Below, piece after piece: positions 1 through 64,000 of a stretch of 64,000 nt of DNA (positions are counted from its first letter, which is position 1; each line of letters starts with the position of its first letter). Below the pieces are notes generated by a model that searched no databases, was not told the origin of the DNA, and was given only the letters and a program-made list of their open reading frames with translations. A program made the translations under genes and the position numbers. Source of the stretch: Neobacillus ginsengisoli (GTDB taxonomy: Bacteria; Bacillota; Bacilli; Bacillales_B; DSM-18226); NCBI RefSeq assembly GCF_030813055.1, contig NZ_JAUSTW010000005.1:248001-312000 (forward strand). Direction: 5' to 3'.

Positions 1-19
1 CAAAAAATTCGTCGAACAT
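1..19 (-). CDS. 5' end of a gene running off the window
   Basis: Only the first six codons (MFDEFF) are visible before the window ends. The ATG is preceded by a purine-rich GGGAAAAGGG stretch that could serve as a ribosome site. It lies about 100 bases downstream of two tiny ORFs on the same strand, so it may be the third gene of that group. The product cannot be identified from what is visible. Confidence 0.35.
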
Positions 20-117
20 CCCTTTTCCCTCGCTATTTATGTTTTGGTTTATTTTAGCAGTGAATCATCCAACTTTGATGGTTCTAAATACCCCTTCACC
101 TTGAAAGAAAGTTTATT

Positions 118-285
118 TTATAATCCGCCACAAGATGGATTTCTTTTTTTTGGTTCCTCTGTGTCTTTTGATACAGATTCTAATCCATATCCAGTTGAAC
201 TAATTTCTAATACTTCTTCATTAACCTTACGATTCAAATTAAGCTGTGAATCATCTTTCTTTTCATCCAACTTGAATTTTTCCAT
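118..285 (-). CDS. small hypothetical protein with a C-terminal Cys-Gly-Gly
   Basis: Encodes 55 aa, charged and lysine/glutamate rich (starts MEKFKLDEKKDDSQ), ending in KKRNPSCGGL with a single cysteine five residues from the end. The ATG follows a GGGGGAG ribosome site at good spacing, and the gene starts 28 bases after the stop of the preceding small ORF, so the two are probably cotranscribed. A hydrophilic leader-like body followed by a short Cys/Gly tail resembles ribosomally made peptide precursors, but no modifying enzyme is visible because the window ends. I do not recognise the family. Confidence 0.5.
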   Translation of the reverse strand: MEKFKLDEKKDDSQLNLNRKVNEEVLEISSTGYGLESVSKDTEEPKKRNPSCGGL

Positions 286-313
286 CTCGGAAACTCCCCC
301 ATCCTTTCAGTTT

Positions 314-466
314 CTACTTTTCTTCATTTGGAATTAACGTTTGTGACTCAGTTTTTTCTGAGGTACATGACTTAGAAGAATCCGTAGCAGTCATTTTTTC
401 AACTGCTTGGCCAACTGGGGTTGTTACATTCAATTCATGCTCTGGAAGTCGTTGACTTTTCATCAT
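314..466 (-). CDS. small hypothetical protein, 50 aa
   Basis: Starts with two adjacent ATG codons (MMKSQRLPEHELNV) after a very strong AAAGGAGGG ribosome site. The protein is hydrophilic, rich in Thr/Ser/Glu, with one cysteine (SKSCTSEK) and no membrane segment. It is the first gene of a compact same-strand group with the 55-aa Cys-containing ORF. The shared size, polarity and single Cys suggest the pair is related in function; this is inference. Family not recognised. Confidence 0.5.
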   Translation of the reverse strand: MMKSQRLPEHELNVTTPVGQAVEKMTATDSSKSCTSEKTESQTLIPNEEK

Positions 467-568
467 AGTCCCTCCTTTCCAGTTTTTTTCGTTTCATCTA
501 CCATACTGTTCCCTTAACCATGAAAAGATATTAGATAGAAATTATCACTAGGTTCAAAAACAAAAAAA

Positions 569-603
569 GTAACCCCAAATTCAACGAATGAATCCGGGGT
601 TAC
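569..603 (-). terminator. rho-independent terminator
   Basis: An 8-bp stem GTAACCCC/GGGGTTAC encloses a 19-base loop; on the minus strand it is followed by a T7 run. It insulates the two small ORFs on its left from the ansAB operon. The surrounding 467-773 stretch otherwise holds only this and the ansB terminator. Confidence 0.75.
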
Positions 604-704
604 TATTAATCATAATAGCTCAATTAAACGAAAATTTCTATCTTTTCTTATTTTTCAAAAATATTTTAATAAAATTTCACTATAAAATTATCCGTTTTTA
701 ATAA

Positions 705-739
705 CCAAATGGCCTTGGTTCAGAACCGAGGCCATTTGG
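705..739 (-). terminator. terminator of the ansAB operon
   Basis: A 16-bp near-perfect stem (CCAAATGGCC arm, one G-T wobble) with a 3-base loop begins 35 bases after the ansB stop. The downstream tract on the minus strand is only moderately T-rich, so it may also act as an mRNA 3' stabiliser. Confidence 0.7.
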
Positions 740-773
740 AAACAATAAGTAGTTTTATAGTATTTTAACGAGG

Positions 774-2204
774 TTATTCTCTTTCCAGCAAGGCTGAACC
801 CGCGATTCCGGGATGCGTCATTTCATAAGGATCCAGAATCAAATCAAGCTCCGCTTCCGTCAGTACATCATATTTCAGACACAATTCTCGAATTGGCGCC
901 CCGCTCAAAATTGCCTCTCTTGCAATGCGAGCCGCTACTTCGTACCCAATATGGGGGTTCACCGCTGTGATTACTCCAACGCTTTTATCTACATATTCCT
1001 TTAACCGATCTTCATTTGCTTTTATCCCTTTTACACAGTGGTCTGTGAAAACGCGAAATGCATTATTCATAATGCTAATCGACTGAAGCAGGTTAAATAC
1101 CAGGACCGGTTCCATAACATTTAATTCAAGCTGACCCGCTTCCGATGCAAGGCAAATCGTATGATCATTGCCAATCACTTGGAATGCTACTTGGTTAATG
1201 AGCTCTGCCATAACCGGATTTACCTTTCCGGGCATGATGGAAGAGCCGGGCTGACGGGCCGGTAACGTAATTTCACCTAATCCCGCTCTAGGGCCAGACG
1301 CCATTAAACGCAAGTCATTCGCGATTTTAGACATATTCATCATACATACCTTCAATGCTGCAGATACCTCTGTGTATGCATCCGTATTTTGTGTGGCATC
1401 AACAAGATGTTCGGCACCTACTAGCGGTAACCCGCTTATGTCTGCAAGTTGTTTGATAACGAACTCAATATAACGCGGATCGGCATTTAGTCCTGTACCG
1501 ACTGCTGTCGCACCCATGTTCAATTCATATAAATGTTGGCGAGATTGCTTAATACGCTTGATGTCACGTTCAATAACCCGTCCATATGCTTCAAATTCCT
1601 GACCAAGCCGAATCGGTACAGCATCCTGGAGATGGGTGCGACCCATTTTGATGACATGATTGAATTCTTGAGCTTTTTGTTGGAACATGTTATGCATATC
1701 ATCCATGGTATTCAACAATTTTTCTTGTAGATTTAACACAGCAATATGAATTGCTGTCGGAAATGCATCGTTTGTCGATTGCGACATATTAACATGGGTA
1801 TTAGGGCTGCATTGGGTATAGTCGCCTTTTTCTTTCCCAAGTAATTCAATGGCACGGTTGGCAATGACTTCATTGATATTCATGTTAATCGAAGTGCCGG
1901 CACCGCCTTGGATGGGGTCGACGATAATTTGGTCATGCCATTTTCCGTCAATCAATTCTTCTGCAGCTTTTACAATGACTTCCCCAATTCCGGAATAGAG
2001 ACGTTTAACTTCCATATTCGCCAGTGCAGCTGCTTTTTTTACAATTGCCATTGCTTTGATTAACTCTTCATGGATCCGATATCCAGTGATCGGAAAATTT
2101 TCGACTGCTCGAAGGGTTTGAACTCCGTAATAGGCTTCAACAGGTACTTCCTTTGATCCTAAAAAATCTTTCTCGACCCGCATGTTCTCTTTTGTCGTTG
2201 TCAT
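774..2204 (-). CDS. ansB: aspartate ammonia-lyase (aspartase)
   Basis: Deaminates L-aspartate to fumarate and ammonia, feeding the TCA cycle. The 476-aa length and sequence fit the fumarase/aspartase superfamily: the substrate loop signature GSSIMPGKVNP is present near residues 320-330, and the N-terminal MRVEKDFLGSKEVP and GGAGTSINMN stretches are aspartase-like. The ATG follows GAGGAGAG. It lies 52 bases behind ansA with no terminator between, matching the B. subtilis ansAB operon in which asparagine is hydrolysed and the aspartate then deaminated. It should share AnsR control with ansA. Confidence 0.95.
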   Translation of the reverse strand: MTTTKENMRVEKDFLGSKEVPVEAYYGVQTLRAVENFPITGYRIHEELIKAMAIVKKAAALANMEVKRLYSGIGEVIVKAAEELIDGKWHDQIIVDPIQGGAGTSINMNINEVIANRAIELLGKEKGDYTQCSPNTHVNMSQSTNDAFPTAIHIAVLNLQEKLLNTMDDMHNMFQQKAQEFNHVIKMGRTHLQDAVPIRLGQEFEAYGRVIERDIKRIKQSRQHLYELNMGATAVGTGLNADPRYIEFVIKQLADISGLPLVGAEHLVDATQNTDAYTEVSAALKVCMMNMSKIANDLRLMASGPRAGLGEITLPARQPGSSIMPGKVNPVMAELINQVAFQVIGNDHTICLASEAGQLELNVMEPVLVFNLLQSISIMNNAFRVFTDHCVKGIKANEDRLKEYVDKSVGVITAVNPHIGYEVAARIAREAILSGAPIRELCLKYDVLTEAELDLILDPYEMTHPGIAGSALLERE

Positions 2205-2256
2205 ATTATTCTCTCCTCTATTTAAGGAAAAATTCTGGTACGATCCTATTATACCA

Positions 2257-3261
2257 TTAATCTTCTTTTTCAGCTTTAATGGTTAAATCCTCTGCCAAAG
2301 GAGTTTCAATGATTTCCTTTATTTCTTCTACTTTATTCGTTTGTCCAAGTGCCCACATCAGTTTAGCAACGATTGCTTCCGTGTTCATATCTCCGGATAA
2401 AATAACATGATGCTGTGCGACTTTACGTCCTACTTCATAAAGAAGCAGGTCTTCCCCTTCTTCCAAGCATTGCGTTGTAATCACAACAGCAATTCCCGCT
2501 TCCGTAAGCTCTTGAATTTTCGAAAGCAAGTTCCGTCCCTCAAAAGGTAATCCGCCGTTACCAAAGCTTTCAATAATAATTCCTTTATACAAATTTTTTA
2601 GGGAATCAAATATTTCCGGTTTGGTTCCAGGGTACAATTTCATAAGGAATACATCCGTACATAAATTAGTATTTAGTGAAAGTACGTTCTTAGTGAACGC
2701 ATGTTTCCAATGATATTTCACTTCCCTTTCATTCACATGGGCAACATAGGGATGATTCACACTTTCAAAAGCATCATAGCTTTTAGTTCTCATTTTAACA
2801 GCTCTTGTGCCGATAATAACCCGGCCATCAAAAACGATGAAAACTCCGCCGATATCTTCACAGGCAAATCGAAGAGCATCCGCAACATTTTTCTTTGCAT
2901 CGGTTTTTTTGAAACTGATCGGAACCTGTGAGCCGGTTAACACAACTGGCTTACCCAGGCCTTGAAGCATATATGAAAGCGCGGCTGATGTATAAGCCAA
3001 CGTATCTGTCCCATGTGTAATCACAAATCCGTCGTAGGCATCATATTGTTTATAAACGGCATTAGCGATTTCTACCCAATGCTCGGGCTGCATGTTGGTA
3101 CTATCAATGTTCATTAAGATTTGTGAGTCAATTTTTAAATTTTGTGATGAATTAGGTAAATAATGAAGCAGTTCCTCAGCGGATAAACCGGGAACGAGCC
3201 CTTCATTTCCTTCAACAGATGCGATGGTTCCACCGGTAGCAAGTAATAATATTTTCTTCAT
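2257..3261 (-). CDS. ansA: L-asparaginase, type I
   Basis: Hydrolyses L-asparagine to aspartate and ammonia. The N-terminal [11 protein letters not shown] carries the first catalytic threonine, and [15 protein letters not shown] carries the second Thr-Asp pair. The product is 334 aa when started at the ATG of MKKILLL, which is preceded by GGAG at 9 bases; a start five codons earlier would lie over that ribosome site. First gene of the ansAB operon, divergent from ansR, with a good vegetative promoter upstream. Confidence 0.93.
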
Positions 3262-3300
3262 AAGCAACATCTCCATAGAGTGAAAAATTGTTTTTGTTTT

Positions 3301-3412
3301 CGCGTAATGCGTACTTATATTACTTATTATAGAACTAAATACGGATAAATCAATACTTTGTATTCGATTCGCGTACTTTTTTCTTTTCTGGTCTATTTTC
3401 CTATGCTATAAT
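3301..3412. promoter_or_regulatory. ansR/ansAB divergent promoter region
   Basis: On the minus strand TTGATT (3348-3353) and TATAAT (3326-3331) with a 16-base spacer form the ansA promoter. On the plus strand TATAAT (3407-3412) is the likely ansR -10. Two related sequences, CGCGTAATGCG at 3301-3311 and CGATTCGCG at 3365-3373, flank the ansA promoter and are imperfect dyads sharing the CG...GCG frame. They are candidate AnsR operators; that assignment is inference. Confidence 0.6.
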
Positions 3413-3446
3413 GAGTTCAATATTAAAGAGATGGAGTTTGAGACGA

Positions 3447-3815
3447 ATGCTGCAACGTTTATCCGAATTAAGAAAAGAACGAAAATGGTCCTTGCAAGAT
3501 ACTGCAGATCAACTTGGGATTGCGAAAAGTACCTATGCCGGGTACGAATCCGGGTACCGTGAACCTTCATTACAATCATTATCGCAATTAGCGGATTTAT
3601 TTGCTACATCAGTAGATTATATATTGGGTAGAACAGAAGAATTGCAACAGGACCAAGGACATATAGAGATTACAGACTTCTTCAAAAGCTTTGAACATAC
3701 ACTCTCAATAGACGGTGAACCGCTATCAGCCGATGAATTAATGGACTTTGTAGCCTTTGTGAGGGTAAAAAGAGATTTAAGGTCCAAAGAGATGAAGAAT
3801 GGGCAGTCATCTTAA
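3447..3815 (+). CDS. ansR: AnsR-type XRE-family repressor
   Basis: A 122-aa protein with an N-terminal Xre/Cro helix-turn-helix at about residues 3-58 (LSELRKERKWSLQDTADQLG then AKSTYAGYESGYREPS) and a short acidic C-terminal tail. In B. subtilis AnsR represses ansAB until aspartate or asparagine is present, and the divergent position here fits. An upstream ATG at 3411 would lie inside the -10 hexamer, so the start is set at the ATG preceded by GGAG at 3433. A terminator follows. Confidence 0.88.
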   Translation: MLQRLSELRKERKWSLQDTADQLGIAKSTYAGYESGYREPSLQSLSQLADLFATSVDYILGRTEELQQDQGHIEITDFFKSFEHTLSIDGEPLSADELMDFVAFVRVKRDLRSKEMKNGQSS

Positions 3816-3856
3816 ATAGAAGTATAAATAGGTTATCCAAAAATATAAACAAAAAG

Positions 3857-3893
3857 ATGGCAGATGAGAATGAAGAAAGATCTCTACTGCCAT
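3857..3893 (+). terminator. ansR terminator
   Basis: ATGGCAG/CTGCCAT stem with a longer imperfect extension, followed by TATTTTT. It sits between the ends of the convergent ansR and gerC genes. Confidence 0.7.
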
Positions 3894-3962
3894 TATTTTT
3901 CAAATTATTTATTCAATGAACTATTGCTGATTTTACTTAAAAACCATAAAAATTTATTGTGA

Positions 3963-5171
3963 CTAATTCAAGCCTGACGTCCCATAGTCCTTGATGGTTA
4001 TTTTCACATCATACCGGATCGGAACTTTACTAAAGGTTTGATCCCACTCTTTCTTAACCTTTTCCCACTCTTTAGGATATTCAATTCTCATTCTGTTACC
4101 GAATCCTGAAACGTCTAGTTTATATTCCTGTTGTGTTTTGTTTAATACATTTTTCATCAAGCGCTTCACTTCTTTTTCAGTAGCTTTTTCTGCTTTTTTT
4201 AAAAAATCATTTTTAAAGAGGTTCTCCGAAACTACCCAATTTTCAGAAATACGACCTTCGGACTCAATTTTTACATGAAAAGAAATTTTGTTTCCATCAA
4301 CATGTGGTTGAATATGACTTTTCATTGATTCTATTTCGTATACGATGGGCTGTCCTGTCTTTCCATCAAAGCTTTTCACTAAACCGCCTTTACCCTTTCC
4401 CGTTAGCCATGTTAAACCCTCTATTTCCTTTTCATTCAAAAAACCACGTAGTTTTTTTGTCTTTCCGTCAATAACAGCACCTCCTGCAAATTTTACTTTT
4501 CCCTTTCCTGAGTTGAGATTTTGCAAAAGAAAACTGGATCCGGATTGTAGCTTAGCGTCTAATTTAATAAGTGAAATAGGAGGCAAAATTCTTGTTGTTC
4601 TATATCTATTTTCTACCATTCCAAACAGGCGAAATGCAGGGACTTCTCCTGCTTTCTTTGATACTAGTGTATTGCTAGCTCTCCCTCTGCTAATGAAGAT
4701 AAGGCAGCTTGGTCTAAAATCATTATCCCGAAGATATAGATTAAGTAATTGTTTTAAACTATACGTTTGTGCAAGGTTTTCACCGATTACAATGACTTTC
4801 ATTTGACTGGCATGAAAAGGATGGTCCATTCTTAATGATAATTCACGAACCTCTTGAAGGTTGGAGTCTCCCGTTTCAGAAATATTTTCATATGATTGTT
4901 GCTGCGATCCCCCTTCTTTACCCATTGAACTTGCAATTTGTGAGGTAATAACTTGATAAGTTGCCGTAAACTGAGCTTTTTTTGAATCCCCTTCGGTTTG
5001 TTCATTTACCTTATCCTCTTTGTTTGATTTCTTAGCTCTATCGAGTGCCACCCCTACACCTATGCTTAGCTCTTCAATTTCATGACTGCTCCAACAGCCT
5101 GTAAGAGAAAAGAGTAAAAAGACAGATAGCAACCCTAAGAGAAATCGTCCATTTTTATGATTTGACTTCAT
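3963..5171 (-). CDS. spore germination lipoprotein, GerC family
   Basis: The C subunit of a GerA-type nutrient receptor, anchored on the outer face of the inner spore membrane. A signal peptide (FLLGLLSVFLLFSLTG) ends in a lipobox LTGC, and the remaining ~370 aa match Ger(x)C architecture, with a conserved WSSHEIEELSIGVGVALD start. The ATG chosen overlaps the gerB stop as ATGA and follows AAGGAAG; an in-frame ATG six codons earlier is less likely. Which germinant the receptor recognises cannot be told from sequence. Confidence 0.9.
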   Translation of the reverse strand: MKSNHKNGRFLLGLLSVFLLFSLTGCWSSHEIEELSIGVGVALDRAKKSNKEDKVNEQTEGDSKKAQFTATYQVITSQIASSMGKEGGSQQQSYENISETGDSNLQEVRELSLRMDHPFHASQMKVIVIGENLAQTYSLKQLLNLYLRDNDFRPSCLIFISRGRASNTLVSKKAGEVPAFRLFGMVENRYRTTRILPPISLIKLDAKLQSGSSFLLQNLNSGKGKVKFAGGAVIDGKTKKLRGFLNEKEIEGLTWLTGKGKGGLVKSFDGKTGQPIVYEIESMKSHIQPHVDGNKISFHVKIESEGRISENWVVSENLFKNDFLKKAEKATEKEVKRLMKNVLNKTQQEYKLDVSGFGNRMRIEYPKEWEKVKKEWDQTFSKVPIRYDVKITIKDYGTSGLN

Positions 5172-6259
5172 TGTTTTCTTCCTTTCCATCTTGCGATAAT
5201 GAGAAGGGGAAGAGGGAGTAAACCAAATAAAAACAAGGCAAAATTGCCAATCATATCCCCAAGCTTAAATAGATAATTGATATTTTTGGGGGTCATGGAA
5301 ATGACGTAAATAAGAGGAAGTAAGCCATACATAAATGAACGAACGTTTTTATTCGAAAGTTGAGCAAGTCCTACAGTAGCAACGTAAAAGCTGATGGTAA
5401 AGGTAGTAAACATTTGCATAATCCATACCACCAGCAATAAAGAATCAAACCGTTCAAAGATCAAACCGGTTAACTCAAAACTTCGTATTAAATCAAGTGT
5501 TGGCCATGTTCTCGTGACCACTTCATCGACGGATAATGCGCCGATGACCATCACAACGGTTATCACATAAAAAATCAATGGAACGGAAACCCCAATTAAA
5601 ACGCTTTTTATTGCTTTGTTTGGATTTTGCATATATGCCATAATGACCAGCAGGACTTCAGGACCAGTAAATGCTAGAGTCGTCGCCTTTACCCCTTTTA
5701 ACACAGGAATGATTCCAGTTCCTAATACCGGACGTAAATTATCGATCTCAAATATTCTTAGGCTCATGAAGGCTACCAGCAAAAAAAGGAAAATTGTAAT
5801 AGGTAATACAATTTCAAAAAGTCGGGCAATCGGGTTGATACCGCCCAGAATCAGATAAAGACCTACCCACATAAATGTCATCATAATTGCCCATAAAGGG
5901 GTTTCTTCCAGCAACAAATACCTTACTACTTCCGCCATTGAACGGAGTTGAAACCCTGAAGTTAAAAGAAAATAACATACTATAAGTAAACTAAGGAACC
6001 CGCCAACCCATTTCCCCACAATTTCTTGACTGTATTGATAAAAGGTTTTTTGGGGAAACTGCTGGCATAATTTGGCCATAATCACAGCTGCGATTATCGC
6101 AAACAGTCCGCCTAAAAATACGGTTATCCATACATCTGGTGTTTGAACCTTCTCTGCAGCTGCTCTAGGGAGGGTGAGGATTCCTGAACCAAGTATATAG
6201 TTGCTGATGATAACAGCAACTTGTGCTGTGGTAATTCGATCTTTTGGACTGACAATCAC
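5168..6259 (-). CDS. spore germination permease-like protein, GerB family
   Basis: 363 aa with about ten hydrophobic segments of the APC/LeuT-like GerAB fold, including the N-terminal ISNYILGSGILTLPRAAAEK that resembles the substrate-binding unwound helix of APC transporters. It is the B subunit, the likely germinant-binding protein. The start is GTG, preceded by AAGGGAAG at 8 bases. It follows gerA by 24 bases and overlaps gerC by four, so the three are translated from one message. Confidence 0.9.
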   Translation of the reverse strand: MIVSPKDRITTAQVAVIISNYILGSGILTLPRAAAEKVQTPDVWITVFLGGLFAIIAAVIMAKLCQQFPQKTFYQYSQEIVGKWVGGFLSLLIVCYFLLTSGFQLRSMAEVVRYLLLEETPLWAIMMTFMWVGLYLILGGINPIARLFEIVLPITIFLFLLVAFMSLRIFEIDNLRPVLGTGIIPVLKGVKATTLAFTGPEVLLVIMAYMQNPNKAIKSVLIGVSVPLIFYVITVVMVIGALSVDEVVTRTWPTLDLIRSFELTGLIFERFDSLLLVVWIMQMFTTFTISFYVATVGLAQLSNKNVRSFMYGLLPLIYVISMTPKNINYLFKLGDMIGNFALFLFGLLPLPLLIIARWKGRKQ

Positions 6260-6283
6260 CCTTTCATCTTCCCTTCAAAGTAG

Positions 6284-7864
6284 TTATCCTTTACGTATAG
6301 GATCTTTGGTATCCATCATCCTTGGACGTCTTTTCATCATCATAAGGGGCATGCGGACCATTAAATCTTTCCATTCGCTTAAACGATAAGGAAAGGCTGG
6401 ACTCATATAAGGCACACCAAAGCTTTTTAGTTTCACTAAATGAATGGTCATAAAAAGGAAAAATAGAATGACTCCATATAATCCAAATATGGCCGCACAA
6501 AGCATGGCCACGAAGCGAAGAATACGTAATGAAATCCCTGCACTATATTGAGGAATGGAAAACGATGAAATCGCAGTTAACGCCACTACAATCACCAAAA
6601 TGGGGCTAACAATCCCTGCTTGTACAGCAGCTTCACCGATGATTAACCCACCGACAATTCCCATTGCTGGACCAATTGGCTTCGGTAACCGGAGTCCGGC
6701 TTCCCTCAAAATTTCGATCGATATTTCCATAAATAATGCTTCGATTAGTGCCGGAAATGGAACATTGGATCTCGCCCCTATAATGGATATGGCTAACTTA
6801 GTAGGAATCAATCCTGGATGAAACGAGATAAAAGCAATATACAAAGCAGGTGTAAAAAGAGCCAGAGTCGCTGCCAGGTAACGAAGTAAACGGATGAATG
6901 TTCCAGGAATCCACCTTTCATAATAGTCTTCCGGTGATTGTAACATCATGCTAAAGGTGACCGGAACAATCAAAGCGAAGGGTGTCCCATCCAACAAGAT
7001 CGCAACGCGTCCTTCCATCAAGCCACTGATAACCCTGTCGGGACGCTCCGTATTCTGTACTTGTGGAAAAGGACTAAGATAATTATCTTCTATTAGCTGC
7101 TCTACATAACCGGATTCGGGAACATCATCTATATTAATTTTCTTAATTCTTTCCTTGACTTCATCTACCAAATCAGAATCAGCAATTTCGCTAATATAGA
7201 CGATAACGAGGTCTTTTTTGGCACGCTCTCCAACTTGAAAATGAATAATCGATAGGTTGCGATTATCCCCATGCTGCCGCAAAAGAGCAGTATTATCGCT
7301 TAACGTCTCAGTGAACCCTACCCTTGGCCCCCTTACCAACGCTTCCGAAACCGGTTCTTCGATACTTCGTGACTTCCCTTTGGTTGTACCGAGAATTAGC
7401 ACTTCTGACACCTGATCCACTAACAATGCGGTTGATCCTGTCAATACTTTGGAAACTAATACGTTTAAGTCTTGTATTTCTATTAGCTCACTAATCGAGA
7501 GGGCTTCATTTTTAATAAAATCCTTTAAATCGCTCCCTTTCACGCCAGCTTGCTCACGATTATACCTCGTTGGAAAATCTTCCATAAGCGTTTTCAAAAT
7601 ATATTTTTCTATAAGTTCTTTATCTGAAAGACCATCGATAAAAATGATTGCCGCCCGAATACCTGTATTCCCTATATAAAATTCCCGAAAGTGAACATCC
7701 GAGTTATGACCGATTTCTAGCTTGACACGTTCCAGGTCTAAGGAGAGTTCACCGATAAAATGAGTGGCAGACTCTTGTGGGGGATCAGTTTCCTGAGTTG
7801 AATCAAGTTGATATTCATGCTTTTTGAGATGTCTACTCTTAAATTTTAGTCCTTTCATTTTCAT
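6284..7864 (-). CDS. spore germination protein, GerA family
   Basis: 526 aa: a hydrophilic N-terminal domain of about 280 residues ([20 protein letters not shown] start) and a C-terminal membrane region with four to five segments. [20 protein letters not shown] is the characteristic GerA-family stretch. GerA subunits assemble into the receptor that acts as a germinant-gated channel. AGGAGG lies 4 bases before the chosen ATG and 10 bases before a second in-frame ATG two codons on; either could be used. A start further upstream would overlap the tiny ORF ahead of it. Confidence 0.92.
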
Positions 7865-7872
7865 CGGTCCTC

Positions 7873-7989
7873 CTATGTTGAGCGGATCCACTTAAACAGT
7901 CTGGATATCACAAAAGGTATGAAAAATGTTACAAATGCCTGTATAAAAACTTCCCATTCCGGAAGATAAGAAACAATCGATTTCCACAA
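7873..7989 (-). CDS. putative tiny membrane subunit of the germinant receptor (GerD-type)
   Basis: A short frame with no ATG: from TTG it gives 38 aa ([18 protein letters not shown]..., ending RLFKWIRST); from a GTG three codons earlier, 41 aa. It has one hydrophobic helix flanked by aromatic and basic residues. AAAGGG lies 8 bases before the TTG, and the stop TAG overlaps the ATAGGAGG ribosome site of gerA, so translation is likely coupled. Several Bacillus ger operons carry a small extra D gene; assignment here rests on position and topology only, not on recognised homology. Confidence 0.5.
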
Positions 7990-8143
7990 TACCCTCACCC
8001 TTTAAATTCTTTTATCAGCAGTAGAAATCTTAAAAGGATACTATTTCAATTAGTTAAGAGTTCATAAATTCTTAAGTAGTATTATTTGGTATTCCTTCCT
8101 TATATATTCAAAATTTTTGATTGCTCCCTATTTTGTAAATAGA

Positions 8144-8188
8144 AAACCCCGTTACCAAAAGTGGTTATATCTTTTGGTAACGGGGTTT
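8144..8188. terminator. strong hairpin terminator
   Basis: A 17-bp perfect stem (AAACCCCGTTACCAAAA arm) with an 11-base loop. Tracts on both sides are moderately T-rich. It ends the MFS gene/small-peptide transcript from the right and isolates the ger operon promoter region (7990-8143). Confidence 0.8.
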
Positions 8189-8198
8189 ATGATCTTCT

Positions 8199-8321
8199 TT
8201 AATTAAAATTCCTGATTCCTTTGTTAAACATGACCACGATGGAAATGACTACGATGATTGAACTAAAGACGATTAAGGTCGCAATTTCTCCAATCAAGGA
8301 TAAAAGGATGCAATGAGGCAT
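8199..8321 (-). CDS. possible single-pass membrane micropeptide
   Basis: Up to 40 aa from ATG; the core IGEIATLIVFSSIIVVISIV is a clean transmembrane helix followed by VMFNKGIRNFN. The first residues overlap the hairpin that ends the MFS gene and no convincing ribosome site precedes the ATG; an internal TTG at 8297 is an alternative. It shares the end-of-helix VMFNK motif with the better supported micropeptide at 61700-61792, which is the main reason to list it. Confidence 0.3.
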   Translation of the reverse strand: MPHCILLSLIGEIATLIVFSSIIVVISIVVMFNKGIRNFN

Positions 8322-8327
8322 CCTTTT
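8302..8327 (-). terminator. hairpin after the MFS transporter gene
   Basis: AAAAGGATGC/GCATCCTTTT, a perfect 10-bp stem with a 6-base loop starting 11 bases after the MFS stop codon. Confidence 0.7.
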
Positions 8328-8337
8328 AAGCATAAAT

Positions 8338-9684
8338 CTAACTCAATTGACTTCTTGCGGCAATTTTTTGATCAGACGGTTCCTTCTGAATGAGAAATGA
8401 TGTCAGTAAAGCCAAGGTGCTACCGAAGAAACCGAAGAGGAACAAATGGTGAATTCCTGTCATAAAATCGGCTGCATTGGTCAATAAGGCTCCCATGATC
8501 GTAACACCAATTGCTGTCCCCATGTTTCGACAAAACATAAAAAATGAAGTCGATATCCCTCTTTCATGTCCGCCAACCAGCTGCTGAACGCCAATCATTC
8601 CTACTGTGGTTAATAATCCGAAGGCTAACCCTTGAACAATCATGACAAGAAAAACAAACCAAAAACCATGGCTTGGATTTAAAAGTGTCAATAATAACCC
8701 TGAGAAGAACAATAATGTATTTCCGATAATCAAGAGGATGCGGTATCCATATTTTAAAATCCATTTTCCGGCAGGTACAGCTACGGCCATCCATCCAATC
8801 GCCGTTCCGAGCAGCGCTACACCACTCATGAATAGCGAAAGTCCTGCAATATTTTGTAGGAATAACGGGATAAAACTTGATGCTCCAAATAAAGCAACCG
8901 TTCCTAAAAAGGCATTAAGATTAATCTGGGAGATCATCCTGTTTTTAAACATAGAAAGCGGAACGATTGGCGAAGCTTGTTTTTTCTCATAAAAATAGAA
9001 TACAACCAGAAATACGATTCCTACTAACAAGTATACAAGCCTATCCTTCTTAACGACCGTATCAAGCAGAAGCGACGTTACCCCGATAGCGAATAGGATT
9101 GCTCCAATATAATCGACACTTGCTTTTTTCGGCTGATAATGCTCCTTGTAGGGTAAAAGCGTTAAAAATGAAATAAGACAAATTGGTAAATTGACAAAAA
9201 AGATCCATCTCCAAGTCAAAAACTGAACGAAAAAGGACCCAAGTAAAGGAGCGAGAACAGCGGAAAGCCCCCACATTCCTGTAAATAAAGCTTGAATTTT
9301 TCCCCTTTGCTCAACGGCAAACAAATCACCGGCTATGATGGCCGGAAAAGGCATCATGAATCCTGCGCCGATTCCTTGAATCGCACGGAAGATGACTAAT
9401 TGAATCATAGTGTCAGACAAACCGCATAGAAGTGATCCAACCAAAAATAACAGAATCCCAAATCCGAACACCCTTTTCCTGCCAAATAAATCAGATAATC
9501 TTCCAGCCACAGGTGAAAGAATCGTACTTGCAATCATATAGGACGCAAAGGCCCAAGCGTACAAATCAAATCTTCCTAACTCTTTGGCAATGATTGGCAT
9601 CGTTGTGTTCATAATGGTTGAATCAATTGATGCAACCAGCATCGCAAGAACGATACTCACCATAACTGTAGTTCTACTTTTCAT
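8338..9684 (-). CDS. MFS drug efflux transporter, DHA2 (EmrB/QacA) type
   Basis: 448 aa with 12 or more hydrophobic segments. The motif A loop GRLSDLFGRKRVF between TM2 and TM3 and the early LVASIDSTIMNTTMPIIAK with the TM1 aspartate are typical of proton-driven DHA2 multidrug exporters. The start is the ATG of MKSRTTVM, preceded by AAAGGGGG at 6 bases; longer forms lack a ribosome site. Single-gene transcript ended by the hairpin immediately downstream. No linked regulator is visible, so the substrate is unknown. Confidence 0.88.
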   Translation of the reverse strand: MKSRTTVMVSIVLAMLVASIDSTIMNTTMPIIAKELGRFDLYAWAFASYMIASTILSPVAGRLSDLFGRKRVFGFGILLFLVGSLLCGLSDTMIQLVIFRAIQGIGAGFMMPFPAIIAGDLFAVEQRGKIQALFTGMWGLSAVLAPLLGSFFVQFLTWRWIFFVNLPICLISFLTLLPYKEHYQPKKASVDYIGAILFAIGVTSLLLDTVVKKDRLVYLLVGIVFLVVFYFYEKKQASPIVPLSMFKNRMISQINLNAFLGTVALFGASSFIPLFLQNIAGLSLFMSGVALLGTAIGWMAVAVPAGKWILKYGYRILLIIGNTLLFFSGLLLTLLNPSHGFWFVFLVMIVQGLAFGLLTTVGMIGVQQLVGGHERGISTSFFMFCRNMGTAIGVTIMGALLTNAADFMTGIHHLFLFGFFGSTLALLTSFLIQKEPSDQKIAARSQLS

Positions 9685-9795
9685 GTAATACCCCCTTTTT
9701 ACAACTCCAATAGCTATATTACTCAATTTTTACCGTTTATAGAAACAAAAAGCTTATTCCCAATAAAAGAGACTTCCTAAAAGATACAATAATCA

Positions 9796-9818
9796 TAAAA
9801 AAAACGCCTATTCGGCGT
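9796..9818 (-). terminator. terminator of the small Cys-rich gene
   Basis: ACGCC/GGCGT stem followed on the minus strand by a T8 run, just after the stop of the Cys-rich ORF. Confidence 0.7.
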
Positions 9819-9826
9819 AAAAGCGC

Positions 9827-9997
9827 TTAATATTTACATTTAGGACAAATATTGCAAAAGTCTTTACCATTTCCGCACCGATTGCATTTATCCGAATCGT
9901 CATGGTTATTCTTATTTTTCCATTGATCGTAAGTCATTCCATAAGAATTTTCATCGTTAAGATATTTAATATATTCGTAACTATACGGATATAACAT
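9827..9997 (-). CDS. small zinc-ribbon-like protein, 56 aa
   Basis: Tyrosine/asparagine-rich N-terminus (MLYPYSYEYIKYLNDEN) and a C-terminal half with three Cys pairs: CNRC, CNIC and CPKC arranged as CxxC-GNGKDF-CxxCPxC, which could bind zinc. The ATG follows AAGGAGG at 7 bases and a terminator follows the stop, so this is a monocistronic gene. The tyrosine-rich head is reminiscent of small coat proteins but that is a guess; family not recognised. Confidence 0.65.
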   Translation of the reverse strand: MLYPYSYEYIKYLNDENSYGMTYDQWKNKNNHDDSDKCNRCGNGKDFCNICPKCKY

Positions 9998-10149
9998 CAG
10001 TATTACCTCCTTCCTTTACTTAAATGTATGCGCTTACATAATAATCTTTCATGAAAAATGCCACCTGAAGATTAATAATCGATAAATAGTTATCAACATT
10101 CTTATCACTTTAAAAAGAATCATATATTCTAAGGGAAAATGGAATAAAA

Positions 10150-10174
10150 AGAGACAGGAAATGATCCTGTCTCT
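10150..10174. repeat. left copy of the 25-bp palindromic target duplication
   Basis: AGAGACAGG...CCTGTCTCT hairpin identical to the copy at 11184-11208. Reading leftwards from cysI, the right copy is the natural cys terminator; the left copy is best explained as duplicated target flanking the inserted IS1182-type element. Confidence 0.75.
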
Positions 10175-10282
10175 CAGGCTGTCGAAAAACCCTCGGCAGT
10201 CTCTTATTTTATTCATTTACTTCAATAATTCACCGCGTTAATTTGTTTTAATATTATTGATATATAGGCTTTTCAACAGGTC

Positions 10283-10413
10283 TGTTGATTGGCGCTCCAG
10301 GCACTTCGCTTTCCGCGGGCGTGCCGGGGAGCCTCCTCGTCGCTTCGCTCCTGCGGGGTCTCCCCTGCCCCGTACTCCCGCAGGAGTCTTCGTGCCTTCC
10401 GCGCCAATCAACA
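10283..10413 (+). repeat. 131-bp GC-rich palindromic cassette, copy A
   Basis: Begins TGTTGATTGG and ends CCAATCAACA, with an internal highly GC-rich fold (CTCCTGCGGGG, TTTCCGCGGG). Same length as the copies at 10965, 18805, 30034 and 52058 but the most diverged. Base composition is very different from the AT-rich surroundings. ORFs reading through it are artefacts of GC bias. Confidence 0.8.
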
Positions 10414-10475
10414 GAGTGTTTTCAATAAAGACCTTCAACTCAACTAATAAATAATAAAAATAAGTGGTGAAATCA

Positions 10476-10954
10476 ATGTTTAAGCCAAAAGAGTCTAGCC
10501 AAAGTGAATGTGAATTTGTATCTATTGATGAATTGGTACCTGATGACCATCTTCTTCGTTTGATTGATAAATATATTGATTTTTCGTTTCTTCTTAAAAA
10601 GGTCCGTCCTTATTACAGTGATGATAATGGACGCACTGCCCATTACTATCCCAATGTACACGCTCAAAAAATAAAGTAAAAGTTGTAACACGACATGTAT
10701 GGGAGGAGCACAAGGAAAAGGTAAGGTTAAATCGCTTATCTAAATCGGGAAAAATGCTTTATAAATTTAGAAAGGAAAAAATTGAGCGAAGCTTCGCAGA
10801 CTCAAAAGAGCTGCACGGGCTTCGCTACTGCCGGTTAAGGGGATTGAAGAATGCAAATGAACAGGCTCTTCTTACTGCAGCCTGCCAAAATATAAAAAAG
10901 ATCGCAACACACTTGGCAAGGTTAGAAAAAGTGCGTTGCAATACTTTAGGGTGA
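10476..10954 (+). pseudogene. IS1182-family transposase, internal deletion
   Basis: The N-terminus MFKPKESSQSECEFVSIDEL is the standard IS1182 start and runs to about NGRTAHYYPN. After a frame break near 10679 the C-terminal part resumes in another frame (KVVTRHVWEEHKEKVR... then IERSFADSKELHGLRYCRLR...). Full-length relatives are about 450-500 aa; roughly 300 aa including most of the DDE domain are missing, so it is inactive. Confidence 0.9.
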
Positions 10955-10964
10955 TTTGCCTCCC

Positions 10965-11095
10965 TGTTGATTGGAGCGGAGGGCACTCGACTCCTGCGGG
11001 ATAGAGAGGTCACTGGAGACCCCGCAGGCGCCAAAGCGCCGAGGAGGCTCCAGGACCTCCCCGCGGAAAGCGAGTGCCCGGAGCGGAAATCAACA
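10965..11095 (-). repeat. 131-bp GC-rich palindromic cassette, copy B
   Basis: Same TGTTGATT/AATCAACA ends and 131-bp length as copy A, but in sequence closer to the copies inside the three 184-bp elements (GGAGCGGAGGGCACTCG, CTCCCCGCGGAAAGCGAG). It lies at the 3' end of the transposase remnant, just past its stop codon. Confidence 0.8.
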
Positions 11096-11183
11096 GGCCC
11101 ATTTGCAGGGACAATCAATAAATTTGGTATGATTCTGACAAAATAAAAAATTGCCGAGAAAAATACCCTTTCTCGACAATCTG

Positions 11184-11208
11184 AGAGACAGGAAATGATC
11201 CTGTCTCT
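11184..11208 (-). terminator. cysJI terminator; right copy of the target duplication
   Basis: A 9-bp stem AGAGACAGG/CCTGTCTCT starting 11 bases after the cysI stop. It is one arm of the 25-bp duplication flanking the IS1182 derivative; without its original downstream sequence it now reads into the element end. Confidence 0.65.
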
Positions 11209-11219
11209 AATACATGCGA

Positions 11220-12938
11220 TTAATCATGAAAATTCGTACCGTCTGTCGTTGCTTTAATAACACCTGCACGGATGACAAAGTCACCGAAGTGCTCGCCTTC
11301 TTCCCGTTCTTTCGCATAGCGGGACAGCAGCACGCGAAGTTCGCTCAAAATCTCTTCTTCGCCGATGTTTTCACGATACATTTTGTTTAGACGGCTGCCG
11401 TCAAAGGCTGCGCCGAGGTACATATTATATTTTCCTACTGCTTTACCCATAAAAGCAATTTCACCGAGTCCCGGACGGGCACAGCCGTTCGGACATCCTG
11501 TCATACGGATGGTGATTTCTTTGTCACGCAAGCCGTTTTCATCAATAATGGTTTCAATCTTATCGATTAGAACCGGTAAATAGCGTTCCGCTTCCGCCAT
11601 CGCCAATCCGCATGTCGGCAGAGCGACGCAAGCCATCGAACTGCGGCGAAGTGCAGAGTAATGCTTGCCATCCGTCAACCCATATTGTTCAATCAATTCG
11701 TTAATCTTTTTCTTATTCTGAGTTGTTACATTAGCAATAATTACGTTTTGATTCGTTGTTAAACGAAATTCACCGGTATGAATTTTGGCAATTTCACGCA
11801 AACCGGTCATTAGCTTGTAATCTTCAAAATCTGCGACGCGGCCATTTTGGATATAAAATGTAAAATGCCATTTACCTCCAATGCCTTTTACCCAGCCGTA
11901 GCGGTCACCGTTATGGTCGAAATGATACGGCTTTGCTTCATCAAGACTCCAGCCGAGGCGGTTTTCAAGTTCTTCCTTGACAGTTTCAAGCCCTAGGCGG
12001 TCAACGGTATACTTGAAGCGGGCATTTTTGCGGACGGACCGGTTTCCGTAGTCACGCTGAATTGTAATCGTTTTTTCCGCCACATCATAAACTTGCTCAG
12101 GCGTACAGAAGCCGATCACTTTAGCTAACTGCGGATATGTCGCCCTATCACCATGGGAACTACCCATTCCTCCGCCGATTGCCACGTTAAAGCCGATCAG
12201 TTTGCCATCTTCAATAATGGCAATCAAACCTAGGTCCTGAGAGAAGACATCGATATCATTTTCAGGCGGAACAGCGATACCGATTTTGAACTTCCTAGGC
12301 AAATAAAGCGGGCCATACATTGGTTCAACTTCATCGATTTCCGGGGTGCCGGCCACTTTTTCTTCATCCAACCATACTTCATGATAAGCTCTTGTTCGAG
12401 GTAATAAATCATCACTTAATTTTTTTGCCCAACCATATACTTCTGAGTGAATTTCCGATTGATATGGATTAGAAGTACACAACACATTCCGGTTCACATC
12501 GCCGCATGCTGCAATTGTATCCAAAAGGGTCGCATGAATTTCCTGAATCGTATTTTTCATATTCCATTTCAAAATACCGTGCATTTGAAATGTTTGGCGT
12601 GTTGTTAATTTTAAGGTGCCGTTTCCGTTTTTTTGGGCTAATTCGTCCATGACAAGCCATTGAGCAGGCGTAGCTACACCGCCCGGCAATCGGACGCGCA
12701 GCATGAACTGGTACGCAGGTTCAAGCTTTTGCTTTTGGCGCTCATTGCGAAGATCACGATCATCCTGCAAATAGCTGCCATGATGCTTCATGAGGCGGTT
12801 ATCGTCATCAGGAATTCCCGAGCTGATCCGATCAAGCATTACTTCCTTCAGCGTGCCACGTAAATAGTTACTTTCTCTTTTAATGCGCTCAACGTCACTT
12901 GGCGGGCCTTCGGGCGCTTTTATAATTGTTTTGACCAT
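11220..12938 (-). CDS. cysI: sulfite reductase hemoprotein beta subunit
   Basis: Reduces sulfite to sulfide with six electrons from CysJ. 572 aa with the two conserved siroheme/4Fe-4S segments: [19 protein letters not shown] (first Cys pair) and [10 protein letters not shown] (second Cys pair, CxxxC) in the C-terminal third, plus the N-terminal [15 protein letters not shown]. The ATG is preceded by AAAGGAG. It lies 27 bases behind cysJ, an order seen in Bacillus. Sulfide feeds cysteine synthesis. Confidence 0.96.
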
Positions 12939-12965
12939 GTTGAAAAAACTCCTTTCAATCCAAAA

Positions 12966-14792
12966 TCAGTATACATCACGCTGATAACGTTTTTCCTGCT
13001 GCATGACTGCTAGATATTCTACCGCTTCTTCTCGGCTCATGCTGCCTTCTTTTTCGATAACCTCAATGAGCGTATTATTCACGTCATGTGCCATATGTTT
13101 CTCATCACCGCAAATGTAAACCACCGCTCCATCTTGAAGCCACTCGAACAGTTCTTTGCTTTGTTCCAGCATACGGTGCTGTACATAAACTTTTTTATCT
13201 GTGTCACGTGAAAACGCAACATCCATTTTAGTTAGCACGCCATCTTTTAACCATTTTTGCCATTCAGTTTGGTAAAGGAAGTCTGTTACGAAATGCTGGT
13301 CGCCGAAGAACATCCATGATTTCCCTTCTGCTCCTATTTCTTCACGCTCCTGCATAAACGAGCGGAACGGAGCAACACCTGTCCCCGGTCCAACCATGAT
13401 GATCGGCGTTTCAGGGTTCTTTGGCAGTTTAAAGTTTTCGTTTTGTTGAATGAAAATCGGGAGTGAATCGCCCGACTGCAGTCGCTCTGCAGCTAAAATC
13501 GAGCATACACCTTTTCGTTCTCTTCCATGTGCATCATACCTGACGGCTCCGATTGTCAAATGCACTTCATCCGGATTCGCGGCTAAGCTGCTGGCAATTG
13601 AATAAAGACGGGCCGGCATTTTCCGGAGAATCGAAACAAGCTCTTGAGCTGAACCAGTCCATGGACCAAAATCACGAACCAAATCCACTAAATCGCGACC
13701 TTCAAGATATGCTTTTAATTTTCCTTGATTGTCAGCTGATAAAAGCTCCTGTAATTCCCCGTTCGCTGACAGCTTCGCTGCCTGCTCTATAAGCGGCTTC
13801 GTTAAAACTGTAATTTCAAAGTAAGTGGTGAGTGCCTCTTTTAGTGGAAGCGTGTCGCCCTGTTTATTCACTTTTACAATTTCTTCAGGCTTCCAATTCA
13901 TTTCAGAAAGTAGCAGATCGACAAGATCCGGATCGTTTTCGGGATAAACACCCAGTGCATCTCCCGGTTCAAAGGTAAGGCCGGAACCTTCCAGCGAAAT
14001 TTCAAGGTGACGTGTTTCTTTATTCGAACCGCGTCCGTTCAAATTTATATTATCAAGGATTTCTGCTTTAAACGGTTTAGTTCTGGAATACGGCGATTCA
14101 ACGGCTTGAGCTGCTGCTGCCGTTACCGTTACAGGAGAAGCACTTCCACCCTGCACGTTTCCTAAATTGCTAATGACTCCTTCAAGCCATTCCGCCGCAG
14201 GCTCATCATAATCCAGGTCGCAGTCGAAGCGCGGATAAATCCGTGTTCCGCCGAGCTCTTCCAATTTAGTATCAAATTCTTTCCCCGTCTGACAGAAAAA
14301 CTCATATGAGCTGTCTCCAAGCGCTAAAACAGAAAATTGAAGTCCTTCTAGCTTCGGTGCCCGCTTGCTATGAAGAAACTCATGGAAAGAAATCGCATTA
14401 TCCGGAGGATCGCCTTCTCCGTGTGTACTAACTATAATTAGAAGGTTTTGAACTTTCTTTAAATTATTCGGCTTAAATTCACTCATTGAAGAAACGGTTA
14501 CTTGAAAACCATTCCCCTCAAGCGTCTTTCCTGTCTTCGTCGCGAGACCCTTCGCGTTTCCCGATTGTGAACCATAAAGGATGGTCACATCTTTTGAAAT
14601 TAACTCCCCAGTACCTTGTGCAGCAAGTTCAGTTGCCTGTGCTCCCAATCCTCCTTGAACGGAAGCAAACTGTGACGCGGCGAGATATCCGCTAAGCCAA
14701 ACTTTTTGTGAATCCGTCAATGTTGGCAGAATGCGGTTAAGGAGCTCTGCCTGCTCCTGATTAAACGGACTGTTCATTACCTGAAGTTGCAA
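12966..14792 (-). CDS. cysJ: sulfite reductase flavoprotein alpha subunit
   Basis: 608 aa: an N-terminal linker, a flavodoxin FMN domain (TILYGSQSGNAKGLATKTGK, about residues 70-210), then a FAD/NADPH ferredoxin reductase module (RLYSIASS for FAD; GPGTGVAPFRSFMQER and YICGDEKHMAHDV for NADPH). It passes electrons from NADPH to CysI. The start is TTG with GAGGTGG at 6 bases; an ATG five codons in has no ribosome site. Confidence 0.95.
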   Translation of the reverse strand: MQLQVMNSPFNQEQAELLNRILPTLTDSQKVWLSGYLAASQFASVQGGLGAQATELAAQGTGELISKDVTILYGSQSGNAKGLATKTGKTLEGNGFQVTVSSMSEFKPNNLKKVQNLLIIVSTHGEGDPPDNAISFHEFLHSKRAPKLEGLQFSVLALGDSSYEFFCQTGKEFDTKLEELGGTRIYPRFDCDLDYDEPAAEWLEGVISNLGNVQGGSASPVTVTAAAAQAVESPYSRTKPFKAEILDNINLNGRGSNKETRHLEISLEGSGLTFEPGDALGVYPENDPDLVDLLLSEMNWKPEEIVKVNKQGDTLPLKEALTTYFEITVLTKPLIEQAAKLSANGELQELLSADNQGKLKAYLEGRDLVDLVRDFGPWTGSAQELVSILRKMPARLYSIASSLAANPDEVHLTIGAVRYDAHGRERKGVCSILAAERLQSGDSLPIFIQQNENFKLPKNPETPIIMVGPGTGVAPFRSFMQEREEIGAEGKSWMFFGDQHFVTDFLYQTEWQKWLKDGVLTKMDVAFSRDTDKKVYVQHRMLEQSKELFEWLQDGAVVYICGDEKHMAHDVNNTLIEVIEKEGSMSREEAVEYLAVMQQEKRYQRDVY

Positions 14793-14892
14793 CTACATCC
14801 ACCTCACTAAAAAATAAAAATTGATCGTACACCATTCTTTTACTAATAACTGGTTTCGACAATTCTTGCTATTTAAATAATTTGTTAATGTT

Positions 14893-14921
14893 ATCGTATA
14901 TTTACTATTCCTATTAGTCAA
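14893..14921 (-). promoter_or_regulatory. cysJI promoter, possible CymR-type site
   Basis: TTGACT and TACGAT with a 17-base spacer. The spacer contains TAATAGGAATA, which resembles the TAGGAAT-type core of CymR boxes that repress sulfur genes in Bacillus when cysteine is plentiful. The promoter is seen; CymR control is inference. Confidence 0.5.
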
Positions 14922-15079
14922 GTAGGATTTAATAATATGAATTATTAAAAATATTAATAGTTAGGTAAACTTAGTTTAATAATGGAATATAACCTTTTCA
15001 CCTTCAAGTATGTAAGAAAAATTTATAAATAATAAAGTTTTTAATAAGGAAAGACTTCGTTTATCCGCTTGAACCAAAA

Positions 15080-15105
15080 GAGGACTCTCATCAAGACAGT
15101 CCCTC
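15080..15105 (-). terminator. hairpin after the broken 15.1-kb gene
   Basis: GAGGACT/AGTCCCTC stem with one bulged base, followed on the minus strand by TTTT, just downstream of the stop at 15118. The rest of 14922-15079 holds nothing I can identify. Confidence 0.5.
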
Positions 15106-15117
15106 AGGATAAAAAAT

Positions 15118-15626
15118 TTAACTTCCCGTATTATTGCATGGTCCCTTAAGCATTGCCGTGCATAATGAGCCAAATTCGAATTCCTGGCTTCCAAATTCAA
15201 CAAAAACGGTACCAACAATCGGGACACAAGTACCATTTCTTGTGAATTTAGCCCTCCCTATACTACCTGGATGTATACCGCCATCGAAAGGAAATATTTG
15301 ATCCTCTACGATAAGATCATATATCGTAGAATTTGAATCCAGGAAGTTGGTTATAGTGTAAGTAATTGTAGTTAATCCCGCAGCCGTTGTGCATTTTGTG
15401 GTTAATTCAAAATGGATCCTGCAATTGGGGACGCCATTTACACTCGTTACAATATCAATAACATCTTTATCGGTAAAACCATTCGTCAAATAATCCACAT
15501 CCTTTTTTATATCTACAATAGTAAATGGAATTTGTGAATTACGGAAACGGCGATAATACCAGGACAAGTAAATATTATAGTTGCACGCTCTGTTGTTGAG
15601 TCTGGTTGACAGCAAAAAAAATCCAT
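15118..15626 (-). pseudogene. frameshifted Cys-containing beta-rich protein, unknown family
   Basis: From the ATG at 15626 one frame reads MDFFCCQPDSTTERATII then FTCPGIIAVSV and soon stops; the neighbouring frame continues with NSQIPFTIVDIKKDVDYLTN to ...GPCNNTGS. A single-base shift near 15540 joins them into a protein of about 165 aa. The body is Thr/Ile/Val rich with scattered Cys, as in self-assembling coat or appendage proteins, but I do not recognise it. No clear ribosome site. The T8 run in codons 2-5 is another possible slippage point. Confidence 0.5.
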
Positions 15627-15634
15627 GATATATT

Positions 15635-15652
15635 TATCTTGAATTAAAGATA
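15635..15652. promoter_or_regulatory. MhqR-like operator
   Basis: TATCTTGAATTAAAGATA is a dyad with perfect 6-bp arms, close to the TATCTcgaattcgAGATA-type box bound by the MarR-family repressor MhqR in front of quinone-responsive dioxygenase genes. A second half-site AAAGATAT follows at 15661. It overlaps the leader of the broken divergent gene. Confidence 0.5.
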
Positions 15653-15784
15653 TATTAATTAAAGATATTTTTTTTTAAAATATTACATTGATTATTCTGT
15701 TTTGATTGAGTCTCTTGAGTAGTGAATCAACTCAGAAAGAATACTAGTATGTACAAAAATTTAGGACCCATTGGAGGAATTATC

Positions 15785-16762
15785 ATGACCAACCTAAAAG
15801 GTATCCACCACGTAACCGCAATAACAAGTAGTGCCGAAAAGAACTATGAATTTTTCACATATGTGTTAGGTATGCGTTTAGTAAAAAAAACTGTTAACCA
15901 AGATGATATTCAAACGTATCACCTATTTTTTGCTGATGATATAGGCAGTCCCGGAACAGATATGACGTTCTTTGACTTTCCCGGTATACCACGAGGAGTA
16001 CACGGAACAAATGAAATTTCAAAAACATCCTTCCGTGTACCAAGCGATGCTGCCATAGAATATTGGGTTAAACGGTTTGGTCGTTTAGAAGTCAAACATA
16101 CCGGAATCAAAGAACAATTCGGTAAAAAGACCCTTTCATTTGTCGATTTTGATGATCAACACTACCAATTGATTTCAGATGAAAACAATAAAGGTATTGC
16201 CGCAGGTACACCATGGCAAAAAGGACCCATCCCGTTGGAATATGCCATTACCGGATTAGGACCAATATTTGTTCGGGTTGCTAATTTTGATTATTTTAAA
16301 GAAATGCTGGAAAAAGTACTATTATTTAAAGAAATTGGTCAGGAAGAATCTTTTCATTTATTTGAAGTGGGTGAGGGAGGAAATGGAGCGCAGGTTGTTG
16401 TAGAATATAATCCGATTCTGCCGCAAGCCCGTCAAGGCTTTGGTACGGTCCACCACGCCGCGTTCCGTGTTGAAGACCGAGCTGTTTTAGAAGAATGGAT
16501 AGTACGGATGGAAAACTTTGGATTCCAAACGTCGGGATTTGTCGATCGTTACTTTTTCGGGTCATTGTATTCAAGAGTTGCGCCGAAAATCTTGTTTGAG
16601 TTTGCGACAGACGGCCCGGGATTTATGGGCGATGAACCATATGAAACGCTTGGAGAAAAATTATCCTTACCGCCATTTTTAGAACCAAAACGCGAACAAA
16701 TTGAAAAATTAGTTCGCCCGATTGAAACGGTAAGAAGCACGAAAGAATTGATCAAGGAATAA
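15785..16762 (+). CDS. VOC-family ring-cleaving dioxygenase, MhqO/MhqA type
   Basis: 325 aa with two glyoxalase/VOC halves. Metal ligands are visible in GIHHVTAI at the N-terminus, in FGTVHHAAFRV about two thirds along, and in the Glu of PKILFEFATDGPGF. In Bacillus such proteins open aromatic rings of hydroquinones and protect against quinones. The ATG follows GGAGGAATTATC; a longer frame from 15722 has no ribosome site. A dyad like the MhqR box lies upstream, and a bidirectional terminator follows. Confidence 0.85.
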   Translation: MTNLKGIHHVTAITSSAEKNYEFFTYVLGMRLVKKTVNQDDIQTYHLFFADDIGSPGTDMTFFDFPGIPRGVHGTNEISKTSFRVPSDAAIEYWVKRFGRLEVKHTGIKEQFGKKTLSFVDFDDQHYQLISDENNKGIAAGTPWQKGPIPLEYAITGLGPIFVRVANFDYFKEMLEKVLLFKEIGQEESFHLFEVGEGGNGAQVVVEYNPILPQARQGFGTVHHAAFRVEDRAVLEEWIVRMENFGFQTSGFVDRYFFGSLYSRVAPKILFEFATDGPGFMGDEPYETLGEKLSLPPFLEPKREQIEKLVRPIETVRSTKELIKE

Positions 16763-16774
16763 TTTCATCTTTGT

Positions 16775-16816
16775 AAAAATTGCCATAAATATGCAACGAT
16801 ATTTATGGCAATTTTT
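16775..16816. terminator. bidirectional terminator
   Basis: An 18-bp perfect AT-rich stem (AAAAATTGCCATAAATAT arm) with a 6-base loop between the convergent dioxygenase and HAD genes, A/T tracts on both sides. Confidence 0.85.
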
Positions 16817-16839
16817 ATGAACCTTTTTACCTTCATTAT

Positions 16840-17634
16840 CTATTTGTTACCCAACTCTTCTAATATGTTATGAAGCCCCTCCAAGTGCTTAATTTCATAT
16901 GTCGGGATGACTTCATTTCGTTCTTTATTATGGCGATTAATCCACACAGATTTAATTCCGGCACGATTAGCTCCAAGAATATCTGTCATCAGGTTATCTC
17001 CGACCATGATCGCTTCATCCTTTTGGATGGACATGCGAGACAAGGCATGTTCAAAAATAGAAGGATCAGGCTTACCTCTACCAAAATCACCGGATATGAC
17101 AATTTGATCAAAATATGGCACAAGCTCCGGTGTGATGGCTAGTTTCGTATTTTGTAGGTCAGGTGATCCATTTGTTAAAAGAAGAAGCTGATAGTTATCT
17201 TTTAACACATCTAGTATTTGAAAAGTTTCCTCGTACACAAACGGCAGATTCCTGCGCTCTTGTGGGAAACGCTCTGCTAACTCAAATCCAAAGTCAGGGT
17301 CATCTACTCCCAGTGTCTTTAATCCTGTAGTCCATGCATCTTTTCGATAGCCAGGCACGACTTCCTTCATTTTCTTAAAATTATCATGATGCGGATCCAA
17401 AAAATTGCCCCATAGTCCTTCAAACGGATTAATCCCTATCATTTGTGTAAATGGATAAAATTCATAGGAAGAGTACAAGTTTCTTGCTGCTTCCCGAACC
17501 GCTTCCTCAAGTTGATTATGGTCTATTCCCTTTTGTTCTTCAGCATATTTACATGTAGCAACAAAGGCTTCCTTGATGCTTTTTTGATCCCAAAGAAGAG
17601 TATCATCTAAATCAAAAAAAATCGCTTTAATCAT
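16840..17634 (-). CDS. HAD-superfamily hydrolase, YsaA-like
   Basis: 264 aa. All four HAD motifs are visible: FFDLDDTLL (nucleophile Asp), LLTNGSPD (motif II), the Lys in [10 protein letters not shown] (motif III) and [13 protein letters not shown] (motif IV acids). The cap is inserted between motifs I and II. Likely a phosphatase acting on a small phosphorylated metabolite; the closest resemblance I recall is B. subtilis YsaA, but substrate is unknown. The ATG follows GAGGGG. Monocistronic. Confidence 0.85.
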
Positions 17635-17902
17635 GCTGTCCCCTCACTTTATAGTAATAATAGTTATTATACTAGTTTACCATTTTTAATATTGAAAAAA
17701 TAATTAAAATACAAAACAATTTTTTAAATTTACGAAGGCAGTGAAAAATTAGCTAATTATAGGGATTGGTGACTGGAAACCACTTTGAATTTTTTTGGGG
17801 CTGTGGTAGATTGAAAAATATAGGAATGACTATAAAAATAGGCATTAGAAATGGTTGTTTAATTATTTACATTACTAATTTGAATTGCGAGGTGTTAAAT
17901 TT

Positions 17903-18604
17903 ATGAAGCAACATACCCACGTCGAACAGCATTTTATGGGTTCAGATCTAGTGCGTGATATTGTTATTGGTATGTCTGACGGATTGACAGTTCCATTTGC
18001 ACTTGCAGCAGGTTTGTCAGGGGCAGTTGATTCAACAGCTTTAATTTTGACAGCCGGCGCGGCAGAAATTGCTGCGGGGTCAATTGCTATGGGACTTGGA
18101 GGATATTTAGCCGGTAAGACTGATGCTGAGCATTATGAAACAGAATTGCAGCGTGAACAGCGAGAGGTAATAGAAATCCCGGAAAAAGAAGAAGAAGAAG
18201 TAGCAGAAATATTTAGAACTTATGGGCTAGATGAGGAACAAATAAAATCCATTACAGCGACTATGCGAAAAAAACCTGATCAATGGGTTGATTTCATGAT
18301 GAAGTTTGAGCTAGGTTTGGAAAAACCAGAACCAAGCAGGGCAAGAAATAGTGCCATCACCATTGCGATTTCCTATATTGTTGGAGGCCTGGTCCCTTTA
18401 TTTCCCTACTTTTTCATTTCCCATCCTACAATTGCTCTAAAAGCATCTGTCATCGTGACATTGATTGCCCTATTGGTATTCGGATACATAAAAGGAAGAT
18501 TTACTGGTACTTCTCCATGGAAGAGTGCATTCCAAACTGTGATCGTTGGAGGCTCAGCTGCTGCAGTGGCATTTGTGCTTGCCCGCTTGCTTTCTGCTCA
18601 TTAA
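17903..18604 (+). CDS. VIT1/CCC1-family membrane transporter
   Basis: 233 aa. The N-terminal DIVIGMSDGLTVPFALAAGL is the family signature of Fe/Mn vacuolar-iron-transporter-like proteins. A Glu-rich cytosolic helical hairpin (about residues 75-130, with EKEEEEVAEIF) matches the metal-binding domain between TM2 and TM3, and three helices follow. Predicted to export or sequester Fe(II)/Mn(II). The ATG follows GAGGTG; the longer start lacks one. Single gene with a terminator. Confidence 0.87.
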   Translation: MKQHTHVEQHFMGSDLVRDIVIGMSDGLTVPFALAAGLSGAVDSTALILTAGAAEIAAGSIAMGLGGYLAGKTDAEHYETELQREQREVIEIPEKEEEEVAEIFRTYGLDEEQIKSITATMRKKPDQWVDFMMKFELGLEKPEPSRARNSAITIAISYIVGGLVPLFPYFFISHPTIALKASVIVTLIALLVFGYIKGRFTGTSPWKSAFQTVIVGGSAAAVAFVLARLLSAH

Positions 18605-18654
18605 AAGACATTAATCTTTTTTCACGTTTGTCATAAAAAATAATAGATTCAAAT

Positions 18655-18685
18655 AAAACAGACGACCCAAGGAATCGCCTGTTTT
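18655..18685 (+). terminator. terminator of the VIT-family gene
   Basis: AAACAGACGA/TCGCCTGTTT stem with one mismatch, followed by TATTATTTTT. Confidence 0.65.
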
Positions 18686-18769
18686 ATTATTTTTACTATT
18701 TCCATGTAATATAGGTTGAGAAATTCCTTTGGCGCACTTGCTACGTTTGGGATAGGTAAATAAATATAA

Positions 18770-18953
18770 GGCTGTGTTAAAGGCGAATGTTGATTTTTTA
18801 CAACTGTTGATTGGAGCGGAGGGCGCTCTACTCCTGCGGGATAGAGAGGTCACGGGAGACCCCGCTTATCTCTAAGCGCCGAGGAGGCTCTCGGACCTCC
18901 CCGCGGAAAGCGAGCGCCAGGAGCGGAAATCAACAAACAAGTTTAACAGAGCC
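18770..18953. mobile_element. 184-bp MITE-like element, copy 1
   Basis: Ends GGCTGTGTTAAA and (complement) GGCTCTGTTAAA form the inverted repeats. A perfect 8-bp target duplication AAATATAA lies at 18762-18769 and 18954-18961. The 131-bp GC-rich palindromic cassette occupies 18805-18935. No coding capacity. An 8-bp duplication with such ends points to an ISL3- or IS1595-type transposase acting in trans; which one is inference. Confidence 0.88.
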
Positions 18954-19023
18954 AAATATAAAAACGTTCCTTTTGCAAAACAAAACTTAGTGGCCCCATT
19001 TTGACCAGTAATTTTCTTAAAAA

Positions 19024-19052
19024 ATCCCCAGATCCTTAAATGAACCGGGGAT
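19024..19052 (-). terminator. terminator of the DUF4359 gene
   Basis: ATCCCC/GGGGAT stem followed on the minus strand by T6. The remaining 18962-19023 shows nothing recognisable. Confidence 0.7.
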
Positions 19053-19066
19053 GCTTTTGCCAACTA

Positions 19067-19378
19067 TCATGATGAACTATTTCCACCACTTGAATTTGAC
19101 AAAGGAATAAAGTTGTTAAAAATACCTAAAACTTTAATATCCTTTGAAGCAGATATTTTTGAATCATAAACGGAAAAGAAAACATAGTTTTGAGTATTGG
19201 TTACGGAATTGATTACCCCATCGCCAAAAACTTCTATGCCCATATTTACCAATCCGTTATTGGCCTTCCCCTTTAATTGATCCTTTGCCCAAATGACAAA
19301 CTTTTCTTTTGGTGGATTAGTAACTGCCGCAATGATAAGGATAAAACCAATAATAATTACATTACGAAGTTTCTTCAT
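19067..19378 (-). CDS. DUF4359-like small secreted or membrane-anchored protein
   Basis: 103 aa: an N-terminal hydrophobic segment (NVIIIGFILIIAAVT) then NPPKEKFVIWAKDQLKG and a beta-rich half with NYVFFSVYDSK and KVLGIFNNFIPL, the pattern of DUF4359. It probably stays attached by its uncleaved N-terminal helix facing outward. The ATG follows GGAGGG at 6 bases; an ATG two codons earlier is too close to that site. Function unknown. Confidence 0.7.
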   Translation of the reverse strand: MKKLRNVIIIGFILIIAAVTNPPKEKFVIWAKDQLKGKANNGLVNMGIEVFGDGVINSVTNTQNYVFFSVYDSKISASKDIKVLGIFNNFIPLSNSSGGNSSS

Positions 19379-19529
19379 GAACATCCCTCCGGTTCATCTG
19401 GTTTTAAAAGACTTTTGCTAATATTTCACATTTTGGTATCATTACCAACTTTATCAAGATGTAAACTATACATCAATAGATGATTGAATTTTGGTGAATA
19501 TATAATATAAAAAGAAAGAAGGAAAAACG

Positions 19530-19682
19530 ATGATCAAGACGATTATAGGCTTATTAATTTTATTTTGGGTGCTCGGAATTGTGTTCCATCTTTTGGGAGG
19601 ACTTATTCACATTCTTCTGGTAATAGCAGTGGTTATGTTTTTGTTTAAATTAATATCAGGAAGAAATCGGCATAAAGGATAA
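19530..19682 (+). CDS. lmo0937-family small membrane protein
   Basis: 50 aa, two hydrophobic helices (IIGLLILFWVLGIVFHLLGG and IHILLVIAVVMFLFKL) with the conserved FHLLGGLIHILLVIAV junction and a basic tail SGRNRHKG, matching the lmo0937 family of 45-55-aa membrane proteins widespread in Firmicutes. The ATG follows AGAAGGA. Function unknown; often stress-associated. Confidence 0.8.
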   Translation: MIKTIIGLLILFWVLGIVFHLLGGLIHILLVIAVVMFLFKLISGRNRHKG

Positions 19683-19840
19683 GAATTATTTCTCTTAGAG
19701 CTTAATGTGAAACATATGTAAAACCATAAAATGATTGGCATTAAGTAAATTCTATGTAAAGAATCCTGCCATTGTATTCTATCCCCTCCACTCTACGAAT
19801 AGCTTTAAACTGTAAATATTTTAAGGAGGAATCAGGATAA

Positions 19841-20146
19841 ATGGCTACTCTAAAGGATAAATTTACACATGAAGACATCGCTGCATTAAACAAAAGACTT
19901 AATTACGTCTTTTACCAAGCAACCCACGGAAACACTAGAACAAAATCAGGTGTTGTCGAGCTTCAATTATTAAATATAGTTGATCAATTATGTAAAGTTT
20001 CAGGTATGCTATTGGACATTATGGAACAACAATTAGACGGACAGATTGAAACATTCGATCCGTATCGATACATTAATGGAAAATTAGAGACCGCTGAAAT
20101 TGGAATTCAAAACTTCTTACAAATTAAAAAAATTGATATAGATTAA
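19841..20146 (+). CDS. hypothetical protein, 101 aa
   Basis: Soluble, mostly helical protein (MATLKDKFTHEDIAALNKRL... ending FLQIKKIDID) with no signal peptide or membrane segment. The ribosome site TAAGGAGG is excellent and a terminator follows, so it is almost certainly expressed as a single gene. I do not recognise the family. Confidence 0.7.
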   Translation: MATLKDKFTHEDIAALNKRLNYVFYQATHGNTRTKSGVVELQLLNIVDQLCKVSGMLLDIMEQQLDGQIETFDPYRYINGKLETAEIGIQNFLQIKKIDID

Positions 20147-20155
20147 ATAGTTGAG

Positions 20156-20173
20156 AGGCTTAGTTTTAGGCCT
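20156..20173 (+). terminator. short terminator hairpin
   Basis: AGGC/GCCT stem followed by T7, ten bases past the stop of the 101-aa gene. The AT-rich stretch from here to 20340 shows nothing else. Confidence 0.5.
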
Positions 20174-20354
20174 TTTTTTATTGGTTTTGCAAAAACAATG
20201 ACTTCACCCACTAGTATTACTTTTTTTTAAGTAATACCAATGTCTTTTTTAATAAATAATTTATATTATTTTAAGAAGATTTTTATATAAAATTAAAAAC
20301 ACTATTTTATAGTGAAATTTAGGAAATTTTCATAGTTAAAAAAGGAGATTAGTA

Positions 20355-21182
20355 ATGGCAAAAAATCCAACTTATTCGATAGCAAAGGTTAAGTCCATTT
20401 CGGACAACATGCATCAAGCTCAGCGGGTCTTAACTAAAGTTCCGGAAATTACGATTTTCTTCTGGATCACAAAGGTACTGACCACTGGAATGGGTGAGGT
20501 GTTCTCTGATTATCTAGTCAACCATATAAATCCGATAATTGCAGTAGCGCTTGGGGGAATTGGTCTGGTAGGCTCGTTGGTACTGCAATTTTCAGTGCGC
20601 CGTTATGTAGCATGGATCTACTGGTTAGTTGTCGTCATGGTCAGTATATTCGGCACGATGGCTGCTGATGTAGTGCACATAGTATTGGGCATACCATACA
20701 TTGCATCCACCACATTTTTTACTGTGGTTTTGGCCGCAATCTTCATTACATGGTATGCATATGAGAAGACACTGTCTATCCACAGTATTTTTACCATTCG
20801 CCGCGAGTCTTTTTACTGGATCACCGTATTAGGAACGTTCGCACTCGGGACCGCTGCAGGAGACATGACAGCGTCAACCATGCACTTGGGCTACTTCTCC
20901 TCTGGCTTGCTATTTGCTGTCATGCTTGCGATCCCTGCTTTGGGCTATTGGTTGTTTCGAAAAAATGAGATTATCGCCTTCTGGTTCGCCTACATTATGA
21001 CGCGTCCTGTAGGGGCCTCGTTTTCAGACTGGATCTCGGTGTCTCATACTCGCGGAGGGCTTGGACTGGGAGAAGGTCCCGTTAGTCTTTGCTTAACGAT
21101 TGTCATCGTTATCCTTGTCGGCTACCTGACTGTCACTCGCAGAGATGTTAATGTCGAACCTGTAGTGTCAGACGTGCAGTAG
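20355..21182 (+). CDS. COG4705-type polytopic membrane protein
   Basis: 275 aa with about eight membrane helices arranged as repeats: the motif KVPEITIFFWITKVLTTGMG plus EVFSDYLV near the N-terminus recurs in degenerate form as IIAFWFAYIMTRPVGASFSD near the C-terminus, and TFALGTAAGDMTA in the middle resembles it too. This repeat pattern is that of the membrane-anchored COG4705 family, whose function is not established. RBS AAAGGAG. Base composition is somewhat more GC-rich than its neighbours, suggesting later acquisition. Confidence 0.75.
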   Translation: MAKNPTYSIAKVKSISDNMHQAQRVLTKVPEITIFFWITKVLTTGMGEVFSDYLVNHINPIIAVALGGIGLVGSLVLQFSVRRYVAWIYWLVVVMVSIFGTMAADVVHIVLGIPYIASTTFFTVVLAAIFITWYAYEKTLSIHSIFTIRRESFYWITVLGTFALGTAAGDMTASTMHLGYFSSGLLFAVMLAIPALGYWLFRKNEIIAFWFAYIMTRPVGASFSDWISVSHTRGGLGLGEGPVSLCLTIVIVILVGYLTVTRRDVNVEPVVSDVQ

Positions 21183-21226
21183 CAAGCATACTTGCCAGTT
21201 CTCTATGCCTTATTTTTATCTCTTTT

Positions 21227-21731
21227 TTAATTCAAAACCACAGCAATATTTTCGGCTGTTCTTACCACTTTAAAGGCATCTTCAAGTACAAGAAAACCGG
21301 GAACAATACTAAAGATAGGATCAATTCCATATTGATGGATAATATAACTGTCTTTGGAAATGTTCCCGGCTATGCCAATGACCGGGAAACCCAATTTTTT
21401 GGCTGTTTTTGCAACACCAATGGGCGTTTTTCCAAAAATCGTTTGTCCCTCAATCTTTCCTTCTCCAGTAATCAGCATCCTGAAGGGCTTTATCCATACA
21501 CACTCCCCCATCATATGTAGCACTTCCGCCAATTCCAATAATGATATGGTTCACCCCGTAATCAAGTGCGGCTGCAATTAATGCCCCAGTCCCTCTGGTA
21601 GTTGTAATGAGTGGATTGCGTTTCTGGTTAGGTACCAGGTGCAAGCCTAAAGTTGCTGCCATTTCGACCACAACAGAACTCTTGTTGCCAAGAATCCCGA
21701 AAAAGGTTAAATTTAATAGTCTGCTAATCAA
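21227..21731 (-). pseudogene. glycerate kinase remnant (GlxK/GarK type)
   Basis: Two overlapping pieces in different frames. The first carries VVVEMAATLGLHLVPNQKRN and IIIGIGGSATYDGG; the second carries ITGEGKIEGQTIFGKTPIGV to the C-terminus. Intact glycerate kinases are about 380 aa. The N-terminal PDSFKGS region is absent, and about 100-150 aa between the two pieces are deleted, with a frame change at the junction near 21480. Not functional. Confidence 0.85.
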
Positions 21732-21858
21732 AAAAAGAGTTGATTTTTTTAAATATTAGGACTTTTCCATTAACTAATTACCATTTAAATCATAAATTAA
21801 ATTAATTGAAGGACAGAAAAAGGGCATTAGGTTTAGGTAAAATGGAGGTGAAAAAAAT

Positions 21859-22224
21859 TTGTTGGAAGTAAAGCAATCTAAATACGGTAGAGGGGTATTC
21901 GCTACCCATGATATACAGAAGGGCGAGCTCATTCATACAGCACCGGTCATAATTGTCCCTAACGAAGAATTTGATTATCTATATAAAACAATACTGTCAA
22001 ACTACTTTTTTTATTGGGGGAAAAATAAAGATTGTGCAATAGCATTGGGCTATGGGTCGCTATTTAACCATTCCTACACTCCAAATGCTAAATATAAATA
22101 CAGAATAGAAGATGAAACCATTGAATTTTATGCACATACCGACATAAAATCTGAAGATGAAATAGTAGTAAATTACAATGGAAACCCTGAAGATAAAACA
22201 CCGGTATGGTTTGAGGTGCTTTAA
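21859..22224 (+). CDS. small SET-domain protein
   Basis: 121 aa, essentially one SET domain: GRGVFATHDIQKGELI at the start, then LGYGSLFNHSYTPNAKYKY (the NHS motif of the cofactor/active site) and EDEIVVNYNG near the end. Such bacterial SET proteins are predicted protein-lysine methyltransferases; substrate unknown. The start is TTG, with TGGAGGTG at 9 bases, and two TTG codons in tandem leave a one-codon ambiguity. Confidence 0.85.
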   Translation: MLEVKQSKYGRGVFATHDIQKGELIHTAPVIIVPNEEFDYLYKTILSNYFFYWGKNKDCAIALGYGSLFNHSYTPNAKYKYRIEDETIEFYAHTDIKSEDEIVVNYNGNPEDKTPVWFEVL

Positions 22225-22260
22225 GGTTATGAGATGGACGACAGCTTATTTTTGCCGAAA

Positions 22261-22289
22261 AAAAGAGCTTGCATAATCCAAGCTCTTTT
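22261..22289. terminator. bidirectional terminator
   Basis: AAAAGAGCTT/AAGCTCTTTT stem with a 9-base loop between the convergent SET-domain and FAD oxidoreductase genes. Confidence 0.75.
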
Positions 22290-22319
22290 CCATTATTATC
22301 CCAGCCTTACTTTTAGTTC

Positions 22320-23435
22320 TTAGACGAGGGCCCCCGATATATCATAGCTGCTAAGATCAATCTCTGTTGGTTTTCCCAAGACAAGTTTGGCTAATTCCGC
22401 ACCTAGATACGGCCCGCTCGTTAGCCCGGATGCACCTAAACCATTTGCTACATAGATTCCTTCAAAATGAGGAAGTGCTCCAATTACAGGCAGGAAGCCT
22501 GGTGTGAAAGGCCGAAACCCTACTCTTGTTTCAAGGAAGGAGCTTTTCGCCAGACCCGGTGCCACTTCTAAAACTTTTCCTAAAATCTCATTGATTCCGC
22601 CTGCGGTGACACGGCTGTCAAAACCAGCCTCATTCTCATGTGTAGACCCGACGACAACCCGGCCATTTTCAAAGGTCAGAATGTACTGTGTACTGGGCGG
22701 CATGACAACCGGCCACGAACTTGTATCTGTTTTAGGTAATTCTAGATGAACAATTTGCGCCTTTTGGGGTTTGACTAAGAAATCAACTCCCAGTGGCTGC
22801 AAAAGTTCTTTTGACCAGGCCCCTGCTGTGACAATTACTTGATCCGCGAACCATGTTTTTTCCTCATGCTTAATCCCAATAACTCGGTTATCTTTTCTAA
22901 CAATGCTGGCATTTCCTATTAAAAAGAAAGCTCCATTCTTTATCGCAGAATGAATCAATGCTTCTCTTAACGCCCGTCCATCGACCCTTGCTCCCCCACT
23001 AACATGTACAGAACCAAATTCGTCCGCTAAAGGCGGAAAAAGTCTCTTGGTTTCAGAGGGTGACAATATCGTAATCTCACCGATCTCCGGTGCATCTTCA
23101 TGACGTTTTCGTGCTCGTTCCGCTATCTGTTCGAGCTTCGTAACGTCTGTATGAAGACTAATGGCCCCTACCCGTTTATAGCCTGTTTCTTTCTCACCAT
23201 CTGCTTCCAATTGCGCAATTAATTCAGGATAATAACGTGCTCCGCCCTTTGCAAGCCTGTACCATGCTTTATTCCGCCGCTGCGAAAGCCATGGACAAAC
23301 AATCCCTGCAGCAGCGTCAGTAGCCTGTCCTTGGTCTTTTCGATCGACTAAAGTAACCTTAGCACCTAATTTTGCAAGGTGGTAAGCAGTCGAAGCACCG
23401 AGAATCCCTGCTCCGATAACAATTATTTTTTTCAT
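22320..23435 (-). CDS. FAD-dependent amino-acid/glycine oxidase-like protein (DadA/YurR type)
   Basis: 371 aa. The N-terminal IIVIGAGILGASTAYHLAKL is a Rossmann FAD-binding motif, AAAGIVCPWLSQR resembles the flavin-contacting loop of DAO enzymes, and GFRPFTPGFLPVIGALPHFE with NGLGASGLTSGPYLG is the C-terminal FAD-binding end. Predicted to oxidise a D-amino acid, glycine or similar amine. The ATG of MKKIIVIG follows AAAAGGTG; a start 15 codons upstream is not supported. Monocistronic. Confidence 0.82.
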   Translation of the reverse strand: MKKIIVIGAGILGASTAYHLAKLGAKVTLVDRKDQGQATDAAAGIVCPWLSQRRNKAWYRLAKGGARYYPELIAQLEADGEKETGYKRVGAISLHTDVTKLEQIAERARKRHEDAPEIGEITILSPSETKRLFPPLADEFGSVHVSGGARVDGRALREALIHSAIKNGAFFLIGNASIVRKDNRVIGIKHEEKTWFADQVIVTAGAWSKELLQPLGVDFLVKPQKAQIVHLELPKTDTSSWPVVMPPSTQYILTFENGRVVVGSTHENEAGFDSRVTAGGINEILGKVLEVAPGLAKSSFLETRVGFRPFTPGFLPVIGALPHFEGIYVANGLGASGLTSGPYLGAELAKLVLGKPTEIDLSSYDISGALV

Positions 23436-23557
23436 AAAGCACCTTTTCATGTAGTTTTTCCTATGCTGAAATAGTCTCAATATTTTTTTCCTATTTAGGG
23501 GATATTAATCCAAGATGAAAAGTTTGTAAAGACAAAAAAAGAGTGGTGCATTTAAAA

Positions 23558-23698
23558 ATGATAGAAATACCAAGAATCCTTTATTGTGATCAATGTAAAA
23601 AAGAAACTGAACACATGGTAAGTGAAGATTCATTAGAAATTGAATATACGTGCCAGGAATGTAAAAAGCAACAAGAGATTGTTAAGTCTTTTTTTTAA
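23558..23698 (+). CDS. small zinc-ribbon protein, 46 aa
   Basis: MIEIPRILYCDQCKKETEHM at the N-terminus and YTCQECKKQQ later give two CxxC knuckles about 20 residues apart, the spacing of a zinc ribbon. The ribosome site (GAGTGGTG) is only fair. It ends in a T8 run (KSFF). Possibly an accessory nucleic-acid-binding protein; function not known. Confidence 0.55.
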   Translation: MIEIPRILYCDQCKKETEHMVSEDSLEIEYTCQECKKQQEIVKSFF

Positions 23699-23784
23699 AT
23701 AGTTGGTTTAAACAAATAAGAATCGGATAAATTATATTCGAGCAATATTTTTATTGCTCAATACATCGTCGGGAGTGATGTATC

Positions 23785-23979
23785 ATGGCTAGAAACAAAC
23801 TTTTGGTTCCCGGTGCAGGCAATGTTCTGGATCAAATGAAGGAAGAAATCGCCAATGAGTTTGGAGTTCAACTTGGTGCTGATACGACCGCACGAGCAAA
23901 CGGTTCAGTTGGCGGCGAAATGACAAAACGTCTTATCGCTTACGCTGAACAATCATTACGAAATCAACAAGGTCCATAG
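23785..23979 (+). CDS. alpha/beta-type small acid-soluble spore protein (SASP)
   Basis: 64 aa: [20 protein letters not shown] with the GPR germination protease site ([13 protein letters not shown]) and the second conserved stretch [13 protein letters not shown]. These proteins coat spore DNA, forcing an A-like form that resists UV, and are degraded at germination. The RBS is GGGAG; a perfect GAGCAATA/TATTGCTC hairpin sits upstream at 23740-23759. Expected to be sigma-G dependent, but I could not fix a clean promoter. A strong terminator follows. Confidence 0.95.
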
Positions 23980-23990
23980 TTGGTTTCAAA

Positions 23991-24022
23991 AAGAGGGTGT
24001 CCCTAACCAAGGACACCCTTTT
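23991..24022 (+). terminator. SASP terminator
   Basis: AGGGTGTCC/GGACACCCT stem, 8-base loop, T-rich tail, 12 bases after the stop. Confidence 0.85.
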
Positions 24023-24143
24023 ACATTTTCATAAATCATTTAGCAAAAGAAAATTTAAACGAAATTTGTCGTTTTATTTAAATATTCCTTTGGGCATTTA
24101 AAATAATTGGAAGCATACTCTTCGTAATAAAGGGGCGGTATGT

Positions 24144-24635
24144 ATGCAAAAGGAATTTACAAATAGCACATCCTCAAAAACTTCTGTTATTTTGGGCGTT
24201 ATTTTTGGTGCCATTGGTATCGGACTGTTGTTTATTAGCGTATGGGTCGGTTTGATCTTTGTTGTTTTAGCCGTTGTGATTTTCTTTTTGATACGCTATT
24301 TCGCAAACGACATCACGGTTTCCTGTGATGAAAATGGGTTTACGGTAAAAGTAATCAATAAGCGAAAAGGAACTTCGGTGAATGAATATACATGGAAGGA
24401 TGTAGTCGAAACCACCTATTATGAAATAGAATCAAGAGGTGAAAATAGCACCAAAACCCGTTATTTTCAAGCGAAAACGGAAAATGGCGTTGTCTTTAAT
24501 GTGTATGAAATGAAGAATTTTGATCACTTAATTCAACTTTTCAATCAAAATACCCCCCAATTATCCTATTTTTGGGAAAGCCCAAAAGGACTATTTAGTT
24601 CAAGCTATTTAAAACAAAACCGCACTTCACCTTAA
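24144..24635 (+). CDS. membrane protein with a PH-like C-terminal domain
   Basis: 163 aa: two closely spaced helices (VILGVIFGAIGIGLLFISV and LIFVVLAVVIFFLIRYFA) followed by a beta-rich cytosolic domain with ITVSCDENGFTVKV, YTWKDVVETTYYEIE and VFNVYEMKNFDHLIQLF, the strand pattern of bacterial PH-like domains. RBS AGGGGCGG. Function unknown. Confidence 0.6.
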   Translation: MQKEFTNSTSSKTSVILGVIFGAIGIGLLFISVWVGLIFVVLAVVIFFLIRYFANDITVSCDENGFTVKVINKRKGTSVNEYTWKDVVETTYYEIESRGENSTKTRYFQAKTENGVVFNVYEMKNFDHLIQLFNQNTPQLSYFWESPKGLFSSSYLKQNRTSP

Positions 24636-24697
24636 GCATCTAAGTCCGAGACAGTTAACTATAGGAATTATAGATTTGAGGTATTTATCCAACTTTT

Positions 24698-24844
24698 CTA
24701 TTCACCATAAACCATATAATCTTCACGTAAAAAATACCGCTGAACCGGCTTATATAAATCTTTCTCTTGGAGCTTATTAAGTTCCTTCAATTTGGCATCA
24801 CCAGCTATAAAGATCTTTTTTCCACTGAATATAAAATGACCCAT
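24698..24844 (-). CDS. possible short ORF, 48 aa
   Basis: MGHFIFSGKKIFIAGDAKLK...QRYFLREDYMVYGE has protein-like composition, but it lies just beyond the terminator of the upstream gene, with only a weak GGA before the ATG and no promoter seen. It may be a remnant of a longer gene. Confidence 0.3.
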   Translation of the reverse strand: MGHFIFSGKKIFIAGDAKLKELNKLQEKDLYKPVQRYFLREDYMVYGE

Positions 24845-24855
24845 TCCATATTAAA

Positions 24856-24901
24856 AAAATTCCACGTAACCTCCATAAAAATAAAGGTCACCTGGAATTT
24901 T
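24856..24901 (-). terminator. terminator of the MltG-like gene
   Basis: AAAATTCCA/TGGAATTTT outer stem with an inner GGT(C)AC pairing, T7 tail on the minus strand. Confidence 0.75.
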
Positions 24902-24913
24902 AATCTTTGATCA

Positions 24914-25408
24914 TTACTTAAAAATAGTTGAGACCACTTGGTCGTAGGACATATTACTATCCACTACAAATACACCGGGGCGCAACTTGTTTTCTAGCCC
25001 TTTTTTCTCGATATCTTTTGAGAAGTTAAAAGCATTCGGAACTAAATTAGCCCTGACAAGCATGTTGCCGACATCGATGCTGGTCATTCCATCTGAAACA
25101 TTAAGGATAACTTTTGTTACGGCTTTATTAGACTGATTGTCTGCAGGAGCAGCTTGTTTCTGATCAGCACCTTTTGCATCTTTCATCTTCTTATCAAATT
25201 CGGCTATCGTTTGAACGATATAGCCTTTCGATACGAGGGTATTTTTCATCTCGTTCTCAGAAGGTTGAACTTTTACAGTTGTTTGGCTTTCGGATGTTTT
25301 GACAGCTGCTTTTGGGACATCACTTTTAGTAGAGAAGTAAACAGCGCCGCAAATCGTGGTAGAAATGAGTAATCCTGCTGCAAAGCTGCTCAATAAGTTA
25401 ATTCTCAT
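24914..25408 (-). CDS. MltG/YceG-like membrane-anchored protein, short form
   Basis: 164 aa: an N-terminal helix (LLSSFAAGLLISTTICGAVYF), a low-complexity linker, and a C-terminal stretch VSDGMTSIDVGNMLVRANLV ... KLRPGVFVVDSNMSYDQVV that matches the LysM-like entry of the endolytic transglycosylase MltG. The catalytic transglycosylase domain is absent, so it may bind peptidoglycan or modulate an enzyme. Its ATG overlaps the stop of the upstream gene by 11 bases, indicating coupling. Confidence 0.65.
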   Translation of the reverse strand: MRINLLSSFAAGLLISTTICGAVYFSTKSDVPKAAVKTSESQTTVKVQPSENEMKNTLVSKGYIVQTIAEFDKKMKDAKGADQKQAAPADNQSNKAVTKVILNVSDGMTSIDVGNMLVRANLVPNAFNFSKDIEKKGLENKLRPGVFVVDSNMSYDQVVSTIFK

Positions 25409-25778
25409 TTGCAACTTTTCTCCTTTCATCCTTTAATTTCTGAAAAGGAGCAAGCATCTGTTCGATTTCATTCTCTGTTACCTTTTTCATCTCAGCAATG
25501 CTCTCAATTGAGTAATTTCGTTTATATAAGTCTAGTATTTCACGCATAAAAAGTTTTTCTTCAGTAGAAAGTGTAATTCCCGCATCGTTCATAACCACTT
25601 CTATGTCAAGCTCAATATTCCGAATTGACTCTTGAACGGCATTGATTTCTTTCATAATGTCTATATGAACCATATCAATCTGCTTATGTTCAACTTTAGA
25701 CGCATGCGAAGACTTTAAAATTGAAATGACTAGTAATATAGCGGATACCCCAAATAATCCGACTAACGTCCATTCCAT
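25398..25778 (-). CDS. membrane-anchored coiled-coil protein with an HTH-like tail
   Basis: 126 aa: one helix (WTLVGLFGVSAILLVISIL), a coiled-coil region (IMKEINAVQESIRNIELDIE) and a C-terminal part (EEKLFMREILDLYKRNYSIE, then SIAEMKKVTENEIEQML) that looks like a sigma-70 region 4-type helix pair. AAGGAGG precedes the ATG by 10 bases. Upstream partner of the MltG-like gene. Function unknown. Confidence 0.6.
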   Translation of the reverse strand: MEWTLVGLFGVSAILLVISILKSSHASKVEHKQIDMVHIDIMKEINAVQESIRNIELDIEVVMNDAGITLSTEEKLFMREILDLYKRNYSIESIAEMKKVTENEIEQMLAPFQKLKDERRKVANEN

Positions 25779-25983
25779 CAAAATAATTCCTCCTTTATTG
25801 AATAGAAACTTGCAAGTTCTTATTATACTACCAAACTATTAATTTTTCGAATTGTATCTATAAAAATACGTAAAAAGTCGGGTGAATTTGACAAAATGCG
25901 GAGAATTATGGATTTATTTTCTTCTTTCCGTGAGAATTACATATGAAAAAGCACTCTTCACATCAGAGTGGTCTTCTTTCAAT

Positions 25984-26087
25984 AAATAAAAGAAGCTTTT
26001 TTGCAAATGAAATCGGCTTTTCGTAAATAAAAGTAGTTTTTTCGCAAATAAAATCGGCATATCCGCCAGTAAAGGCAGGCTATACGT
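25984..26087. repeat. tandem 21-bp repeat, about five units
   Basis: Units of 21, 20, 21, 21 and 21 bases follow a consensus near AAATAAAATCGGCTTTTTCGC, the last unit diverged. The period keeps one reading frame (7-aa units) except across the 20-base unit, but there is no start codon or ribosome site. The gene-free stretch 25779-26221 holds this array and the patB hairpins. Confidence 0.7.
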
Positions 26088-26119
26088 CAATTAGTCCATC
26101 CTATCGGCCTGAAAATTTT

Positions 26120-26150
26120 AAGCCGTTCTCCCTAAAAAGGAAAACGGCTT
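26120..26150 (-). terminator. terminator hairpin downstream of patB
   Basis: AAGCCGTT/AACGGCTT stem with additional TCC/GGA pairing; AAAATTTT tract on the minus-strand exit side. Confidence 0.65.
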
Positions 26151-26182
26151 TCTTTATAAACAGCATTTAACTTTAGAGAAGT

Positions 26183-26217
26183 TACCAAAGACTTTTGGTA
26201 TTCCAACAAAACGTTGG
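26183..26217 (-). terminator. two small hairpins after patB
   Basis: TACCAAA/TTTGGTA and CCAAC/GTTGG lie side by side within 40 bases of the patB stop, ahead of the stronger hairpin further on. Confidence 0.4.
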
Positions 26218-26221
26218 AGGC

Positions 26222-27412
26222 TTATTTTATATTTTCAAATTCTCTTGTGATTCTTTCAAGGGCTTCTTTTATCATGGGTCTTGGTGACGGGATACAAATT
26301 CTTTGATAGGCTAGCCCTTCTTCGCCAAACATTTTTCCATCTTCCAATAATACATTCGCTTTGTTATAAATTCGATCATGTACGTCTTCAGGTGATAGGC
26401 CGTAGCCGCTAAAGTCCAGCCACATGATATAGGTTCCCTCAGGAATCCTCACCTTAACCTTCGGCATCCTTTCTGCTAGGAACTCTACTACCCACTCCAT
26501 GGTTCCGTCGATATATTCTTTCAATTGTTCTAACCATTCTTCCCCCTCATTATAAACCGCTATAAGGGCAGATACCGTAAACGGTGATGGTAGATGCGTT
26601 CCCATCACACTGATAAATTTATTCCTAAGCTCCGGATTTGAAATGATCACATTCGTACAATGCAGTCCTGCGACATTAAAAGTTTTGTTAATGGCGGTAA
26701 ACGTGATAATGTGATCGACATTGCTTGCCGCTTTTGCAATGGGAATAAAGGTTTGGTTCCGTCTGATTAAATCGCCGTGAATTTCATCAGCAACGATAAT
26801 CACATCATTTTTCAAACAGATTTCGGATAACTTTTTAAGCTCATCTGTATTAAAGATTCTTCCAGTAGGATTATGGGGATTACACATAATGAACATTTTC
26901 GTCTTTTCATCTTTTGCTTTCGCTTCAAAATCTTCAAAATCAATATGATAATAACCTTCATCATTACATGTAAACGCATTATTCCTGACTTCTCTGCCGT
27001 TAGCGGTGATCACCGATGTAAAAGGCGGATAAACAGGCCGTTGAATGATGATTCCATCTCCCGGATCGGTTAAAGCTCTTACAGCAATGCTCAAAGCATG
27101 AACCGTTCCCGGACTAAAGATGATTTCTTCCTTTTGAATAATCCAATCATGCCGCTTTTTAAACCACTTTTGGATAGCATCAAAATACTCATCGGGAAAA
27201 ATAGAATAACCAAAAATTCGATGATCAACGGTTTTATGTAAAGCATCTATTAAAGGCTGGGGTACGGGTAAATCCATGTCTGCTGTAAATAATGGGATGG
27301 TCTCATCATCATATCTGTCTGTAAGACCCATGTTTTTAATTAACTGTCCTCCATCCCATTTTACTGAGTAGGTGCCTCTCCTATTTACAATCTCATCAAA
27401 ATTATATTTCAT
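26222..27412 (-). CDS. patB: PatB/MalY-family pyridoxal-phosphate C-S lyase
   Basis: 396 aa, fold-type I aminotransferase-like enzyme that cleaves cystathionine/cysteine C-S bonds. Visible motifs: CNPHNPTGRIF, VIVADEIHGDLI (Asp contacting the pyridine ring) and TAINKTFNVAGLHC with the Schiff-base lysine. The C-terminal EEGLAYQRICIPSPRPM includes the carboxylate-binding arginines. GGAGGG precedes the ATG of MKYNFDEI by about 10 bases; a GTG three codons earlier would overlap it. Monocistronic. Confidence 0.88.
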   Translation of the reverse strand: MKYNFDEIVNRRGTYSVKWDGGQLIKNMGLTDRYDDETIPLFTADMDLPVPQPLIDALHKTVDHRIFGYSIFPDEYFDAIQKWFKKRHDWIIQKEEIIFSPGTVHALSIAVRALTDPGDGIIIQRPVYPPFTSVITANGREVRNNAFTCNDEGYYHIDFEDFEAKAKDEKTKMFIMCNPHNPTGRIFNTDELKKLSEICLKNDVIIVADEIHGDLIRRNQTFIPIAKAASNVDHIITFTAINKTFNVAGLHCTNVIISNPELRNKFISVMGTHLPSPFTVSALIAVYNEGEEWLEQLKEYIDGTMEWVVEFLAERMPKVKVRIPEGTYIMWLDFSGYGLSPEDVHDRIYNKANVLLEDGKMFGEEGLAYQRICIPSPRPMIKEALERITREFENIK

Positions 27413-27517
27413 AAAAATCACACCCTCCGTTATTCATACCTTACTTGATGCTCTTTGACTTAAAAAAATTTGACTTTTACACGAGAGTTCACATATGAAT
27501 TATTTTGTTTTTTCAGC

Positions 27518-27988
27518 TTAATAAGAGTCCTTAATTTTTGTAAGTTGCCCTTTTAATTCAACTAACTTGTTTTTAATAAAAGGAACGATTTGTTCAGGTA
27601 ATTGATTTAATTTAAAAAATTGAGCTTCTATTGCTTGATTGTTTTCTGGAGTTATTTCTCCATCGTACTCCGTACATACGTAAACGATTGCAACAGGATG
27701 GTATTCATCACCACTTACTTCAACTCGATTTATTAATTCCTTGCCTGAATAGACACCAAATAATTTTAATTTCATTATCTTAATGCCTATATCTTCTAAG
27801 ACAATTCGTGTAATACACTCTTCAACTGACTCATTTAACTGTAAAGCTCCACCTGGAATAGTCCAAGTTCCACCTACGTTACGACTCAGTTAAATTTCAC
27901 TTTTATTATTAATGATAGCCACACTTGGTCTTACAAATATTAGTGGAGAATTCCCAATCATTTTTCTTATATCTTCACAGTAACCCAT
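27518..27988 (-). pseudogene. Nudix hydrolase with a premature stop and damaged Nudix box
   Basis: One continuous frame of 157 codons from an ATG with a GGAGGGG ribosome site (MGYCEDIRKMIGNSPLIFVR...) is interrupted only by TAA at 27890-27892. The Nudix box reads GGALQLNESVEECITRIVLE then DIG: the RE pair is RI and one catalytic Glu is lost, so even readthrough product would probably lack activity. A TTG or internal ATG (27775) could still give an 85-aa C-terminal piece. Confidence 0.8.
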
Positions 27989-28074
27989 AAATACCCCTCC
28001 CCTATGATAAGGTTCTTAAAGTAAATGCCGCCTCTTATTGAAGAAGTAACCTACTCCTTTTTAGATGGCATTTG

Positions 28075-28275
28075 TCAGCCACCTTCTATGCAAGTTGCAT
28101 GGGAGCTGCCTACTACATTATTTAATTCAGTTAATAATACTTGAAGAATGTTGTCGGTTACTAATACTTGTAATGTTTTTTCTGTAATTGGAACATTGTA
28201 TTTTTGAAAAACCTCTAATGTATCTTCCCACACTACGCTTATAGCCTTTGAAGTCATATTTGATTGGATTACCAT
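28075..28275 (-). CDS. hypothetical protein, 66 aa
   Basis: Strong AGGAGG ribosome site 8 bases before ATG. The helical, hydrophobic-patterned body (KAISVVWEDTLEVFQKYNVP, LQVLVTDNILQVLLTELNNV) ends in GSSHATCIEGG with one cysteine. No membrane segment or signal peptide. Family not recognised; the terminal Cys-Gly-Gly-like tail recalls the small ORF at 118-285. Confidence 0.6.
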   Translation of the reverse strand: MVIQSNMTSKAISVVWEDTLEVFQKYNVPITEKTLQVLVTDNILQVLLTELNNVVGSSHATCIEGG

Positions 28276-28424
28276 TAAAACAACCTCCTATAATCTTCAT
28301 ATTACCACTTTTTTATTCATTAAATTTATTCTATTATTTCGGCTGCAATTCCTTCTTGAACCTGCTTTGTTAGTTTAACATGAAGATTAACAGCTCCTTT
28401 ACAGAGCTTTAATAAAATAAAAAA

Positions 28425-28440
28425 CACCTAAGTATAGGTG
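28425..28440 (-). terminator. terminator hairpin
   Basis: CACCTA/TAGGTG stem with a 4-base loop, followed on the minus strand by T6 and a T-rich tract. It lies downstream of the DUF3231 gene on that strand. Between here and 28554 there is also an imperfect AGCC..GGCT hairpin and nothing else clear. Confidence 0.55.
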
Positions 28441-28554
28441 CTTATCCCAATCAGCTTTGATTACCTAGTGTCAAACAAAAAGCCGGTTCTCCTAAGTTAA
28501 GGCTTGAAGAACAGGCTTTGTTTGTTTAACTGCTCGAGAGGTTAAATTAACGTG

Positions 28555-28665
28555 ATGAAATCAAACAGAAAACTTGGACGATTTTCAGTGGATACTTATA
28601 TAGATAAAAATGTTTATAAGTTGTCGAGGATCGCGCTTAAACACGTTAAAAGAAGAGAAAGCTAA
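28555..28665 (+). CDS. possible short basic peptide, 36 aa
   Basis: MKSNRKLGRFSVDTYIDKNV...ALKHVKRRES is strongly basic and protein-like. A GAGAGG lies about 13 bases before the ATG, further than usual. No homology recognised; may be spurious. Confidence 0.25.
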   Translation: MKSNRKLGRFSVDTYIDKNVYKLSRIALKHVKRRES

Positions 28666-28709
28666 AATATAGCTCCACACCTCAAACGAAGAGATAGCTT
28701 TCTATTGTG

Positions 28710-29141
28710 TCATTGAATTGGTGCACCCGGTGGATAATAGAACGGTGGAACTTTAAGCCACCCTCGTTTCTTCACAAGTGTTTTCATAGTTGCTCCAAAA
28801 GTCATGTATTCCTGTAAAAATTCCACCCATATCAAACCAACATCGTTACGTACGGATTCATTTATGGCGGTTGCACACATTGTAATACCAAGAAACATTT
28901 TAATATTAAGGCTGTTTGCAAATTCATCATCCGTCAACTTCACTCCGGGCGGAACCGCATTTGGGTCTGAAATTGGTTTAGATTCACTTAAGGGTGGTAA
29001 GGGAACCCCTTCTAATCGCAAAAATACTGTGAGCCTTTCTCTCTGCGATTTGAACATTTTTACTGCTTCATGAAATGCTTTCCTCAATTCTGGGTCAGTT
29101 GTACTGTTAATCCCTGCTTCCGAATGCACTTGTTCATCCAC
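28710..29141 (-). CDS. DUF3231-family protein, apparently N-terminally shortened
   Basis: 143 aa from GTG. The LPPLSESKP, IPPGVKLTD-like (VPPGVKLTDDEFAN) and C-terminal KKRGWLKVPPFYYPPGAP segments match the helical DUF3231 domain common in Bacillus. Single-domain relatives are about 165-170 aa, so about 30-40 residues are missing; an in-frame TAA lies just upstream and there is no ribosome site before the GTG. It may be a truncated gene. Confidence 0.65.
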   Translation of the reverse strand: MDEQVHSEAGINSTTDPELRKAFHEAVKMFKSQRERLTVFLRLEGVPLPPLSESKPISDPNAVPPGVKLTDDEFANSLNIKMFLGITMCATAINESVRNDVGLIWVEFLQEYMTFGATMKTLVKKRGWLKVPPFYYPPGAPIQ

Positions 29142-29366
29142 TAATTCAGAAAGGAGCAGTTAACTGTAGTAAGTCGGTTTAGGTATTGGTATTGAAATAG
29201 GAAAAGATTATTTAAATTTACGTCAGCTGCGAGTATCGGATAGATCTTATCCTATAGTGTAAGTAGAAACCTTCACAATCCCTACTACACTTTACTGATT
29301 TTCCAATTTCCCATCAATAATGCTTTAGATAACACCAATGGTCCGATTAAGGATTTGGAAACAATA

Positions 29367-29993
29367 TCAAAAGTCCTTTGAGGAAAATGGTAAAAAGAAT
29401 TTTACTCCTCGTTTATTAAATGGTAAGAGTTTCATATCTGCAATCAAGTGGCTAATGTATCCTAATATACAAGTAATGAAAACACCTTGAATTCTTAGCG
29501 AGGCCTCGAATTTAAAAGCAATCACACCGAAGAATAGTATGCCTAGAATTGAATGCGTATAGCTTCTATGGGAAATTAAGGAAGCGATAATAATATAAAT
29601 ACCGAATAACCATAACCAATTTTCATTTAGTGAAAATCCTCCGGCTAGCACTCCTATTCCAGTTACAGTAAGCATCCGTCTCTTTGTAATGAAGGACGAA
29701 ATCACAATAATTCCAAGCCCAACCCCAATTCCAAGCCATTTATCAGTCCTCTCACCTTCCAAGTAGCTATAAATTATCATTAGGATGCCGATGAACTGGG
29801 TAATAGTACGAATAATTTTGTGAGGTAGTGTAATTTTATTACTTAACTCGCCATCAATATCTAAATCCGGGATTAAACCTGTGATTCCTCCTAATCCTAC
29901 AAATATTAGTCGGGTAGTTAAATCACTGTGAAATGCATTTCCTATAATAAAACCCGTCGTTGCTCCAATTACCATATGTGCTGTACCCTTCAA
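29367..29993 (-). CDS. YdjM-type membrane-bound metal-dependent hydrolase family protein
   Basis: 208 aa, several membrane segments. MKGTAHMVIGATTG, GLIPDLDID and SHRSYTHSILG with the later SHLIADM supply the conserved His/Asp pattern of the YdjM/DUF457 family. Start is TTG with AAAGGTG at about 8 bases. The 184-bp MITE copy 2 ends only 22 bases upstream of the start, so the native promoter has been displaced. Function in the cell is not established. Confidence 0.82.
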   Translation of the reverse strand: MKGTAHMVIGATTGFIIGNAFHSDLTTRLIFVGLGGITGLIPDLDIDGELSNKITLPHKIIRTITQFIGILMIIYSYLEGERTDKWLGIGVGLGIIVISSFITKRRMLTVTGIGVLAGGFSLNENWLWLFGIYIIIASLISHRSYTHSILGILFFGVIAFKFEASLRIQGVFITCILGYISHLIADMKLLPFNKRGVKFFLPFSSKDF

Positions 29994-30015
29994 TCCTTTT
30001 CACCTTTTTCTTTTT

Positions 30016-30199
30016 GGCTCTGTTAAACTTGGTTGTTGATTTCCGCTCCTGGCGCTCGCTTTCCGCGGGGAGGTCCGAGAGCCTCCTCGGCGCTTAGAGA
30101 TAAGCGGGGTCTCCCGTGACCTCTCAATCCCGCAGGAGTCGAGCGCCCTCCGCTCCAATCAACAGTTGTAAAAAATCAACATTCGCCTTTAACACAGCC
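30016..30199. mobile_element. 184-bp MITE-like element, copy 2 (inverted)
   Basis: Same element as at 18770, opposite orientation: GGCTCTGTTAAA left end, complement of GGCTGTGTTAAA at right. Perfect 8-bp duplication TTCTTTTT at 30008-30015 and 30200-30207. GC-rich core at 30034-30164. It separates the ydjM-like gene from upstream DNA. Confidence 0.88.
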
Positions 30200-30435
30200 T
30201 TCTTTTTAATATGTTTTTTAAAAATTGGACGCTTCACAATTCCAACTCTTCCTTCTATTTTAATATAATTCTTATATCCAAGTAGGAAAATATAAGAAAT
30301 CATATTTAAATTGACCCAATAAAATACTAATACAAAACATTTACTACCTTTTTAGGTGGATTTTATTTCATTTAACATTGCGTTTGGATTTTATAAATTT
30401 TGTGAATAATGAGGATAAAGTTTACGTAAAAATTT

Positions 30436-30473
30436 AAAAACCACAATAGATAACGAATCCTATTGTGGTTTTT
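30436..30473. terminator. bidirectional hairpin
   Basis: A perfect 14-bp stem (AAAAACCACAATAG arm) with a 10-base loop, A-tract before and T-tract after. It insulates the following gene. The rest of 30208-30542 is AT-rich with no gene seen. Confidence 0.75.
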
Positions 30474-30542
30474 AGTCTACTCTCAGAAAAAAGGTTTTTT
30501 ATGTAAGAATGATTGTCAAAATGGTTAGGAGGTTTTTTTTGG

Positions 30543-31022
30543 ATGTCTTTAATTCAAGTTCTACAAAAACACATTATTTATCACCAATATAAAAATTGGT
30601 ATGTGCTGGATGATGAATTTTATTGGGACATTAAAACATTAGCCAATACTATTTTTAAATCCTTAGACTCAAATTTTGCTATTCCTGTTATTTTTTGTTC
30701 TATTTGTCAAGCGAATAAAATCATTAGTGACTTAGGAGATGAAGAAGATGAATATTTACGTTTCGCATCAGGTATTTATTGGAGAGAATTAGAGATTATC
30801 TTTATTTTCACCTTCAGTGAATATATCCCATTAATTGAGACTCTTTTTCATGAATTTCGTCATGTCATGCAAGACCTCAATCCTGATTTTAGACATCATT
30901 TCGAATCTGATAAAAAAATACCTTATCAAGAACGAATTACTGAAATGGATGCCTTTCAATTTGCAAAAGAAAAAACAAAAGAATACCTACTATCTGAATC
31001 ACTTAAAAACGTTGACTTATGA
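30543..31022 (+). CDS. putative small metallopeptidase-like protein (HEFRH)
   Basis: 159 aa. LIETLFHEFRHVMQDLNPDF contains HExRH, a zincin-like metal site with the catalytic Glu, followed about 30 residues later by ERITEMDAFQFA whose acidic residues could be the third ligand. The pattern is that of short DUF3920-like Bacillus proteins. AGGAGG lies 9 bases before the chosen ATG; a TTG ten codons earlier has nothing. Cytoplasmic, no signal peptide. Confidence 0.65.
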   Translation: MSLIQVLQKHIIYHQYKNWYVLDDEFYWDIKTLANTIFKSLDSNFAIPVIFCSICQANKIISDLGDEEDEYLRFASGIYWRELEIIFIFTFSEYIPLIETLFHEFRHVMQDLNPDFRHHFESDKKIPYQERITEMDAFQFAKEKTKEYLLSESLKNVDL

Positions 31023-31243
31023 TCCGTTCAAAAAAGGAACCATTCCACTCACGGGAGATTACTCCTTTTCAGGTCGTTGCACCAGCCAATTCTTTACTTT
31101 TTATAGGGGCCATTAAAATATTTTACTGATACATCAAGGCTTAGCTTATAGGGACTTCACCTTCACCAGTTTATTTCTTAAAATATCGCTCCTTTACCCA
31201 CATCACCAATCTTTTCCCCACAAAGAAAGGCTCATTTATTAGT

Positions 31244-31271
31244 ACAACTTCACTTAGATATTCATATATAT
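31244..31271 (+). promoter_or_regulatory. candidate sigma-K promoter
   Basis: ACA (31244-31246), a 16-base spacer and CATATATAT resemble the mother-cell sigma-K pattern ACA-N16-CATAnnnTA, missing only the final bases. Its position 40 bases ahead of a CotB-like gene makes it plausible. Confidence 0.4.
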
Positions 31272-31311
31272 ACAGAGTAAAATGCTTGTTTAATTATAAG
31301 GGGGAAAAATC

Positions 31312-31731
31312 ATGGCTTTTATAGATATGATTAGGTCTTTTTCAGGTAAAGTAATTAGGATTGATCGGGGGGGTCCGGATTCTAGAATTGGAAAGTTATT
31401 AGATGTATATGATGATCATCTTGTATTACTCACTGAAGAAGATGGGGTCGTTTATTATAACACCGAGCACATAAAAAGTGTGACGGAGAATACGAATGAA
31501 AAGTTGGATTGTAATTTTGAAATTCCTGAAGGCTTCGAGTATAAAAAAGCTGATAATTTCAATAGTCTGTTAAGCACCCTTAAATACCAATGGGTTAAAA
31601 TTAACCGTGGTGGTCCGGAAAAAATAGAGGGTATCCTTGGTGATGTTAATAATGATAATCTTTTATTGATTAATAAAGAAGAAATTGTTCGCATTTCCAT
31701 GTTCCATCTTCGAAATATCAGCCTAGACTAG
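31312..31731 (+). CDS. CotB-like spore coat protein, short form
   Basis: 139 aa with two Sm-like/CotB repeats: VIRIDRGGPDSRIGKLLDVY and WVKINRGGPEKIEGILGDV, each ending in a ...HIKSV/HLRNIS strand. These match the RGGPES/RGGPEAIEG repeats of B. subtilis CotB, but the protein lacks a third repeat and the Ser/Lys-rich tail that is phosphorylated by CotH. RBS GGGGGA. Likely an outer coat component made in the mother cell. Confidence 0.82.
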   Translation: MAFIDMIRSFSGKVIRIDRGGPDSRIGKLLDVYDDHLVLLTEEDGVVYYNTEHIKSVTENTNEKLDCNFEIPEGFEYKKADNFNSLLSTLKYQWVKINRGGPEKIEGILGDVNNDNLLLINKEEIVRISMFHLRNISLD

Positions 31732-31887
31732 AGTTTGAAAAGTCAAAAATGAAGGCGACTTGTCTGCGGGTAGGTCGTTTTTTTGTTTATAGTGGTAACT
31801 ATACAGGTTGCTTAAACCGAATCCTAATGAACACCGAATGTTGGAATGTTAACAAAAAAAAGGCCATCTTTATTCTGACCTTTTAAA

Positions 31888-32328
31888 CTAAATCCCCTTT
31901 TCTGATAAAGAACGTTTTTGGAGGCTATTGGAAAGCAGGCTATAAGCAACTACTTTCTTCTTGTACTGTTTGACTACATCAATGTGATCGTTGTTCCTGT
32001 AAACAAATAACCTAACATCTTTTTTGCCTCTTTTAGTATCAATAACTATTGGAGTCTCACTGTTCTCTGGATGTAAATATAATTTCTCGGTCCCTGGATA
32101 TACATAATGCTGCTTTAAAAATGTAGCTTCGTTAAAATAATTAATAACTTGAATTTTGTCTTCACCTTCCAAGAGTTTTCCGTCAATGGTTACGGCCACA
32201 TTCGCGTCACTAAGTTTTGAATGAATTTCAAATTTGCTAATAAGCCATTCCACAGGACCAGTTGGAAGACAGGTCATTAATATTTTAACAATACTTATAA
32301 GAATTATCGAAAGCACAGCCCATGTCAT
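31888..32328 (-). CDS. YfmQ-like membrane-anchored protein
   Basis: 146 aa: an N-terminal helix (AVLSIILISIVKILMTCLP) followed by TGPVEWLISKFEIHSKLSD and a soluble domain (IDGKLLEGEDKIQVINYFNE). The overall pattern and length resemble B. subtilis YfmQ, a protein of unknown function. RBS GGGAGATG. An A/T-rich AGGTC..GGCCT hairpin with a T8 tail follows the stop. Confidence 0.65.
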   Translation of the reverse strand: MTWAVLSIILISIVKILMTCLPTGPVEWLISKFEIHSKLSDANVAVTIDGKLLEGEDKIQVINYFNEATFLKQHYVYPGTEKLYLHPENSETPIVIDTKRGKKDVRLFVYRNNDHIDVVKQYKKKVVAYSLLSNSLQKRSLSEKGI

Positions 32329-32496
32329 ATTTCATCATCTCCCTTACGTTTCTAAATTAATATTATTATATAATTTATAATTAAATAATAACTCAACTGG
32401 ATCAATTATTAACCATCCAATTCGTCTAAAAATAGACCATCCACTTTCATCGCTTCTTGTTGCTGTTATGGTAAATGAATCCAAAAAATTAGACAA

Positions 32497-32522
32497 TCCC
32501 GCTAATAGATCTATTAGCGGGA
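32497..32522. terminator. perfect 26-bp palindrome, likely terminator
   Basis: TCCCGCTAATAGA and its exact complement meet without a loop. Followed by CTTTATTTTAT. It lies between the minus-strand genes at 31888 and 32597, downstream of the latter on its strand. Confidence 0.55.
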
Positions 32523-32596
32523 CTTTATTTTATGAAAAGTCTAAAATAAAGATATGCTATTCAACAACTATCAAATTTAGAAAAGAAGCTCCAACA

Positions 32597-33100
32597 TTAT
32601 TTGGAAGGCGATTTTTTCCAATAATCATAAATAAATTCTTTGAACATTTCATTTAATCCTGTCTTTTTTTGATTTTTTAACCATTCGACCTGATCGATGG
32701 GCAGTTTTAATTTTAAACTAACATCTTCATTCGGCATTTCCACTTTTCTTATTTCCTCTATAGTGATGTCTTCTTCTATATTCGGAAACCATGAATCATT
32801 TTCGTTCACTCTATCGAAATCTTCGTACTCTTGGATGCCGTCCAGTTCACAGAATAAATGAAGCTGCGGCAATCCTCCTGAAAAGATTTTCAAATACATG
32901 ATTGAATTTATGATTCTACCATCTTCCAATTCTATCTCCATAATTAAGGTATCCACATTTCGATATTTTTTAACAGCAACCTCACTAACAATCATATCCA
33001 GCACTAACGTGATTCCTGAACTGGATTCAAAGATATAAATCGCGCTTTTAAAAATATGGATACACTCACCATCGATTTTTACTGATTTTACAACAGCCAT
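32597..33100 (-). CDS. hypothetical protein, 167 aa
   Basis: Soluble, acidic beta-rich N-terminal part (VKIDGECIHIFKSAIYIFES...) and a C-terminal EVSLK-like helix region (SLKLKLPIDQVEWLKNQKKT) ending basic. RBS GGGGGAATG-like. No membrane segment. Family not recognised; single gene between hairpins. Confidence 0.6.
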   Translation of the reverse strand: MAVVKSVKIDGECIHIFKSAIYIFESSSGITLVLDMIVSEVAVKKYRNVDTLIMEIELEDGRIINSIMYLKIFSGGLPQLHLFCELDGIQEYEDFDRVNENDSWFPNIEEDITIEEIRKVEMPNEDVSLKLKLPIDQVEWLKNQKKTGLNEMFKEFIYDYWKKSPSK

Positions 33101-33327
33101 AAACCATTCCCCCTACAGTTGTGTCATCCTAAACAGACACCGTTCCCAAGGATTTCAATCACCTAATGATCCTTACTAATCGTTTTTCAGTTATATAATT
33201 TTAAAAAACGTAAACTAGCTTTTCACTATTCATAAACAGCTAATTACACTAATTTTATAACATATCATGGAATGATTGTACTTCAAAATACGCCTGAAAT
33301 AATTCCCGAACAGAACAAACACGAAAT

Positions 33328-33352
33328 GCCGTTTTTCAAAAAGAAAAACGGC
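33328..33352 (-). terminator. terminator of the YdcZ/Crp operon
   Basis: A perfect 10-bp stem GCCGTTTTTC/GAAAAACGGC with a 5-base loop. The rest of 33101-33434 shows no gene. Confidence 0.7.
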
Positions 33353-33434
33353 TTCCTTATGTTCCTTTATTCGATTCCATGTAAACAAAACATAAAGATT
33401 CAAAAGCGAATTAATAAAATAGGCTTATAGATGA

Positions 33435-33935
33435 TTAACTAACAGATGTTTGATCCGCTTTCCGATTGTGAGGTATCTTGGATTGCCCACCGTTCGTTCG
33501 GCCTTCGCTCAATTTAAATACAAAAACGCCGCTTAATATGACTAACACTCCTACTAACTGGTTAAAGGTAAATGGGACTTTATTCAGACCCAACCAACCC
33601 AGTGAGTCCCACAATAAAGCAAACACGAGCTGTGATGTCAGAGCGATAGCGATAGCGTATGTTGGACCGAGCAGCTTGATGCCTTGCACGAGGCAAGTGA
33701 CCACTCCTACGCCGATTAACCCGCTGAACCAGTACCAGGTCTTCATATTATGCAAAATAAATAGATGTTTTCCTTCAAACAATAGACCAAGAGTGAATGA
33801 AGCCAGGAATCCCAATCCTAATACTAATGTAGTAGTCGCCCAAGACCCCGCGTGTTCATTCACCTTACTGTTGAAAATATTCTGCAGACTGACCAGCGAA
33901 CCTGCAATAAGCGCCAATAATAGTCCAAGAATCAT
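33435..33935 (-). CDS. YdcZ/DUF606-family (DMT2) membrane transporter, second copy
   Basis: 166 aa, five helices. ILGLLLALIAGSLVSLQNIFNSKVNEHAGS is the usual DUF606 start, and LVFALLWDSLGWLGLNKVPF with NQLVGVLVILSGVF is the conserved C-terminal end. DUF606 proteins are half-length DMT exporters that often come in pairs. Third gene of an operon with a Crp-type regulator and a related transporter. RBS GGGAG. Substrate unknown. Confidence 0.82.
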   Translation of the reverse strand: MILGLLLALIAGSLVSLQNIFNSKVNEHAGSWATTTLVLGLGFLASFTLGLLFEGKHLFILHNMKTWYWFSGLIGVGVVTCLVQGIKLLGPTYAIAIALTSQLVFALLWDSLGWLGLNKVPFTFNQLVGVLVILSGVFVFKLSEGRTNGGQSKIPHNRKADQTSVS

Positions 33936-34009
33936 AATGTATACACTCCCAGATGTTGATTTAAATAAGATGCGTCATGTGACGCCCCTCCTAAGACGAA
34001 TGATTTCGT

Positions 34010-34708
34010 TTATTCATAGATGTTGCGACTAGCCAGAGAGCTTAATCCTTCCCTATCCTTAATCGTGATAAACCCTTTGCTGCGCTCAATCAGCCCATCC
34101 GTACAAAACCGATGAATGACCCGATTCAAATGACGGTAGCTGGTACCGATTAAATTCGCTGTATCTGTTAGACTGGATGTGCTTATCTCCCCTTTTAGAA
34201 GCGAATGGTTTTCATCAAAGGTGACAGACAATAAATAACTGGCTAATCGCACTTCCACCGGATACATTAAATTAAAGCTCATCGAATTGGATTTAATGTA
34301 AAACTTATGTGTAATGATATTCAGTAAAAATTGCAGAAAGGGTGAATAATCTTTTGCGAATTTTTTTAACATATTCTGGTGAACCCCGATCATTATAACA
34401 GACGAAACTGCCTCCACCGTGTTGATAATGTCAATCCCCTGTACATATTCAATATCCCCGATCACCTCAAGCGGGGTCTTAAAAGAAAGAATTAGTGTTT
34501 TGCCTTCTGCCGAAGTGTTGTATACTTTAATCTTTCCCTTGACATGGACATACAGATAATGGGAAGGTTCACCTTGGGAACAAATAAGTTCCCCTTGTTC
34601 AAAGCTGTACAGTGACAAATAGGGCATTATTTCTTCATTAAATATCGGTTCGATTTGATGAGCCTGCAAATAATAATTCAACCGATCACGATCTTTTATT
34701 TCTTTCAT
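34010..34708 (-). CDS. Crp/Fnr-family transcriptional regulator (YeiL-like)
   Basis: 232 aa: N-terminal cyclic-nucleotide-type sensor (FEQGELICSQGEPSHYLYVH, VKGKIKVYNTSAEGKTLILS) and a C-terminal winged helix (STSSLTDTANLIGTSYRHLN as the recognition segment). No Cys cluster for an iron-sulfur centre, so it is not an Fnr. Lies between two DUF606 transporter genes, with a GCGTCA/TGACGC dyad at 33972-33985 just downstream that could be its binding site. Probably autoregulates the exporter pair; ligand unknown. Confidence 0.85.
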   Translation of the reverse strand: MKEIKDRDRLNYYLQAHQIEPIFNEEIMPYLSLYSFEQGELICSQGEPSHYLYVHVKGKIKVYNTSAEGKTLILSFKTPLEVIGDIEYVQGIDIINTVEAVSSVIMIGVHQNMLKKFAKDYSPFLQFLLNIITHKFYIKSNSMSFNLMYPVEVRLASYLLSVTFDENHSLLKGEISTSSLTDTANLIGTSYRHLNRVIHRFCTDGLIERSKGFITIKDREGLSSLASRNIYE

Positions 34709-34752
34709 TTTCCGTTACCACCTCCAGCCATTTTTACTGTTAGAATTAGGAT

Positions 34753-35178
34753 CTATAATCTCAGTATTACCACACCAACAATCATCATCCCGATTCCAAT
34801 GAACTGCGGAAGCCGCATCTTCTGCTTCACCACATTAAACCAGCCGTTACCATCGATTAAAAAGGTAAGACCCAGTTGCGCGATCAACAGTGCAGAAACA
34901 GTAAGGGTAACACCGATATAATGAATAGCAGTGACATTACTGAAGATAACAATTGCCCCGAAGGCACCTCCGGTCAAGTATAATGGTTTGACCTTCTTAA
35001 ATTTTTTCCATTTTCTATCTCGAAGTAATAGTAGGATTATTAAGGTCATAATGAACCCTGTTAATTGTGTAATAGTCGCTGTTTGCCATGTGCCGATATC
35101 TTGACTAATCCGAGAATTTGCTACACCTTGCAGAGTAATAAATGCCCCGCCTAAAAATGCAAATAAACTTCCTCTCAT
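34753..35178 (-). CDS. YdcZ/DUF606-family (DMT2) membrane transporter, first copy
   Basis: 141 aa, five helices: GSLFAFLGGAFITLQGVANS at the start, VTLTVSALLIAQLGLTFLID and QFIGIGMMIVGVVIL at the end, matching DUF606. Shorter than the 33435 paralogue. GGGGAG precedes the ATG by 7 bases; an upstream TTG would fall on that site. First gene of the three-gene operon; the two half-transporters may form a heterodimer. Confidence 0.8.
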   Translation of the reverse strand: MRGSLFAFLGGAFITLQGVANSRISQDIGTWQTATITQLTGFIMTLIILLLLRDRKWKKFKKVKPLYLTGGAFGAIVIFSNVTAIHYIGVTLTVSALLIAQLGLTFLIDGNGWFNVVKQKMRLPQFIGIGMMIVGVVILRL

Positions 35179-35663
35179 TTTTTCTCTCCCCAACCAGCTA
35201 GATTTATAGTTTAATTAAATGATAAATCCTGGTATTTCGGAAAGGACATATGTCCTCAATGTGACTAAGTTGCGATATTTTTCTTTTACTAAATAAAATT
35301 GCCATGTAAAAGATGGCAACATTTTTCCAAAGATCAATCTCGTATTCTGAAATTCGCGCTTCAGTTTTCCCCCTTTTCCAAGGCCTCTCACTTGATCTTC
35401 AACATGCTCCTATGACTATTCAAATCACATTGTTGTATAACAATATATCTTCTGTACTATATCAACGTTTTCGACTAAATGATACCTGTGCTAAAACGAA
35501 AGCCAATCACCTCAACATAAACTGCGCCTATACTCCATATAATTTTTTATATAAAAATCTGTTGTACCTGATTTTATATCCTGTTACAATAAAAATGTAT
35601 AATTTTTAGAGAATTTTTAAAATTCAAATTGTTACTCAATTTAAACAGATAGGAGGAATACGT
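35179..35663. other. gene-free intergenic region
   Basis: Holds a TTGCCAT/ATGGCAA hairpin with a T5 tail at 35299-35319 and, near its right end, the promoter of the 2-oxoacid oxidoreductase operon. I see no riboswitch and no supported gene in the remainder. Confidence 0.5.
35562..35590 (+). promoter_or_regulatory. promoter of the 2-oxoacid oxidoreductase operon
   Basis: TTGTAC and TACAAT with a 17-base spacer, about 70 bases ahead of the first start codon. A sigma-A type promoter. Confidence 0.5.
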
Positions 35664-36674
35664 TTGTCTAAATTGCCGAAAACCAATGAATTAGGTTTTT
35701 TTGAAATTCGCCTCGAATCAATCGGCGGATTGGGAGCCAATTTGGCCGGAAAAATGCTTTCCGAGGATGGAGTGGTTGGAAACGGCCTTAACGGAATCGG
35801 TTTTTCATCCTATGGATCAGAGAAAAAAGGCTCCCCTGTAAAAGCGCATATTCGTTTTTGCGACCCTGAGACAACTATTCGAGACACCACACCAATAGAA
35901 CGCCCTCACGTTGTAGGCATTTTCCATGATGCCCTATTTAAAACCATCGATTGTACAAGCGGGATATTTCCCGACAGCACCATTTTAGTGAACTCTCAAA
36001 AATCCCCTGACGAACTGAAGAATCTCATGAAAATTCCCAGCGGAACGATTGCCATCGTTGATGCAACAGGAATCGCTTTAGAAGAACAAACAAAAGCCAA
36101 CACCGCTATGCTGGGAGCGCTTTATCGGATTCTGGACTTCCTCGATCCTGTATCGATGAAGGATACGATTCGCCGAACCTTTGAGAAGAAGTATCCGCAC
36201 CTTGTTGAACCAAATATCCTTACGTTTGACCGCGGGTACAATGAAGTCGAATTCCAAACATTTGTACATGATGATGGGACTGAGACTAAATCATTTATCA
36301 GACCGGAACCCCTGCTCGGTTATGAAACCCAGGCCATTGGAGGTACAATCACCAATCCGGGAAACAGCATTTTAAAGGATTTAAGCATTTCCCGTGCCGG
36401 TATGCTCCCCCATTTTCATGAAGAGAAATGCATTAATTGTGCAGCCTGTGATACCGCTTGCCCTGACTTTTGTTTTGTTTGGGAAGAAAAAGCAGACAAA
36501 CGGGGACGGCCGCAAATGTTCCTGCAAGGGATTGACTATCAATATTGCAAAGGCTGCCTGAAATGCGTTCATGCTTGTCCTGTTGATGCAATAACGGGAG
36601 AAAGAGAATATAATGACGGCTACGCAGACAAGAACCGTGTGCCGCATTTATTTGATTTGGCCATCAAAAATTAA
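35664..36674 (+). CDS. 2-oxoacid:ferredoxin oxidoreductase, gamma subunit fused to ferredoxin
   Basis: 336 aa: an N-terminal gamma domain (FFEIRLESIGGLGANLAGKM, FSSYGSEKKGSPVKAHIRF) and a C-terminal delta-type domain with two 4Fe-4S clusters, CINCAACDTACPD and CKGCLKCVHACPV. It carries electrons from the TPP centre of the partner subunit to ferredoxin. Start TTG with AGGAGG at 7 bases. Cotranscribed with the alpha-beta gene 17 bases downstream. Substrate (pyruvate, 2-oxoglutarate or branched-chain 2-oxoacid) is not certain. Confidence 0.88.
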   Translation: MSKLPKTNELGFFEIRLESIGGLGANLAGKMLSEDGVVGNGLNGIGFSSYGSEKKGSPVKAHIRFCDPETTIRDTTPIERPHVVGIFHDALFKTIDCTSGIFPDSTILVNSQKSPDELKNLMKIPSGTIAIVDATGIALEEQTKANTAMLGALYRILDFLDPVSMKDTIRRTFEKKYPHLVEPNILTFDRGYNEVEFQTFVHDDGTETKSFIRPEPLLGYETQAIGGTITNPGNSILKDLSISRAGMLPHFHEEKCINCAACDTACPDFCFVWEEKADKRGRPQMFLQGIDYQYCKGCLKCVHACPVDAITGEREYNDGYADKNRVPHLFDLAIKN

Positions 36675-36691
36675 GGAAGGGGCGGGATGTT

Positions 36692-39004
36692 ATGTCGATA
36701 GATTTGAACCAAGATAATGTATCAGCTCTAAAAGGAACAGTTGAACAAAGTGTAGTTTTTGAATCAGGTAATGAAATGGCTGCATACGCAGCGCACCAAA
36801 TTAATTATCATATTATGGGATATTTTCCGATTTCCCCTTCTACAGAGGTCGCCCAGTTCCTCGACGGGATGAAAGCGAAAGGAGAACATGATATCGTCTT
36901 GATTCCCGCTGATGGCGAACACGGCTCCGCCGGGATATGCTACGGCGCTTCGACAGGCGGCGGTCGTGTGTTTAACGCAACTAGTGCAAATGGCTTTCTC
37001 TATATGTTAGAGCAGCTGCCAGTTCAATCGGGAACTCGATTCCCAATGGTATTGAATTTGGTGAACCGCTCTGTGTCCGGACCTTTAAATATTCATGGCG
37101 ATCATTCCGATTTATATTTCGGGTTGAACACCGGATGGCCGATCCTGATGGCCCGTGATCCGCAAATCGTCTATGATATGAACATGATTGCGATTAAACT
37201 GGGGGAAGATTCAGAAGTCAGGTTGCCTGTCATCGTCTCGTTCGATGGTTATTTCACCTCCCATCAAAAGCGACGGGTTCAGGTGATCAAACATAAAAAA
37301 GATGTTCATACGTTTATCGGCGATCCAAAAACGAACTTCCCTCATGCTTTAGATCGCGAGAATCCGGTTACGATCGGCCCATATATGAATGAACCCGACT
37401 ATATTAATAACTGCTTTCAACAATCGGAAGCCATGTACAAAGCAGAGCATGTTTTCGAGCGAATTTCGAAGGAGTATGCGGAATTAACGGGCCGCGAATA
37501 TCCAGTCCTTGATTTATACCGCATGGATGATGCAGAAGTTGCAGTATTTATGTTAAATTCCGCCGCCGAGGTTTGTAAAGACGTAGCCGATCGGCTTCGC
37601 AAGAAAGGGATAAAAGCCGGCGTCATCTCGCCAAATATGATTCGCCCCTTCCCGCAAAAAAAATTGGCAGAAGCCTTGAAAAATGTAAAAGCGGTGACTG
37701 TCGGTGACCGTGCCGACTCGTATGGAGCGCATGGCGGAAACATGGCCCTTGAATTAAAAGCGGCACTGCAAACAGTTGGAAATGTCAGCACAAAGGTAAT
37801 TAACCGAATCTACGGTTTGGGCGGCAAAGATTTTTATGCCGATGACGCCGAACAATTTTTCCAGCTAGCCCAAGAAGCAGCTGATAAAGGCTATGCGGAG
37901 AAGCCATTTGACTATTTCGGGCATAATCCCGGCAGACCGGAATTCGCTCCGCAGCGTGTTTTGAATCCAATGAAAAAAGAAGACTTGAACACCGGTTTAA
38001 TCACTGTCACTCCTGAAGAAACGACCGGTGAACTAAAGGTGAAAATTCCCCCCTTAAGAAGCTTAACGAAAAAGCCAAAACGGTTAGCTTCCGGACACGG
38101 AGCATGCCCGGGATGCGGAATTTTCTCGGGGCTGGAGTTGTTTTTTAAAGGAATTGAAGGAGATATTGTTGCCTTATTCCATACAGGATGTGCGATGGTG
38201 GTGACGACTGGTTTTCCATACAGCGCCCATAAAGCAACTTACATCCACAATCTTTTCCAAAACGGCTCTGCGACGTTATCGGGTCTTGTGGAAATGTTTC
38301 ATGAACGAAAAAGGCGCGGTGAATTAGCTGAATTCGGTCTCTCCGATGATTTTACGTTTGTCATGGTTACAGGTGACGGCGGAATGGATATCGGCATGGG
38401 CCCTGCCATCGGAACCGCTTTACGAAATCATAAAATGATCATCCTTGAGTATGATAACGAAGGCTATATGAATACAGGCAGCCAGCTATCCTATTCGACT
38501 CCAATGGGACATATGACGAGTACTTCAAATGTAGGCAGCTTCCAAAACGGTAAGCCGTTCCATCACAAGGATACCGCTCAAATTATGGCCGCGACTCATA
38601 TTCCTTATGTATTTACAGGTACTGAAGCATTTGACCGCGACCTTTTAAAGAAAGCGGCTAAAGCACAGTGGTATGCCAAAAATGAAGGATTGGTCTACGG
38701 CAAAATTTTGATTACCTGTCCATTAAACTGGAAATCGAAGGATGAATTAGGCCAGACCATTGTCGAGGCTGCTGTCAACTCCTGCTTCTTCCCTCTATAT
38801 GAAGTGGAACGCGGGATCACGACAATCACTTACGATCCTGAGGATAAAAACAAACGAATCGCCGTATCCGAGTGGTTGAAGCTAATGGGAAAAACGAAAC
38901 ATTTACTAAAAGAAGACAGCAAAGCCATGCTGCAAATGTTTGATAATGAGGTGGAGCGCCGCTGGATGAGGCTTAGAGCTAAGCATGAAAGCCCTTATCT
39001 ATAG
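36692..39004 (+). CDS. 2-oxoacid:ferredoxin oxidoreductase, alpha-beta fusion
   Basis: 770 aa. The first ~400 residues form the alpha part (GNEMAAYAAHQINYHIMGYF with FPISPSTE; PADGEHGSAGICYGAS), and the last ~300 the TPP-binding beta part (HGACPGCGIFSGLELF; GDGGMDIGMGPAIGTALRNH, the TPP motif; DNEGYMNTGSQ). With the gamma-delta partner this makes a two-gene enzyme that decarboxylates a 2-oxoacid to an acyl-CoA. Most anaerobes use three or four separate genes, but fused forms occur in Bacillus. RBS AAGGAAGGGG. Confidence 0.88.
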   Translation: MSIDLNQDNVSALKGTVEQSVVFESGNEMAAYAAHQINYHIMGYFPISPSTEVAQFLDGMKAKGEHDIVLIPADGEHGSAGICYGASTGGGRVFNATSANGFLYMLEQLPVQSGTRFPMVLNLVNRSVSGPLNIHGDHSDLYFGLNTGWPILMARDPQIVYDMNMIAIKLGEDSEVRLPVIVSFDGYFTSHQKRRVQVIKHKKDVHTFIGDPKTNFPHALDRENPVTIGPYMNEPDYINNCFQQSEAMYKAEHVFERISKEYAELTGREYPVLDLYRMDDAEVAVFMLNSAAEVCKDVADRLRKKGIKAGVISPNMIRPFPQKKLAEALKNVKAVTVGDRADSYGAHGGNMALELKAALQTVGNVSTKVINRIYGLGGKDFYADDAEQFFQLAQEAADKGYAEKPFDYFGHNPGRPEFAPQRVLNPMKKEDLNTGLITVTPEETTGELKVKIPPLRSLTKKPKRLASGHGACPGCGIFSGLELFFKGIEGDIVALFHTGCAMVVTTGFPYSAHKATYIHNLFQNGSATLSGLVEMFHERKRRGELAEFGLSDDFTFVMVTGDGGMDIGMGPAIGTALRNHKMIILEYDNEGYMNTGSQLSYSTPMGHMTSTSNVGSFQNGKPFHHKDTAQIMAATHIPYVFTGTEAFDRDLLKKAAKAQWYAKNEGLVYGKILITCPLNWKSKDELGQTIVEAAVNSCFFPLYEVERGITTITYDPEDKNKRIAVSEWLKLMGKTKHLLKEDSKAMLQMFDNEVERRWMRLRAKHESPYL

Positions 39005-39020
39005 TGGTTAATTAAAAGGA

Positions 39021-39071
39021 AAAATATCCCTGTTGTGAAGACGCTTCTGTCTACCACGAGAGGGATATTTT
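39021..39071 (+). terminator. operon terminator
   Basis: AAAATATCCCT/AGGGATATTTT outer stem with a long irregular loop, 17 bases after the stop. Confidence 0.6.
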
Positions 39072-39153
39072 GCGTTAGTGATGATAATTTTTATAGTTTC
39101 CTGTATTTTTACTATTAATTTCTTGACCATTAAAAAAAAATAGCTACTCAATA

Positions 39154-39178
39154 AAAAGCCGTTTTATGACGGCTTTTT
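39154..39178. terminator. bidirectional terminator
   Basis: AAAAAGCCGT-type stem (AAAGCCG/CGGCTTT) with A- and T-tracts on both sides, between the convergent oxidoreductase and MocR genes. Confidence 0.75.
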
Positions 39179-39247
39179 CATTTTGAACCTCATTTTTGAT
39201 AAAGTGCAAGCTGTCCTATGCTTGAATTTCCAGTACCAATATATAAC

Positions 39248-40699
39248 CTAATCGGTGAATTCTTTAATCAGTTCTGAAAGTCTTATTAATCCCTTTTTTA
39301 AATCGTGAAGTGATGCATATGCGTATGACAAACGTAGATGAACTTGATTATGGCGGTCGTAAATAGTTCCTGGGTTTAGCAAAATTCCCTCAATTAGTGC
39401 TTTTTTAAATAATTTTCTTATAGAAATTTGGTTTTTGATATTTAACCAAATGTAAAAACCACCCTGTGGGAAATTCCATGTTGCTAATGGCTTAAAATGG
39501 TCATTTAGTATTTCAAGCATGAAATCTCTACGGAATCTTAATTTTGTCCTTATCTTCTTCACATATTCATCATATAAACCACTTGATAGCCACTCCGCAA
39601 CGATGAATTGAGATAAAGAACTTGACCCATAATCCGTTTGCATTTTTATATCTGCTAACCGATCAATCACTGGTTCTGGTCCAACGACCCAACCAATTCG
39701 TAAACCGGGACCCAGTGTTTTCGACATACTCCCTATGTATAATATAAGTCCTTGACCATCAATGGATTTTAATGGATTCGGCGGCGGGGTTTCAAACCAT
39801 AAATCTCCATAGACATCATCCTCAATAATTGGCAACTTTTCCTTCATACAAACATCCATTAAATCTTTTCTTCTAGTTTCAGACATTAGAATACCCGTTG
39901 GATTATGGAAAGTAGGGATCGTGTAAAGCAATGCACCATTATGCTGCTTTTTTAACCTCCCAAGCGACTCGGGTCTAATCCCTTCATCATCCATCGGAAT
40001 TCCAAGTAAGTTCATTCCTGCTGATTGAAATACATGCACTGAATTCAGATAAGATGGCGTTTCAAGAAAAACAGTTGAATCTCGGTGCAATAATCCTAAT
40101 GAGATCAATTGTAATGCTTGTAGTCCCCCTGAAACAATCATGATGGATGCAGGCGAAACATCTATTTTCTTCATTTTTAAATAATTGCTTATGTTTTCCC
40201 TTAAGTAAATGCTCCCCTTTGGCTCCGAGTATCCTAAAGAAAACGTATTGGGAGAATCCCTCTTGAACATTTGCTGCATTTCTTTTACGGGCAACAACTC
40301 TGGTGAAAGTTCTCCGGTTCCAAGGCGAATGATGTTTGGATTTGTTTCTGCTCTATTAATTTCTTGGATGGTTTTTATATTGGGCTGGTAAGATCCCGAC
40401 TTAACGTAACTATTCCAATCCGGTGGAGGGATTGAAGCAAGTAAGCTCCAAGTATTATTGACAACAAACGTACCCTTTCCAACTTTTGATTCGATTAACC
40501 CATCAGCTGATAACTCATCAAGAGCATAAACAATGGTACTTCGATTCACATTAAAATTCTTTGCTAAATCTCGTTGAGTAGGAATTTTCGTTCCAACCGT
40601 CCATTCACCGTTCATTATTTTTCTCTTCATAAATTCGTATATTTGTTGATGGAGTGGAATCAAGGAGGATTTGTTTAGTGTAAAGTCATTTTCTGACAA
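39248..40699 (-). CDS. MocR/GabR-type GntR-aminotransferase regulator
   Basis: 483 aa: N-terminal GntR winged helix (PLHQQIYEFMKRKIMNGEWT; QRDLAKNFNVNRSTIVYALD) followed by a fold-type I aminotransferase domain with TFHNPTGILMSE, IIEDDVYGDLWF and the PLP lysine in YIGSMSKTLGPGLRIGW. MocR proteins sense amino acids or amines through PLP and control a divergent gene, here a LysE-type exporter. The TTG start has GGGGTG 6 bases ahead; a longer frame runs back through the intergenic region and is unlikely. The exporter beside it is broken. Confidence 0.88.
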   Translation of the reverse strand: MSENDFTLNKSSLIPLHQQIYEFMKRKIMNGEWTVGTKIPTQRDLAKNFNVNRSTIVYALDELSADGLIESKVGKGTFVVNNTWSLLASIPPPDWNSYVKSGSYQPNIKTIQEINRAETNPNIIRLGTGELSPELLPVKEMQQMFKRDSPNTFSLGYSEPKGSIYLRENISNYLKMKKIDVSPASIMIVSGGLQALQLISLGLLHRDSTVFLETPSYLNSVHVFQSAGMNLLGIPMDDEGIRPESLGRLKKQHNGALLYTIPTFHNPTGILMSETRRKDLMDVCMKEKLPIIEDDVYGDLWFETPPPNPLKSIDGQGLILYIGSMSKTLGPGLRIGWVVGPEPVIDRLADIKMQTDYGSSSLSQFIVAEWLSSGLYDEYVKKIRTKLRFRRDFMLEILNDHFKPLATWNFPQGGFYIWLNIKNQISIRKLFKKALIEGILLNPGTIYDRHNQVHLRLSYAYASLHDLKKGLIRLSELIKEFTD

Positions 40700-41409
40700 T
40701 AGGTACACCCCTATCACTTTTAAATTCATTATAAATGATTGGTTGGGTAGGATTCCATCCAATTGGTTGGAGACGAATTTAATCAAATCTACTACAATAC
40801 AGTTACTATCTTTCAGAAGGAATAAAATGTTAGAAGCGATACTGCACGGCATGATCTTAGCATTCGGCTTAATCCTGCTTTTAGGGGTTCAAAATGTTTT
40901 TGTGTTCAATCAAGGTGCAAGTCAGTCCGATTTCGTGAGGGCACTGCCAGTAATTATTACCGCATCCATTTTGTGATACTTTGCTTATTTCAATCGCAGT
41001 CTTAGGCGTGGCGGTAGTTGTACTTGGTTCGTATTGGATCAAAACATTTCTTTTTGTCATTGGTATTTTATTTTTACTCTACATGGATTTTGTTGTATGG
41101 AGGACGAAACCTCGTAATGGACAAGAACCAGGTTCATCTTTACCTCCAAAGAAACAAATATCTTTTGCTTTGTCTGGTGTCTTTACTAAACCCACATGCA
41201 ATTTTGGATACAATTGGTGTAATTGGAACAAGTTCATTAAATATACAGGGGTTGATAAAGTAGCATTTGCTAGTGCATGTATATTCATTTCGTGGGTATG
41301 GTTTGCAAGATTGGGCATAACAGGAAGGATCATAAGAAAAATGGATCAATCAGGAGGACATCTAGCGGTTTTAAATAAAATTTCAGCTATTGTTATGTGG
41401 GGCACAGCC
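40605..41409. repeat. mocR-lysE segment duplication, copy 1
   Basis: About 805 bp nearly identical to 60556-61359, in the same orientation, covering the first ~30 codons of mocR, the shared intergenic promoter region and the lysE gene up to its last few codons. Both boundaries are abrupt (TCACCGTTCATT on the left, GGCACAGCC on the right). Scattered substitutions and indels separate the copies. Confidence 0.9.
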
Positions 41410-41418
41410 ATTCCATAG
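40827..41418 (+). pseudogene. LysE-family exporter, multiply broken copy
   Basis: Compared with the intact copy at 60778, an extra T after GCATCCATT introduces TGA at 40974; a second shift follows CTTTGTCTG near 41175; another difference lies around ATACAGGGG. The C-terminus is replaced after GGCACAGCC, ending at TAG. The start region and ribosome site (AGAAGGA, weaker than AGGGGGAG in copy 2) remain. Non-functional. Confidence 0.92.
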
Positions 41419-41455
41419 AACATAGTGAAATCACCATTTGCAAAATATGGGTATT

Positions 41456-42199
41456 TTATTTCTTTTCCGTATTAGCAATGAAATGTTCCATATTTTTTTT
41501 TGATTCAGGGCTTAGGTTTTGAATCTTCTCTTCCATCAGCTGCATTCCAAAATTATATAATTCAATATCTAACTTATTATTTTTCATAATGATTTCTATA
41601 ACTTCTTCAGGAAAATCTTCTCTTAAGGGGCGCTTTATTGTAACATTTCTCTTTTTGTATCGATAATTTTTCCAGCCTAATTCTTGAACAATTAAATACA
41701 ATGACTCTTCAAACATCTCTGTAATGCCTACAACCGCATAATAATTCTCTAGATTTTTTTTAGCCAGGTTTATATCATTTTGAACTCCTCCCGAGACAAA
41801 AAAAGTTTGTCTATTGGAAGTACGTCCCTTAAATTGTTCGGACGTAATGAACTCTTCAAAACTCATGTTTTTCACGATATTATGAGACAAATTATTCGGC
41901 TTGCGAAGTATAAAATAGTATTCAGATATCACATGCTCCACTGGATCACGCAGCATTGTGTAATACTCAAAAGGCCTATTGGATAAATGCTCATGAATGC
42001 CAAATAGGACATGACCATTTAGACATTTTATTTTTTCCCATTCATTTTTTGATAAATCATTTAGTTTTGATATCATCATCTCTCCTCTATTTGCAATATA
42101 TAATTCTTCTGAATCGTATTGTTTTTTCAGAATACTCTGCAAAGTAGAACCTGCCGTTTTTGGTATATGCTGAAAAATGTAAATTTTATTTTCGTTCAT
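41456..42199 (-). CDS. PAPS-dependent sulfotransferase family protein
   Basis: 247 aa. IYIFQHIPKTAGSTLQSIL is the 5'-phosphosulfate loop, and YYTMLRDPVEHVISEYYF the 3'-phosphate binding segment of the heparan-sulfate/type 2 sulfotransferase family that sulfates carbohydrates using PAPS. RBS GGAGG. It follows a glycosyltransferase fragment on the same strand by 15 bases and lies near sat and cysC, which make PAPS. Target presumably a surface or spore polysaccharide; inference from context. Confidence 0.85.
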   Translation of the reverse strand: MNENKIYIFQHIPKTAGSTLQSILKKQYDSEELYIANRGEMMISKLNDLSKNEWEKIKCLNGHVLFGIHEHLSNRPFEYYTMLRDPVEHVISEYYFILRKPNNLSHNIVKNMSFEEFITSEQFKGRTSNRQTFFVSGGVQNDINLAKKNLENYYAVVGITEMFEESLYLIVQELGWKNYRYKKRNVTIKRPLREDFPEEVIEIIMKNNKLDIELYNFGMQLMEEKIQNLSPESKKNMEHFIANTEKK

Positions 42200-42214
42200 T
42201 TATTAACCTCCAAA

Positions 42215-42460
42215 TTAACTTAGTATGGAATGATATACTTGCCTTCCCATCGTAAAAATATATGGGTGATTTACATCAAAATGCTTTTTCATGAGTTCCT
42301 TTGCTGTTTCCTTAGGTATTCTTTTAAAATGAGGATCTATCCCTTGATAAATAATAGAGATCTTTTTTTTATTGATTCCTGTCCATTCTACAAGATCTTT
42401 AGTAGTTCTTTTACTAATCGTAATGATATGCTTGGCACTTTCTAAATAAGGAGGAAAAAA
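42215..42460 (-). pseudogene. GT4 glycosyltransferase fragment
   Basis: Only the central piece is left: ESAKHIITISKRTTKDLVEW, then ISIIYQGIDPHFKR and HPYIFTMGRQVY, i.e. the linker between the two Rossmann domains of a GT4 enzyme. Both ends are deleted; the sequence after GRQV is a short unrelated tail. The open frame continuing to 42577 is antisense to another remnant. Formerly upstream of the sulfotransferase gene. Confidence 0.75.
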
Positions 42461-42687
42461 ATTATTACAAAGTTGCCCAACCGTATGAAGGAGAAGAAAG
42501 ATTAATCCATGAAATTCTTCGTTTTCCTCAGTACTTTTACGAATCGGGCTATTTTTATTTTGTTGAAAAAAGTACAAATATAGAAAGACTGGAAAGAAGG
42601 CTACTTAGTTGGGAAAAACATCAAGAGAGTCGTAAACGGTTCTTGCAACAATTTGAAAAGAGTGCTAGGCACTTATTAAAACACTAG
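42427..42687 (+). pseudogene. C-terminal remnant of an unknown protein
   Basis: An open frame without start (…YYKVAQPYEGEERLIHEILR, FPQYFYESGYFYFVEKSTN, ERLERRLLSWEKHQESRKR, ending RHLLKH) has much more protein-like composition than the overlapping minus-strand frame. It ends 39 bases before the next GT4 gene on the same strand. Probably the 3' end of a gene cut by a rearrangement near 42450. Family not recognised. Confidence 0.45.
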
Positions 42688-42726
42688 AGAAGTAAGTGTT
42701 TTACTACAGAAAAAAGGAGTGCCACT

Positions 42727-43854
42727 ATGAAAATAGGTTTGGATGCAAGAGGCGCTATTTGGTACCGAGGAACAGGCATTGGCACATATACGTACCAGCT
42801 TGTCAAAGCCCTATATTCGATTGATAAAAGAAATGAGTATCGTTTCTTTTGGCCTGGTGATGAATTTCAAAACCTTATTCCTTGTAAATATGAAGTTTTT
42901 CAAAGTATCGAATTAAACAAAGACAGATTTTGGGAAGAGGTTCGCATTCCCACACGAGTTGCACAAGAAAAAATAGATTTATATCATGTACCCCAAAATG
43001 GTATCGGACTGCCAAAAACAAAACACTGCCAGCAAGTAGCCACTGTTCATGACCTTATTCCCTTCATCTATCCTGAAACCTCCAGTTCAGAATATCTTTT
43101 AATCTTTCAAAATGAGATGCCCCGGATAATGGAACAATGCGACTTGATCATTACCGTTTCGGAGTTCTCCAAGCGTGACATTCAACGGTATTTTAACTTG
43201 CCAGACGAAAAAATTGCAATCATTTATGAAGCCGCTGAGGACATTTATCAACCGATCGAAAAAAATAAAGCGAAGAACTTTGTCAAACAATAATACGGAT
43301 TTAACTCTCGTTATATATTATATATCGGGGGTCTTTCACATCGTAAAAATGTACTTGGGCTCATTATAGCGTTTTGGAACATACGAAGAGATATCGCTGA
43401 AGATTATAAACTTGTAATTGTTGGAAAGCGGAACCGTAGCTATAAAAATTTAATAAAGCTAATAGAGACCTTAAAAATCGAGGATAGAATTATTTTTACC
43501 GATTTTGTTCCAGTGACTCACCTTCCATATTTATATAACGCAGCCGACCTATTTGTTTACCCTTCCATGTATGAAGGTTTTGGTTTACCCCCATTAGAAG
43601 CAATGGCTTGTTGGAACACCAGTTATTGCTTCTAACCTAACCTCAATCCCGGAAGTAACTAGTGACGCAGCCGTGTTAATCAACCCGCATGATAATTATG
43701 CCTTGGCCGAATCCATTGAAAAAGCCTTAAGTAAACCTGATCAATTAATCCAAATGAGTAAAGACGGCCTGGAACAAGCTAAAAAATTTTCATGGAGGAA
43801 TGCGCACAAAAAACGCTTGATGTCTATGAAAAGGTTTACAATTTAAAAGTCTAG
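42727..43854 (+). pseudogene. GT4 glycosyltransferase, nonsense and frameshift mutations
   Basis: Starts well (MKIGLDARGAIWYRGTGIGT, RBS AAGGAG) and reads as a GT4 enzyme through HDLIPFIYPE and IITVSEFSKRDI. TAA at 43291 interrupts the frame, which continues unshifted with [16 protein letters not shown] and [18 protein letters not shown]. An insertion at about 43612 shifts the GTPVIASN segment, and a further shift near 43800 affects the last 20 codons. An intact relative would be about 375 aa. Confidence 0.88.
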
Positions 43855-44213
43855 TAAAACAATCTTAATGTGTTAAGATATAATATCTTGCCAGAATAGA
43901 AGAAGGTATTTTTCTGCAGCATCTTATAAGCTATCCTCATAAAGAATAAATTTTTTGTCCTTATAAAACCATGATAAAATCCCCTCCAAGTATAGTGTAA
44001 CACCCACTTACAAGGGTTTTTGCCTAGAGGAGATACTATCATATCCGATGGACTTTTTATTGATGAAAACACTTCATGACAGATAACATCATGCTCCCAT
44101 TCATATCAAAAAAAGGAGTTGGATAACAGGGATAACTTGTCCTACTTAATCTCGGTAGAGGTTATACCCTGGAATCCCAACTTTCAGCTGAGCTAAGTGG
44201 GAATAATTCAGCC
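43855..44213. other. gene-free stretch downstream of two converging gene ends
   Basis: Contains a CCCAACTT/AAGTGGG-type imperfect hairpin at 44170-44206 that probably ends the sat transcript. I see no supported gene or other signal in the remainder. Confidence 0.4.
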
Positions 44214-45386
44214 TTATTCATTTTGTCTCATGCCTTTAATAAGCACTTCTGCCACTTCAGGGCGTGTATACTCCGGCGGCGGGGTTTTACCAGCCCGGAG
44301 GAGTTCTCTTACCTTCGTGCCGCTTAAAATTAGTCTTTCTTCATTGGAATGAGGGCATGTTTTCATAGAGGCCATATTCATACACTTTTTACAGTAAAAG
44401 CTGTGTTCAAAAAACAATGGTTTAATACCAATTGCAGTAGAATCAAATTGACGGAAAATCTTCTGTGCATCATATGATCCGTAATAATTCCCCACACCTG
44501 CATGATCACGGCCTACAATAAAATGAGTACATCCATAATTTTTCCGGACTAATGCATGAAAAACAGCTTCACGGGGACCTGCATAACGCATTGCTGCCGG
44601 ATAAATAACCAACCGGACCCGATCTAAGGGGTAATAGTTTTTTAGTAATACCTCATAGCTTCCCATCCGTACACTGGGCGGGACATCGTCCTTTTTTGTT
44701 TCTCCAACTAGAGGATTTAAGAACAGCCCATCAACCATTTCCAAAGCGGTCTTTTGCAAATATTCATGAGCGCGGTGAACTGGATTTCTCGTTTGAAATC
44801 CCACAATGGTATTCCATCCTAAGTCAGCGAACATTTTTCGTGTTTCCGTTGGCCCCATATAATATTGTTCAAATTCTGAATGTTTGGGTCTATTTAACAG
44901 AAAAATAGCCCCTGCCAGATACACATCGCCTTGGTCAAAAAGTTTTTTTACCCCGGGGTGTTTAGGATCTACTGTTTGATAAACGAGTTGGGCTTCTTCC
45001 ATTTTATCATATTCATATATTTCTTCTAACTGAATGACACCATAAAGGCTTCCATTCTCCCCATAAAGGGCAACTTGTTCTCCTATAATGAACCGATTGG
45101 CCTCTTCTTTCGTCACAGGAAGCGTAATTGGTACTGTCCAAGGTAATCCGTTTGATAAATGCATATTTTTAAGGACGGATTGGTAATCCTCTTTCCCTAA
45201 AAATCCGATAAGTGGACTATACCCTCCATTTGAAATCAATTCAATGTCAGAAATACTCCATTTTGAAATAGTAAGTGACTTAAGTGTTTTCGCCCTTTTG
45301 ATCCATAATTCACGTGCGTTTCCTGTTAGTTCACGTTGAACCAGCTTACCCCCATGTGGTTTAATAGGAGTTGTTTCCACTTTCAC
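44214..45386 (-). CDS. sat: ATP sulfurylase (sulfate adenylyltransferase)
   Basis: Makes adenosine 5'-phosphosulfate from ATP and sulfate. 390 aa with the nucleotide-binding motifs [14 protein letters not shown] and [13 protein letters not shown] and a C-terminal CxxC-x-zinc-like segment ([17 protein letters not shown]). GTG start with GGGGGA 4 bases ahead. Directly followed upstream by cysC (54-base gap), so the pair forms PAPS. Unlike Bacillus assimilatory clusters, no cysH (PAPS reductase) is adjacent; instead a sulfotransferase is, suggesting use in sulfation. Confidence 0.94.
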
Positions 45387-45440
45387 TCATCCCCCAATAA
45401 TCGATAGAATAAGATTCATGTAAATACATAAAATACAAGT

Positions 45441-46043
45441 CTAATAAGTTAAATAATCATTTATTTTCAAATAGTTGATGATTTCCTGTCCGCATTCCTC
45501 ACTTGAATATTGAGAGGTTTCAATTACGATTTCAGGTGTTTCAGGCACCTCATATGGAGCTGAAATCCCGGTCATATTAGTAAGTTCTCCTTTCCTTGCT
45601 TTTTTATATAACCCTTTTGTATCACGTTTTTCACACACTTCTAAGGGGCATTTTACATAAATCTCAATAAATTCACCCTTTGCTACCCTTTTTCGAATTT
45701 CCTTCCTATCCTCTGCATATGGAGAGATAAGTGTGGTTATTACCACAATCCCACTATCGACGAATAATTTAGCTAATTCGCCAGTTCGGCGGATGTTTTC
45801 CTTCCTATCTTCTTGACTAAATCCAAGGTTTTGATTTAACCCTTCCCTAAGATTATCGCCATCCAGAATATATGTGGATATTCCAAGTTCATGGAGTTTT
45901 CGCTCTATAATATTAGCAATTGTTGACTTTCCGGATCCTGATAAACCGGTGAACCAAAGAATATAACTTTTATGTCCATGTAAAGCCTGACGCTGTTCTT
46001 TAGTCACTTCAAAAGATTGATGAAAGATATTCTGTCTTTGCAA
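45441..46043 (-). CDS. cysC: adenylyl-sulfate (APS) kinase
   Basis: Phosphorylates APS to PAPS, the sulfate donor. 200 aa with Walker A GLSGSGKST at about residue 30, DGDNLREGLNQNLGFSQEDR and the lid segment VKCPLEVCEKRDTKGLYKKA. A TTG start with GGAAGGGG at 8 bases is preferred; a TTG six codons earlier sits on that site. First gene of the cysC-sat pair. Confidence 0.93.
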   Translation of the reverse strand: MQRQNIFHQSFEVTKEQRQALHGHKSYILWFTGLSGSGKSTIANIIERKLHELGISTYILDGDNLREGLNQNLGFSQEDRKENIRRTGELAKLFVDSGIVVITTLISPYAEDRKEIRKRVAKGEFIEIYVKCPLEVCEKRDTKGLYKKARKGELTNMTGISAPYEVPETPEIVIETSQYSSEECGQEIINYLKINDYLTY

Positions 46044-46257
46044 AAAACTATCCCCTTCCAATTATTCTATTAAAATCAGCTTTGTACAGCATCTTCCATT
46101 ATGCAGGCCAAAGCTAAAAATCACGCCTTTTGTTCTTCGATACTGCCAAGATAATTGATCCTACCCTGCCAAGTAATAAAATTACATATATAAACGGAAT
46201 CCAAATATGATTTATTGACAATACATTTATCAACGTCCATATATTGGTTATAATAAT

Positions 46258-47052
46258 TCATTTTTTTCCAATTGTTTTCTTTAGCTCTTCCCAAGAAATA
46301 AACAACCGTACAATATCTTCTTCATCAAGTTTACTTCCAAACTGAACTTCAATAATTTCAAGGTCTTTAATGGCTTTGATTCCATGCTTCCCGCCAACTG
46401 GTATGTTCAGTACATCACCTGGTTTTACATAAGACAAGACACCATCCAGAACAAATTCTCCTTCTCCCTGTACGACCACCCATACTTCATTTCTCTTATG
46501 GTGGTATTGAAAGCTAAGGTTTTTCCCCGCAAATATGCATAGCCGTTTTGTTAATACTTCCATTCCATCAGGGCTTTCTTTATATTCCAGGATACGATAC
46601 CACCCTCACCGACGTTCTTCAAACATCGGCCGTTGGTTGAAATCTGTTACCAACTCTTTGATTTGGTGACTCTTCTCTTTATCTGAAATTAGAATGCCAT
46701 CCGGACTTGTTGCTACTATAAGATTTGATGCACCCAAGACAATTACTGGAATATCTAATTCATTTATTAAATGGGTATTGATACAATCCTCACTCATAGA
46801 GCCTTTACCGATGATTTTTGTTTGCAATTGATCGGTTAATGTATTCCATGAGCCCAGGTCCTTTCAAAAATCATTGTATGGATAAACGGCAATCCGCTCA
46901 GCTTTTTCCACAATTTCATAATCAAAGCTTATTTTTGGAAGCGTTTTAAACTGTTCAATTAGCTCGTAATTTTAAAAACTGTTTTGATCTAGAATCATTG
47001 GAAAGTGGCCACAATCGTTTCCCCGAACCTCCTAATAACAATACAGCTTCAT
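46258..47052 (-). pseudogene. ManC-type mannose-1-phosphate guanylyltransferase, degenerate
   Basis: The N-terminus GGSGKRLWPLSNDSRSKQFL is the GDP-mannose pyrophosphorylase signature, but about 180 codons are then missing. After the gap it resumes at FDYEIVEKAERIAVYPYNDF, with in-frame TGA at 46864-46866, LGSWNTLTDQLQTK, in-frame TGA (for the Trp of RRWGWYR) at 46606-46608, and the cupin LTKRLCIFAGKNLSFQYHHK to the end. The 101-aa cupin part alone retains an open frame. GDP-mannose is therefore probably not made from here. Confidence 0.88.
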
Positions 47053-47208
47053 CTCATGCACCTCGATGTGATAATTAGTTGAAATTTCATTCATTTTTTC
47101 ATGGTATTATCTTATGAGTGCATAGAGTGATTGGTTTGGGACACCAAAGATATATTTTCAGTAATCATAATCTCCATATACTCATGAAGAGCAGAATTTT
47201 TTGAATAG

Positions 47209-47409
47209 CCAATTATATGGGCAGCAGTTCCTGTATTAGGTAGTAATCCATTAGTTGAGGATATTAATCGTTTTCTACATTTTTTTTTGTTTAATACTCA
47301 TGGATATGAAGGAAATGTGAGATTTTGGAATGGATTATGGAACCAGGGTTTTGTGGAAGCTGTTAATTACGAAAATCATGAAATAATGGAATTAGTGAAT
47401 GGAATATAA
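47209..47409 (+). pseudogene. 3' fragment of an unrecognised gene
   Basis: A start-less frame PIIWAAVPVLGSNPLVEDIN, FLFNTHGYEGNVRFWNGLWN, GFVEAVNYENHEIMELVNGI has good coding character and ends in TAA, but a TAG lies immediately upstream and no start or ribosome site exists. Probably a gene remnant; origin unknown. Confidence 0.35.
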
Positions 47410-47525
47410 AAAGCGCCTCTCGACGTTTGAGAAGGTCCGATCCCTTACGCATAACAGTTCAACTTATTCTTATAGAGCAAACTTCAATTATCTCTTTCGT
47501 TAATTTTTTAAAGTATTTTTTACAG

Positions 47526-48293
47526 TTAACCAATAAGTTTTATTCCACTAATAATAATGATTGCAGCCACCACTATACGGAGAAGTTTAGTAGGAACTTT
47601 TGCAGATAAAGTGCTTCCTAAAAGAACCCCTGGAATCGATCCAATTAAAAGATTTCCTACCAGGACGTAGTTTACACTTCCAGCATTTGCATGGAGCAAT
47701 CCTGCAACTGTCACTAATAAAAAGGCATGGGCAATATCAGTTCCAACTAATTCGGATGCGCTCAAACGGTATAGATATAACATAGCAAGAGCAAATAAAG
47801 AACCTGATCCAATCGAAGTGAGCCCTACAATAAAACCAAAGACAGCACCGATAAATATAGTTAATCCGCGTTTTTCTTCTACCGATTTTAATTGCCAGCG
47901 GTTCGGTCTTATTTTTTTATCAAAAAAAGTTCGAATCAAAATAGCTATAGCGACTAAAATAAGGACATAACCAAGTGATTGCTTAATAATTTGTTCTTGA
48001 TTATGATTGGAAAACTCGAAAAACTGCAGAATTATAATGGGCACAGTTGCACTTGGGACGCTTCCTATTGCAAGGTATTTTGCTAATTTGAAATTAATTG
48101 TTTTTTGTTTCCAATGTTGAAAGACCCCAAACAATTTCGTAATGGAGTTATAAACAAGATCCGTTCCTACTGCGATAGAAGGATGAATCCCTGACATTAT
48201 AAGAATAGGAGTTAAAAGTGCAGCCCCCCCTACTCCTGTTAAACCGACTAAAAACCCAATAAACAATCCCATAACCGCTATACCAATACTCAT
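47526..48293 (-). CDS. TauE/SafE (TSUP) family sulfite/sulfonate transporter
   Basis: 255 aa with about eight helices in the two-repeat TSUP pattern: GLFIGFLVGLTGVGGAALLT at the start and GAVFGFIVGLTSIGSGSLFA at the midpoint are the paired GxTGxG-like motifs. Family members move sulfite, sulfonates or related anions. Position beside sat-cysC and a sulfotransferase suggests a role in sulfur anion traffic for sulfation; inference. Its ATG overlaps the stop of the small upstream frame. Confidence 0.87.
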   Translation of the reverse strand: MSIGIAVMGLFIGFLVGLTGVGGAALLTPILIMSGIHPSIAVGTDLVYNSITKLFGVFQHWKQKTINFKLAKYLAIGSVPSATVPIIILQFFEFSNHNQEQIIKQSLGYVLILVAIAILIRTFFDKKIRPNRWQLKSVEEKRGLTIFIGAVFGFIVGLTSIGSGSLFALAMLYLYRLSASELVGTDIAHAFLLVTVAGLLHANAGSVNYVLVGNLLIGSIPGVLLGSTLSAKVPTKLLRIVVAAIIIISGIKLIG

Positions 48294-48446
48294 AGTTTAA
48301 TCCCTCTTTTTACGGCTCGAACCTTGGCTCGATAGACGTCTGGAACATTGACCACCTATTGGGTCTTGGTCAATAAAATAGCTTAAACCTAAACTTTCAG
48401 CCCCACGTACAGCTTCTTTAATCTTAGCTGGTGAATAAAAATCCAT
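48290..48446 (-). pseudogene. small protein gene upstream of TauE, frameshifted
   Basis: Good GAGG ribosome site and MDFYSPAKIKEAVRGAESLG, LSYFIDQDPI; the frame then turns into a Ser/Arg-rich tail and stops, whereas the next frame reads VVNVPDVYRAKVRAVKRGIK and ends in TGA overlapping the TauE ATG. A one-base shift near 48345 would restore a protein of about 52 aa coupled to TauE. Family not recognised. Confidence 0.5.
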
Positions 48447-48684
48447 GAAATTACCTCTTTCTGTTCTTATATTAAACCATGGAAGATCATTGAACCTTTT
48501 TATTTCTATATCGTATGAGGACGTGAAGTTTATGTATAAGACAGGCGTTTATTTTTAAAAATTTATCTAAATTTCAATCCTTACTTTCTAAATATTTTTG
48601 TTAGTAGTACATAAAACTGTACGTTGGAACACCTGCAAAGTTGGTTATATCAACCATATATTTCTTTCCGTTTTGTCCAAGCTT

Positions 48685-48719
48685 ATCTTTTCAAATATGC
48701 ATACCCTATTTGAAAAGAT
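48685..48719 (+). promoter_or_regulatory. perfect 13-bp inverted repeat with a CATACCCTA box
   Basis: ATCTTTTCAAATA and its exact complement are separated by 9 bases. CATACCCTA (48700-48708), which matches a sigma-K -10 (CATAnnnTA), lies across the loop; no matching -35 is evident. No T-tract follows, so it is more likely an operator or RNA element than a terminator. It precedes the glycosyltransferase operon start by about 40 bases. Confidence 0.45.
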
Positions 48720-48759
48720 TCATAAAGTTACTTACCATAAATGAAAGGAGCCAATTTAT

Positions 48760-49824
48760 TTGCGTAAAGTTATCCATTTAAATTTAAGAGTTGACCCTAC
48801 CCAATATATATCACAAATTCGAGAGGTCCCCGGCTATGATTATATTCATTTGGTACGAGAACCTAAGTATATGGTAAATCTCTCCCTTTTTAATGAGAAG
48901 ATTTATTATCTTAATGAAATTTTCTCACCGAAAGAATTCGTCAAAAAAAATAAGATCTCCCTCTTACATGCTCACCACGGACAATTAGGCATATTGTTAC
49001 TCCCTTTTAAAGAAAAAACAAAACTTCCGTTAGTAACCAGTATACGAGGCAGGGATGCAACACTAGCCAATCAGCCGGTTGGCTATTTAGAGCACATGAA
49101 GATGCTTTTTGAAGAAGGCGAGTGTTTTTTCCCAGTTTGTCAATACTTAGCGGCTAGGATAAAGGATTGGGGATGCCCTTCGAAAAAGATTAGAGTATTA
49201 TATGGCGGAGTTGACCTTAACCAATTCCAATACCGGACTCCACCTAATAATGGTTCACAAAATATTTTATCTATTGGCAGATTGGTAGAGAAAAAGGGAC
49301 ACCATATCTTAATGAAAGCTTTTCAAAAAATAAAAAATAAATTCCCAAATGCCACTCTTACCATTATTGGGGGAGGGGAACTTGAAGAATATATTAAATC
49401 TTTGGCCACTCAGCTTAATCTGGGAGATTCATTTCAGCTATTAAATCATCTTCCTAAAGATAAAGTGCGAGAACAATTAGTTAAGGCCGACCTATTTTGT
49501 GCTGCCAGCTTAGAAGCTTCTAATGGAGATTTAGAAGGTATTCCAAATACATTAAAAGAAGCAATGGCGACTGGTGTACCCGTGATCTCAACCTATCATG
49601 CAGGCATTCCTGAATTGATCAAAAATAACAAAGAGGGTGTGTTAGTACAAGAGAACAACGTTGATGAACTGGCAGATGCTCTTGAATATATGTTAACCAA
49701 TAGGGCACTATGGGAAACTTATACAGCTGCAGCTCGTCAAAAAGTCGAACAAGACTTTGATCTTAATAAACAGCTTCTGCAGCAAGCTAAATATTATGAT
49801 AAACTGATAGGAGGTAAACGATGA
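48760..49824 (+). CDS. GT4 glycosyltransferase, YtcC-like
   Basis: 354 aa. The acceptor half contains SLLHAHHGQLGILLL and VTSIRGRDAT; the donor half contains ILSIGRLVEKKGHHILMKAF and LEASNGDLEGIPNTLKEAMA, GVPVISTYHAGIPELI, the GT4 nucleotide-sugar site. Start TTG with AAAGGAG at 8 bases. First gene of a tightly coupled operon with a kinase-like gene and an epimerase, parallel to B. subtilis ytcABC, whose products build the spore surface polysaccharide. Confidence 0.85.
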   Translation: MRKVIHLNLRVDPTQYISQIREVPGYDYIHLVREPKYMVNLSLFNEKIYYLNEIFSPKEFVKKNKISLLHAHHGQLGILLLPFKEKTKLPLVTSIRGRDATLANQPVGYLEHMKMLFEEGECFFPVCQYLAARIKDWGCPSKKIRVLYGGVDLNQFQYRTPPNNGSQNILSIGRLVEKKGHHILMKAFQKIKNKFPNATLTIIGGGELEEYIKSLATQLNLGDSFQLLNHLPKDKVREQLVKADLFCAASLEASNGDLEGIPNTLKEAMATGVPVISTYHAGIPELIKNNKEGVLVQENNVDELADALEYMLTNRALWETYTAAARQKVEQDFDLNKQLLQQAKYYDKLIGGKR

Positions 49825-51002
49825 AGGATTTTCAATCTATCACTGTAACCAAAGGTGAAGAATTTTTAGAGATTCATAACCCAACTAACTATTCACTAAT
49901 AGGAAATGGCGCTCAAGGTGCTGTATTTAAACTTTCAGAAAATAAATGCGTCAAAATCTATGCAGACCCGGGAAATGCCAAAAGGGAAGCAGAAGCCCTT
50001 AAAGCTGGAAGACACCTCCCCTTTATGCCTAAAGTTTTTGATTCAGGGTCAAATTATGTGGTTATGGAATATTTTAATGCTCCAACTTTAAAAGAATATT
50101 TAAGAAATTGCACGTATATCCCTGAATCCATCGTAAAAAAACTTCTCTATATATTTAAGGAAATTAGAAAGAGCACCGATCATAGTGAATTTACTCTAAG
50201 ACATATATTTGTCACTAAAAACGAAGAACTTAAAGTCATAGACCACGCCAAATCCTCCGAAAGAAATCATCCTGTTCCATTAAAACTATTAAGGGATTTA
50301 AATTTCATGCTATTAAAAGATTCATTCTTAGACCAAGTAAAAAAGTTAGAACCGAAGACCTACAAAAAATGGATGAAATTTTTTGAACAAAACAATTTAG
50401 ACTTTAGGACAATTGTGGTCACCTCTGGGAAATCAGGTAAGAGAGTAAAAATCGATTATCCGATGACACAAACGTATATCGGTTCAGAGTTTCACGGTGC
50501 TTTTTACCGCGTATCTGAAGATCAATGCGTAAAAATTTACCAGAATCCACTACATGCTAAATATGAAAAAGAGGTTCTTTTATCCAATAAAGGCTTACCT
50601 TTTATCCCGAAGGTCTTTGAAACAGGATCCAATTATATTTTAATGGAAAATCTACCAGGACCAGATTTAAATACATTTTTAAAACAACAATCGAAACTTA
50701 CAGAAGATATCACAAGGCGGCTATTATCTATTCTAACAACCATGAAAAAATCAGGTTATAAACATATTGATGCTCCGCTAAGGCATATTATTGTAACAAG
50801 CAAGGGGTTTAAATTAGTGGATCATGTGTTCCCGTTCAAACTTAAACAGAATAGACCTCTTGAGCTATTTTACAACCTTCAGGAAAGGCAATTTTTAGAT
50901 TCTTTTTTAGAACAAGTGAAGTCAATCGATCCTAAAACGTATAAAAAATGGACAAAGACACCTATTCCTCTAAATCCTGATGGGACGATAAAAATACAAT
51001 GA
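49821..51002 (+). CDS. tandem-duplicated kinase-fold protein (YrzF/PrkD-like)
   Basis: 393 aa made of two kinase-like halves. Half 1 (about 24-190): LIGNGAQGAVFKLSENKCVKIY, VMEYFNAPTLKEYL, ELKVIDHA; half 2 (about 215-385): YIGSEFHGAFYRVSEDQCVKIY, LMENLPGPDLNTFL, FKLVDHV. Each has a Gly-loop and Lys but only a reduced catalytic loop (LRHIFV/LRHIIV, no HRD). Both end with the same EQVK...PKTYKKW motif. Likely a pseudokinase or a polysaccharide/coat kinase of the CotS-CotI class. Overlaps neighbours by 4 bases on both sides. Confidence 0.75.
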   Translation: MKDFQSITVTKGEEFLEIHNPTNYSLIGNGAQGAVFKLSENKCVKIYADPGNAKREAEALKAGRHLPFMPKVFDSGSNYVVMEYFNAPTLKEYLRNCTYIPESIVKKLLYIFKEIRKSTDHSEFTLRHIFVTKNEELKVIDHAKSSERNHPVPLKLLRDLNFMLLKDSFLDQVKKLEPKTYKKWMKFFEQNNLDFRTIVVTSGKSGKRVKIDYPMTQTYIGSEFHGAFYRVSEDQCVKIYQNPLHAKYEKEVLLSNKGLPFIPKVFETGSNYILMENLPGPDLNTFLKQQSKLTEDITRRLLSILTTMKKSGYKHIDAPLRHIIVTSKGFKLVDHVFPFKLKQNRPLELFYNLQERQFLDSFLEQVKSIDPKTYKKWTKTPIPLNPDGTIKIQ

Positions 51003-52006
51003 ACATTTTAGTGACGGGTGCGGCAGGATTTATTGGTTTCCATCTATCAAAGCGTTTGTTAGATCTGAATTATCATGTAATAGGTGTCGATAATCTTAAT
51101 GACTATTACGATGTTGCTTTAAAGAAAGACCGACTAAAGATACTAGAAAATCACCCGCAATTTGAATTCCATTTAATAGATATAACTGATAGAAAAAAAT
51201 TAAATCAACTATTTGAAGAAAAAACGATCAGTATTGTTATAAACTTAGCTGCTCAAGCTGGAGTGCGTTATAGCATTGACAACCCATATGCTTATGTTCA
51301 TTCAAACCTGGTTGGGTTTATGAATATTTTAGAGTCATGCAGACAATATAAGGTCGAGCACCTGATTTATGCATCATCTAGTTCGGTTTATGGCGCAAAT
51401 GCCCACATCCCATTTTCCACCACTGACCCAGTTGATCATCCTGTAAGTATCTATGCAGCTACTAAAAAGGCAAATGAATTATTGGCCCATTCGTATAGTC
51501 ATTTATTTAATACTCCAACTACAGGTCTTCGTTTCTTTACGGTTTATGGTACTTGGGGAAGACCGGATATGGCTTATTTCTCTTTTACTAAAAACATTTT
51601 GGAAGAGAAAACCATAAAAGTGTTTAATCATGGAGACATGCAACGAGACTTTACCTATATTGATGATATTGTTGAAGCAATCATCCGATTACTCGATCAT
51701 CCACCGAAAAATAACCAAAATTGGGATAGAGAAAATCCTGATCCAAGTTCAAGCTATGCCCCATACAAAATTTATAATATTGGTAACAATCATCCTATAA
51801 AAATAATGGATTTCATTAACATTTTAGAGAAACTAATTGGAAAAAAAGCAAAAATTGAATTTTTACCAATGCAACCAGGCGACGTAAAGGAGACCTACGC
51901 AGATATTTCCGATTTGCAGGCAGATGTGGGGTTTTATCCTACAACAACCATTGAAACAGGTTTAACTCATTTTGTAGACTGGTACAAAAAATACTATAAA
52001 AAATAA
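50999..52006 (+). CDS. NAD-dependent UDP-glucuronate 4-epimerase-like protein, YtcB type
   Basis: 335 aa SDR: Rossmann VTGAAGFIGFHLSKRLL, the catalytic SSSVYG serine region and YAATK (Tyr-x3-Lys) at about 150, GLRFFTVYG in the substrate site. The DNLNDYYDVALKKDRL segment is typical of UDP-glucuronate/galacturonate epimerases. It would convert the UDP-glucuronate made by the dehydrogenase at 52394. ATGA overlap with the kinase-like gene. A MITE lies between its stop and its terminator. Confidence 0.87.
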   Translation: MNILVTGAAGFIGFHLSKRLLDLNYHVIGVDNLNDYYDVALKKDRLKILENHPQFEFHLIDITDRKKLNQLFEEKTISIVINLAAQAGVRYSIDNPYAYVHSNLVGFMNILESCRQYKVEHLIYASSSSVYGANAHIPFSTTDPVDHPVSIYAATKKANELLAHSYSHLFNTPTTGLRFFTVYGTWGRPDMAYFSFTKNILEEKTIKVFNHGDMQRDFTYIDDIVEAIIRLLDHPPKNNQNWDRENPDPSSSYAPYKIYNIGNNHPIKIMDFINILEKLIGKKAKIEFLPMQPGDVKETYADISDLQADVGFYPTTTIETGLTHFVDWYKKYYKK

Positions 52007-52022
52007 GGAGGTTTTATAAATT

Positions 52023-52206
52023 GGCTGTGTTAAAGGCGAATGTTGATTTTTTACAACTGTTGATTGGAGCGGAGGGCGCTCGACTCCTGCGGGATAGAGA
52101 GGTCACGGGAGACCCCGCTTATCTCTAAACGCCGAGGAGGCTCTCGGACCTCCCCGCGGAAAGCGAGCGCCAGGAGCGGAAATCAACAACCAAGTTTAAC
52201 AGAGCC
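52023..52206. mobile_element. 184-bp MITE-like element, copy 3
   Basis: Same ends and core (52058-52188) as copy 1, same orientation. Perfect 8-bp duplication TATAAATT at 52015-52022 and 52207-52214. It inserted between the epimerase stop codon and the operon terminator, so the element is now part of the transcript. Confidence 0.9.
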
Positions 52207-52214
52207 TATAAATT

Positions 52215-52250
52215 AAAAGGGAAATTGTCTGAAATGACAATTTCCCTTTT
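52215..52250 (+). terminator. terminator of the glycosyltransferase-epimerase operon
   Basis: A perfect 15-bp stem AAAAGGGAAATTGTC/GACAATTTCCCTTTT with a 6-base loop, directly after the right target duplication of the MITE. Confidence 0.85.
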
Positions 52251-52393
52251 AAATTTCCAACTAGGAAATGGATATTTAGCTAGAATTTATTCTCACTTTA
52301 AATTATTTGATAAAGAGCAGCCCCGTTAAGGATTATGGTGGTCCCGCAAATGTTTCATGGACAATTACCATTTGATGATTAGAATATAGTTTA

Positions 52394-53707
52394 TTAATAC
52401 TCTCCACTAAGAATAGATTGTTTACCAATTGGATAATATTCAATTTTCTCGCATTGTCTAATTCTATCTTCTTCAAGACAGTTTCTACCGTCAAAAATAA
52501 TCGGATATTTCATTTTTTTCATTAAACTGGCTAAATCCAACTGTGTAAACTCTTTCCATTCTGTCACAATAAATAATGCATCTGCACCTAAAACAGCATC
52601 AAAGACTGAGCTTACATATTGGATTGTATCACCTATAATTTTTTTGGCTTGTTCGGTTCCTACTGGATCATAGGCTACTACTTCTGCTCCTAGATTGGTT
52701 AATGATTGTGCAATATTGATGGAAGGGGCTTCTCTCATATCATCAGTTTCTGGCTTGAAAGGAAGACCAAGTATCCCAATTTTTTTTCCTTTTAATTCTC
52801 CAAATCGCTTTATCGCTTTCTTGACAAGAACCTCTTTTTGAAAATCATTAATCGAGATAGTTTCTTTTAACATAGAGAAATTTACACCATACCGTCCGGC
52901 AGTATGCAGCAATGCTTTAACATCCTTAGGAAAACAGGATCCGCCATAGCCAATTCCCGCTTGTAAAAATGCTTCTCCTATCCTTTTATCCTTCCCCATA
53001 CCTTTGGCGACATCTTCCACATCTGCTCCAACCGCTTCACATAAATTCGCAATTTCATTAATAAAACTAATTTTTGTCGCCAAAAAAGCATTGGAAGCAT
53101 ACTTAATCATTTCCGAGCTTCTAAAGCCTGTGAATATTACCGGCACCTGCAATGGACGATACATTTCTTGTACCTTTTCCGCCGCTTCTTTATTTTCAAA
53201 ACCGATAATTATTCTGTCCGCATTCATTGTATCGTGAATAGCTGAGCCTTGTCTTAGAAATTCTGGATTTGATACCATCATAACCTCTTTATTACACTTT
53301 TCTTCGATAATTTTTTTAATATATTCATTCGTTCCAACTGGTACTGTACTTTTAATCACGACAATAGTGCCTTTTTCAATATGACCAGAAATATCCTTTG
53401 CTGCTTGCTCAAGATACGATAAATCTGCTCCACCATCCGGTCTTTGTGGTGTTCCTACCGCAATGATAATGATTTCTGCACCCTCAACCCCATCTTTATG
53501 TGAAGTGGTAAATATAAGTCTACCCGCTCCTGTATTCTTAACAAGTAAAGTCTCTAGACCTGGCTCATAGATTGGAGAAATCCCCTGTTGAAGACGAGAA
53601 ATTTTCTGATCATCTATATCGATGCAAGTGACCTGATGGCCTATTTCTGACAAACAAACACCAGTAGATAGCCCGACATAGCCTGTACCTAAAACAGCTA
53701 TTTTCAT
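52394..53707 (-). CDS. UDP-glucose 6-dehydrogenase (YtcA/TuaD type)
   Basis: Oxidises UDP-glucose to UDP-glucuronate with two NAD+. 437 aa: Rossmann MKIAVLGTGYVGLSTGVCLS, the catalytic cysteine in GIGYGGSCFPKDVKAL, and KIGILGLPFKPETDDMREAP of the UDP-binding domain. The ATG of MKIAVLG is used; the gene starts 5 bases past the gtaB stop and shares the GGAG at its end. Pairs with GtaB upstream and the epimerase on the other strand. Confidence 0.93.
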   Translation of the reverse strand: MKIAVLGTGYVGLSTGVCLSEIGHQVTCIDIDDQKISRLQQGISPIYEPGLETLLVKNTGAGRLIFTTSHKDGVEGAEIIIIAVGTPQRPDGGADLSYLEQAAKDISGHIEKGTIVVIKSTVPVGTNEYIKKIIEEKCNKEVMMVSNPEFLRQGSAIHDTMNADRIIIGFENKEAAEKVQEMYRPLQVPVIFTGFRSSEMIKYASNAFLATKISFINEIANLCEAVGADVEDVAKGMGKDKRIGEAFLQAGIGYGGSCFPKDVKALLHTAGRYGVNFSMLKETISINDFQKEVLVKKAIKRFGELKGKKIGILGLPFKPETDDMREAPSINIAQSLTNLGAEVVAYDPVGTEQAKKIIGDTIQYVSSVFDAVLGADALFIVTEWKEFTQLDLASLMKKMKYPIIFDGRNCLEEDRIRQCEKIEYYPIGKQSILSGEY

Positions 53708-53712
53708 ATCAA

Positions 53713-54612
53713 TCAAACTCCTGCTTCAATATCTAAGGTATTCTTTTTTATTAAATCCCGTAAAAAGAAAAGTACCTCTTCTCGTAAATCGTCCCTATTT
53801 AAAGCAAAGTCGATCGTTGCTTTAATAAAGCCAATTTTATCTCCAATATCATACCGTCTTCCCTCAAAATTAAAGGCTAATACTGATTGCTGCTTATTTA
53901 GCTCATTAATGGCATCTGTAAGCTGTAATTCATTTCCTTGACCAACTGGAAGCCTTGCTAATATTTCGAAAATCTCTGGTTTTAAAACATAACGCCCCAT
54001 TATCGCGTATTGAGAAGGGGCTGCTTCTCTTTTTGGCTTTTCTACTAAAGATTCGATATAGGAAAGGTTTGGTTCGATATTCGTTCCTTTTGGTTTGATA
54101 ATTCCATACTTACTTACTTCATCTTCCGGCACAGTCTGAACTCCTACGATGGAGCTGTTGTAATAATCGAAAGCATTGATGATTTGCTTTAAACAAGGAG
54201 TTTCTGATATTACAAGATCATCCCCTAACAAAACAGCAAACGGCTCACTGCCGATAAGGTTTTTTGCGCAAAGAATAGCATGTCCTAGCCCCTTCGGTTC
54301 CTTTTGGCGTACATAATAGATATTTACTAAACTGGATATTTTCTGAACTTCCTCTAAAACTTCTAGCTGATTTTTTCTTAAGAGTGTATCTTCCAGCTCA
54401 TAGGATTTATCAAAGTGGTCCTCTATTGCCCTTTTTCCTCTGCCGATGATGATAATAATTTCTTCAATCCCCGAAGCAACTGCTTCCTCTACGATATATT
54501 GAATCGTTGGTTTATCAACAATCGGCAGCATTTCCTTAGGCTGAGCTTTTGTAGCTGGCAAAAAACGAGTCCCTAGACCTGCTGCTGGAATAATGGCCTT
54601 TCGAATTTTCAT
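53713..54612 (-). CDS. gtaB: UTP-glucose-1-phosphate uridylyltransferase (GtaB/YtdA)
   Basis: Makes UDP-glucose from UTP and glucose-1-phosphate. 299 aa: [20 protein letters not shown] with [19 protein letters not shown] is the nucleotide-binding N-terminus and LGDDLV holds metal-binding Asp. RBS GGGAGG. First gene of the two-gene operon with the dehydrogenase. The neighbourhood matches B. subtilis ytdA beside ytcABC rather than the housekeeping gtaB, so ytdA may be the better name. A sigma-K-like promoter precedes it. Confidence 0.92.
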
Positions 54613-54642
54613 ATGCTGCCTCCCTTCTTGAAATCCTTATTC

Positions 54643-54670
54643 TTTTATATGCAAGGATAAATCGTCCTGT
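54643..54670 (-). promoter_or_regulatory. candidate sigma-K promoter of gtaB-ugd
   Basis: On the minus strand ACA, a 16-base spacer and CATATAAAA lie 31 bases before the gtaB ATG, close to the sigma-K pattern ACA-N16-CATAnnnTA. In B. subtilis the equivalent ytdA/ytcABC genes are mother-cell expressed. Confidence 0.45.
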
Positions 54671-54793
54671 TACTGCAGATACCTAATGGTTTAGAATAAT
54701 ACTCTTAATTAAAAAGGAAGGCAGTAAATTTCTTGCTGCCAAGCCAATCAGACTTCGACCCCTTGTTACAGACCTATTGAAAGTGCAAAAAAA

Positions 54794-54823
54794 AACTCCT
54801 TTACCCGACCGGATAAGGGAGTT
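54794..54823 (-). terminator. terminator of the kinase-GT4-HipA operon
   Basis: AACTCC/GGGAGTT stem with interior CC/GG pairs, overlapping the last stop codon and followed on the minus strand by T9. Confidence 0.8.
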
Positions 54824-55598
54824 AATCATGATTATCATGTAATGGTCGATATATTTTTTTGTTGAATTTCTCTATTAGCTCTGGAAGAATTTTATCACGC
54901 CGTCTTAACAACTTTTTGACCATGACCTTCTTTTCCTCTGGAGAAACCATCCAATCGTCAGGAATTAGAGAAACAATTTCTTCAATTAATAGAGTTGGAA
55001 TGCTTTGAATGAGTTCCAACTGCTCCGTAAAATCCTTCTCGTCAGCGATACACCGTGCCATTAATTGGTGGGTTGCACTCTTCATGATATCGACTGGGAG
55101 TTTTTCTAAATCAGATTGAACCCAATTGTAAGATCCGAAAATTTCCGCATGGTCGATGATCTGCAAATGGAAGAAATTCGGCATTTTTTCTTGCAATAGA
55201 ATGTTTTTGCGGGTACGGTCTAGATTACAAAGCCAGTAATCAAATAAAATGATACCGGCTAACGATTGATGATTGATAATGTATGGGTCAGCAGAAACTT
55301 GATGGCCGTCGATACAATCGCGCACATACAACGAAGCGAATTGATTTTGAGTATAAGTTAAATGTTCTATACCAGGTACCTGTGAAGAAAATTCCCGTGG
55401 AATTTCCACTAATTGGGCAAACGGAATAGGGAGGTCAAGGTAACGGCCTAAGCAATACGAAACCCATTCATTTGCTAGGGATTTTTCAAAGCCAGGTTGT
55501 AAATATTTCACCACATAGTCTCTTCCATCATTAAAAGTTATTAGATGCGCATTCGATTTCCCTTCCATTTTTTTACGATATGCAATAGGCTCTTTCAT
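54822..55598 (-). CDS. HipA-like kinase-fold protein
   Basis: 258 aa. NDGRDYVVKYLQPGFEKSLA looks like the Lys-bearing strand, FDYWLCNLDRTRKNILLQ contains the catalytic Asp and Asn of a PI3K/HipA-type loop, and LQIIDHAEIFGS is the metal-binding segment. It lacks the N-terminal HipA toxin region and has no HipB partner, so it is not a toxin-antitoxin system. Its ATG overlaps the glycosyltransferase stop by 4 bases. A role in modifying coat or polysaccharide is inferred from context. Confidence 0.75.
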   Translation of the reverse strand: MKEPIAYRKKMEGKSNAHLITFNDGRDYVVKYLQPGFEKSLANEWVSYCLGRYLDLPIPFAQLVEIPREFSSQVPGIEHLTYTQNQFASLYVRDCIDGHQVSADPYIINHQSLAGIILFDYWLCNLDRTRKNILLQEKMPNFFHLQIIDHAEIFGSYNWVQSDLEKLPVDIMKSATHQLMARCIADEKDFTEQLELIQSIPTLLIEEIVSLIPDDWMVSPEEKKVMVKKLLRRRDKILPELIEKFNKKIYRPLHDNHD

Positions 55599-56710
55599 GG
55601 GCCAATCACCTCATCACTACTACCGTTTTCTTTCTGAATGATTTTTTCTAACAATTCGATATAACGATCTGCTACCTTTTCAATAGCGAAATTTTGGTGT
55701 ACACGTTCCATGGCTGCCTCTGACATCTGTTGATGAAGTTCTGGAAAATCTATAATACTGTATATTTGCTTGACGGCATCTTGGACATTTTCTCCATGAT
55801 AGAGTAAACCATCCTCTCCTTGAACCACCAATTCCGTGATGGGCATCATATTTGATGCAACAACCGGAACACCGCAAACCATTGATTCAATAAAGGTGTT
55901 ACCGAAGGATTCTGATTTTGTGGTTGCGAGTGTACAGCCACCTGAGTGACGAATTTTCGCATAGACATGGGGCATTTGCTGATAAGGAATAACCGGAAAC
56001 CATTTAACAATATCGGTGAGTTCCTCCTCCTGCCATTCGGCTGCAAATTCTTCCTTTTGTACACTTTGCGCCCCGCCAATCAACCATATTTCAACATCGT
56101 CTCGTTCACTTTTTATCACCTTTGCAATTTCCAGCAACATTTTCCAGTTTTTTCTTTTGTCTAATCTTCCGATCCATCCGATAATCTTTTTATCTTTAGG
56201 TATTGTGGGCGTACTGTTGAAATCAACTTCATCGGTCGCTAATGCACGGAAAAACGATGTATCTACACCATTGTATATAACATTGATGGGGATATCATCC
56301 GTCAGTATGGAAACTAATCGTTTTTGATACTGTGAAGGAACGATTATCAATTCTGGTTGTATTCCTTGGAATGATATTAAATGAGGTTTGAGCTTTATGA
56401 GCTCAGGAGTTCGAGCTTCCACAATTACAGGACCTTGATATTTTGCTTTTCGAATCCATTTGTAGGCCGCACCTGTGTCCACAACAATAATTGCATCATA
56501 AGCGTTATCCTTAATAATTTTAATAATCTCCTGTTTATCTTTAGTTAAATAAACGGGAGCAATATCCTGCATAATGTGGAGCCCTCCATGATCTGTTGTA
56601 TACAGAAATTCTGTATGAATACCATGTTGTTTAAAATAAATCGAGCGATTACGCCAACCGGCATTTACTCCCCCAACCGTAAGCAGTCGCCAGATTACAA
56701 GTACTTTCAT
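55595..56710 (-). CDS. GT4 glycosyltransferase, CotSA-like context
   Basis: 371 aa: KVLVIWRLLTVGGVNAGWRN start, PVIVEARTPEL and IPINVIYNGVDTSFFRAL in the linker, IIGWIGRLDKRKNWKMLLEI and TKSESFGNTFIESMVCGVPV in the donor-binding half. RBS GAGGAG before the ATG of MKVLVI. Middle gene of an operon with two kinase-fold proteins, resembling the pairing of CotSA with CotS-type kinases in Bacillus coat loci. Confidence 0.85.
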   Translation of the reverse strand: MKVLVIWRLLTVGGVNAGWRNRSIYFKQHGIHTEFLYTTDHGGLHIMQDIAPVYLTKDKQEIIKIIKDNAYDAIIVVDTGAAYKWIRKAKYQGPVIVEARTPELIKLKPHLISFQGIQPELIIVPSQYQKRLVSILTDDIPINVIYNGVDTSFFRALATDEVDFNSTPTIPKDKKIIGWIGRLDKRKNWKMLLEIAKVIKSERDDVEIWLIGGAQSVQKEEFAAEWQEEELTDIVKWFPVIPYQQMPHVYAKIRHSGGCTLATTKSESFGNTFIESMVCGVPVVASNMMPITELVVQGEDGLLYHGENVQDAVKQIYSIIDFPELHQQMSEAAMERVHQNFAIEKVADRYIELLEKIIQKENGSSDEVIGP

Positions 56711-56801
56711 ATTGGTTCTCCTCGCTATTTTTGGGCACCTCCTCATAAATTCAAACCTTATTTTGTAGGTCAGAATTTAGAGGGTATAACCGTTATTTAC
56801 C

Positions 56802-57782
56802 TTAACGATGTTTTCCAGTTTCACGATATTTTACACTTTCAAATGGTTTTTCCTCTCCATTATATTTTCTATGACGTTGCTGTTTTTCTTTTTCTCCACG
56901 GGAATCCTTTCCCTTTTTGCTTCGTCCATCTCGAGTATAGGGTCCATCCTGTTCGTGTTCATCCCAATACTTATCAATTTTTTCCATTACTTTATTGATA
57001 TCATATCCGCGTGCTATCATTGTTTTTACCCATTCTTCTTTGAAAACTTTGTGTGCTAAGCCTTCTAGCATTACAACATAGTTTTCCTCATCCTTTGTTG
57101 TTAACAGCTTTTGACTTAGTTTTTTCAAAGTTTTTTTATCACTTTTTTGTGGGAGTAGTATTTGGTAAATTTGATGGGATATTTCTTCCATGCGGATATA
57201 ATGCAGCCATTCATTATATAATTCGGGTTCTAGTGTTTGAACATGTGATAAAAACAATGCCTTATTTTCTTCTCCTAATGAAGTTAGCAACTTTCTCGGA
57301 TAGGGATATACCCGATCACGCCAAACAGTCCTCGCCACGTCAATTACTTTCAAATTACCATCTGGTTGTAAGAAAATTTGCCGTTTATGATGATCAATCC
57401 GTTCGAAACCGATTTCTTTAAACATAACTAACATTTGGATCAATTTATAAGAAAGTTCTTCTGTCAATGGCTGTGATTGCAAGTATTCACGTAGGTCCAC
57501 TCCTCTTACAATTTCCATTGCAATATAGAGTGACCCTTTTGCATATACCTGTGGCAGTAAATTCGTGTTTTGTCCTAGGGATAGGGCATAATATTCCCGA
57601 TCACAATCCTCGACATTTCCAAATACTTTCACACAAATATCGTCCGAAAACTGAAAAACAGCTCCTTGACGCCCTTTACCTATCATCAGCATTGGTGATT
57701 TATTAACAACTTCCACGTCTGCATTGATCATATTCTGAACTTTTATGTCTTTTATCCATTTTTCCAATTGTTTCTTATCCAT
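56802..57782 (-). CDS. protein-kinase-like protein, YrzF/PrkD family
   Basis: 326 aa: MIGKGRQGAVFQFSDDICVK (Gly loop and Lys), AMEIVRGVDLREYL (hinge), RIDHHKRQIFLQPDGNLKVI with VIDVAR (reduced catalytic and metal segments), then a C-terminal tail that ends in a low-complexity basic/acidic run (GRSKKGKDSRGEKEKQQRHR). AAAGGAAG precedes the chosen ATG. First gene of the operon. The charged tail resembles coat-protein tails. Confidence 0.78.
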   Translation of the reverse strand: MDKKQLEKWIKDIKVQNMINADVEVVNKSPMLMIGKGRQGAVFQFSDDICVKVFGNVEDCDREYYALSLGQNTNLLPQVYAKGSLYIAMEIVRGVDLREYLQSQPLTEELSYKLIQMLVMFKEIGFERIDHHKRQIFLQPDGNLKVIDVARTVWRDRVYPYPRKLLTSLGEENKALFLSHVQTLEPELYNEWLHYIRMEEISHQIYQILLPQKSDKKTLKKLSQKLLTTKDEENYVVMLEGLAHKVFKEEWVKTMIARGYDINKVMEKIDKYWDEHEQDGPYTRDGRSKKGKDSRGEKEKQQRHRKYNGEEKPFESVKYRETGKHR

Positions 57783-58210
57783 TATTTTCTTCCTTTCATA
57801 GGTTCCTCTTGATTCATTTAAACTACGATCCACAATAGGAAAATTTCCTAATATAGTTAATTCATAAATATAGTCAAATGGTAGGGCAGGGGTTTATAAA
57901 ACAAAAAAAATTTTAAATTCATCAAAACTTCGTGCAAAAACTACTGTGATTTTTAATCATCAAGTTTGTTTTTTGCTGTATTAATCATGATTTCTATTGG
58001 AGGCATTTGTTGATAGATTCAAGCGGAATTATGGAAAAACGGGTACAAACCTAAAGCCTGACTTATTCGTGATACATATAAATACAGTACAACATCACAA
58101 GAGGGATAGATGGAAGGGGGGGACACAAGTGGTCTAACTCATTGAGCGGGAAGGTCGTCTCATGAAAACATCATGAAAAACTAGCTAGAAGAAGGGAGAA
58201 AAAATATCTA
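57783..58210. other. gene-free divergent promoter region
   Basis: Lies between the divergent kinase-like and ArsB-type genes. AT-rich, with a short T9 tract near 57900. I could not assign a promoter, riboswitch or ORF with confidence. Confidence 0.4.
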
Positions 58211-59569
58211 ATGTTTTGGATAACTATATTAACATTTTTGGGTACCCTCGGATTGATTCTTTGGAGACCTAAAGGCATTAATGAAGCCATACCTGCTGCG
58301 ATAGGAGCATTAATTGTCGTACTCAGTGGAAGCGTTTCATTATCAGACCTAGGAATCATTACAGATACAATCAGCGGAGCTGCGATTACGATCATGGCAA
58401 CCATCGTTATGGCGATTGTCTTAGAAAGCTTTGGGTTCTTTCACTGGGTGGCAGAGAAGCTCGCCGAAAAAGCAAAGGGGTCAGGCATTCGATTATTCTG
58501 GTATGTCAATCTTCTATGTTTTCTCATGACACTCCTTTTTAATAACGACGGAAGTATTTTGATCACAACCCCCATTTTAGTCATGTTATTAAACAATATG
58601 GGCTTAAAAAACCATCAAAAAATTCCGTATTTGCTGTCTGGAGGTTTAATTGCAACCGCTTCGAGTGCTCCAATCGGTGTAAGTAATATTGTAAATCTCG
58701 TCGCTCTGAAAATCGTGCATATGACTTTGTATATGCATACGGCGATGATGTTTGTTCCTGCAACGCTTGGTTTATTACTCCTAGTTGGGCTCCTGTTCCT
58801 TCGTTTTCGCAAAATCTTACCAAAAACCATTCCTACTAAGGTATCGGGTCTTTCACTCCCTTCTTACCATCCGCTTAAACCAGGTCCTCAAGGTCTTAAA
58901 CATGCTTCGGAGAAAGCTCGTTCAAGGTTTATGCGAAACGTCCTACTCTTCGTATTCGCTGTCCGTGTCAGCTTGTTTGTCGCTTCGTTTTTTGCTATTC
59001 CAGTCTCACTCGTAGCTGTTTTTGGATCGCTTGTTCTTTTAGGATGGAGATGGGCTTATTTAAAAATTTCTCCTGCCGATATGCTGAAAAAAACGCCGTG
59101 GTATATTATCATTTTCGCCTTTTGTATGTATACCATCATTTACGGTCTCAATAACATTGGTTTAACCACTTGGTTGATCGGATTCATGCAACCAATCGTT
59201 TCGGGCAGCCTGCTCCATGCCAGTGTGGTGATGGGCGTACTACTAACCGTAACATCCAATATATTTAATAATCACCCAGCCCTTATGGTTGGAACACTCA
59301 CGTTAACGCATATGCATCTAGATCTACTTTCCTTGAAAATCGCCTATCTGGCTAACATTGTAGGCAGTGACATGGGATCGTTACTTCTTCCAATGGGAAC
59401 GCTGGCTACGCTGATGTGGATGCACATTGTCAAGCGTGGAAAAGTGAGAATCACTTGGGGTGAATATATTAAAATCACAGCTGTTGTGATCCCGCCTACC
59501 GTATTGTTTACTTTGGTTGTTTTATATTATTGGGTTTCTTCGCTATTTGCCGGAGTTTTAATAAGATAA
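58211..59569 (+). CDS. ArsB-type anion efflux membrane protein (YdfA-like)
   Basis: 452 aa with 11-12 helices of the ion-transporter superfamily: LLFNNDGSILITTPILVMLL and LIATASSAPIGVSNIVNLVA in the first half, TVTSNIFNNHPALMVGTLTL and IVGSDMGSLLLPMGTLATL in the second, the paired NDGS and NxP motifs of ArsB. Predicted arsenite/antimonite exporter, but no arsR or arsC is nearby, so the substrate is unsure. RBS GAAGGGAG lies a little far (about 13 bases) from the ATG. A DUF2642 gene follows 22 bases later. Confidence 0.82.
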   Translation: MFWITILTFLGTLGLILWRPKGINEAIPAAIGALIVVLSGSVSLSDLGIITDTISGAAITIMATIVMAIVLESFGFFHWVAEKLAEKAKGSGIRLFWYVNLLCFLMTLLFNNDGSILITTPILVMLLNNMGLKNHQKIPYLLSGGLIATASSAPIGVSNIVNLVALKIVHMTLYMHTAMMFVPATLGLLLLVGLLFLRFRKILPKTIPTKVSGLSLPSYHPLKPGPQGLKHASEKARSRFMRNVLLFVFAVRVSLFVASFFAIPVSLVAVFGSLVLLGWRWAYLKISPADMLKKTPWYIIIFAFCMYTIIYGLNNIGLTTWLIGFMQPIVSGSLLHASVVMGVLLTVTSNIFNNHPALMVGTLTLTHMHLDLLSLKIAYLANIVGSDMGSLLLPMGTLATLMWMHIVKRGKVRITWGEYIKITAVVIPPTVLFTLVVLYYWVSSLFAGVLIR

Positions 59570-59591
59570 CACTTTTTGATGAAAAAGGAGA

Positions 59592-60272
59592 ATGAAGATG
59601 CTTATTGATTTTGTAGATTTAAAAGGAAAAAATATTGAGGTTGAAATTTCTGGAGGCAGTTTTCACATGGGAATCCTTATCGATTCTGGGTTGGACATCA
59701 TTGTTATATACGAAGGAAGGACCAATTCCTTTCTCTACATTCCCTTTGTTCATATTCAGAGATTGAAAGAGATCAGAATTAAGGAAGAAGATCCCTCTTA
59801 TGATCCTCCTTCAGAAAAACCAATTGAATCTGATGCAATATCCTATCGTAAAATATTAATGAGTGCTAAAGGATTGTTTGTCAAGGTTTACGTGACAGGG
59901 GATAAAGCCATTCATGGCTATTTAACGAGTATTATGAACGACTATTTTGTCTTTCACACCCCTGCTTACAAAACAATGTTTATTTCGATGAAGCATGTAA
60001 AATGGCTAATTCCGTATCCAGTAAATACAACGCCGTATTCCTTAAACAATCAAAAATTACCCCTTACGTCTGTACCCAGTTCTTTAGCAAGATCTTTTGA
60101 TGAGCAGTTGAAAAAATTAGAAAATCAACTAGTTATTCTAGATGGTGGAGACAATACTGAAAAAATAGGCTTAATCCAAAAGGTTCAAAATAACAAAATG
60201 TCTCTGATAACAGCTGATGGGGAAACGGTATATCGGAATTTAGAGCACATTAAAACGATACAATTACCGTAA
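59592..60272 (+). CDS. DUF2642/CotB-like Sm-repeat protein
   Basis: 226 aa with three short SH3/Sm-like beta units: VEISGGSFHMGILIDSGLDI, VKVYVTGDKAIHGYLTSIMN and LVILDGGDNTEKIGLIQKVQ, each followed by a strand ending in an ...H(I/V)... segment (FVHIQRL, MKHVKWL, LEHIKTI). This is the repeat architecture of CotB and DUF2642 spore proteins. RBS AAAGGAG. Cotranscribed with the ArsB-type gene. Confidence 0.75.
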   Translation: MKMLIDFVDLKGKNIEVEISGGSFHMGILIDSGLDIIVIYEGRTNSFLYIPFVHIQRLKEIRIKEEDPSYDPPSEKPIESDAISYRKILMSAKGLFVKVYVTGDKAIHGYLTSIMNDYFVFHTPAYKTMFISMKHVKWLIPYPVNTTPYSLNNQKLPLTSVPSSLARSFDEQLKKLENQLVILDGGDNTEKIGLIQKVQNNKMSLITADGETVYRNLEHIKTIQLP

Positions 60273-60348
60273 TTAACTATTTCTCATCTTTAACTAAAAA
60301 ATAAGTAGTTAGGTGATGTCCACTTGTGTAGACGAAATAAACAAAAAG

Positions 60349-60387
60349 AATAATCCACCCTGTGTTTGCAGACGAGGATGGATTACT
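60349..60387 (+). terminator. terminator of the arsB-like operon
   Basis: TAATCCACCC-type stem (TAATCCA/TGGATTA, with extension) and a 21-base loop, 77 bases past the stop. No other feature in 60273-60539. Confidence 0.55.
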
Positions 60388-60539
60388 TATTCACTTCTAG
60401 AGCTGTTTTTAGACCGTGCCGATTGAGTCACTGTCTTTTTTTATGGAGTACTACATATTATAGCATATGATTTTGGTAAAAATTAGTTCGTGAAATTACA
60501 TCTGTAATGACACGTATTAACTCCTCAAAAATAATAAAA

Positions 60540-60650
60540 TCACCCATATATGGAATCACCGTTCATTATTTTTCTCTTCATAAATTCGTATATTTGTTGA
60601 TGGAGTGGAATCAAGGAGGATTTGTTTAGTGTAAAGTCATTTTCTGACAA
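60540..60650 (-). pseudogene. 5' remnant of mocR carried by the duplication
   Basis: Begins like the intact MocR (TTG start, SENDFTLNKSSLIPLHQQIY) and matches it until MKRKIMNG, then diverges to DSIYG and a stop. It is the truncated left end of the second copy of the mocR-lysE segment. Confidence 0.85.
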
Positions 60651-61359
60651 TAGGTACACCCCTATCACTTTTAGATTCATTATAAATGATTGGTTGGGTA
60701 GGATTCCATCCAATTGGTTGGAGACGTGTTTAATCAAATCTACTACAATACAGTTATTATCTTTCAGGGGGAGTAATATGTTAGAAGCGATAATGCACGG
60801 CATGATCTTAGCATTCGGCTTAATCCTGCCTTTAGGGGTTCAAAATGTTTTTGTGTTCAATCAAGGTGCAAGTCAGCCCAATTTCGTGAGGGCCCTGCCT
60901 GTAATTATTACCGCATCCATTTGTGATACTTTGCTTATTTCAATCGCAGTCTTAGGCGTGTCGGTAGTTGTACTTGGTTCGTATTGGATCAAAACATTTC
61001 TTTTTGTCATTGGTATTTTATTTTTACTCTACATGGGTTTTATTGTATGGAGGACGAAACCTCGAAATGGACAAGAACCAGGTTCATCATTACCACCAAA
61101 AAAACAAATATCTTTTGCCTTGTCTGTGTCTTTACTAAACCCACATGCAATTTTGGATACAATTGGTGTAATTGGAACAAGTTCCATTAAATATACAGGG
61201 TTCGATAAAGTAGCATTTGCAATTGCATGTATATTCATTTCGTGGGTATGGTTTGCAGGATTGGGCATAACAGGAAGGATCGTAGGAAAAATGGATAAAT
61301 CAGGAGGACATCTAGCGGTTTTAAATAAAATTTCAGCTATTGTTATGTGGGGCACAGCC
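60556..61359. repeat. mocR-lysE segment duplication, copy 2
   Basis: Nearly identical counterpart of 40605-41409, offset about 19.95 kb, same orientation. It retains the intergenic region and an intact lysE. Confidence 0.9.
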
Positions 61360-61389
61360 GTTTATATTGGCTCTTCACTTTTCCACTAA
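60778..61389 (+). CDS. LysE/ArgO-family amino-acid exporter, intact copy
   Basis: 203 aa, six helices. HGMILAFGLILPLGVQNVFV is the family N-terminus with the conserved PLGVQN, and LSVSLLNPHAILDTIGVIG carries the second NPxxxLD motif. Exports basic amino acids or related compounds. Strong AGGGGGAG ribosome site. The divergent regulator here is only a stub, so control is probably exerted by the MocR protein encoded at 39248. Confidence 0.9.
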   Translation: MLEAIMHGMILAFGLILPLGVQNVFVFNQGASQPNFVRALPVIITASICDTLLISIAVLGVSVVVLGSYWIKTFLFVIGILFLLYMGFIVWRTKPRNGQEPGSSLPPKKQISFALSVSLLNPHAILDTIGVIGTSSIKYTGFDKVAFAIACIFISWVWFAGLGITGRIVGKMDKSGGHLAVLNKISAIVMWGTAVYIGSSLFH

Positions 61390-61419
61390 AATTTCATTGA
61401 AATAGAAACTTTAATTGTT

Positions 61420-61448
61420 AAAGGAAATCAAAATGATTTCCTTTTTTT
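61420..61448 (+). terminator. lysE terminator
   Basis: A perfect 11-bp stem AAAGGAAATCA/TGATTTCCTTT with a 3-base loop and a T-rich tail. Confidence 0.85.
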
Positions 61449-61699
61449 GTTTTGAGTTCCCCTTATTGAACAAACCTGCCTTAAATCACCTCAAATTCGC
61501 ATAATGTCCAATAATTATTTCTATCCTTTAGAATTACACTGTGATATTCATTGGTGAAAAAGTTCGTTAAAGTATATAGATACCTTGCTATAACAACAAA
61601 AAAACACACGACATTTTCCTATGTGCCCTGTGTTCCTCCGTATGAATTTAATGTTTGCACCTCTGAAGTGAACCCGATATTTTAAGTGCCGTTTTTTTA

Positions 61700-61792
61700 T
61701 TATTTTTCTTTCATCATTTTATTAAACATAACTGAAACTGCCATCATAGAGATCGCAAACAATCCCAAAATAACATAAAGTCCGTAATCCAT
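61700..61792 (-). CDS. single-pass membrane micropeptide, 30 aa
   Basis: MDYGLYVILGLFAISMMAVS followed by VMFNKMMKEK: one transmembrane helix and a basic tail. GGGGGTG lies 5 bases before the ATG and two stop codons end it, with a T-rich hairpin region beyond. Its tail shares VMFNK with the possible micropeptide at 8199-8321. Family not recognised. Confidence 0.65.
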   Translation of the reverse strand: MDYGLYVILGLFAISMMAVSVMFNKMMKEK

Positions 61793-62222
61793 TTTTTCAC
61801 CCCCGTACCTTTTATTATTGCTAATGTTACAGTGATGGGACATTGATTAGCAATATACAAGTTAGCTAACTTTTAGATTAATTACTTTGCTAACAATCCC
61901 CTGACCATAGTTATTTACGACTCTTTTATTTTGCCTTTGTAAGACAGTGGTAGTAGTTTATAGAATTTGATTCATTTACCTGGTTATTACTTACATTTCT
62001 ACACCGTGGCAAATTAACAAACAAAACAACCTTTATTTTAACATTCTATTAAACTAAAAACCAAGCTTTTAACAGCATTAGTTCATAAATTATGAAGGGA
62101 AACCATTTGGGAGAAATTCCTCCTTCATTCCTATATAATTTTAAATTAATCATTGGTTTAAACTTGCTGTTGAAATTAGATATAAGGTACATTTAAGAAG
62201 GAAAAAAAAGGAGGGAATGAAT
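61793..62222. other. gene-free stretch between the micropeptide and the aldo/keto reductase
   Basis: AT-rich; presumably holds the divergent promoters of both neighbours, but no hexamer pair stands out and no ORF is supported. Confidence 0.4.
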
Positions 62223-63149
62223 TTGAAATATTTCAAGATTGCTAATACGGATTTAAATGTATCCAATGTTGTTATGGGTAACATGCGTTTGACACAGCTG
62301 GCAAAACCAGATATTGAGGTGTTAATTCGGACAGCGTTGGAAGAAGGAATTAATTTCTTTGATCATGCGGATATTTATGGTGCCGGGGAGTGTGAAACAT
62401 TATTTTCAGATGCCATCCAAATGAATCCATCAATCCGTGAAAAGATGATTATACAAAGCAAATGTGGTATACGACCGCCAGAAAAAATGTACGATTTTTC
62501 GAAAGAACACATAATATCTTCAACAGAGGCAATATTAAACCGTTTGCAAACAGATTACTTAGATATTCTCCTTCTCCATCGTCCAGATACCTTAGTGGAA
62601 CCGACTGAAGTAGCAGAAGCATTTGAAGAACTTCATCGTAGTGGGAAAGTGAAATATTTTGGTGTATCCAATCATACCCCTATGCAAATAGAACTGTTAC
62701 AAAAATACATTCCGCAAAAACTAGTCGTAAATCAGCTACAGTTGAGTATTGTACATACACCTATTATCGACTCAGGAATTGCTTTAAATATGGGCATAGA
62801 CCAATCCATAAACCGTGACAGCAGTGTTTTAGATTATTGCCGCCTTAAAGATATTACCGTTCAAGCCTGGTCTCCTTATCAAAAAGGATTTTTTGACGGT
62901 CCTTTCCTTGGGGATTATGAAAACTATGCGGAATTGAATGACTTAATCAAAGAACTTGCAATAAAATATGAGGTCACAGATACCGCTATAGCTACTGCCT
63001 GGATCACCCGCCATCCAGCAAATATTCAAGTGGTCCTTGGAACTACCAATAAAGAACGGTTAGCGGATGCATGTAAGGGTTCAGACTTACCGTTATCTCG
63101 AAAAGAATGGTATGACCTTTACCGTTTGGCTGGACATATGATTCCATAA
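62223..63149 (+). CDS. aldo/keto reductase, YdhF-like
   Basis: 308 aa TIM-barrel NADPH reductase. The catalytic tetrad is visible: Asp and Tyr in FFDHADIYGAGECE, Lys in IIQSKCGIRP, His in LLLHRPD. VVLGTTNKERLADACKGSDL is the C-terminal NADP-binding region. AGGAGGG lies only one base before an in-frame ATG at 62217, but 7 bases before the TTG used here, so TTG is the likelier start. A terminator follows. Confidence 0.9.
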   Translation: MKYFKIANTDLNVSNVVMGNMRLTQLAKPDIEVLIRTALEEGINFFDHADIYGAGECETLFSDAIQMNPSIREKMIIQSKCGIRPPEKMYDFSKEHIISSTEAILNRLQTDYLDILLLHRPDTLVEPTEVAEAFEELHRSGKVKYFGVSNHTPMQIELLQKYIPQKLVVNQLQLSIVHTPIIDSGIALNMGIDQSINRDSSVLDYCRLKDITVQAWSPYQKGFFDGPFLGDYENYAELNDLIKELAIKYEVTDTAIATAWITRHPANIQVVLGTTNKERLADACKGSDLPLSRKEWYDLYRLAGHMIP

Positions 63150-63158
63150 TGAAAACAA

Positions 63159-63187
63159 AAACACTTGGGGTATTCCAAGTGTTTTTT
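63159..63187 (+). terminator. aldo/keto reductase terminator
   Basis: A perfect 10-bp stem AAACACTTGG/CCAAGTGTTT with a 6-base loop and a T7 tail. Confidence 0.88.
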
Positions 63188-63265
63188 TAACCTTCAAGAA
63201 CTATTGTTTTATTTGTATAGAATTTTCTGGTATAAAACATTATTAACCAACTAGCCTATTACTTA

Positions 63266-63619
63266 TTAAATTAGCTTAGTCATTAAAAACTCTATTTTTC
63301 CTACTAAATTTTCCTTAATGGTATCATCCAGTGTCATTTCGTCCATGGTCTCTTTCATGGTGCTCATCCATATTTCAGCTCTTTCAGGAGCCATCTGAAA
63401 TGAATGTCTTTCTTTAACCTTTGAAACATGATTCTCTTGGTCTTGAGATGAATCTTCTGTTACTAGGCGGTATATAAACGTTCTTTGTCTACTTTTGAGC
63501 AATTCAATATCCACGTTCCTTTGTTCAAACATTGAAATATAATAGGAGTTCTTTAGAAGCTTCTCATAAAAGCGTTCTACCAGTTCATCAACTTTTTCCT
63601 GGCCTAATGTAATAGACAT
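63266..63619 (-). CDS. truncated-hemoglobin-like globin
   Basis: 117 aa, helical. VDELVERFYEKLLKNSYYIS and VDIELLKSRQRTFIYRLV match helices B-E of truncated globins; VKERHSFQMAPERAEIWMST carries the expected proximal histidine of helix F, and MKETMDEM with FLMTKL are helices G and H. Such proteins bind O2 or NO. RBS GAGGGG. The FNR-type promoter upstream implies expression without oxygen, fitting nitric oxide or low-oxygen sensing. Confidence 0.75.
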   Translation of the reverse strand: MSITLGQEKVDELVERFYEKLLKNSYYISMFEQRNVDIELLKSRQRTFIYRLVTEDSSQDQENHVSKVKERHSFQMAPERAEIWMSTMKETMDEMTLDDTIKENLVGKIEFLMTKLI

Positions 63620-63661
63620 CGTCTATCCCCTCTTTTTCATGAAAATAATATTGTCTACTTC

Positions 63662-63703
63662 ATTATAGTGAAAATAATAAATACATATGTGATATAAATC
63701 ACT
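63662..63703 (-). promoter_or_regulatory. FNR-dependent promoter of the globin gene
   Basis: TGTGATATAAATCACT at 63688-63703 matches the Bacillus Fnr box TGTGA-N6-TCACT. TATAAT at 63662-63667 (minus strand) places the box centre about 41 bases before the start of transcription, the class II activation position. No -35 hexamer is evident, as expected for an activated promoter. Confidence 0.7.
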
Positions 63704-64000
63704 ATTTAGGTAGGCTGTTTTCCTAAACATTGCGAAAACGACATTTTTTGTATCTCTCCTTAAGCGAACGTATTAAATATGATCGATGGAACAGACCTAT
63801 TATGTATATAAGGATGCCATTTTTCAAAGGGGCATCCTTTTTGCCTTGGAAAAAACATCTTTTTTACCTTGGCAAAAAAATACACAATTAAATTGTAGTC
63901 GTTATTCACATTCTGTTATATAATAAAAGCAACTAAACTTAATCTGTTCTATAATAAAACAAGCGGATATGTAAAAAAACTTGGGAAAAGGGGTAAACGA
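63704..64000. other. intergenic region at the right edge
   Basis: Contains an AGGATGCC/GGCATCCT hairpin with a T-tail at 63811-63845, then two TATAAT hexamers (63919-63924 and 63950-63955) set in imperfectly repeated TCTGTT..ATAATAAAA sequence. These look like promoters for a plus-strand gene beyond the window. A GGGAAAAGGGG stretch near 63985 may be its ribosome site. Confidence 0.45.

Follow-up and report, generated by a model that had tools for sequence, protein, structure and literature searches.

Why should a spore former keep a sulfotransferase and its own enzymes of sulfate activation beside genes for UDP-uronate synthesis and glycosyl transfer? We addressed this question in a stretch of 64,000 nt from Neobacillus ginsengisoli (here called the window), for which the original prediction had proposed a pathway for a sulfated uronic-acid polysaccharide, probably on the spore. 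Our best reading, which we hold with moderate confidence, is that a glycan of the spore surface is sulfated from PAPS late in sporulation.

Extent and gene content of the island

The sulfate-activation and sulfotransfer genes and the UDP-uronate module occupy one segment of ~19 kb of the window. Judged by its sequence, this segment appears to be an insertion that separates mocR from lysE, with 0.8-kb direct repeats at both ends, by a mechanism that we infer. The left repeat (40605..41412, + strand) carries the mocR/lysE junction with a broken lysE, and the right repeat (60556..61362, + strand) a truncated mocR with an intact lysE; the two copies (40605-41412 vs 60556-61362) are 95.8% identical over 809 columns (blastn). 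In relatives, mocR adjoins lysE at 9 of 19 lysE loci. The gene families had for the most part been read correctly in the earlier gene list, and ORF and family searches confirmed the sulfotransferase, Sat, CysC, TauE/SafE protein, GT4s, UGPase, UGD and epimerase; the bracketing repeats and the decayed GT4s, CotS kinase and ManC had been overlooked.

Towards the right end lies a DUF2642-like protein (59592..60272, + strand; profile match under cut-off), and two sulfotransferase-bearing Priestia plasmids also encode DUF2642 proteins. The window contains a GerA-type germination operon, therefore the organism is taken to be a spore former. Within the island, no spore morphogenetic protein was found among the ORFs searched, some small ORFs lying outside that search. 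Altogether, the island looks like a set of real genes, able to make activated sulfate and to load it onto the sugar coating of the spore.

The predicted sulfotransferase and its decayed neighbours

The sulfotransferase gene (41456..42199, - strand; Sulfotransfer_2, PF03567, Pfam 2.3e-9) has an intact frame, its start is preceded by a GGAGG ribosome site, and its product contains the motifs PKTAGST, GHVLFG and RDPVEHVISEYY. PKTAGST begins at residue 13 and represents the PKTxxT stretch, which we take to be the 5′ PAPS loop of PF03567 glycan sulfotransferases; K14 and T19 are invariant in all 35 aligned rows. So are H63, R84 and S92, which align with the GH and RDP..S stretches of heparan sulfate 2-O-ST, H63 presumably being the catalytic His and RDP..S the 3′ phosphate motif of these glycan sulfotransferases. 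An AF2 model (pLDDT 93.5) had as its top PDB match 4ndz, a heparan sulfate 2-O-ST (E 4.3e-9, TMq 0.65), and 5t03 also matched (TMq 0.67). In the model, the protein thus has the fold of heparan sulfate 2-O/6-O-sulfotransferases, and its enzyme activity and acceptor are predicted from these likenesses.

The region between the sulfotransferase and tauE is rich in decayed genes. Positions 42215-43819 are debris, consisting of a GT4 fragment (42242..42463, - strand; residues 160-233 of the 401 of a relative in strain V5-8f, tblastn 62%), the C-terminal end of a spore kinase of the CotS/YtaA type (42457..42681, + strand; residues 268-342 of 344, tblastn 60%) and a frameshifted second GT4 (42727..43819, + strand; tblastn 70% over residues 1-295), the ORF of which stops at 43293 and whose residues 264-364 follow in another frame at 43490-43819. 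The query for the kinase fragment, from locus L002, matches B. subtilis YtaA (2q83) at 2e-41. Further on, ManC (mannose-1-phosphate guanylyltransferase/isomerase; 46282..47044, - strand) has suffered an internal deletion, with only residues 69-94 and 285-512 of the L002 ManC recovered by tblastn, and the ORF 46258-46563, a "cupin" at first sight, is its C-terminal end. At the V5-8f locus, a sulfotransferase is accompanied by a pair of CotS/YtaA kinases, a pair of GT4s and ManC; this CotS/YtaA-GT4-ManC part, including the GDP-mannose gene, has decayed in the window.

As part of its presumed old cluster is broken, the sulfotransferase may be orphaned. It could be the idle left-over of a lost CotS/ManC cluster in a decaying island, with Sat-CysC and the uronate module serving other ends; a GT4, the CotS-type kinase, the second GT4 and ManC are, after all, broken in the same stretch. 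The intact frame proves little here, since the broken second GT4 has retained 70% identity to its relative and the decay would be recent. Against this stand the ribosome site, the intact Sat, CysC and TauE, and the conservation of the sulfotransferase itself, which matches all 23 invariant columns of 34 aligned relatives, agrees with them wherever conservation within a column of those relatives reaches 90%, and shares 83-85% full-length identity with three jgi- and lgn-derived proteins. We consider an idle enzyme unlikely.

Origin of the Sat-CysC pair

Sulfate adenylyltransferase (Sat; 44214..45386, - strand; PF01747 1.1e-97, NF003166 above cut-off) and APS kinase (CysC; 45441..46061, - strand, start codon uncertain; PF01583 1.6e-68, TIGR00455 above cut-off) both contain their respective motifs, the meanings of which, like those of the sulfotransferase motifs, we presume. 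The adjacent TauE/SafE-family transporter (47526..48293, - strand; PF01925 5.7e-48) matches at 64% the copies adjoining sat-cysC-sulfotransferase in loci L003 and L004, and may have a role in sulfate or sulfite handling.

An assimilatory pair, feeding a CysH elsewhere together with CysJI, would be the conventional reading. CysJI-type ORFs, named from sequence, are present at 11220-14792 of the window, and in V5-8f (G002), the relative with the best-matching locus, the sole sat is the cysH-linked copy. However, the window Sat and CysC stand apart from the 23 cysH-linked copies in both trees (Sat: 47 of 51 copies plus the window, rows outside 340-450 residues dropped; CysC: 43 CysC plus the window). 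Each falls into the same clade of five, with L088, L096, L097 and L105 (support 100/99 in both trees), and in these four loci a PF03567 gene lies 4.3-5.3 kb from the sat/cysC copy. L088 bears the tag "other" in the tree; its sulfotransferase was missed by BLAST and found by PF03567 4.3 kb away.

The comparison covered 25 genomes, Bacillaceae-type records hand-picked from 76 loci (the best 80 of 371 relatives). They were chosen when an initial listing had already revealed sat/cysC at some of the loci, and sat or cysC occurs in the stored flanks of 13 of the 25 chosen vs 11 of the 51 other loci. The 51 sat copies in these genomes comprise 23 that are cysH-linked, 22 within 35 kb of a sulfotransferase, none that are both and six that are neither; one copy of each kind is found in 19 of the 25 chosen relatives. 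Proximity to a sulfotransferase was recorded for 15, 19 and 22 of the 51 copies within 10, 20 and 35 kb, the last limit having been chosen after inspecting the data, vs 0.26, 0.47 and 0.75 expected by random placing. The recurrent proximity of sat and sulfotransferase exceeds chance. Almost all strong CysH-type matches in the relatives (23 of 24; E 4.3e-54 or better) adjoin their own sat. Two genomes (G003, G021) have no PF01507 match and a third (G020) has one under the cut-off only, and all three have kept a sulfotransferase-linked sat with cysC. Within 5 kb of the window pair, no cysH-like ORF was found among the surrounding ORFs.

The trees and the pairing of sat copies across the 25 genomes led us to reject the assimilatory reading, which we regard as highly improbable, and by computation place the window Sat and CysC sequences in a non-assimilatory lineage. 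The same results back the proposal that PAPS is spent other than on CysH, most simply on a glycan.

The UDP-uronate module and the sulfate acceptor

The right part of the island starts with a GT4 glycosyltransferase (48760..49824, + strand; PF00534 4.5e-39), whose TTG start is aligned with those of L206, L207, L208, L209 and L211, L202 and L218 starting further upstream. It is followed by a double kinase-like protein (49821..51002, + strand; Pkinase 5.5e-4, under cut-off) and a YtcB-like sugar-nucleotide epimerase (50999..52006, + strand; Pfam Epimerase 8.9e-61). The epimerase matches the PDB entries 5u4q (1.8e-137) and 6zl6 (1.2e-55), which carry other or generic names; from the function that we assume for these entries, it would be of the UDP-glucuronate 4-epimerase type. 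On the other strand are a YtcA-like UDP-glucose dehydrogenase (UGD; 52394..53716, - strand; TIGR03026 above cut-off, PF03721/00984/03720; TuaD model under its cut-off), a YtdA-like UTP-glucose-1-phosphate uridylyltransferase (GalU-type UGPase; 53713..54612, - strand; TIGR01099 above cut-off), a HipA_2 kinase-fold protein (54822..55598, - strand; PF20613 2.5e-23), which overlaps the next gene, a GT4 (55595..56746, - strand; PF00534 2.4e-27, 76-78% in G027 and G028), and a further kinase-like protein (56802..57833, - strand; 69-71% in G027 and G028). The names ytdA, ytcA and ytcB denote likeness to the B. subtilis genes rather than orthology.

Three kinase-fold proteins had been predicted. One of them, HipA_2, is the only one to exceed the Pfam cut-off of a kinase family; the double protein has its sub-cut-off Pkinase match, and the 56802 protein has no Pfam match and resembles StkP at 1.1e-4 over 69 residues only. 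Both halves of the 396-398-aa relatives of the double protein match the 56802 protein, and PDB sequence searches with two of the kinase-like proteins yielded nothing useful. None of the three intact proteins matched PF01636, the CotS-type family, at E 0.001, and a CotS-type identity was rejected for them. The predicted cotSA/cotS-type genes are hence absent among the intact genes, the sole CotS-type kinase being the 75-residue fragment at 42457-42681.

The GT4 pair and the ytdA/ytcA/ytcB-like genes, clustered in the window, are kept together in G027 (L202) and partly in G028 (L203), and the module is rearranged in G032, G036, G043, G046 and G058. Of the 13 relatives that have the GT4-double-kinase unit, 12 show no PF03567 match, thus the acceptor of the sulfate need not be a uronate. 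A UGD-like gene near the sulfotransferase or its sat copy was seen in the stored flanks of only 2 of the 25 relatives (L004; G013 via L102). The predicted placing of sulfate on a uronate polymer is, with these counts, not supported in that form, nor is uronate as the general acceptor.

Linkage to spore-shell genes

Of 24 spore-shell genes of the BMQ_0737 family in the 25 genomes, 16 have a sulfotransferase within 20 kb (0.23 expected); the 24 include two matches under cut-off and five tandem copies in one genome. Counted by genome, 11 of the 12 with a copy have one within this distance. For CotZ the share is 5 of 21 copies (0.19 expected). The expectation presupposes random placing and takes no account of other causes that could bring spore and sugar genes together; the effect is also somewhat flattered, because these loci had drawn attention to both families before the genome-wide test. 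Random controls used 40 of 48 drawn regions, none from G005 or G022-G025. The computation shows that the sulfotransferase family clusters with spore-shell genes in relatives. YheC/D ATP-grasp was discarded as a spore marker, as PF14398 occurs in many copies (124 places across 21 of the 25 genomes), and nothing is drawn from it because only 50 of the 124 places were used (9 within 20 kb). A search for collagen-like repeats as glycan acceptor found no run of at least eight G-x-y units in 1565 ORFs scanned.

A homologue of the sulfotransferase, BMQ_RS26695, is encoded on the Priestia megaterium plasmid pBM600 (42% over 217 residues). According to parts of the published account, the exosporium is absent from P. 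megaterium strains without pBM600 and from PV361, which is free of all seven QM B1551 plasmids (PMC4674009). On four of six Priestia plasmids examined, Coat_X proteins are encoded 7-22 kb from the sulfotransferase; on plasmid Y11 unnamed2 nothing spore-like was found within 15 kb of it.

Sulfation might instead concern a vegetative capsule, an exopolysaccharide or a lipid. In many relatives the sulfotransferase stands among sugar-nucleotide and glycosyltransferase genes, and 14 of the 25 flanks contain no spore marker (CotZ, BMQ_0737, CsxC-type or CotS-type); among the matches listed PF03567 relatives occur outside spore formers too, in records of cyanobacteria, Chloroflexi and Planctomycetota. 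This is opposed by the linkage to BMQ_0737 and CotZ far above chance, pBM600 and the Coat_X plasmids, the CotS-type kinases and the ytdA promoter, and we judge a vegetative target to be quite improbable. The linkage, the CotS/YtaA kinases of V5-8f, the plasmids and the promoter favour the spore-surface location, as originally predicted.

Sigma-K-like promoter sites

The putative ytdA promoter (54644..54688, - strand), conserved in the window and seven relatives, consists of a GerE-like box, for which we assume the GerE consensus, followed by AC-N17-CATATAAA, present in 8 of 8 aligned sequences but without the TA that ends the strict pattern. B. subtilis ytdA is described as sigma-K dependent, with YtdA-GFP on the coat (PMC4670728, in part). 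A strict site, AC-N17-CATAAGATA (47108..47135, - strand), one of five strict sigma-K-like matches in the window when both strands are counted, precedes the manC fragment-cysC-sat genes, and another, AC-N16-CATACGATA (48509..48535, - strand), lies 0.2 kb upstream of the tauE start. Upstream of sulfotransferase operons, strict sites were found in 3 of 25 vs 14 of 459 random ORFs (p 0.051) and relaxed sites in 7 of 25 vs 74 of 459 (p 0.105); sat operons near a sulfotransferase vs those linked to cysH had 3/22 vs 0/23 strict and 8/22 vs 3/23 relaxed sites. Neither the sulfotransferase operons nor the sat operons thus show more than a weak sigma-K signal, and as a statistic these sites were set aside on account of such counts.

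Proposed pathway

The segment would be an inserted island serving the spore surface. A dedicated Sat-CysC pair would activate sulfate to PAPS, with the TauE/SafE protein handling sulfate or sulfite for the pathway, and the PF03567 enzyme would transfer the sulfuryl group to a sugar hydroxyl in a coat or exosporium glycan, in the mother cell and late in sporulation. The YtdA-YtcA-YtcB-like set may provide UDP-glucose, UDP-glucuronate and probably UDP-galacturonate for the two GT4s, which, each with kinase-like proteins, would build an acidic spore polysaccharide. The timing of the sulfotransferase, its acceptor and the sulfate on spores are those that we infer. Only tentatively do we suggest that the spore surface of many Bacillaceae bears a sulfated and acidic polymer resembling glycosaminoglycans, made with heparan-type sulfotransferases and a dedicated PAPS supply, encoded on islands and plasmids swapped between strains, and that the acceptor in the window includes uronic acid.

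The polysaccharides at the surface of spores influence how these adhere and how hydrophobic they are; sulfation, if true, would add a strong and permanent negative charge to the spore surface. P. megaterium spores with an exosporium are described as more hydrophobic than those without (PMC4674009, in part), which is not what a heavily sulfated surface predicts and counts against spore sulfation. The main text of that paper has no words starting with "sulf" or "glycos". Among the full-text literature matches listed, no paper assigned either a sulfotransferase or a sulfated glycan to Bacillus spores; relative to these matches, the sulfate genes often seen near spore-shell genes in related genomes point to an undescribed spore chemistry. 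The pBM600 sulfotransferase in P. megaterium QM B1551 and the plasmid-free PV361 make this pattern testable at once.

Comparison with known systems

With the assimilatory cysH-sat-cysC operon, the island has the chemistry of Sat and CysC in common, whereas its pair has no adjoining cysH and belongs to a separate lineage. The sulfotransferase resembles the heparan sulfate 2-O- and 6-O-sulfotransferases (4ndz, 5t03) in profile match, fold and PAPS motifs, but these are animal enzymes and the identity is only 17-19%. Plasmid pBM600, like the island, unites a sulfotransferase, GT4s, a kinase of the 49821/56802 family and DUF2642 on one element; it also carries an APH/EcKL kinase and two Coat_X proteins, and differs in being a plasmid without a sat or cysC match in the 40-kb stretch searched. 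Relative to the B. subtilis ytdA-ytcABC/cotS-ytaA cluster, the island adds Sat, CysC, TauE and the sulfotransferase, none of which is mentioned for that cluster in the portions of the two accounts used here (Scheeff et al., PMC2860764; PMC4670728), and its intact kinases are HipA_2 and another family, not CotS/YtaA. As far as these portions describe them, the two clusters share a UGPase, a UGD, an epimerase, GT4s and kinase-fold proteins, and the island has a candidate sigma-K-like promoter before ytdA, as in B. subtilis (PMC2860764; PMC4670728).

Intact genes of the island

ORF and family searches recovered all reading frames named in the original prediction of a sulfated uronic-acid polysaccharide, probably on the spore, at their proposed positions. 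The sulfotransferase (41456-42199, minus strand, PF03567) carries PAPS loop, GH and RDP..S motifs in a motif search. It equals the consensus at all 23 invariant columns of 34 aligned relatives and deviates at none where 90% of them agree. In structural comparison, its AlphaFold model (mean pLDDT 93.5) had heparan sulfate 2-O- and 6-O-sulfotransferases as top structural matches. According to family matches, Sat, CysC, TauE, UGD, UGPase and one epimerase are intact as well; PDB relatives of the epimerase include 5u4q and 6zl6, two probable UDP-uronate 4-epimerases that the search lists under other or generic names. Elsewhere in the window, genes for GerA, spore permease and GerAC make up a germination operon of GerA type (3963-7891); the organism therefore forms spores.

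As a whole, the prediction survives in changed form: the genes point to a heparan-type sulfotransferase served by dedicated PAPS synthesis within a spore-surface glycan island, a pattern that recurs across Bacillaceae, with putative sulfation of an acceptor that need not be a uronate.

Destination of PAPS

We searched 25 relatives for ATP-sulfurylase, PAPS reductase and Sulfotransfer_2 genes. Their 51 sat copies divide into 23 with cysH no further than 5 kb away, 22 with a sulfotransferase at up to 35 kb and six with neither, no copy having both; one copy of each kind occurs in 19 of the 25 genomes. Three draft genomes, which may be incomplete, retain sulfotransferase-linked sat and cysC with no PF01507 match (G003, G021) or a single one below cut-off (G020). 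Trees were built from 48 Sat and 44 CysC proteins, window copies included; in these, the window's copies group with sulfotransferase-linked ones (100/99), outside the cysH-linked ones. Against a dedicated supply counts Bacillus sp. V5-8f, whose locus gave the closest match to the window's sulfotransferase (67%, among the best 80 of 371 relatives) and whose sat is present only as a cysH-linked copy.

The order tauE-cysC-sat is repeated in three Peribacillus-type and three further loci (L011, L013, L018; L216, L217, L219). Window TauE had no match at 1e-10 to the TauE of these six loci, which belongs to another branch. A second sat type, distinct from both linked kinds, was seen in G003, G020 and G024 (582-596-aa frames, lower score). 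The window itself has cysJI-type sulfite reductase genes, named from sequence, at 11220-14792, with no adjoining cysH seen.

Linkage to spore-surface genes

One Pfam-less family was present in seven of 25 sulfotransferase loci, in none of 23 cysH-sat loci and in none of 40 random loci; an NCBI model identifies it as the BMQ_0737 morphogenetic spore coat family. In P. megaterium, BMQ_0737 is counted with the outermost proteins of the spore (PMC4656864). Across whole genomes, 20 kb or less separates 16 of 24 members from a sulfotransferase (expected 0.23; 11 of 12 genomes), and the same holds for 5 of 21 CotZ genes (expected 0.19; 5 of 13 genomes). Metabacillus arenae has a CotZ gene about 8.5 kb from its sulfotransferase. 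A cluster with a tested member of the CsxC family has members in two sulfotransferase loci. Counting BMQ_0737, CotZ, CsxC-type and CotS-type kinases, a spore-shell gene is present in 11 of 25 flanks and absent from 14. Within the window, a 139-aa protein (31312-31731) shows a weak MM0924-family match below cut-off and an RGGP motif reminiscent of spore coat CotB.

Plasmids provided evidence independent of these flanks: tblastn found the sulfotransferase in 28 plasmid records, all Priestia, of which six neighbourhoods were inspected. pBM600 combines it with two Coat_X proteins 22 kb off, with GT4s and with a kinase belonging to the window's family; on pBMG2, KF18 unnamed6 and 2020WEIHUA p3, the distance between it and Coat_X proteins is about 7-13 kb. 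pBM-Cp-1-3 carries DUF4183 proteins, a family linked to the exosporium, and Y11 unnamed2 has no spore-like gene within 15 kb of the sulfotransferase. On pBMG2 (L222, 25886-26071), a cysC fragment (49% over 59 residues) lies close to TauE and sulfotransferase. Strains without pBM600 have no exosporium, a role of pBM500 being left open by the authors of that study, and wild-type P. megaterium spores exceed exosporium-less ones in hydrophobicity (PMC4674009). The latter speaks against heavy surface sulfation, which would not predict it.

Upstream of ytdA, AC-N17-CATATAAA is common to the window and seven relatives, as is a GerE-like box placed 25 bases upstream of the -10. B. subtilis ytdA depends on sigma-K and YtdA-GFP was found at the coat (PMC4670728). 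The window has five strict sigma-K matches, of which one precedes tauE and another manC fragment-cysC-sat; across relatives, the signal of the sulfotransferase and sat operons is statistically weak.

Probable insertion and origin of the island

Two copies of a direct repeat, each about 0.8 kb long and 95.8% alike (40605-41412 and 60556-61362), enclose 19,143 bases. The left copy keeps mocR and has a broken lysE, the right copy the reverse; mocR adjoins lysE in 9 of 19 lysE loci of relatives, whereas in the remaining ten none turned up within roughly 1.5 kb. Because of this split pair and its adjacency in relatives, the island is most simply read as an insertion with duplicated end, as after a single crossover with a circular element, which is plausible since such genes reside on plasmids in Priestia. 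A MITE-like repeat of about 200 bp also occurs on both strands, in three full copies 96% alike (18761-18967, 29998-30208, 52023-52224) and partial ones (10257-10414, 10964-11095).

Using V5-8f proteins as queries, we resolved 42215-43819 into remnants of three genes, namely part of a GT4, the C-terminal 75 residues of a CotS/YtaA-type kinase and a GT4 with a frameshift; 46282-47044 is ManC with an internal deletion. V5-8f has the order GT4, two CotS-type kinases, ManC, GT4, sulfotransferase, and its two kinases gave matches to the structure of B. subtilis YtaA (2e-41 and 8e-20). Thus, the window sulfotransferase most likely originated in a cluster of spore kinases and glycosyltransferases such as Scheeff et al. 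(PMC2860764) outlined, together with a GDP-mannose gene. The kinase, glycosyltransferase and GDP-mannose part of this source has decayed in the window.

Two modules in one island

Thirteen relatives (G027, G028, G032, G036, G037, G043, G046, G047, G049, G050, G051, G055, G058) have a GT4-double-kinase unit, in 11 accompanied by an epimerase at 75-80% identity. PF03567 matches were found only in G049, one broken and about 0.2 Mb away, another some 2 Mb away; therefore, the uronate module can exist without a sulfotransferase of this family. Conversely, UGD is mostly absent near the sulfotransferase in relatives, although close relatives of the UGPase are found nearby in M. arenae (66%, adjoining cysC) and Sporosarcina globispora (57%). 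Relatives of the window's kinase families lie between sulfotransferases in Peribacillus cavernae and V59.32b, each match with an internal stop. The meeting of both modules in one island is suggestive of the predicted sulfated uronate but not proof.

Relatives of the GT4 at 48760 (L202 10444, L218 8391, L206 9173 and others) have K/H-rich N-terminal or K/Q-rich C-terminal tails; some spore coat proteins have similar tails. At 54822-56746, a HipA_2 kinase-fold gene overlaps a GT4 gene, a pair kept in G027 and G028; G032, G036, G046 and G058 have further arrangements of kinase, GT4 and HipA_2 genes. The window's HipA_2-GT4 pair parallels the kinase-glycosyltransferase pairing of CotS-CotSA.
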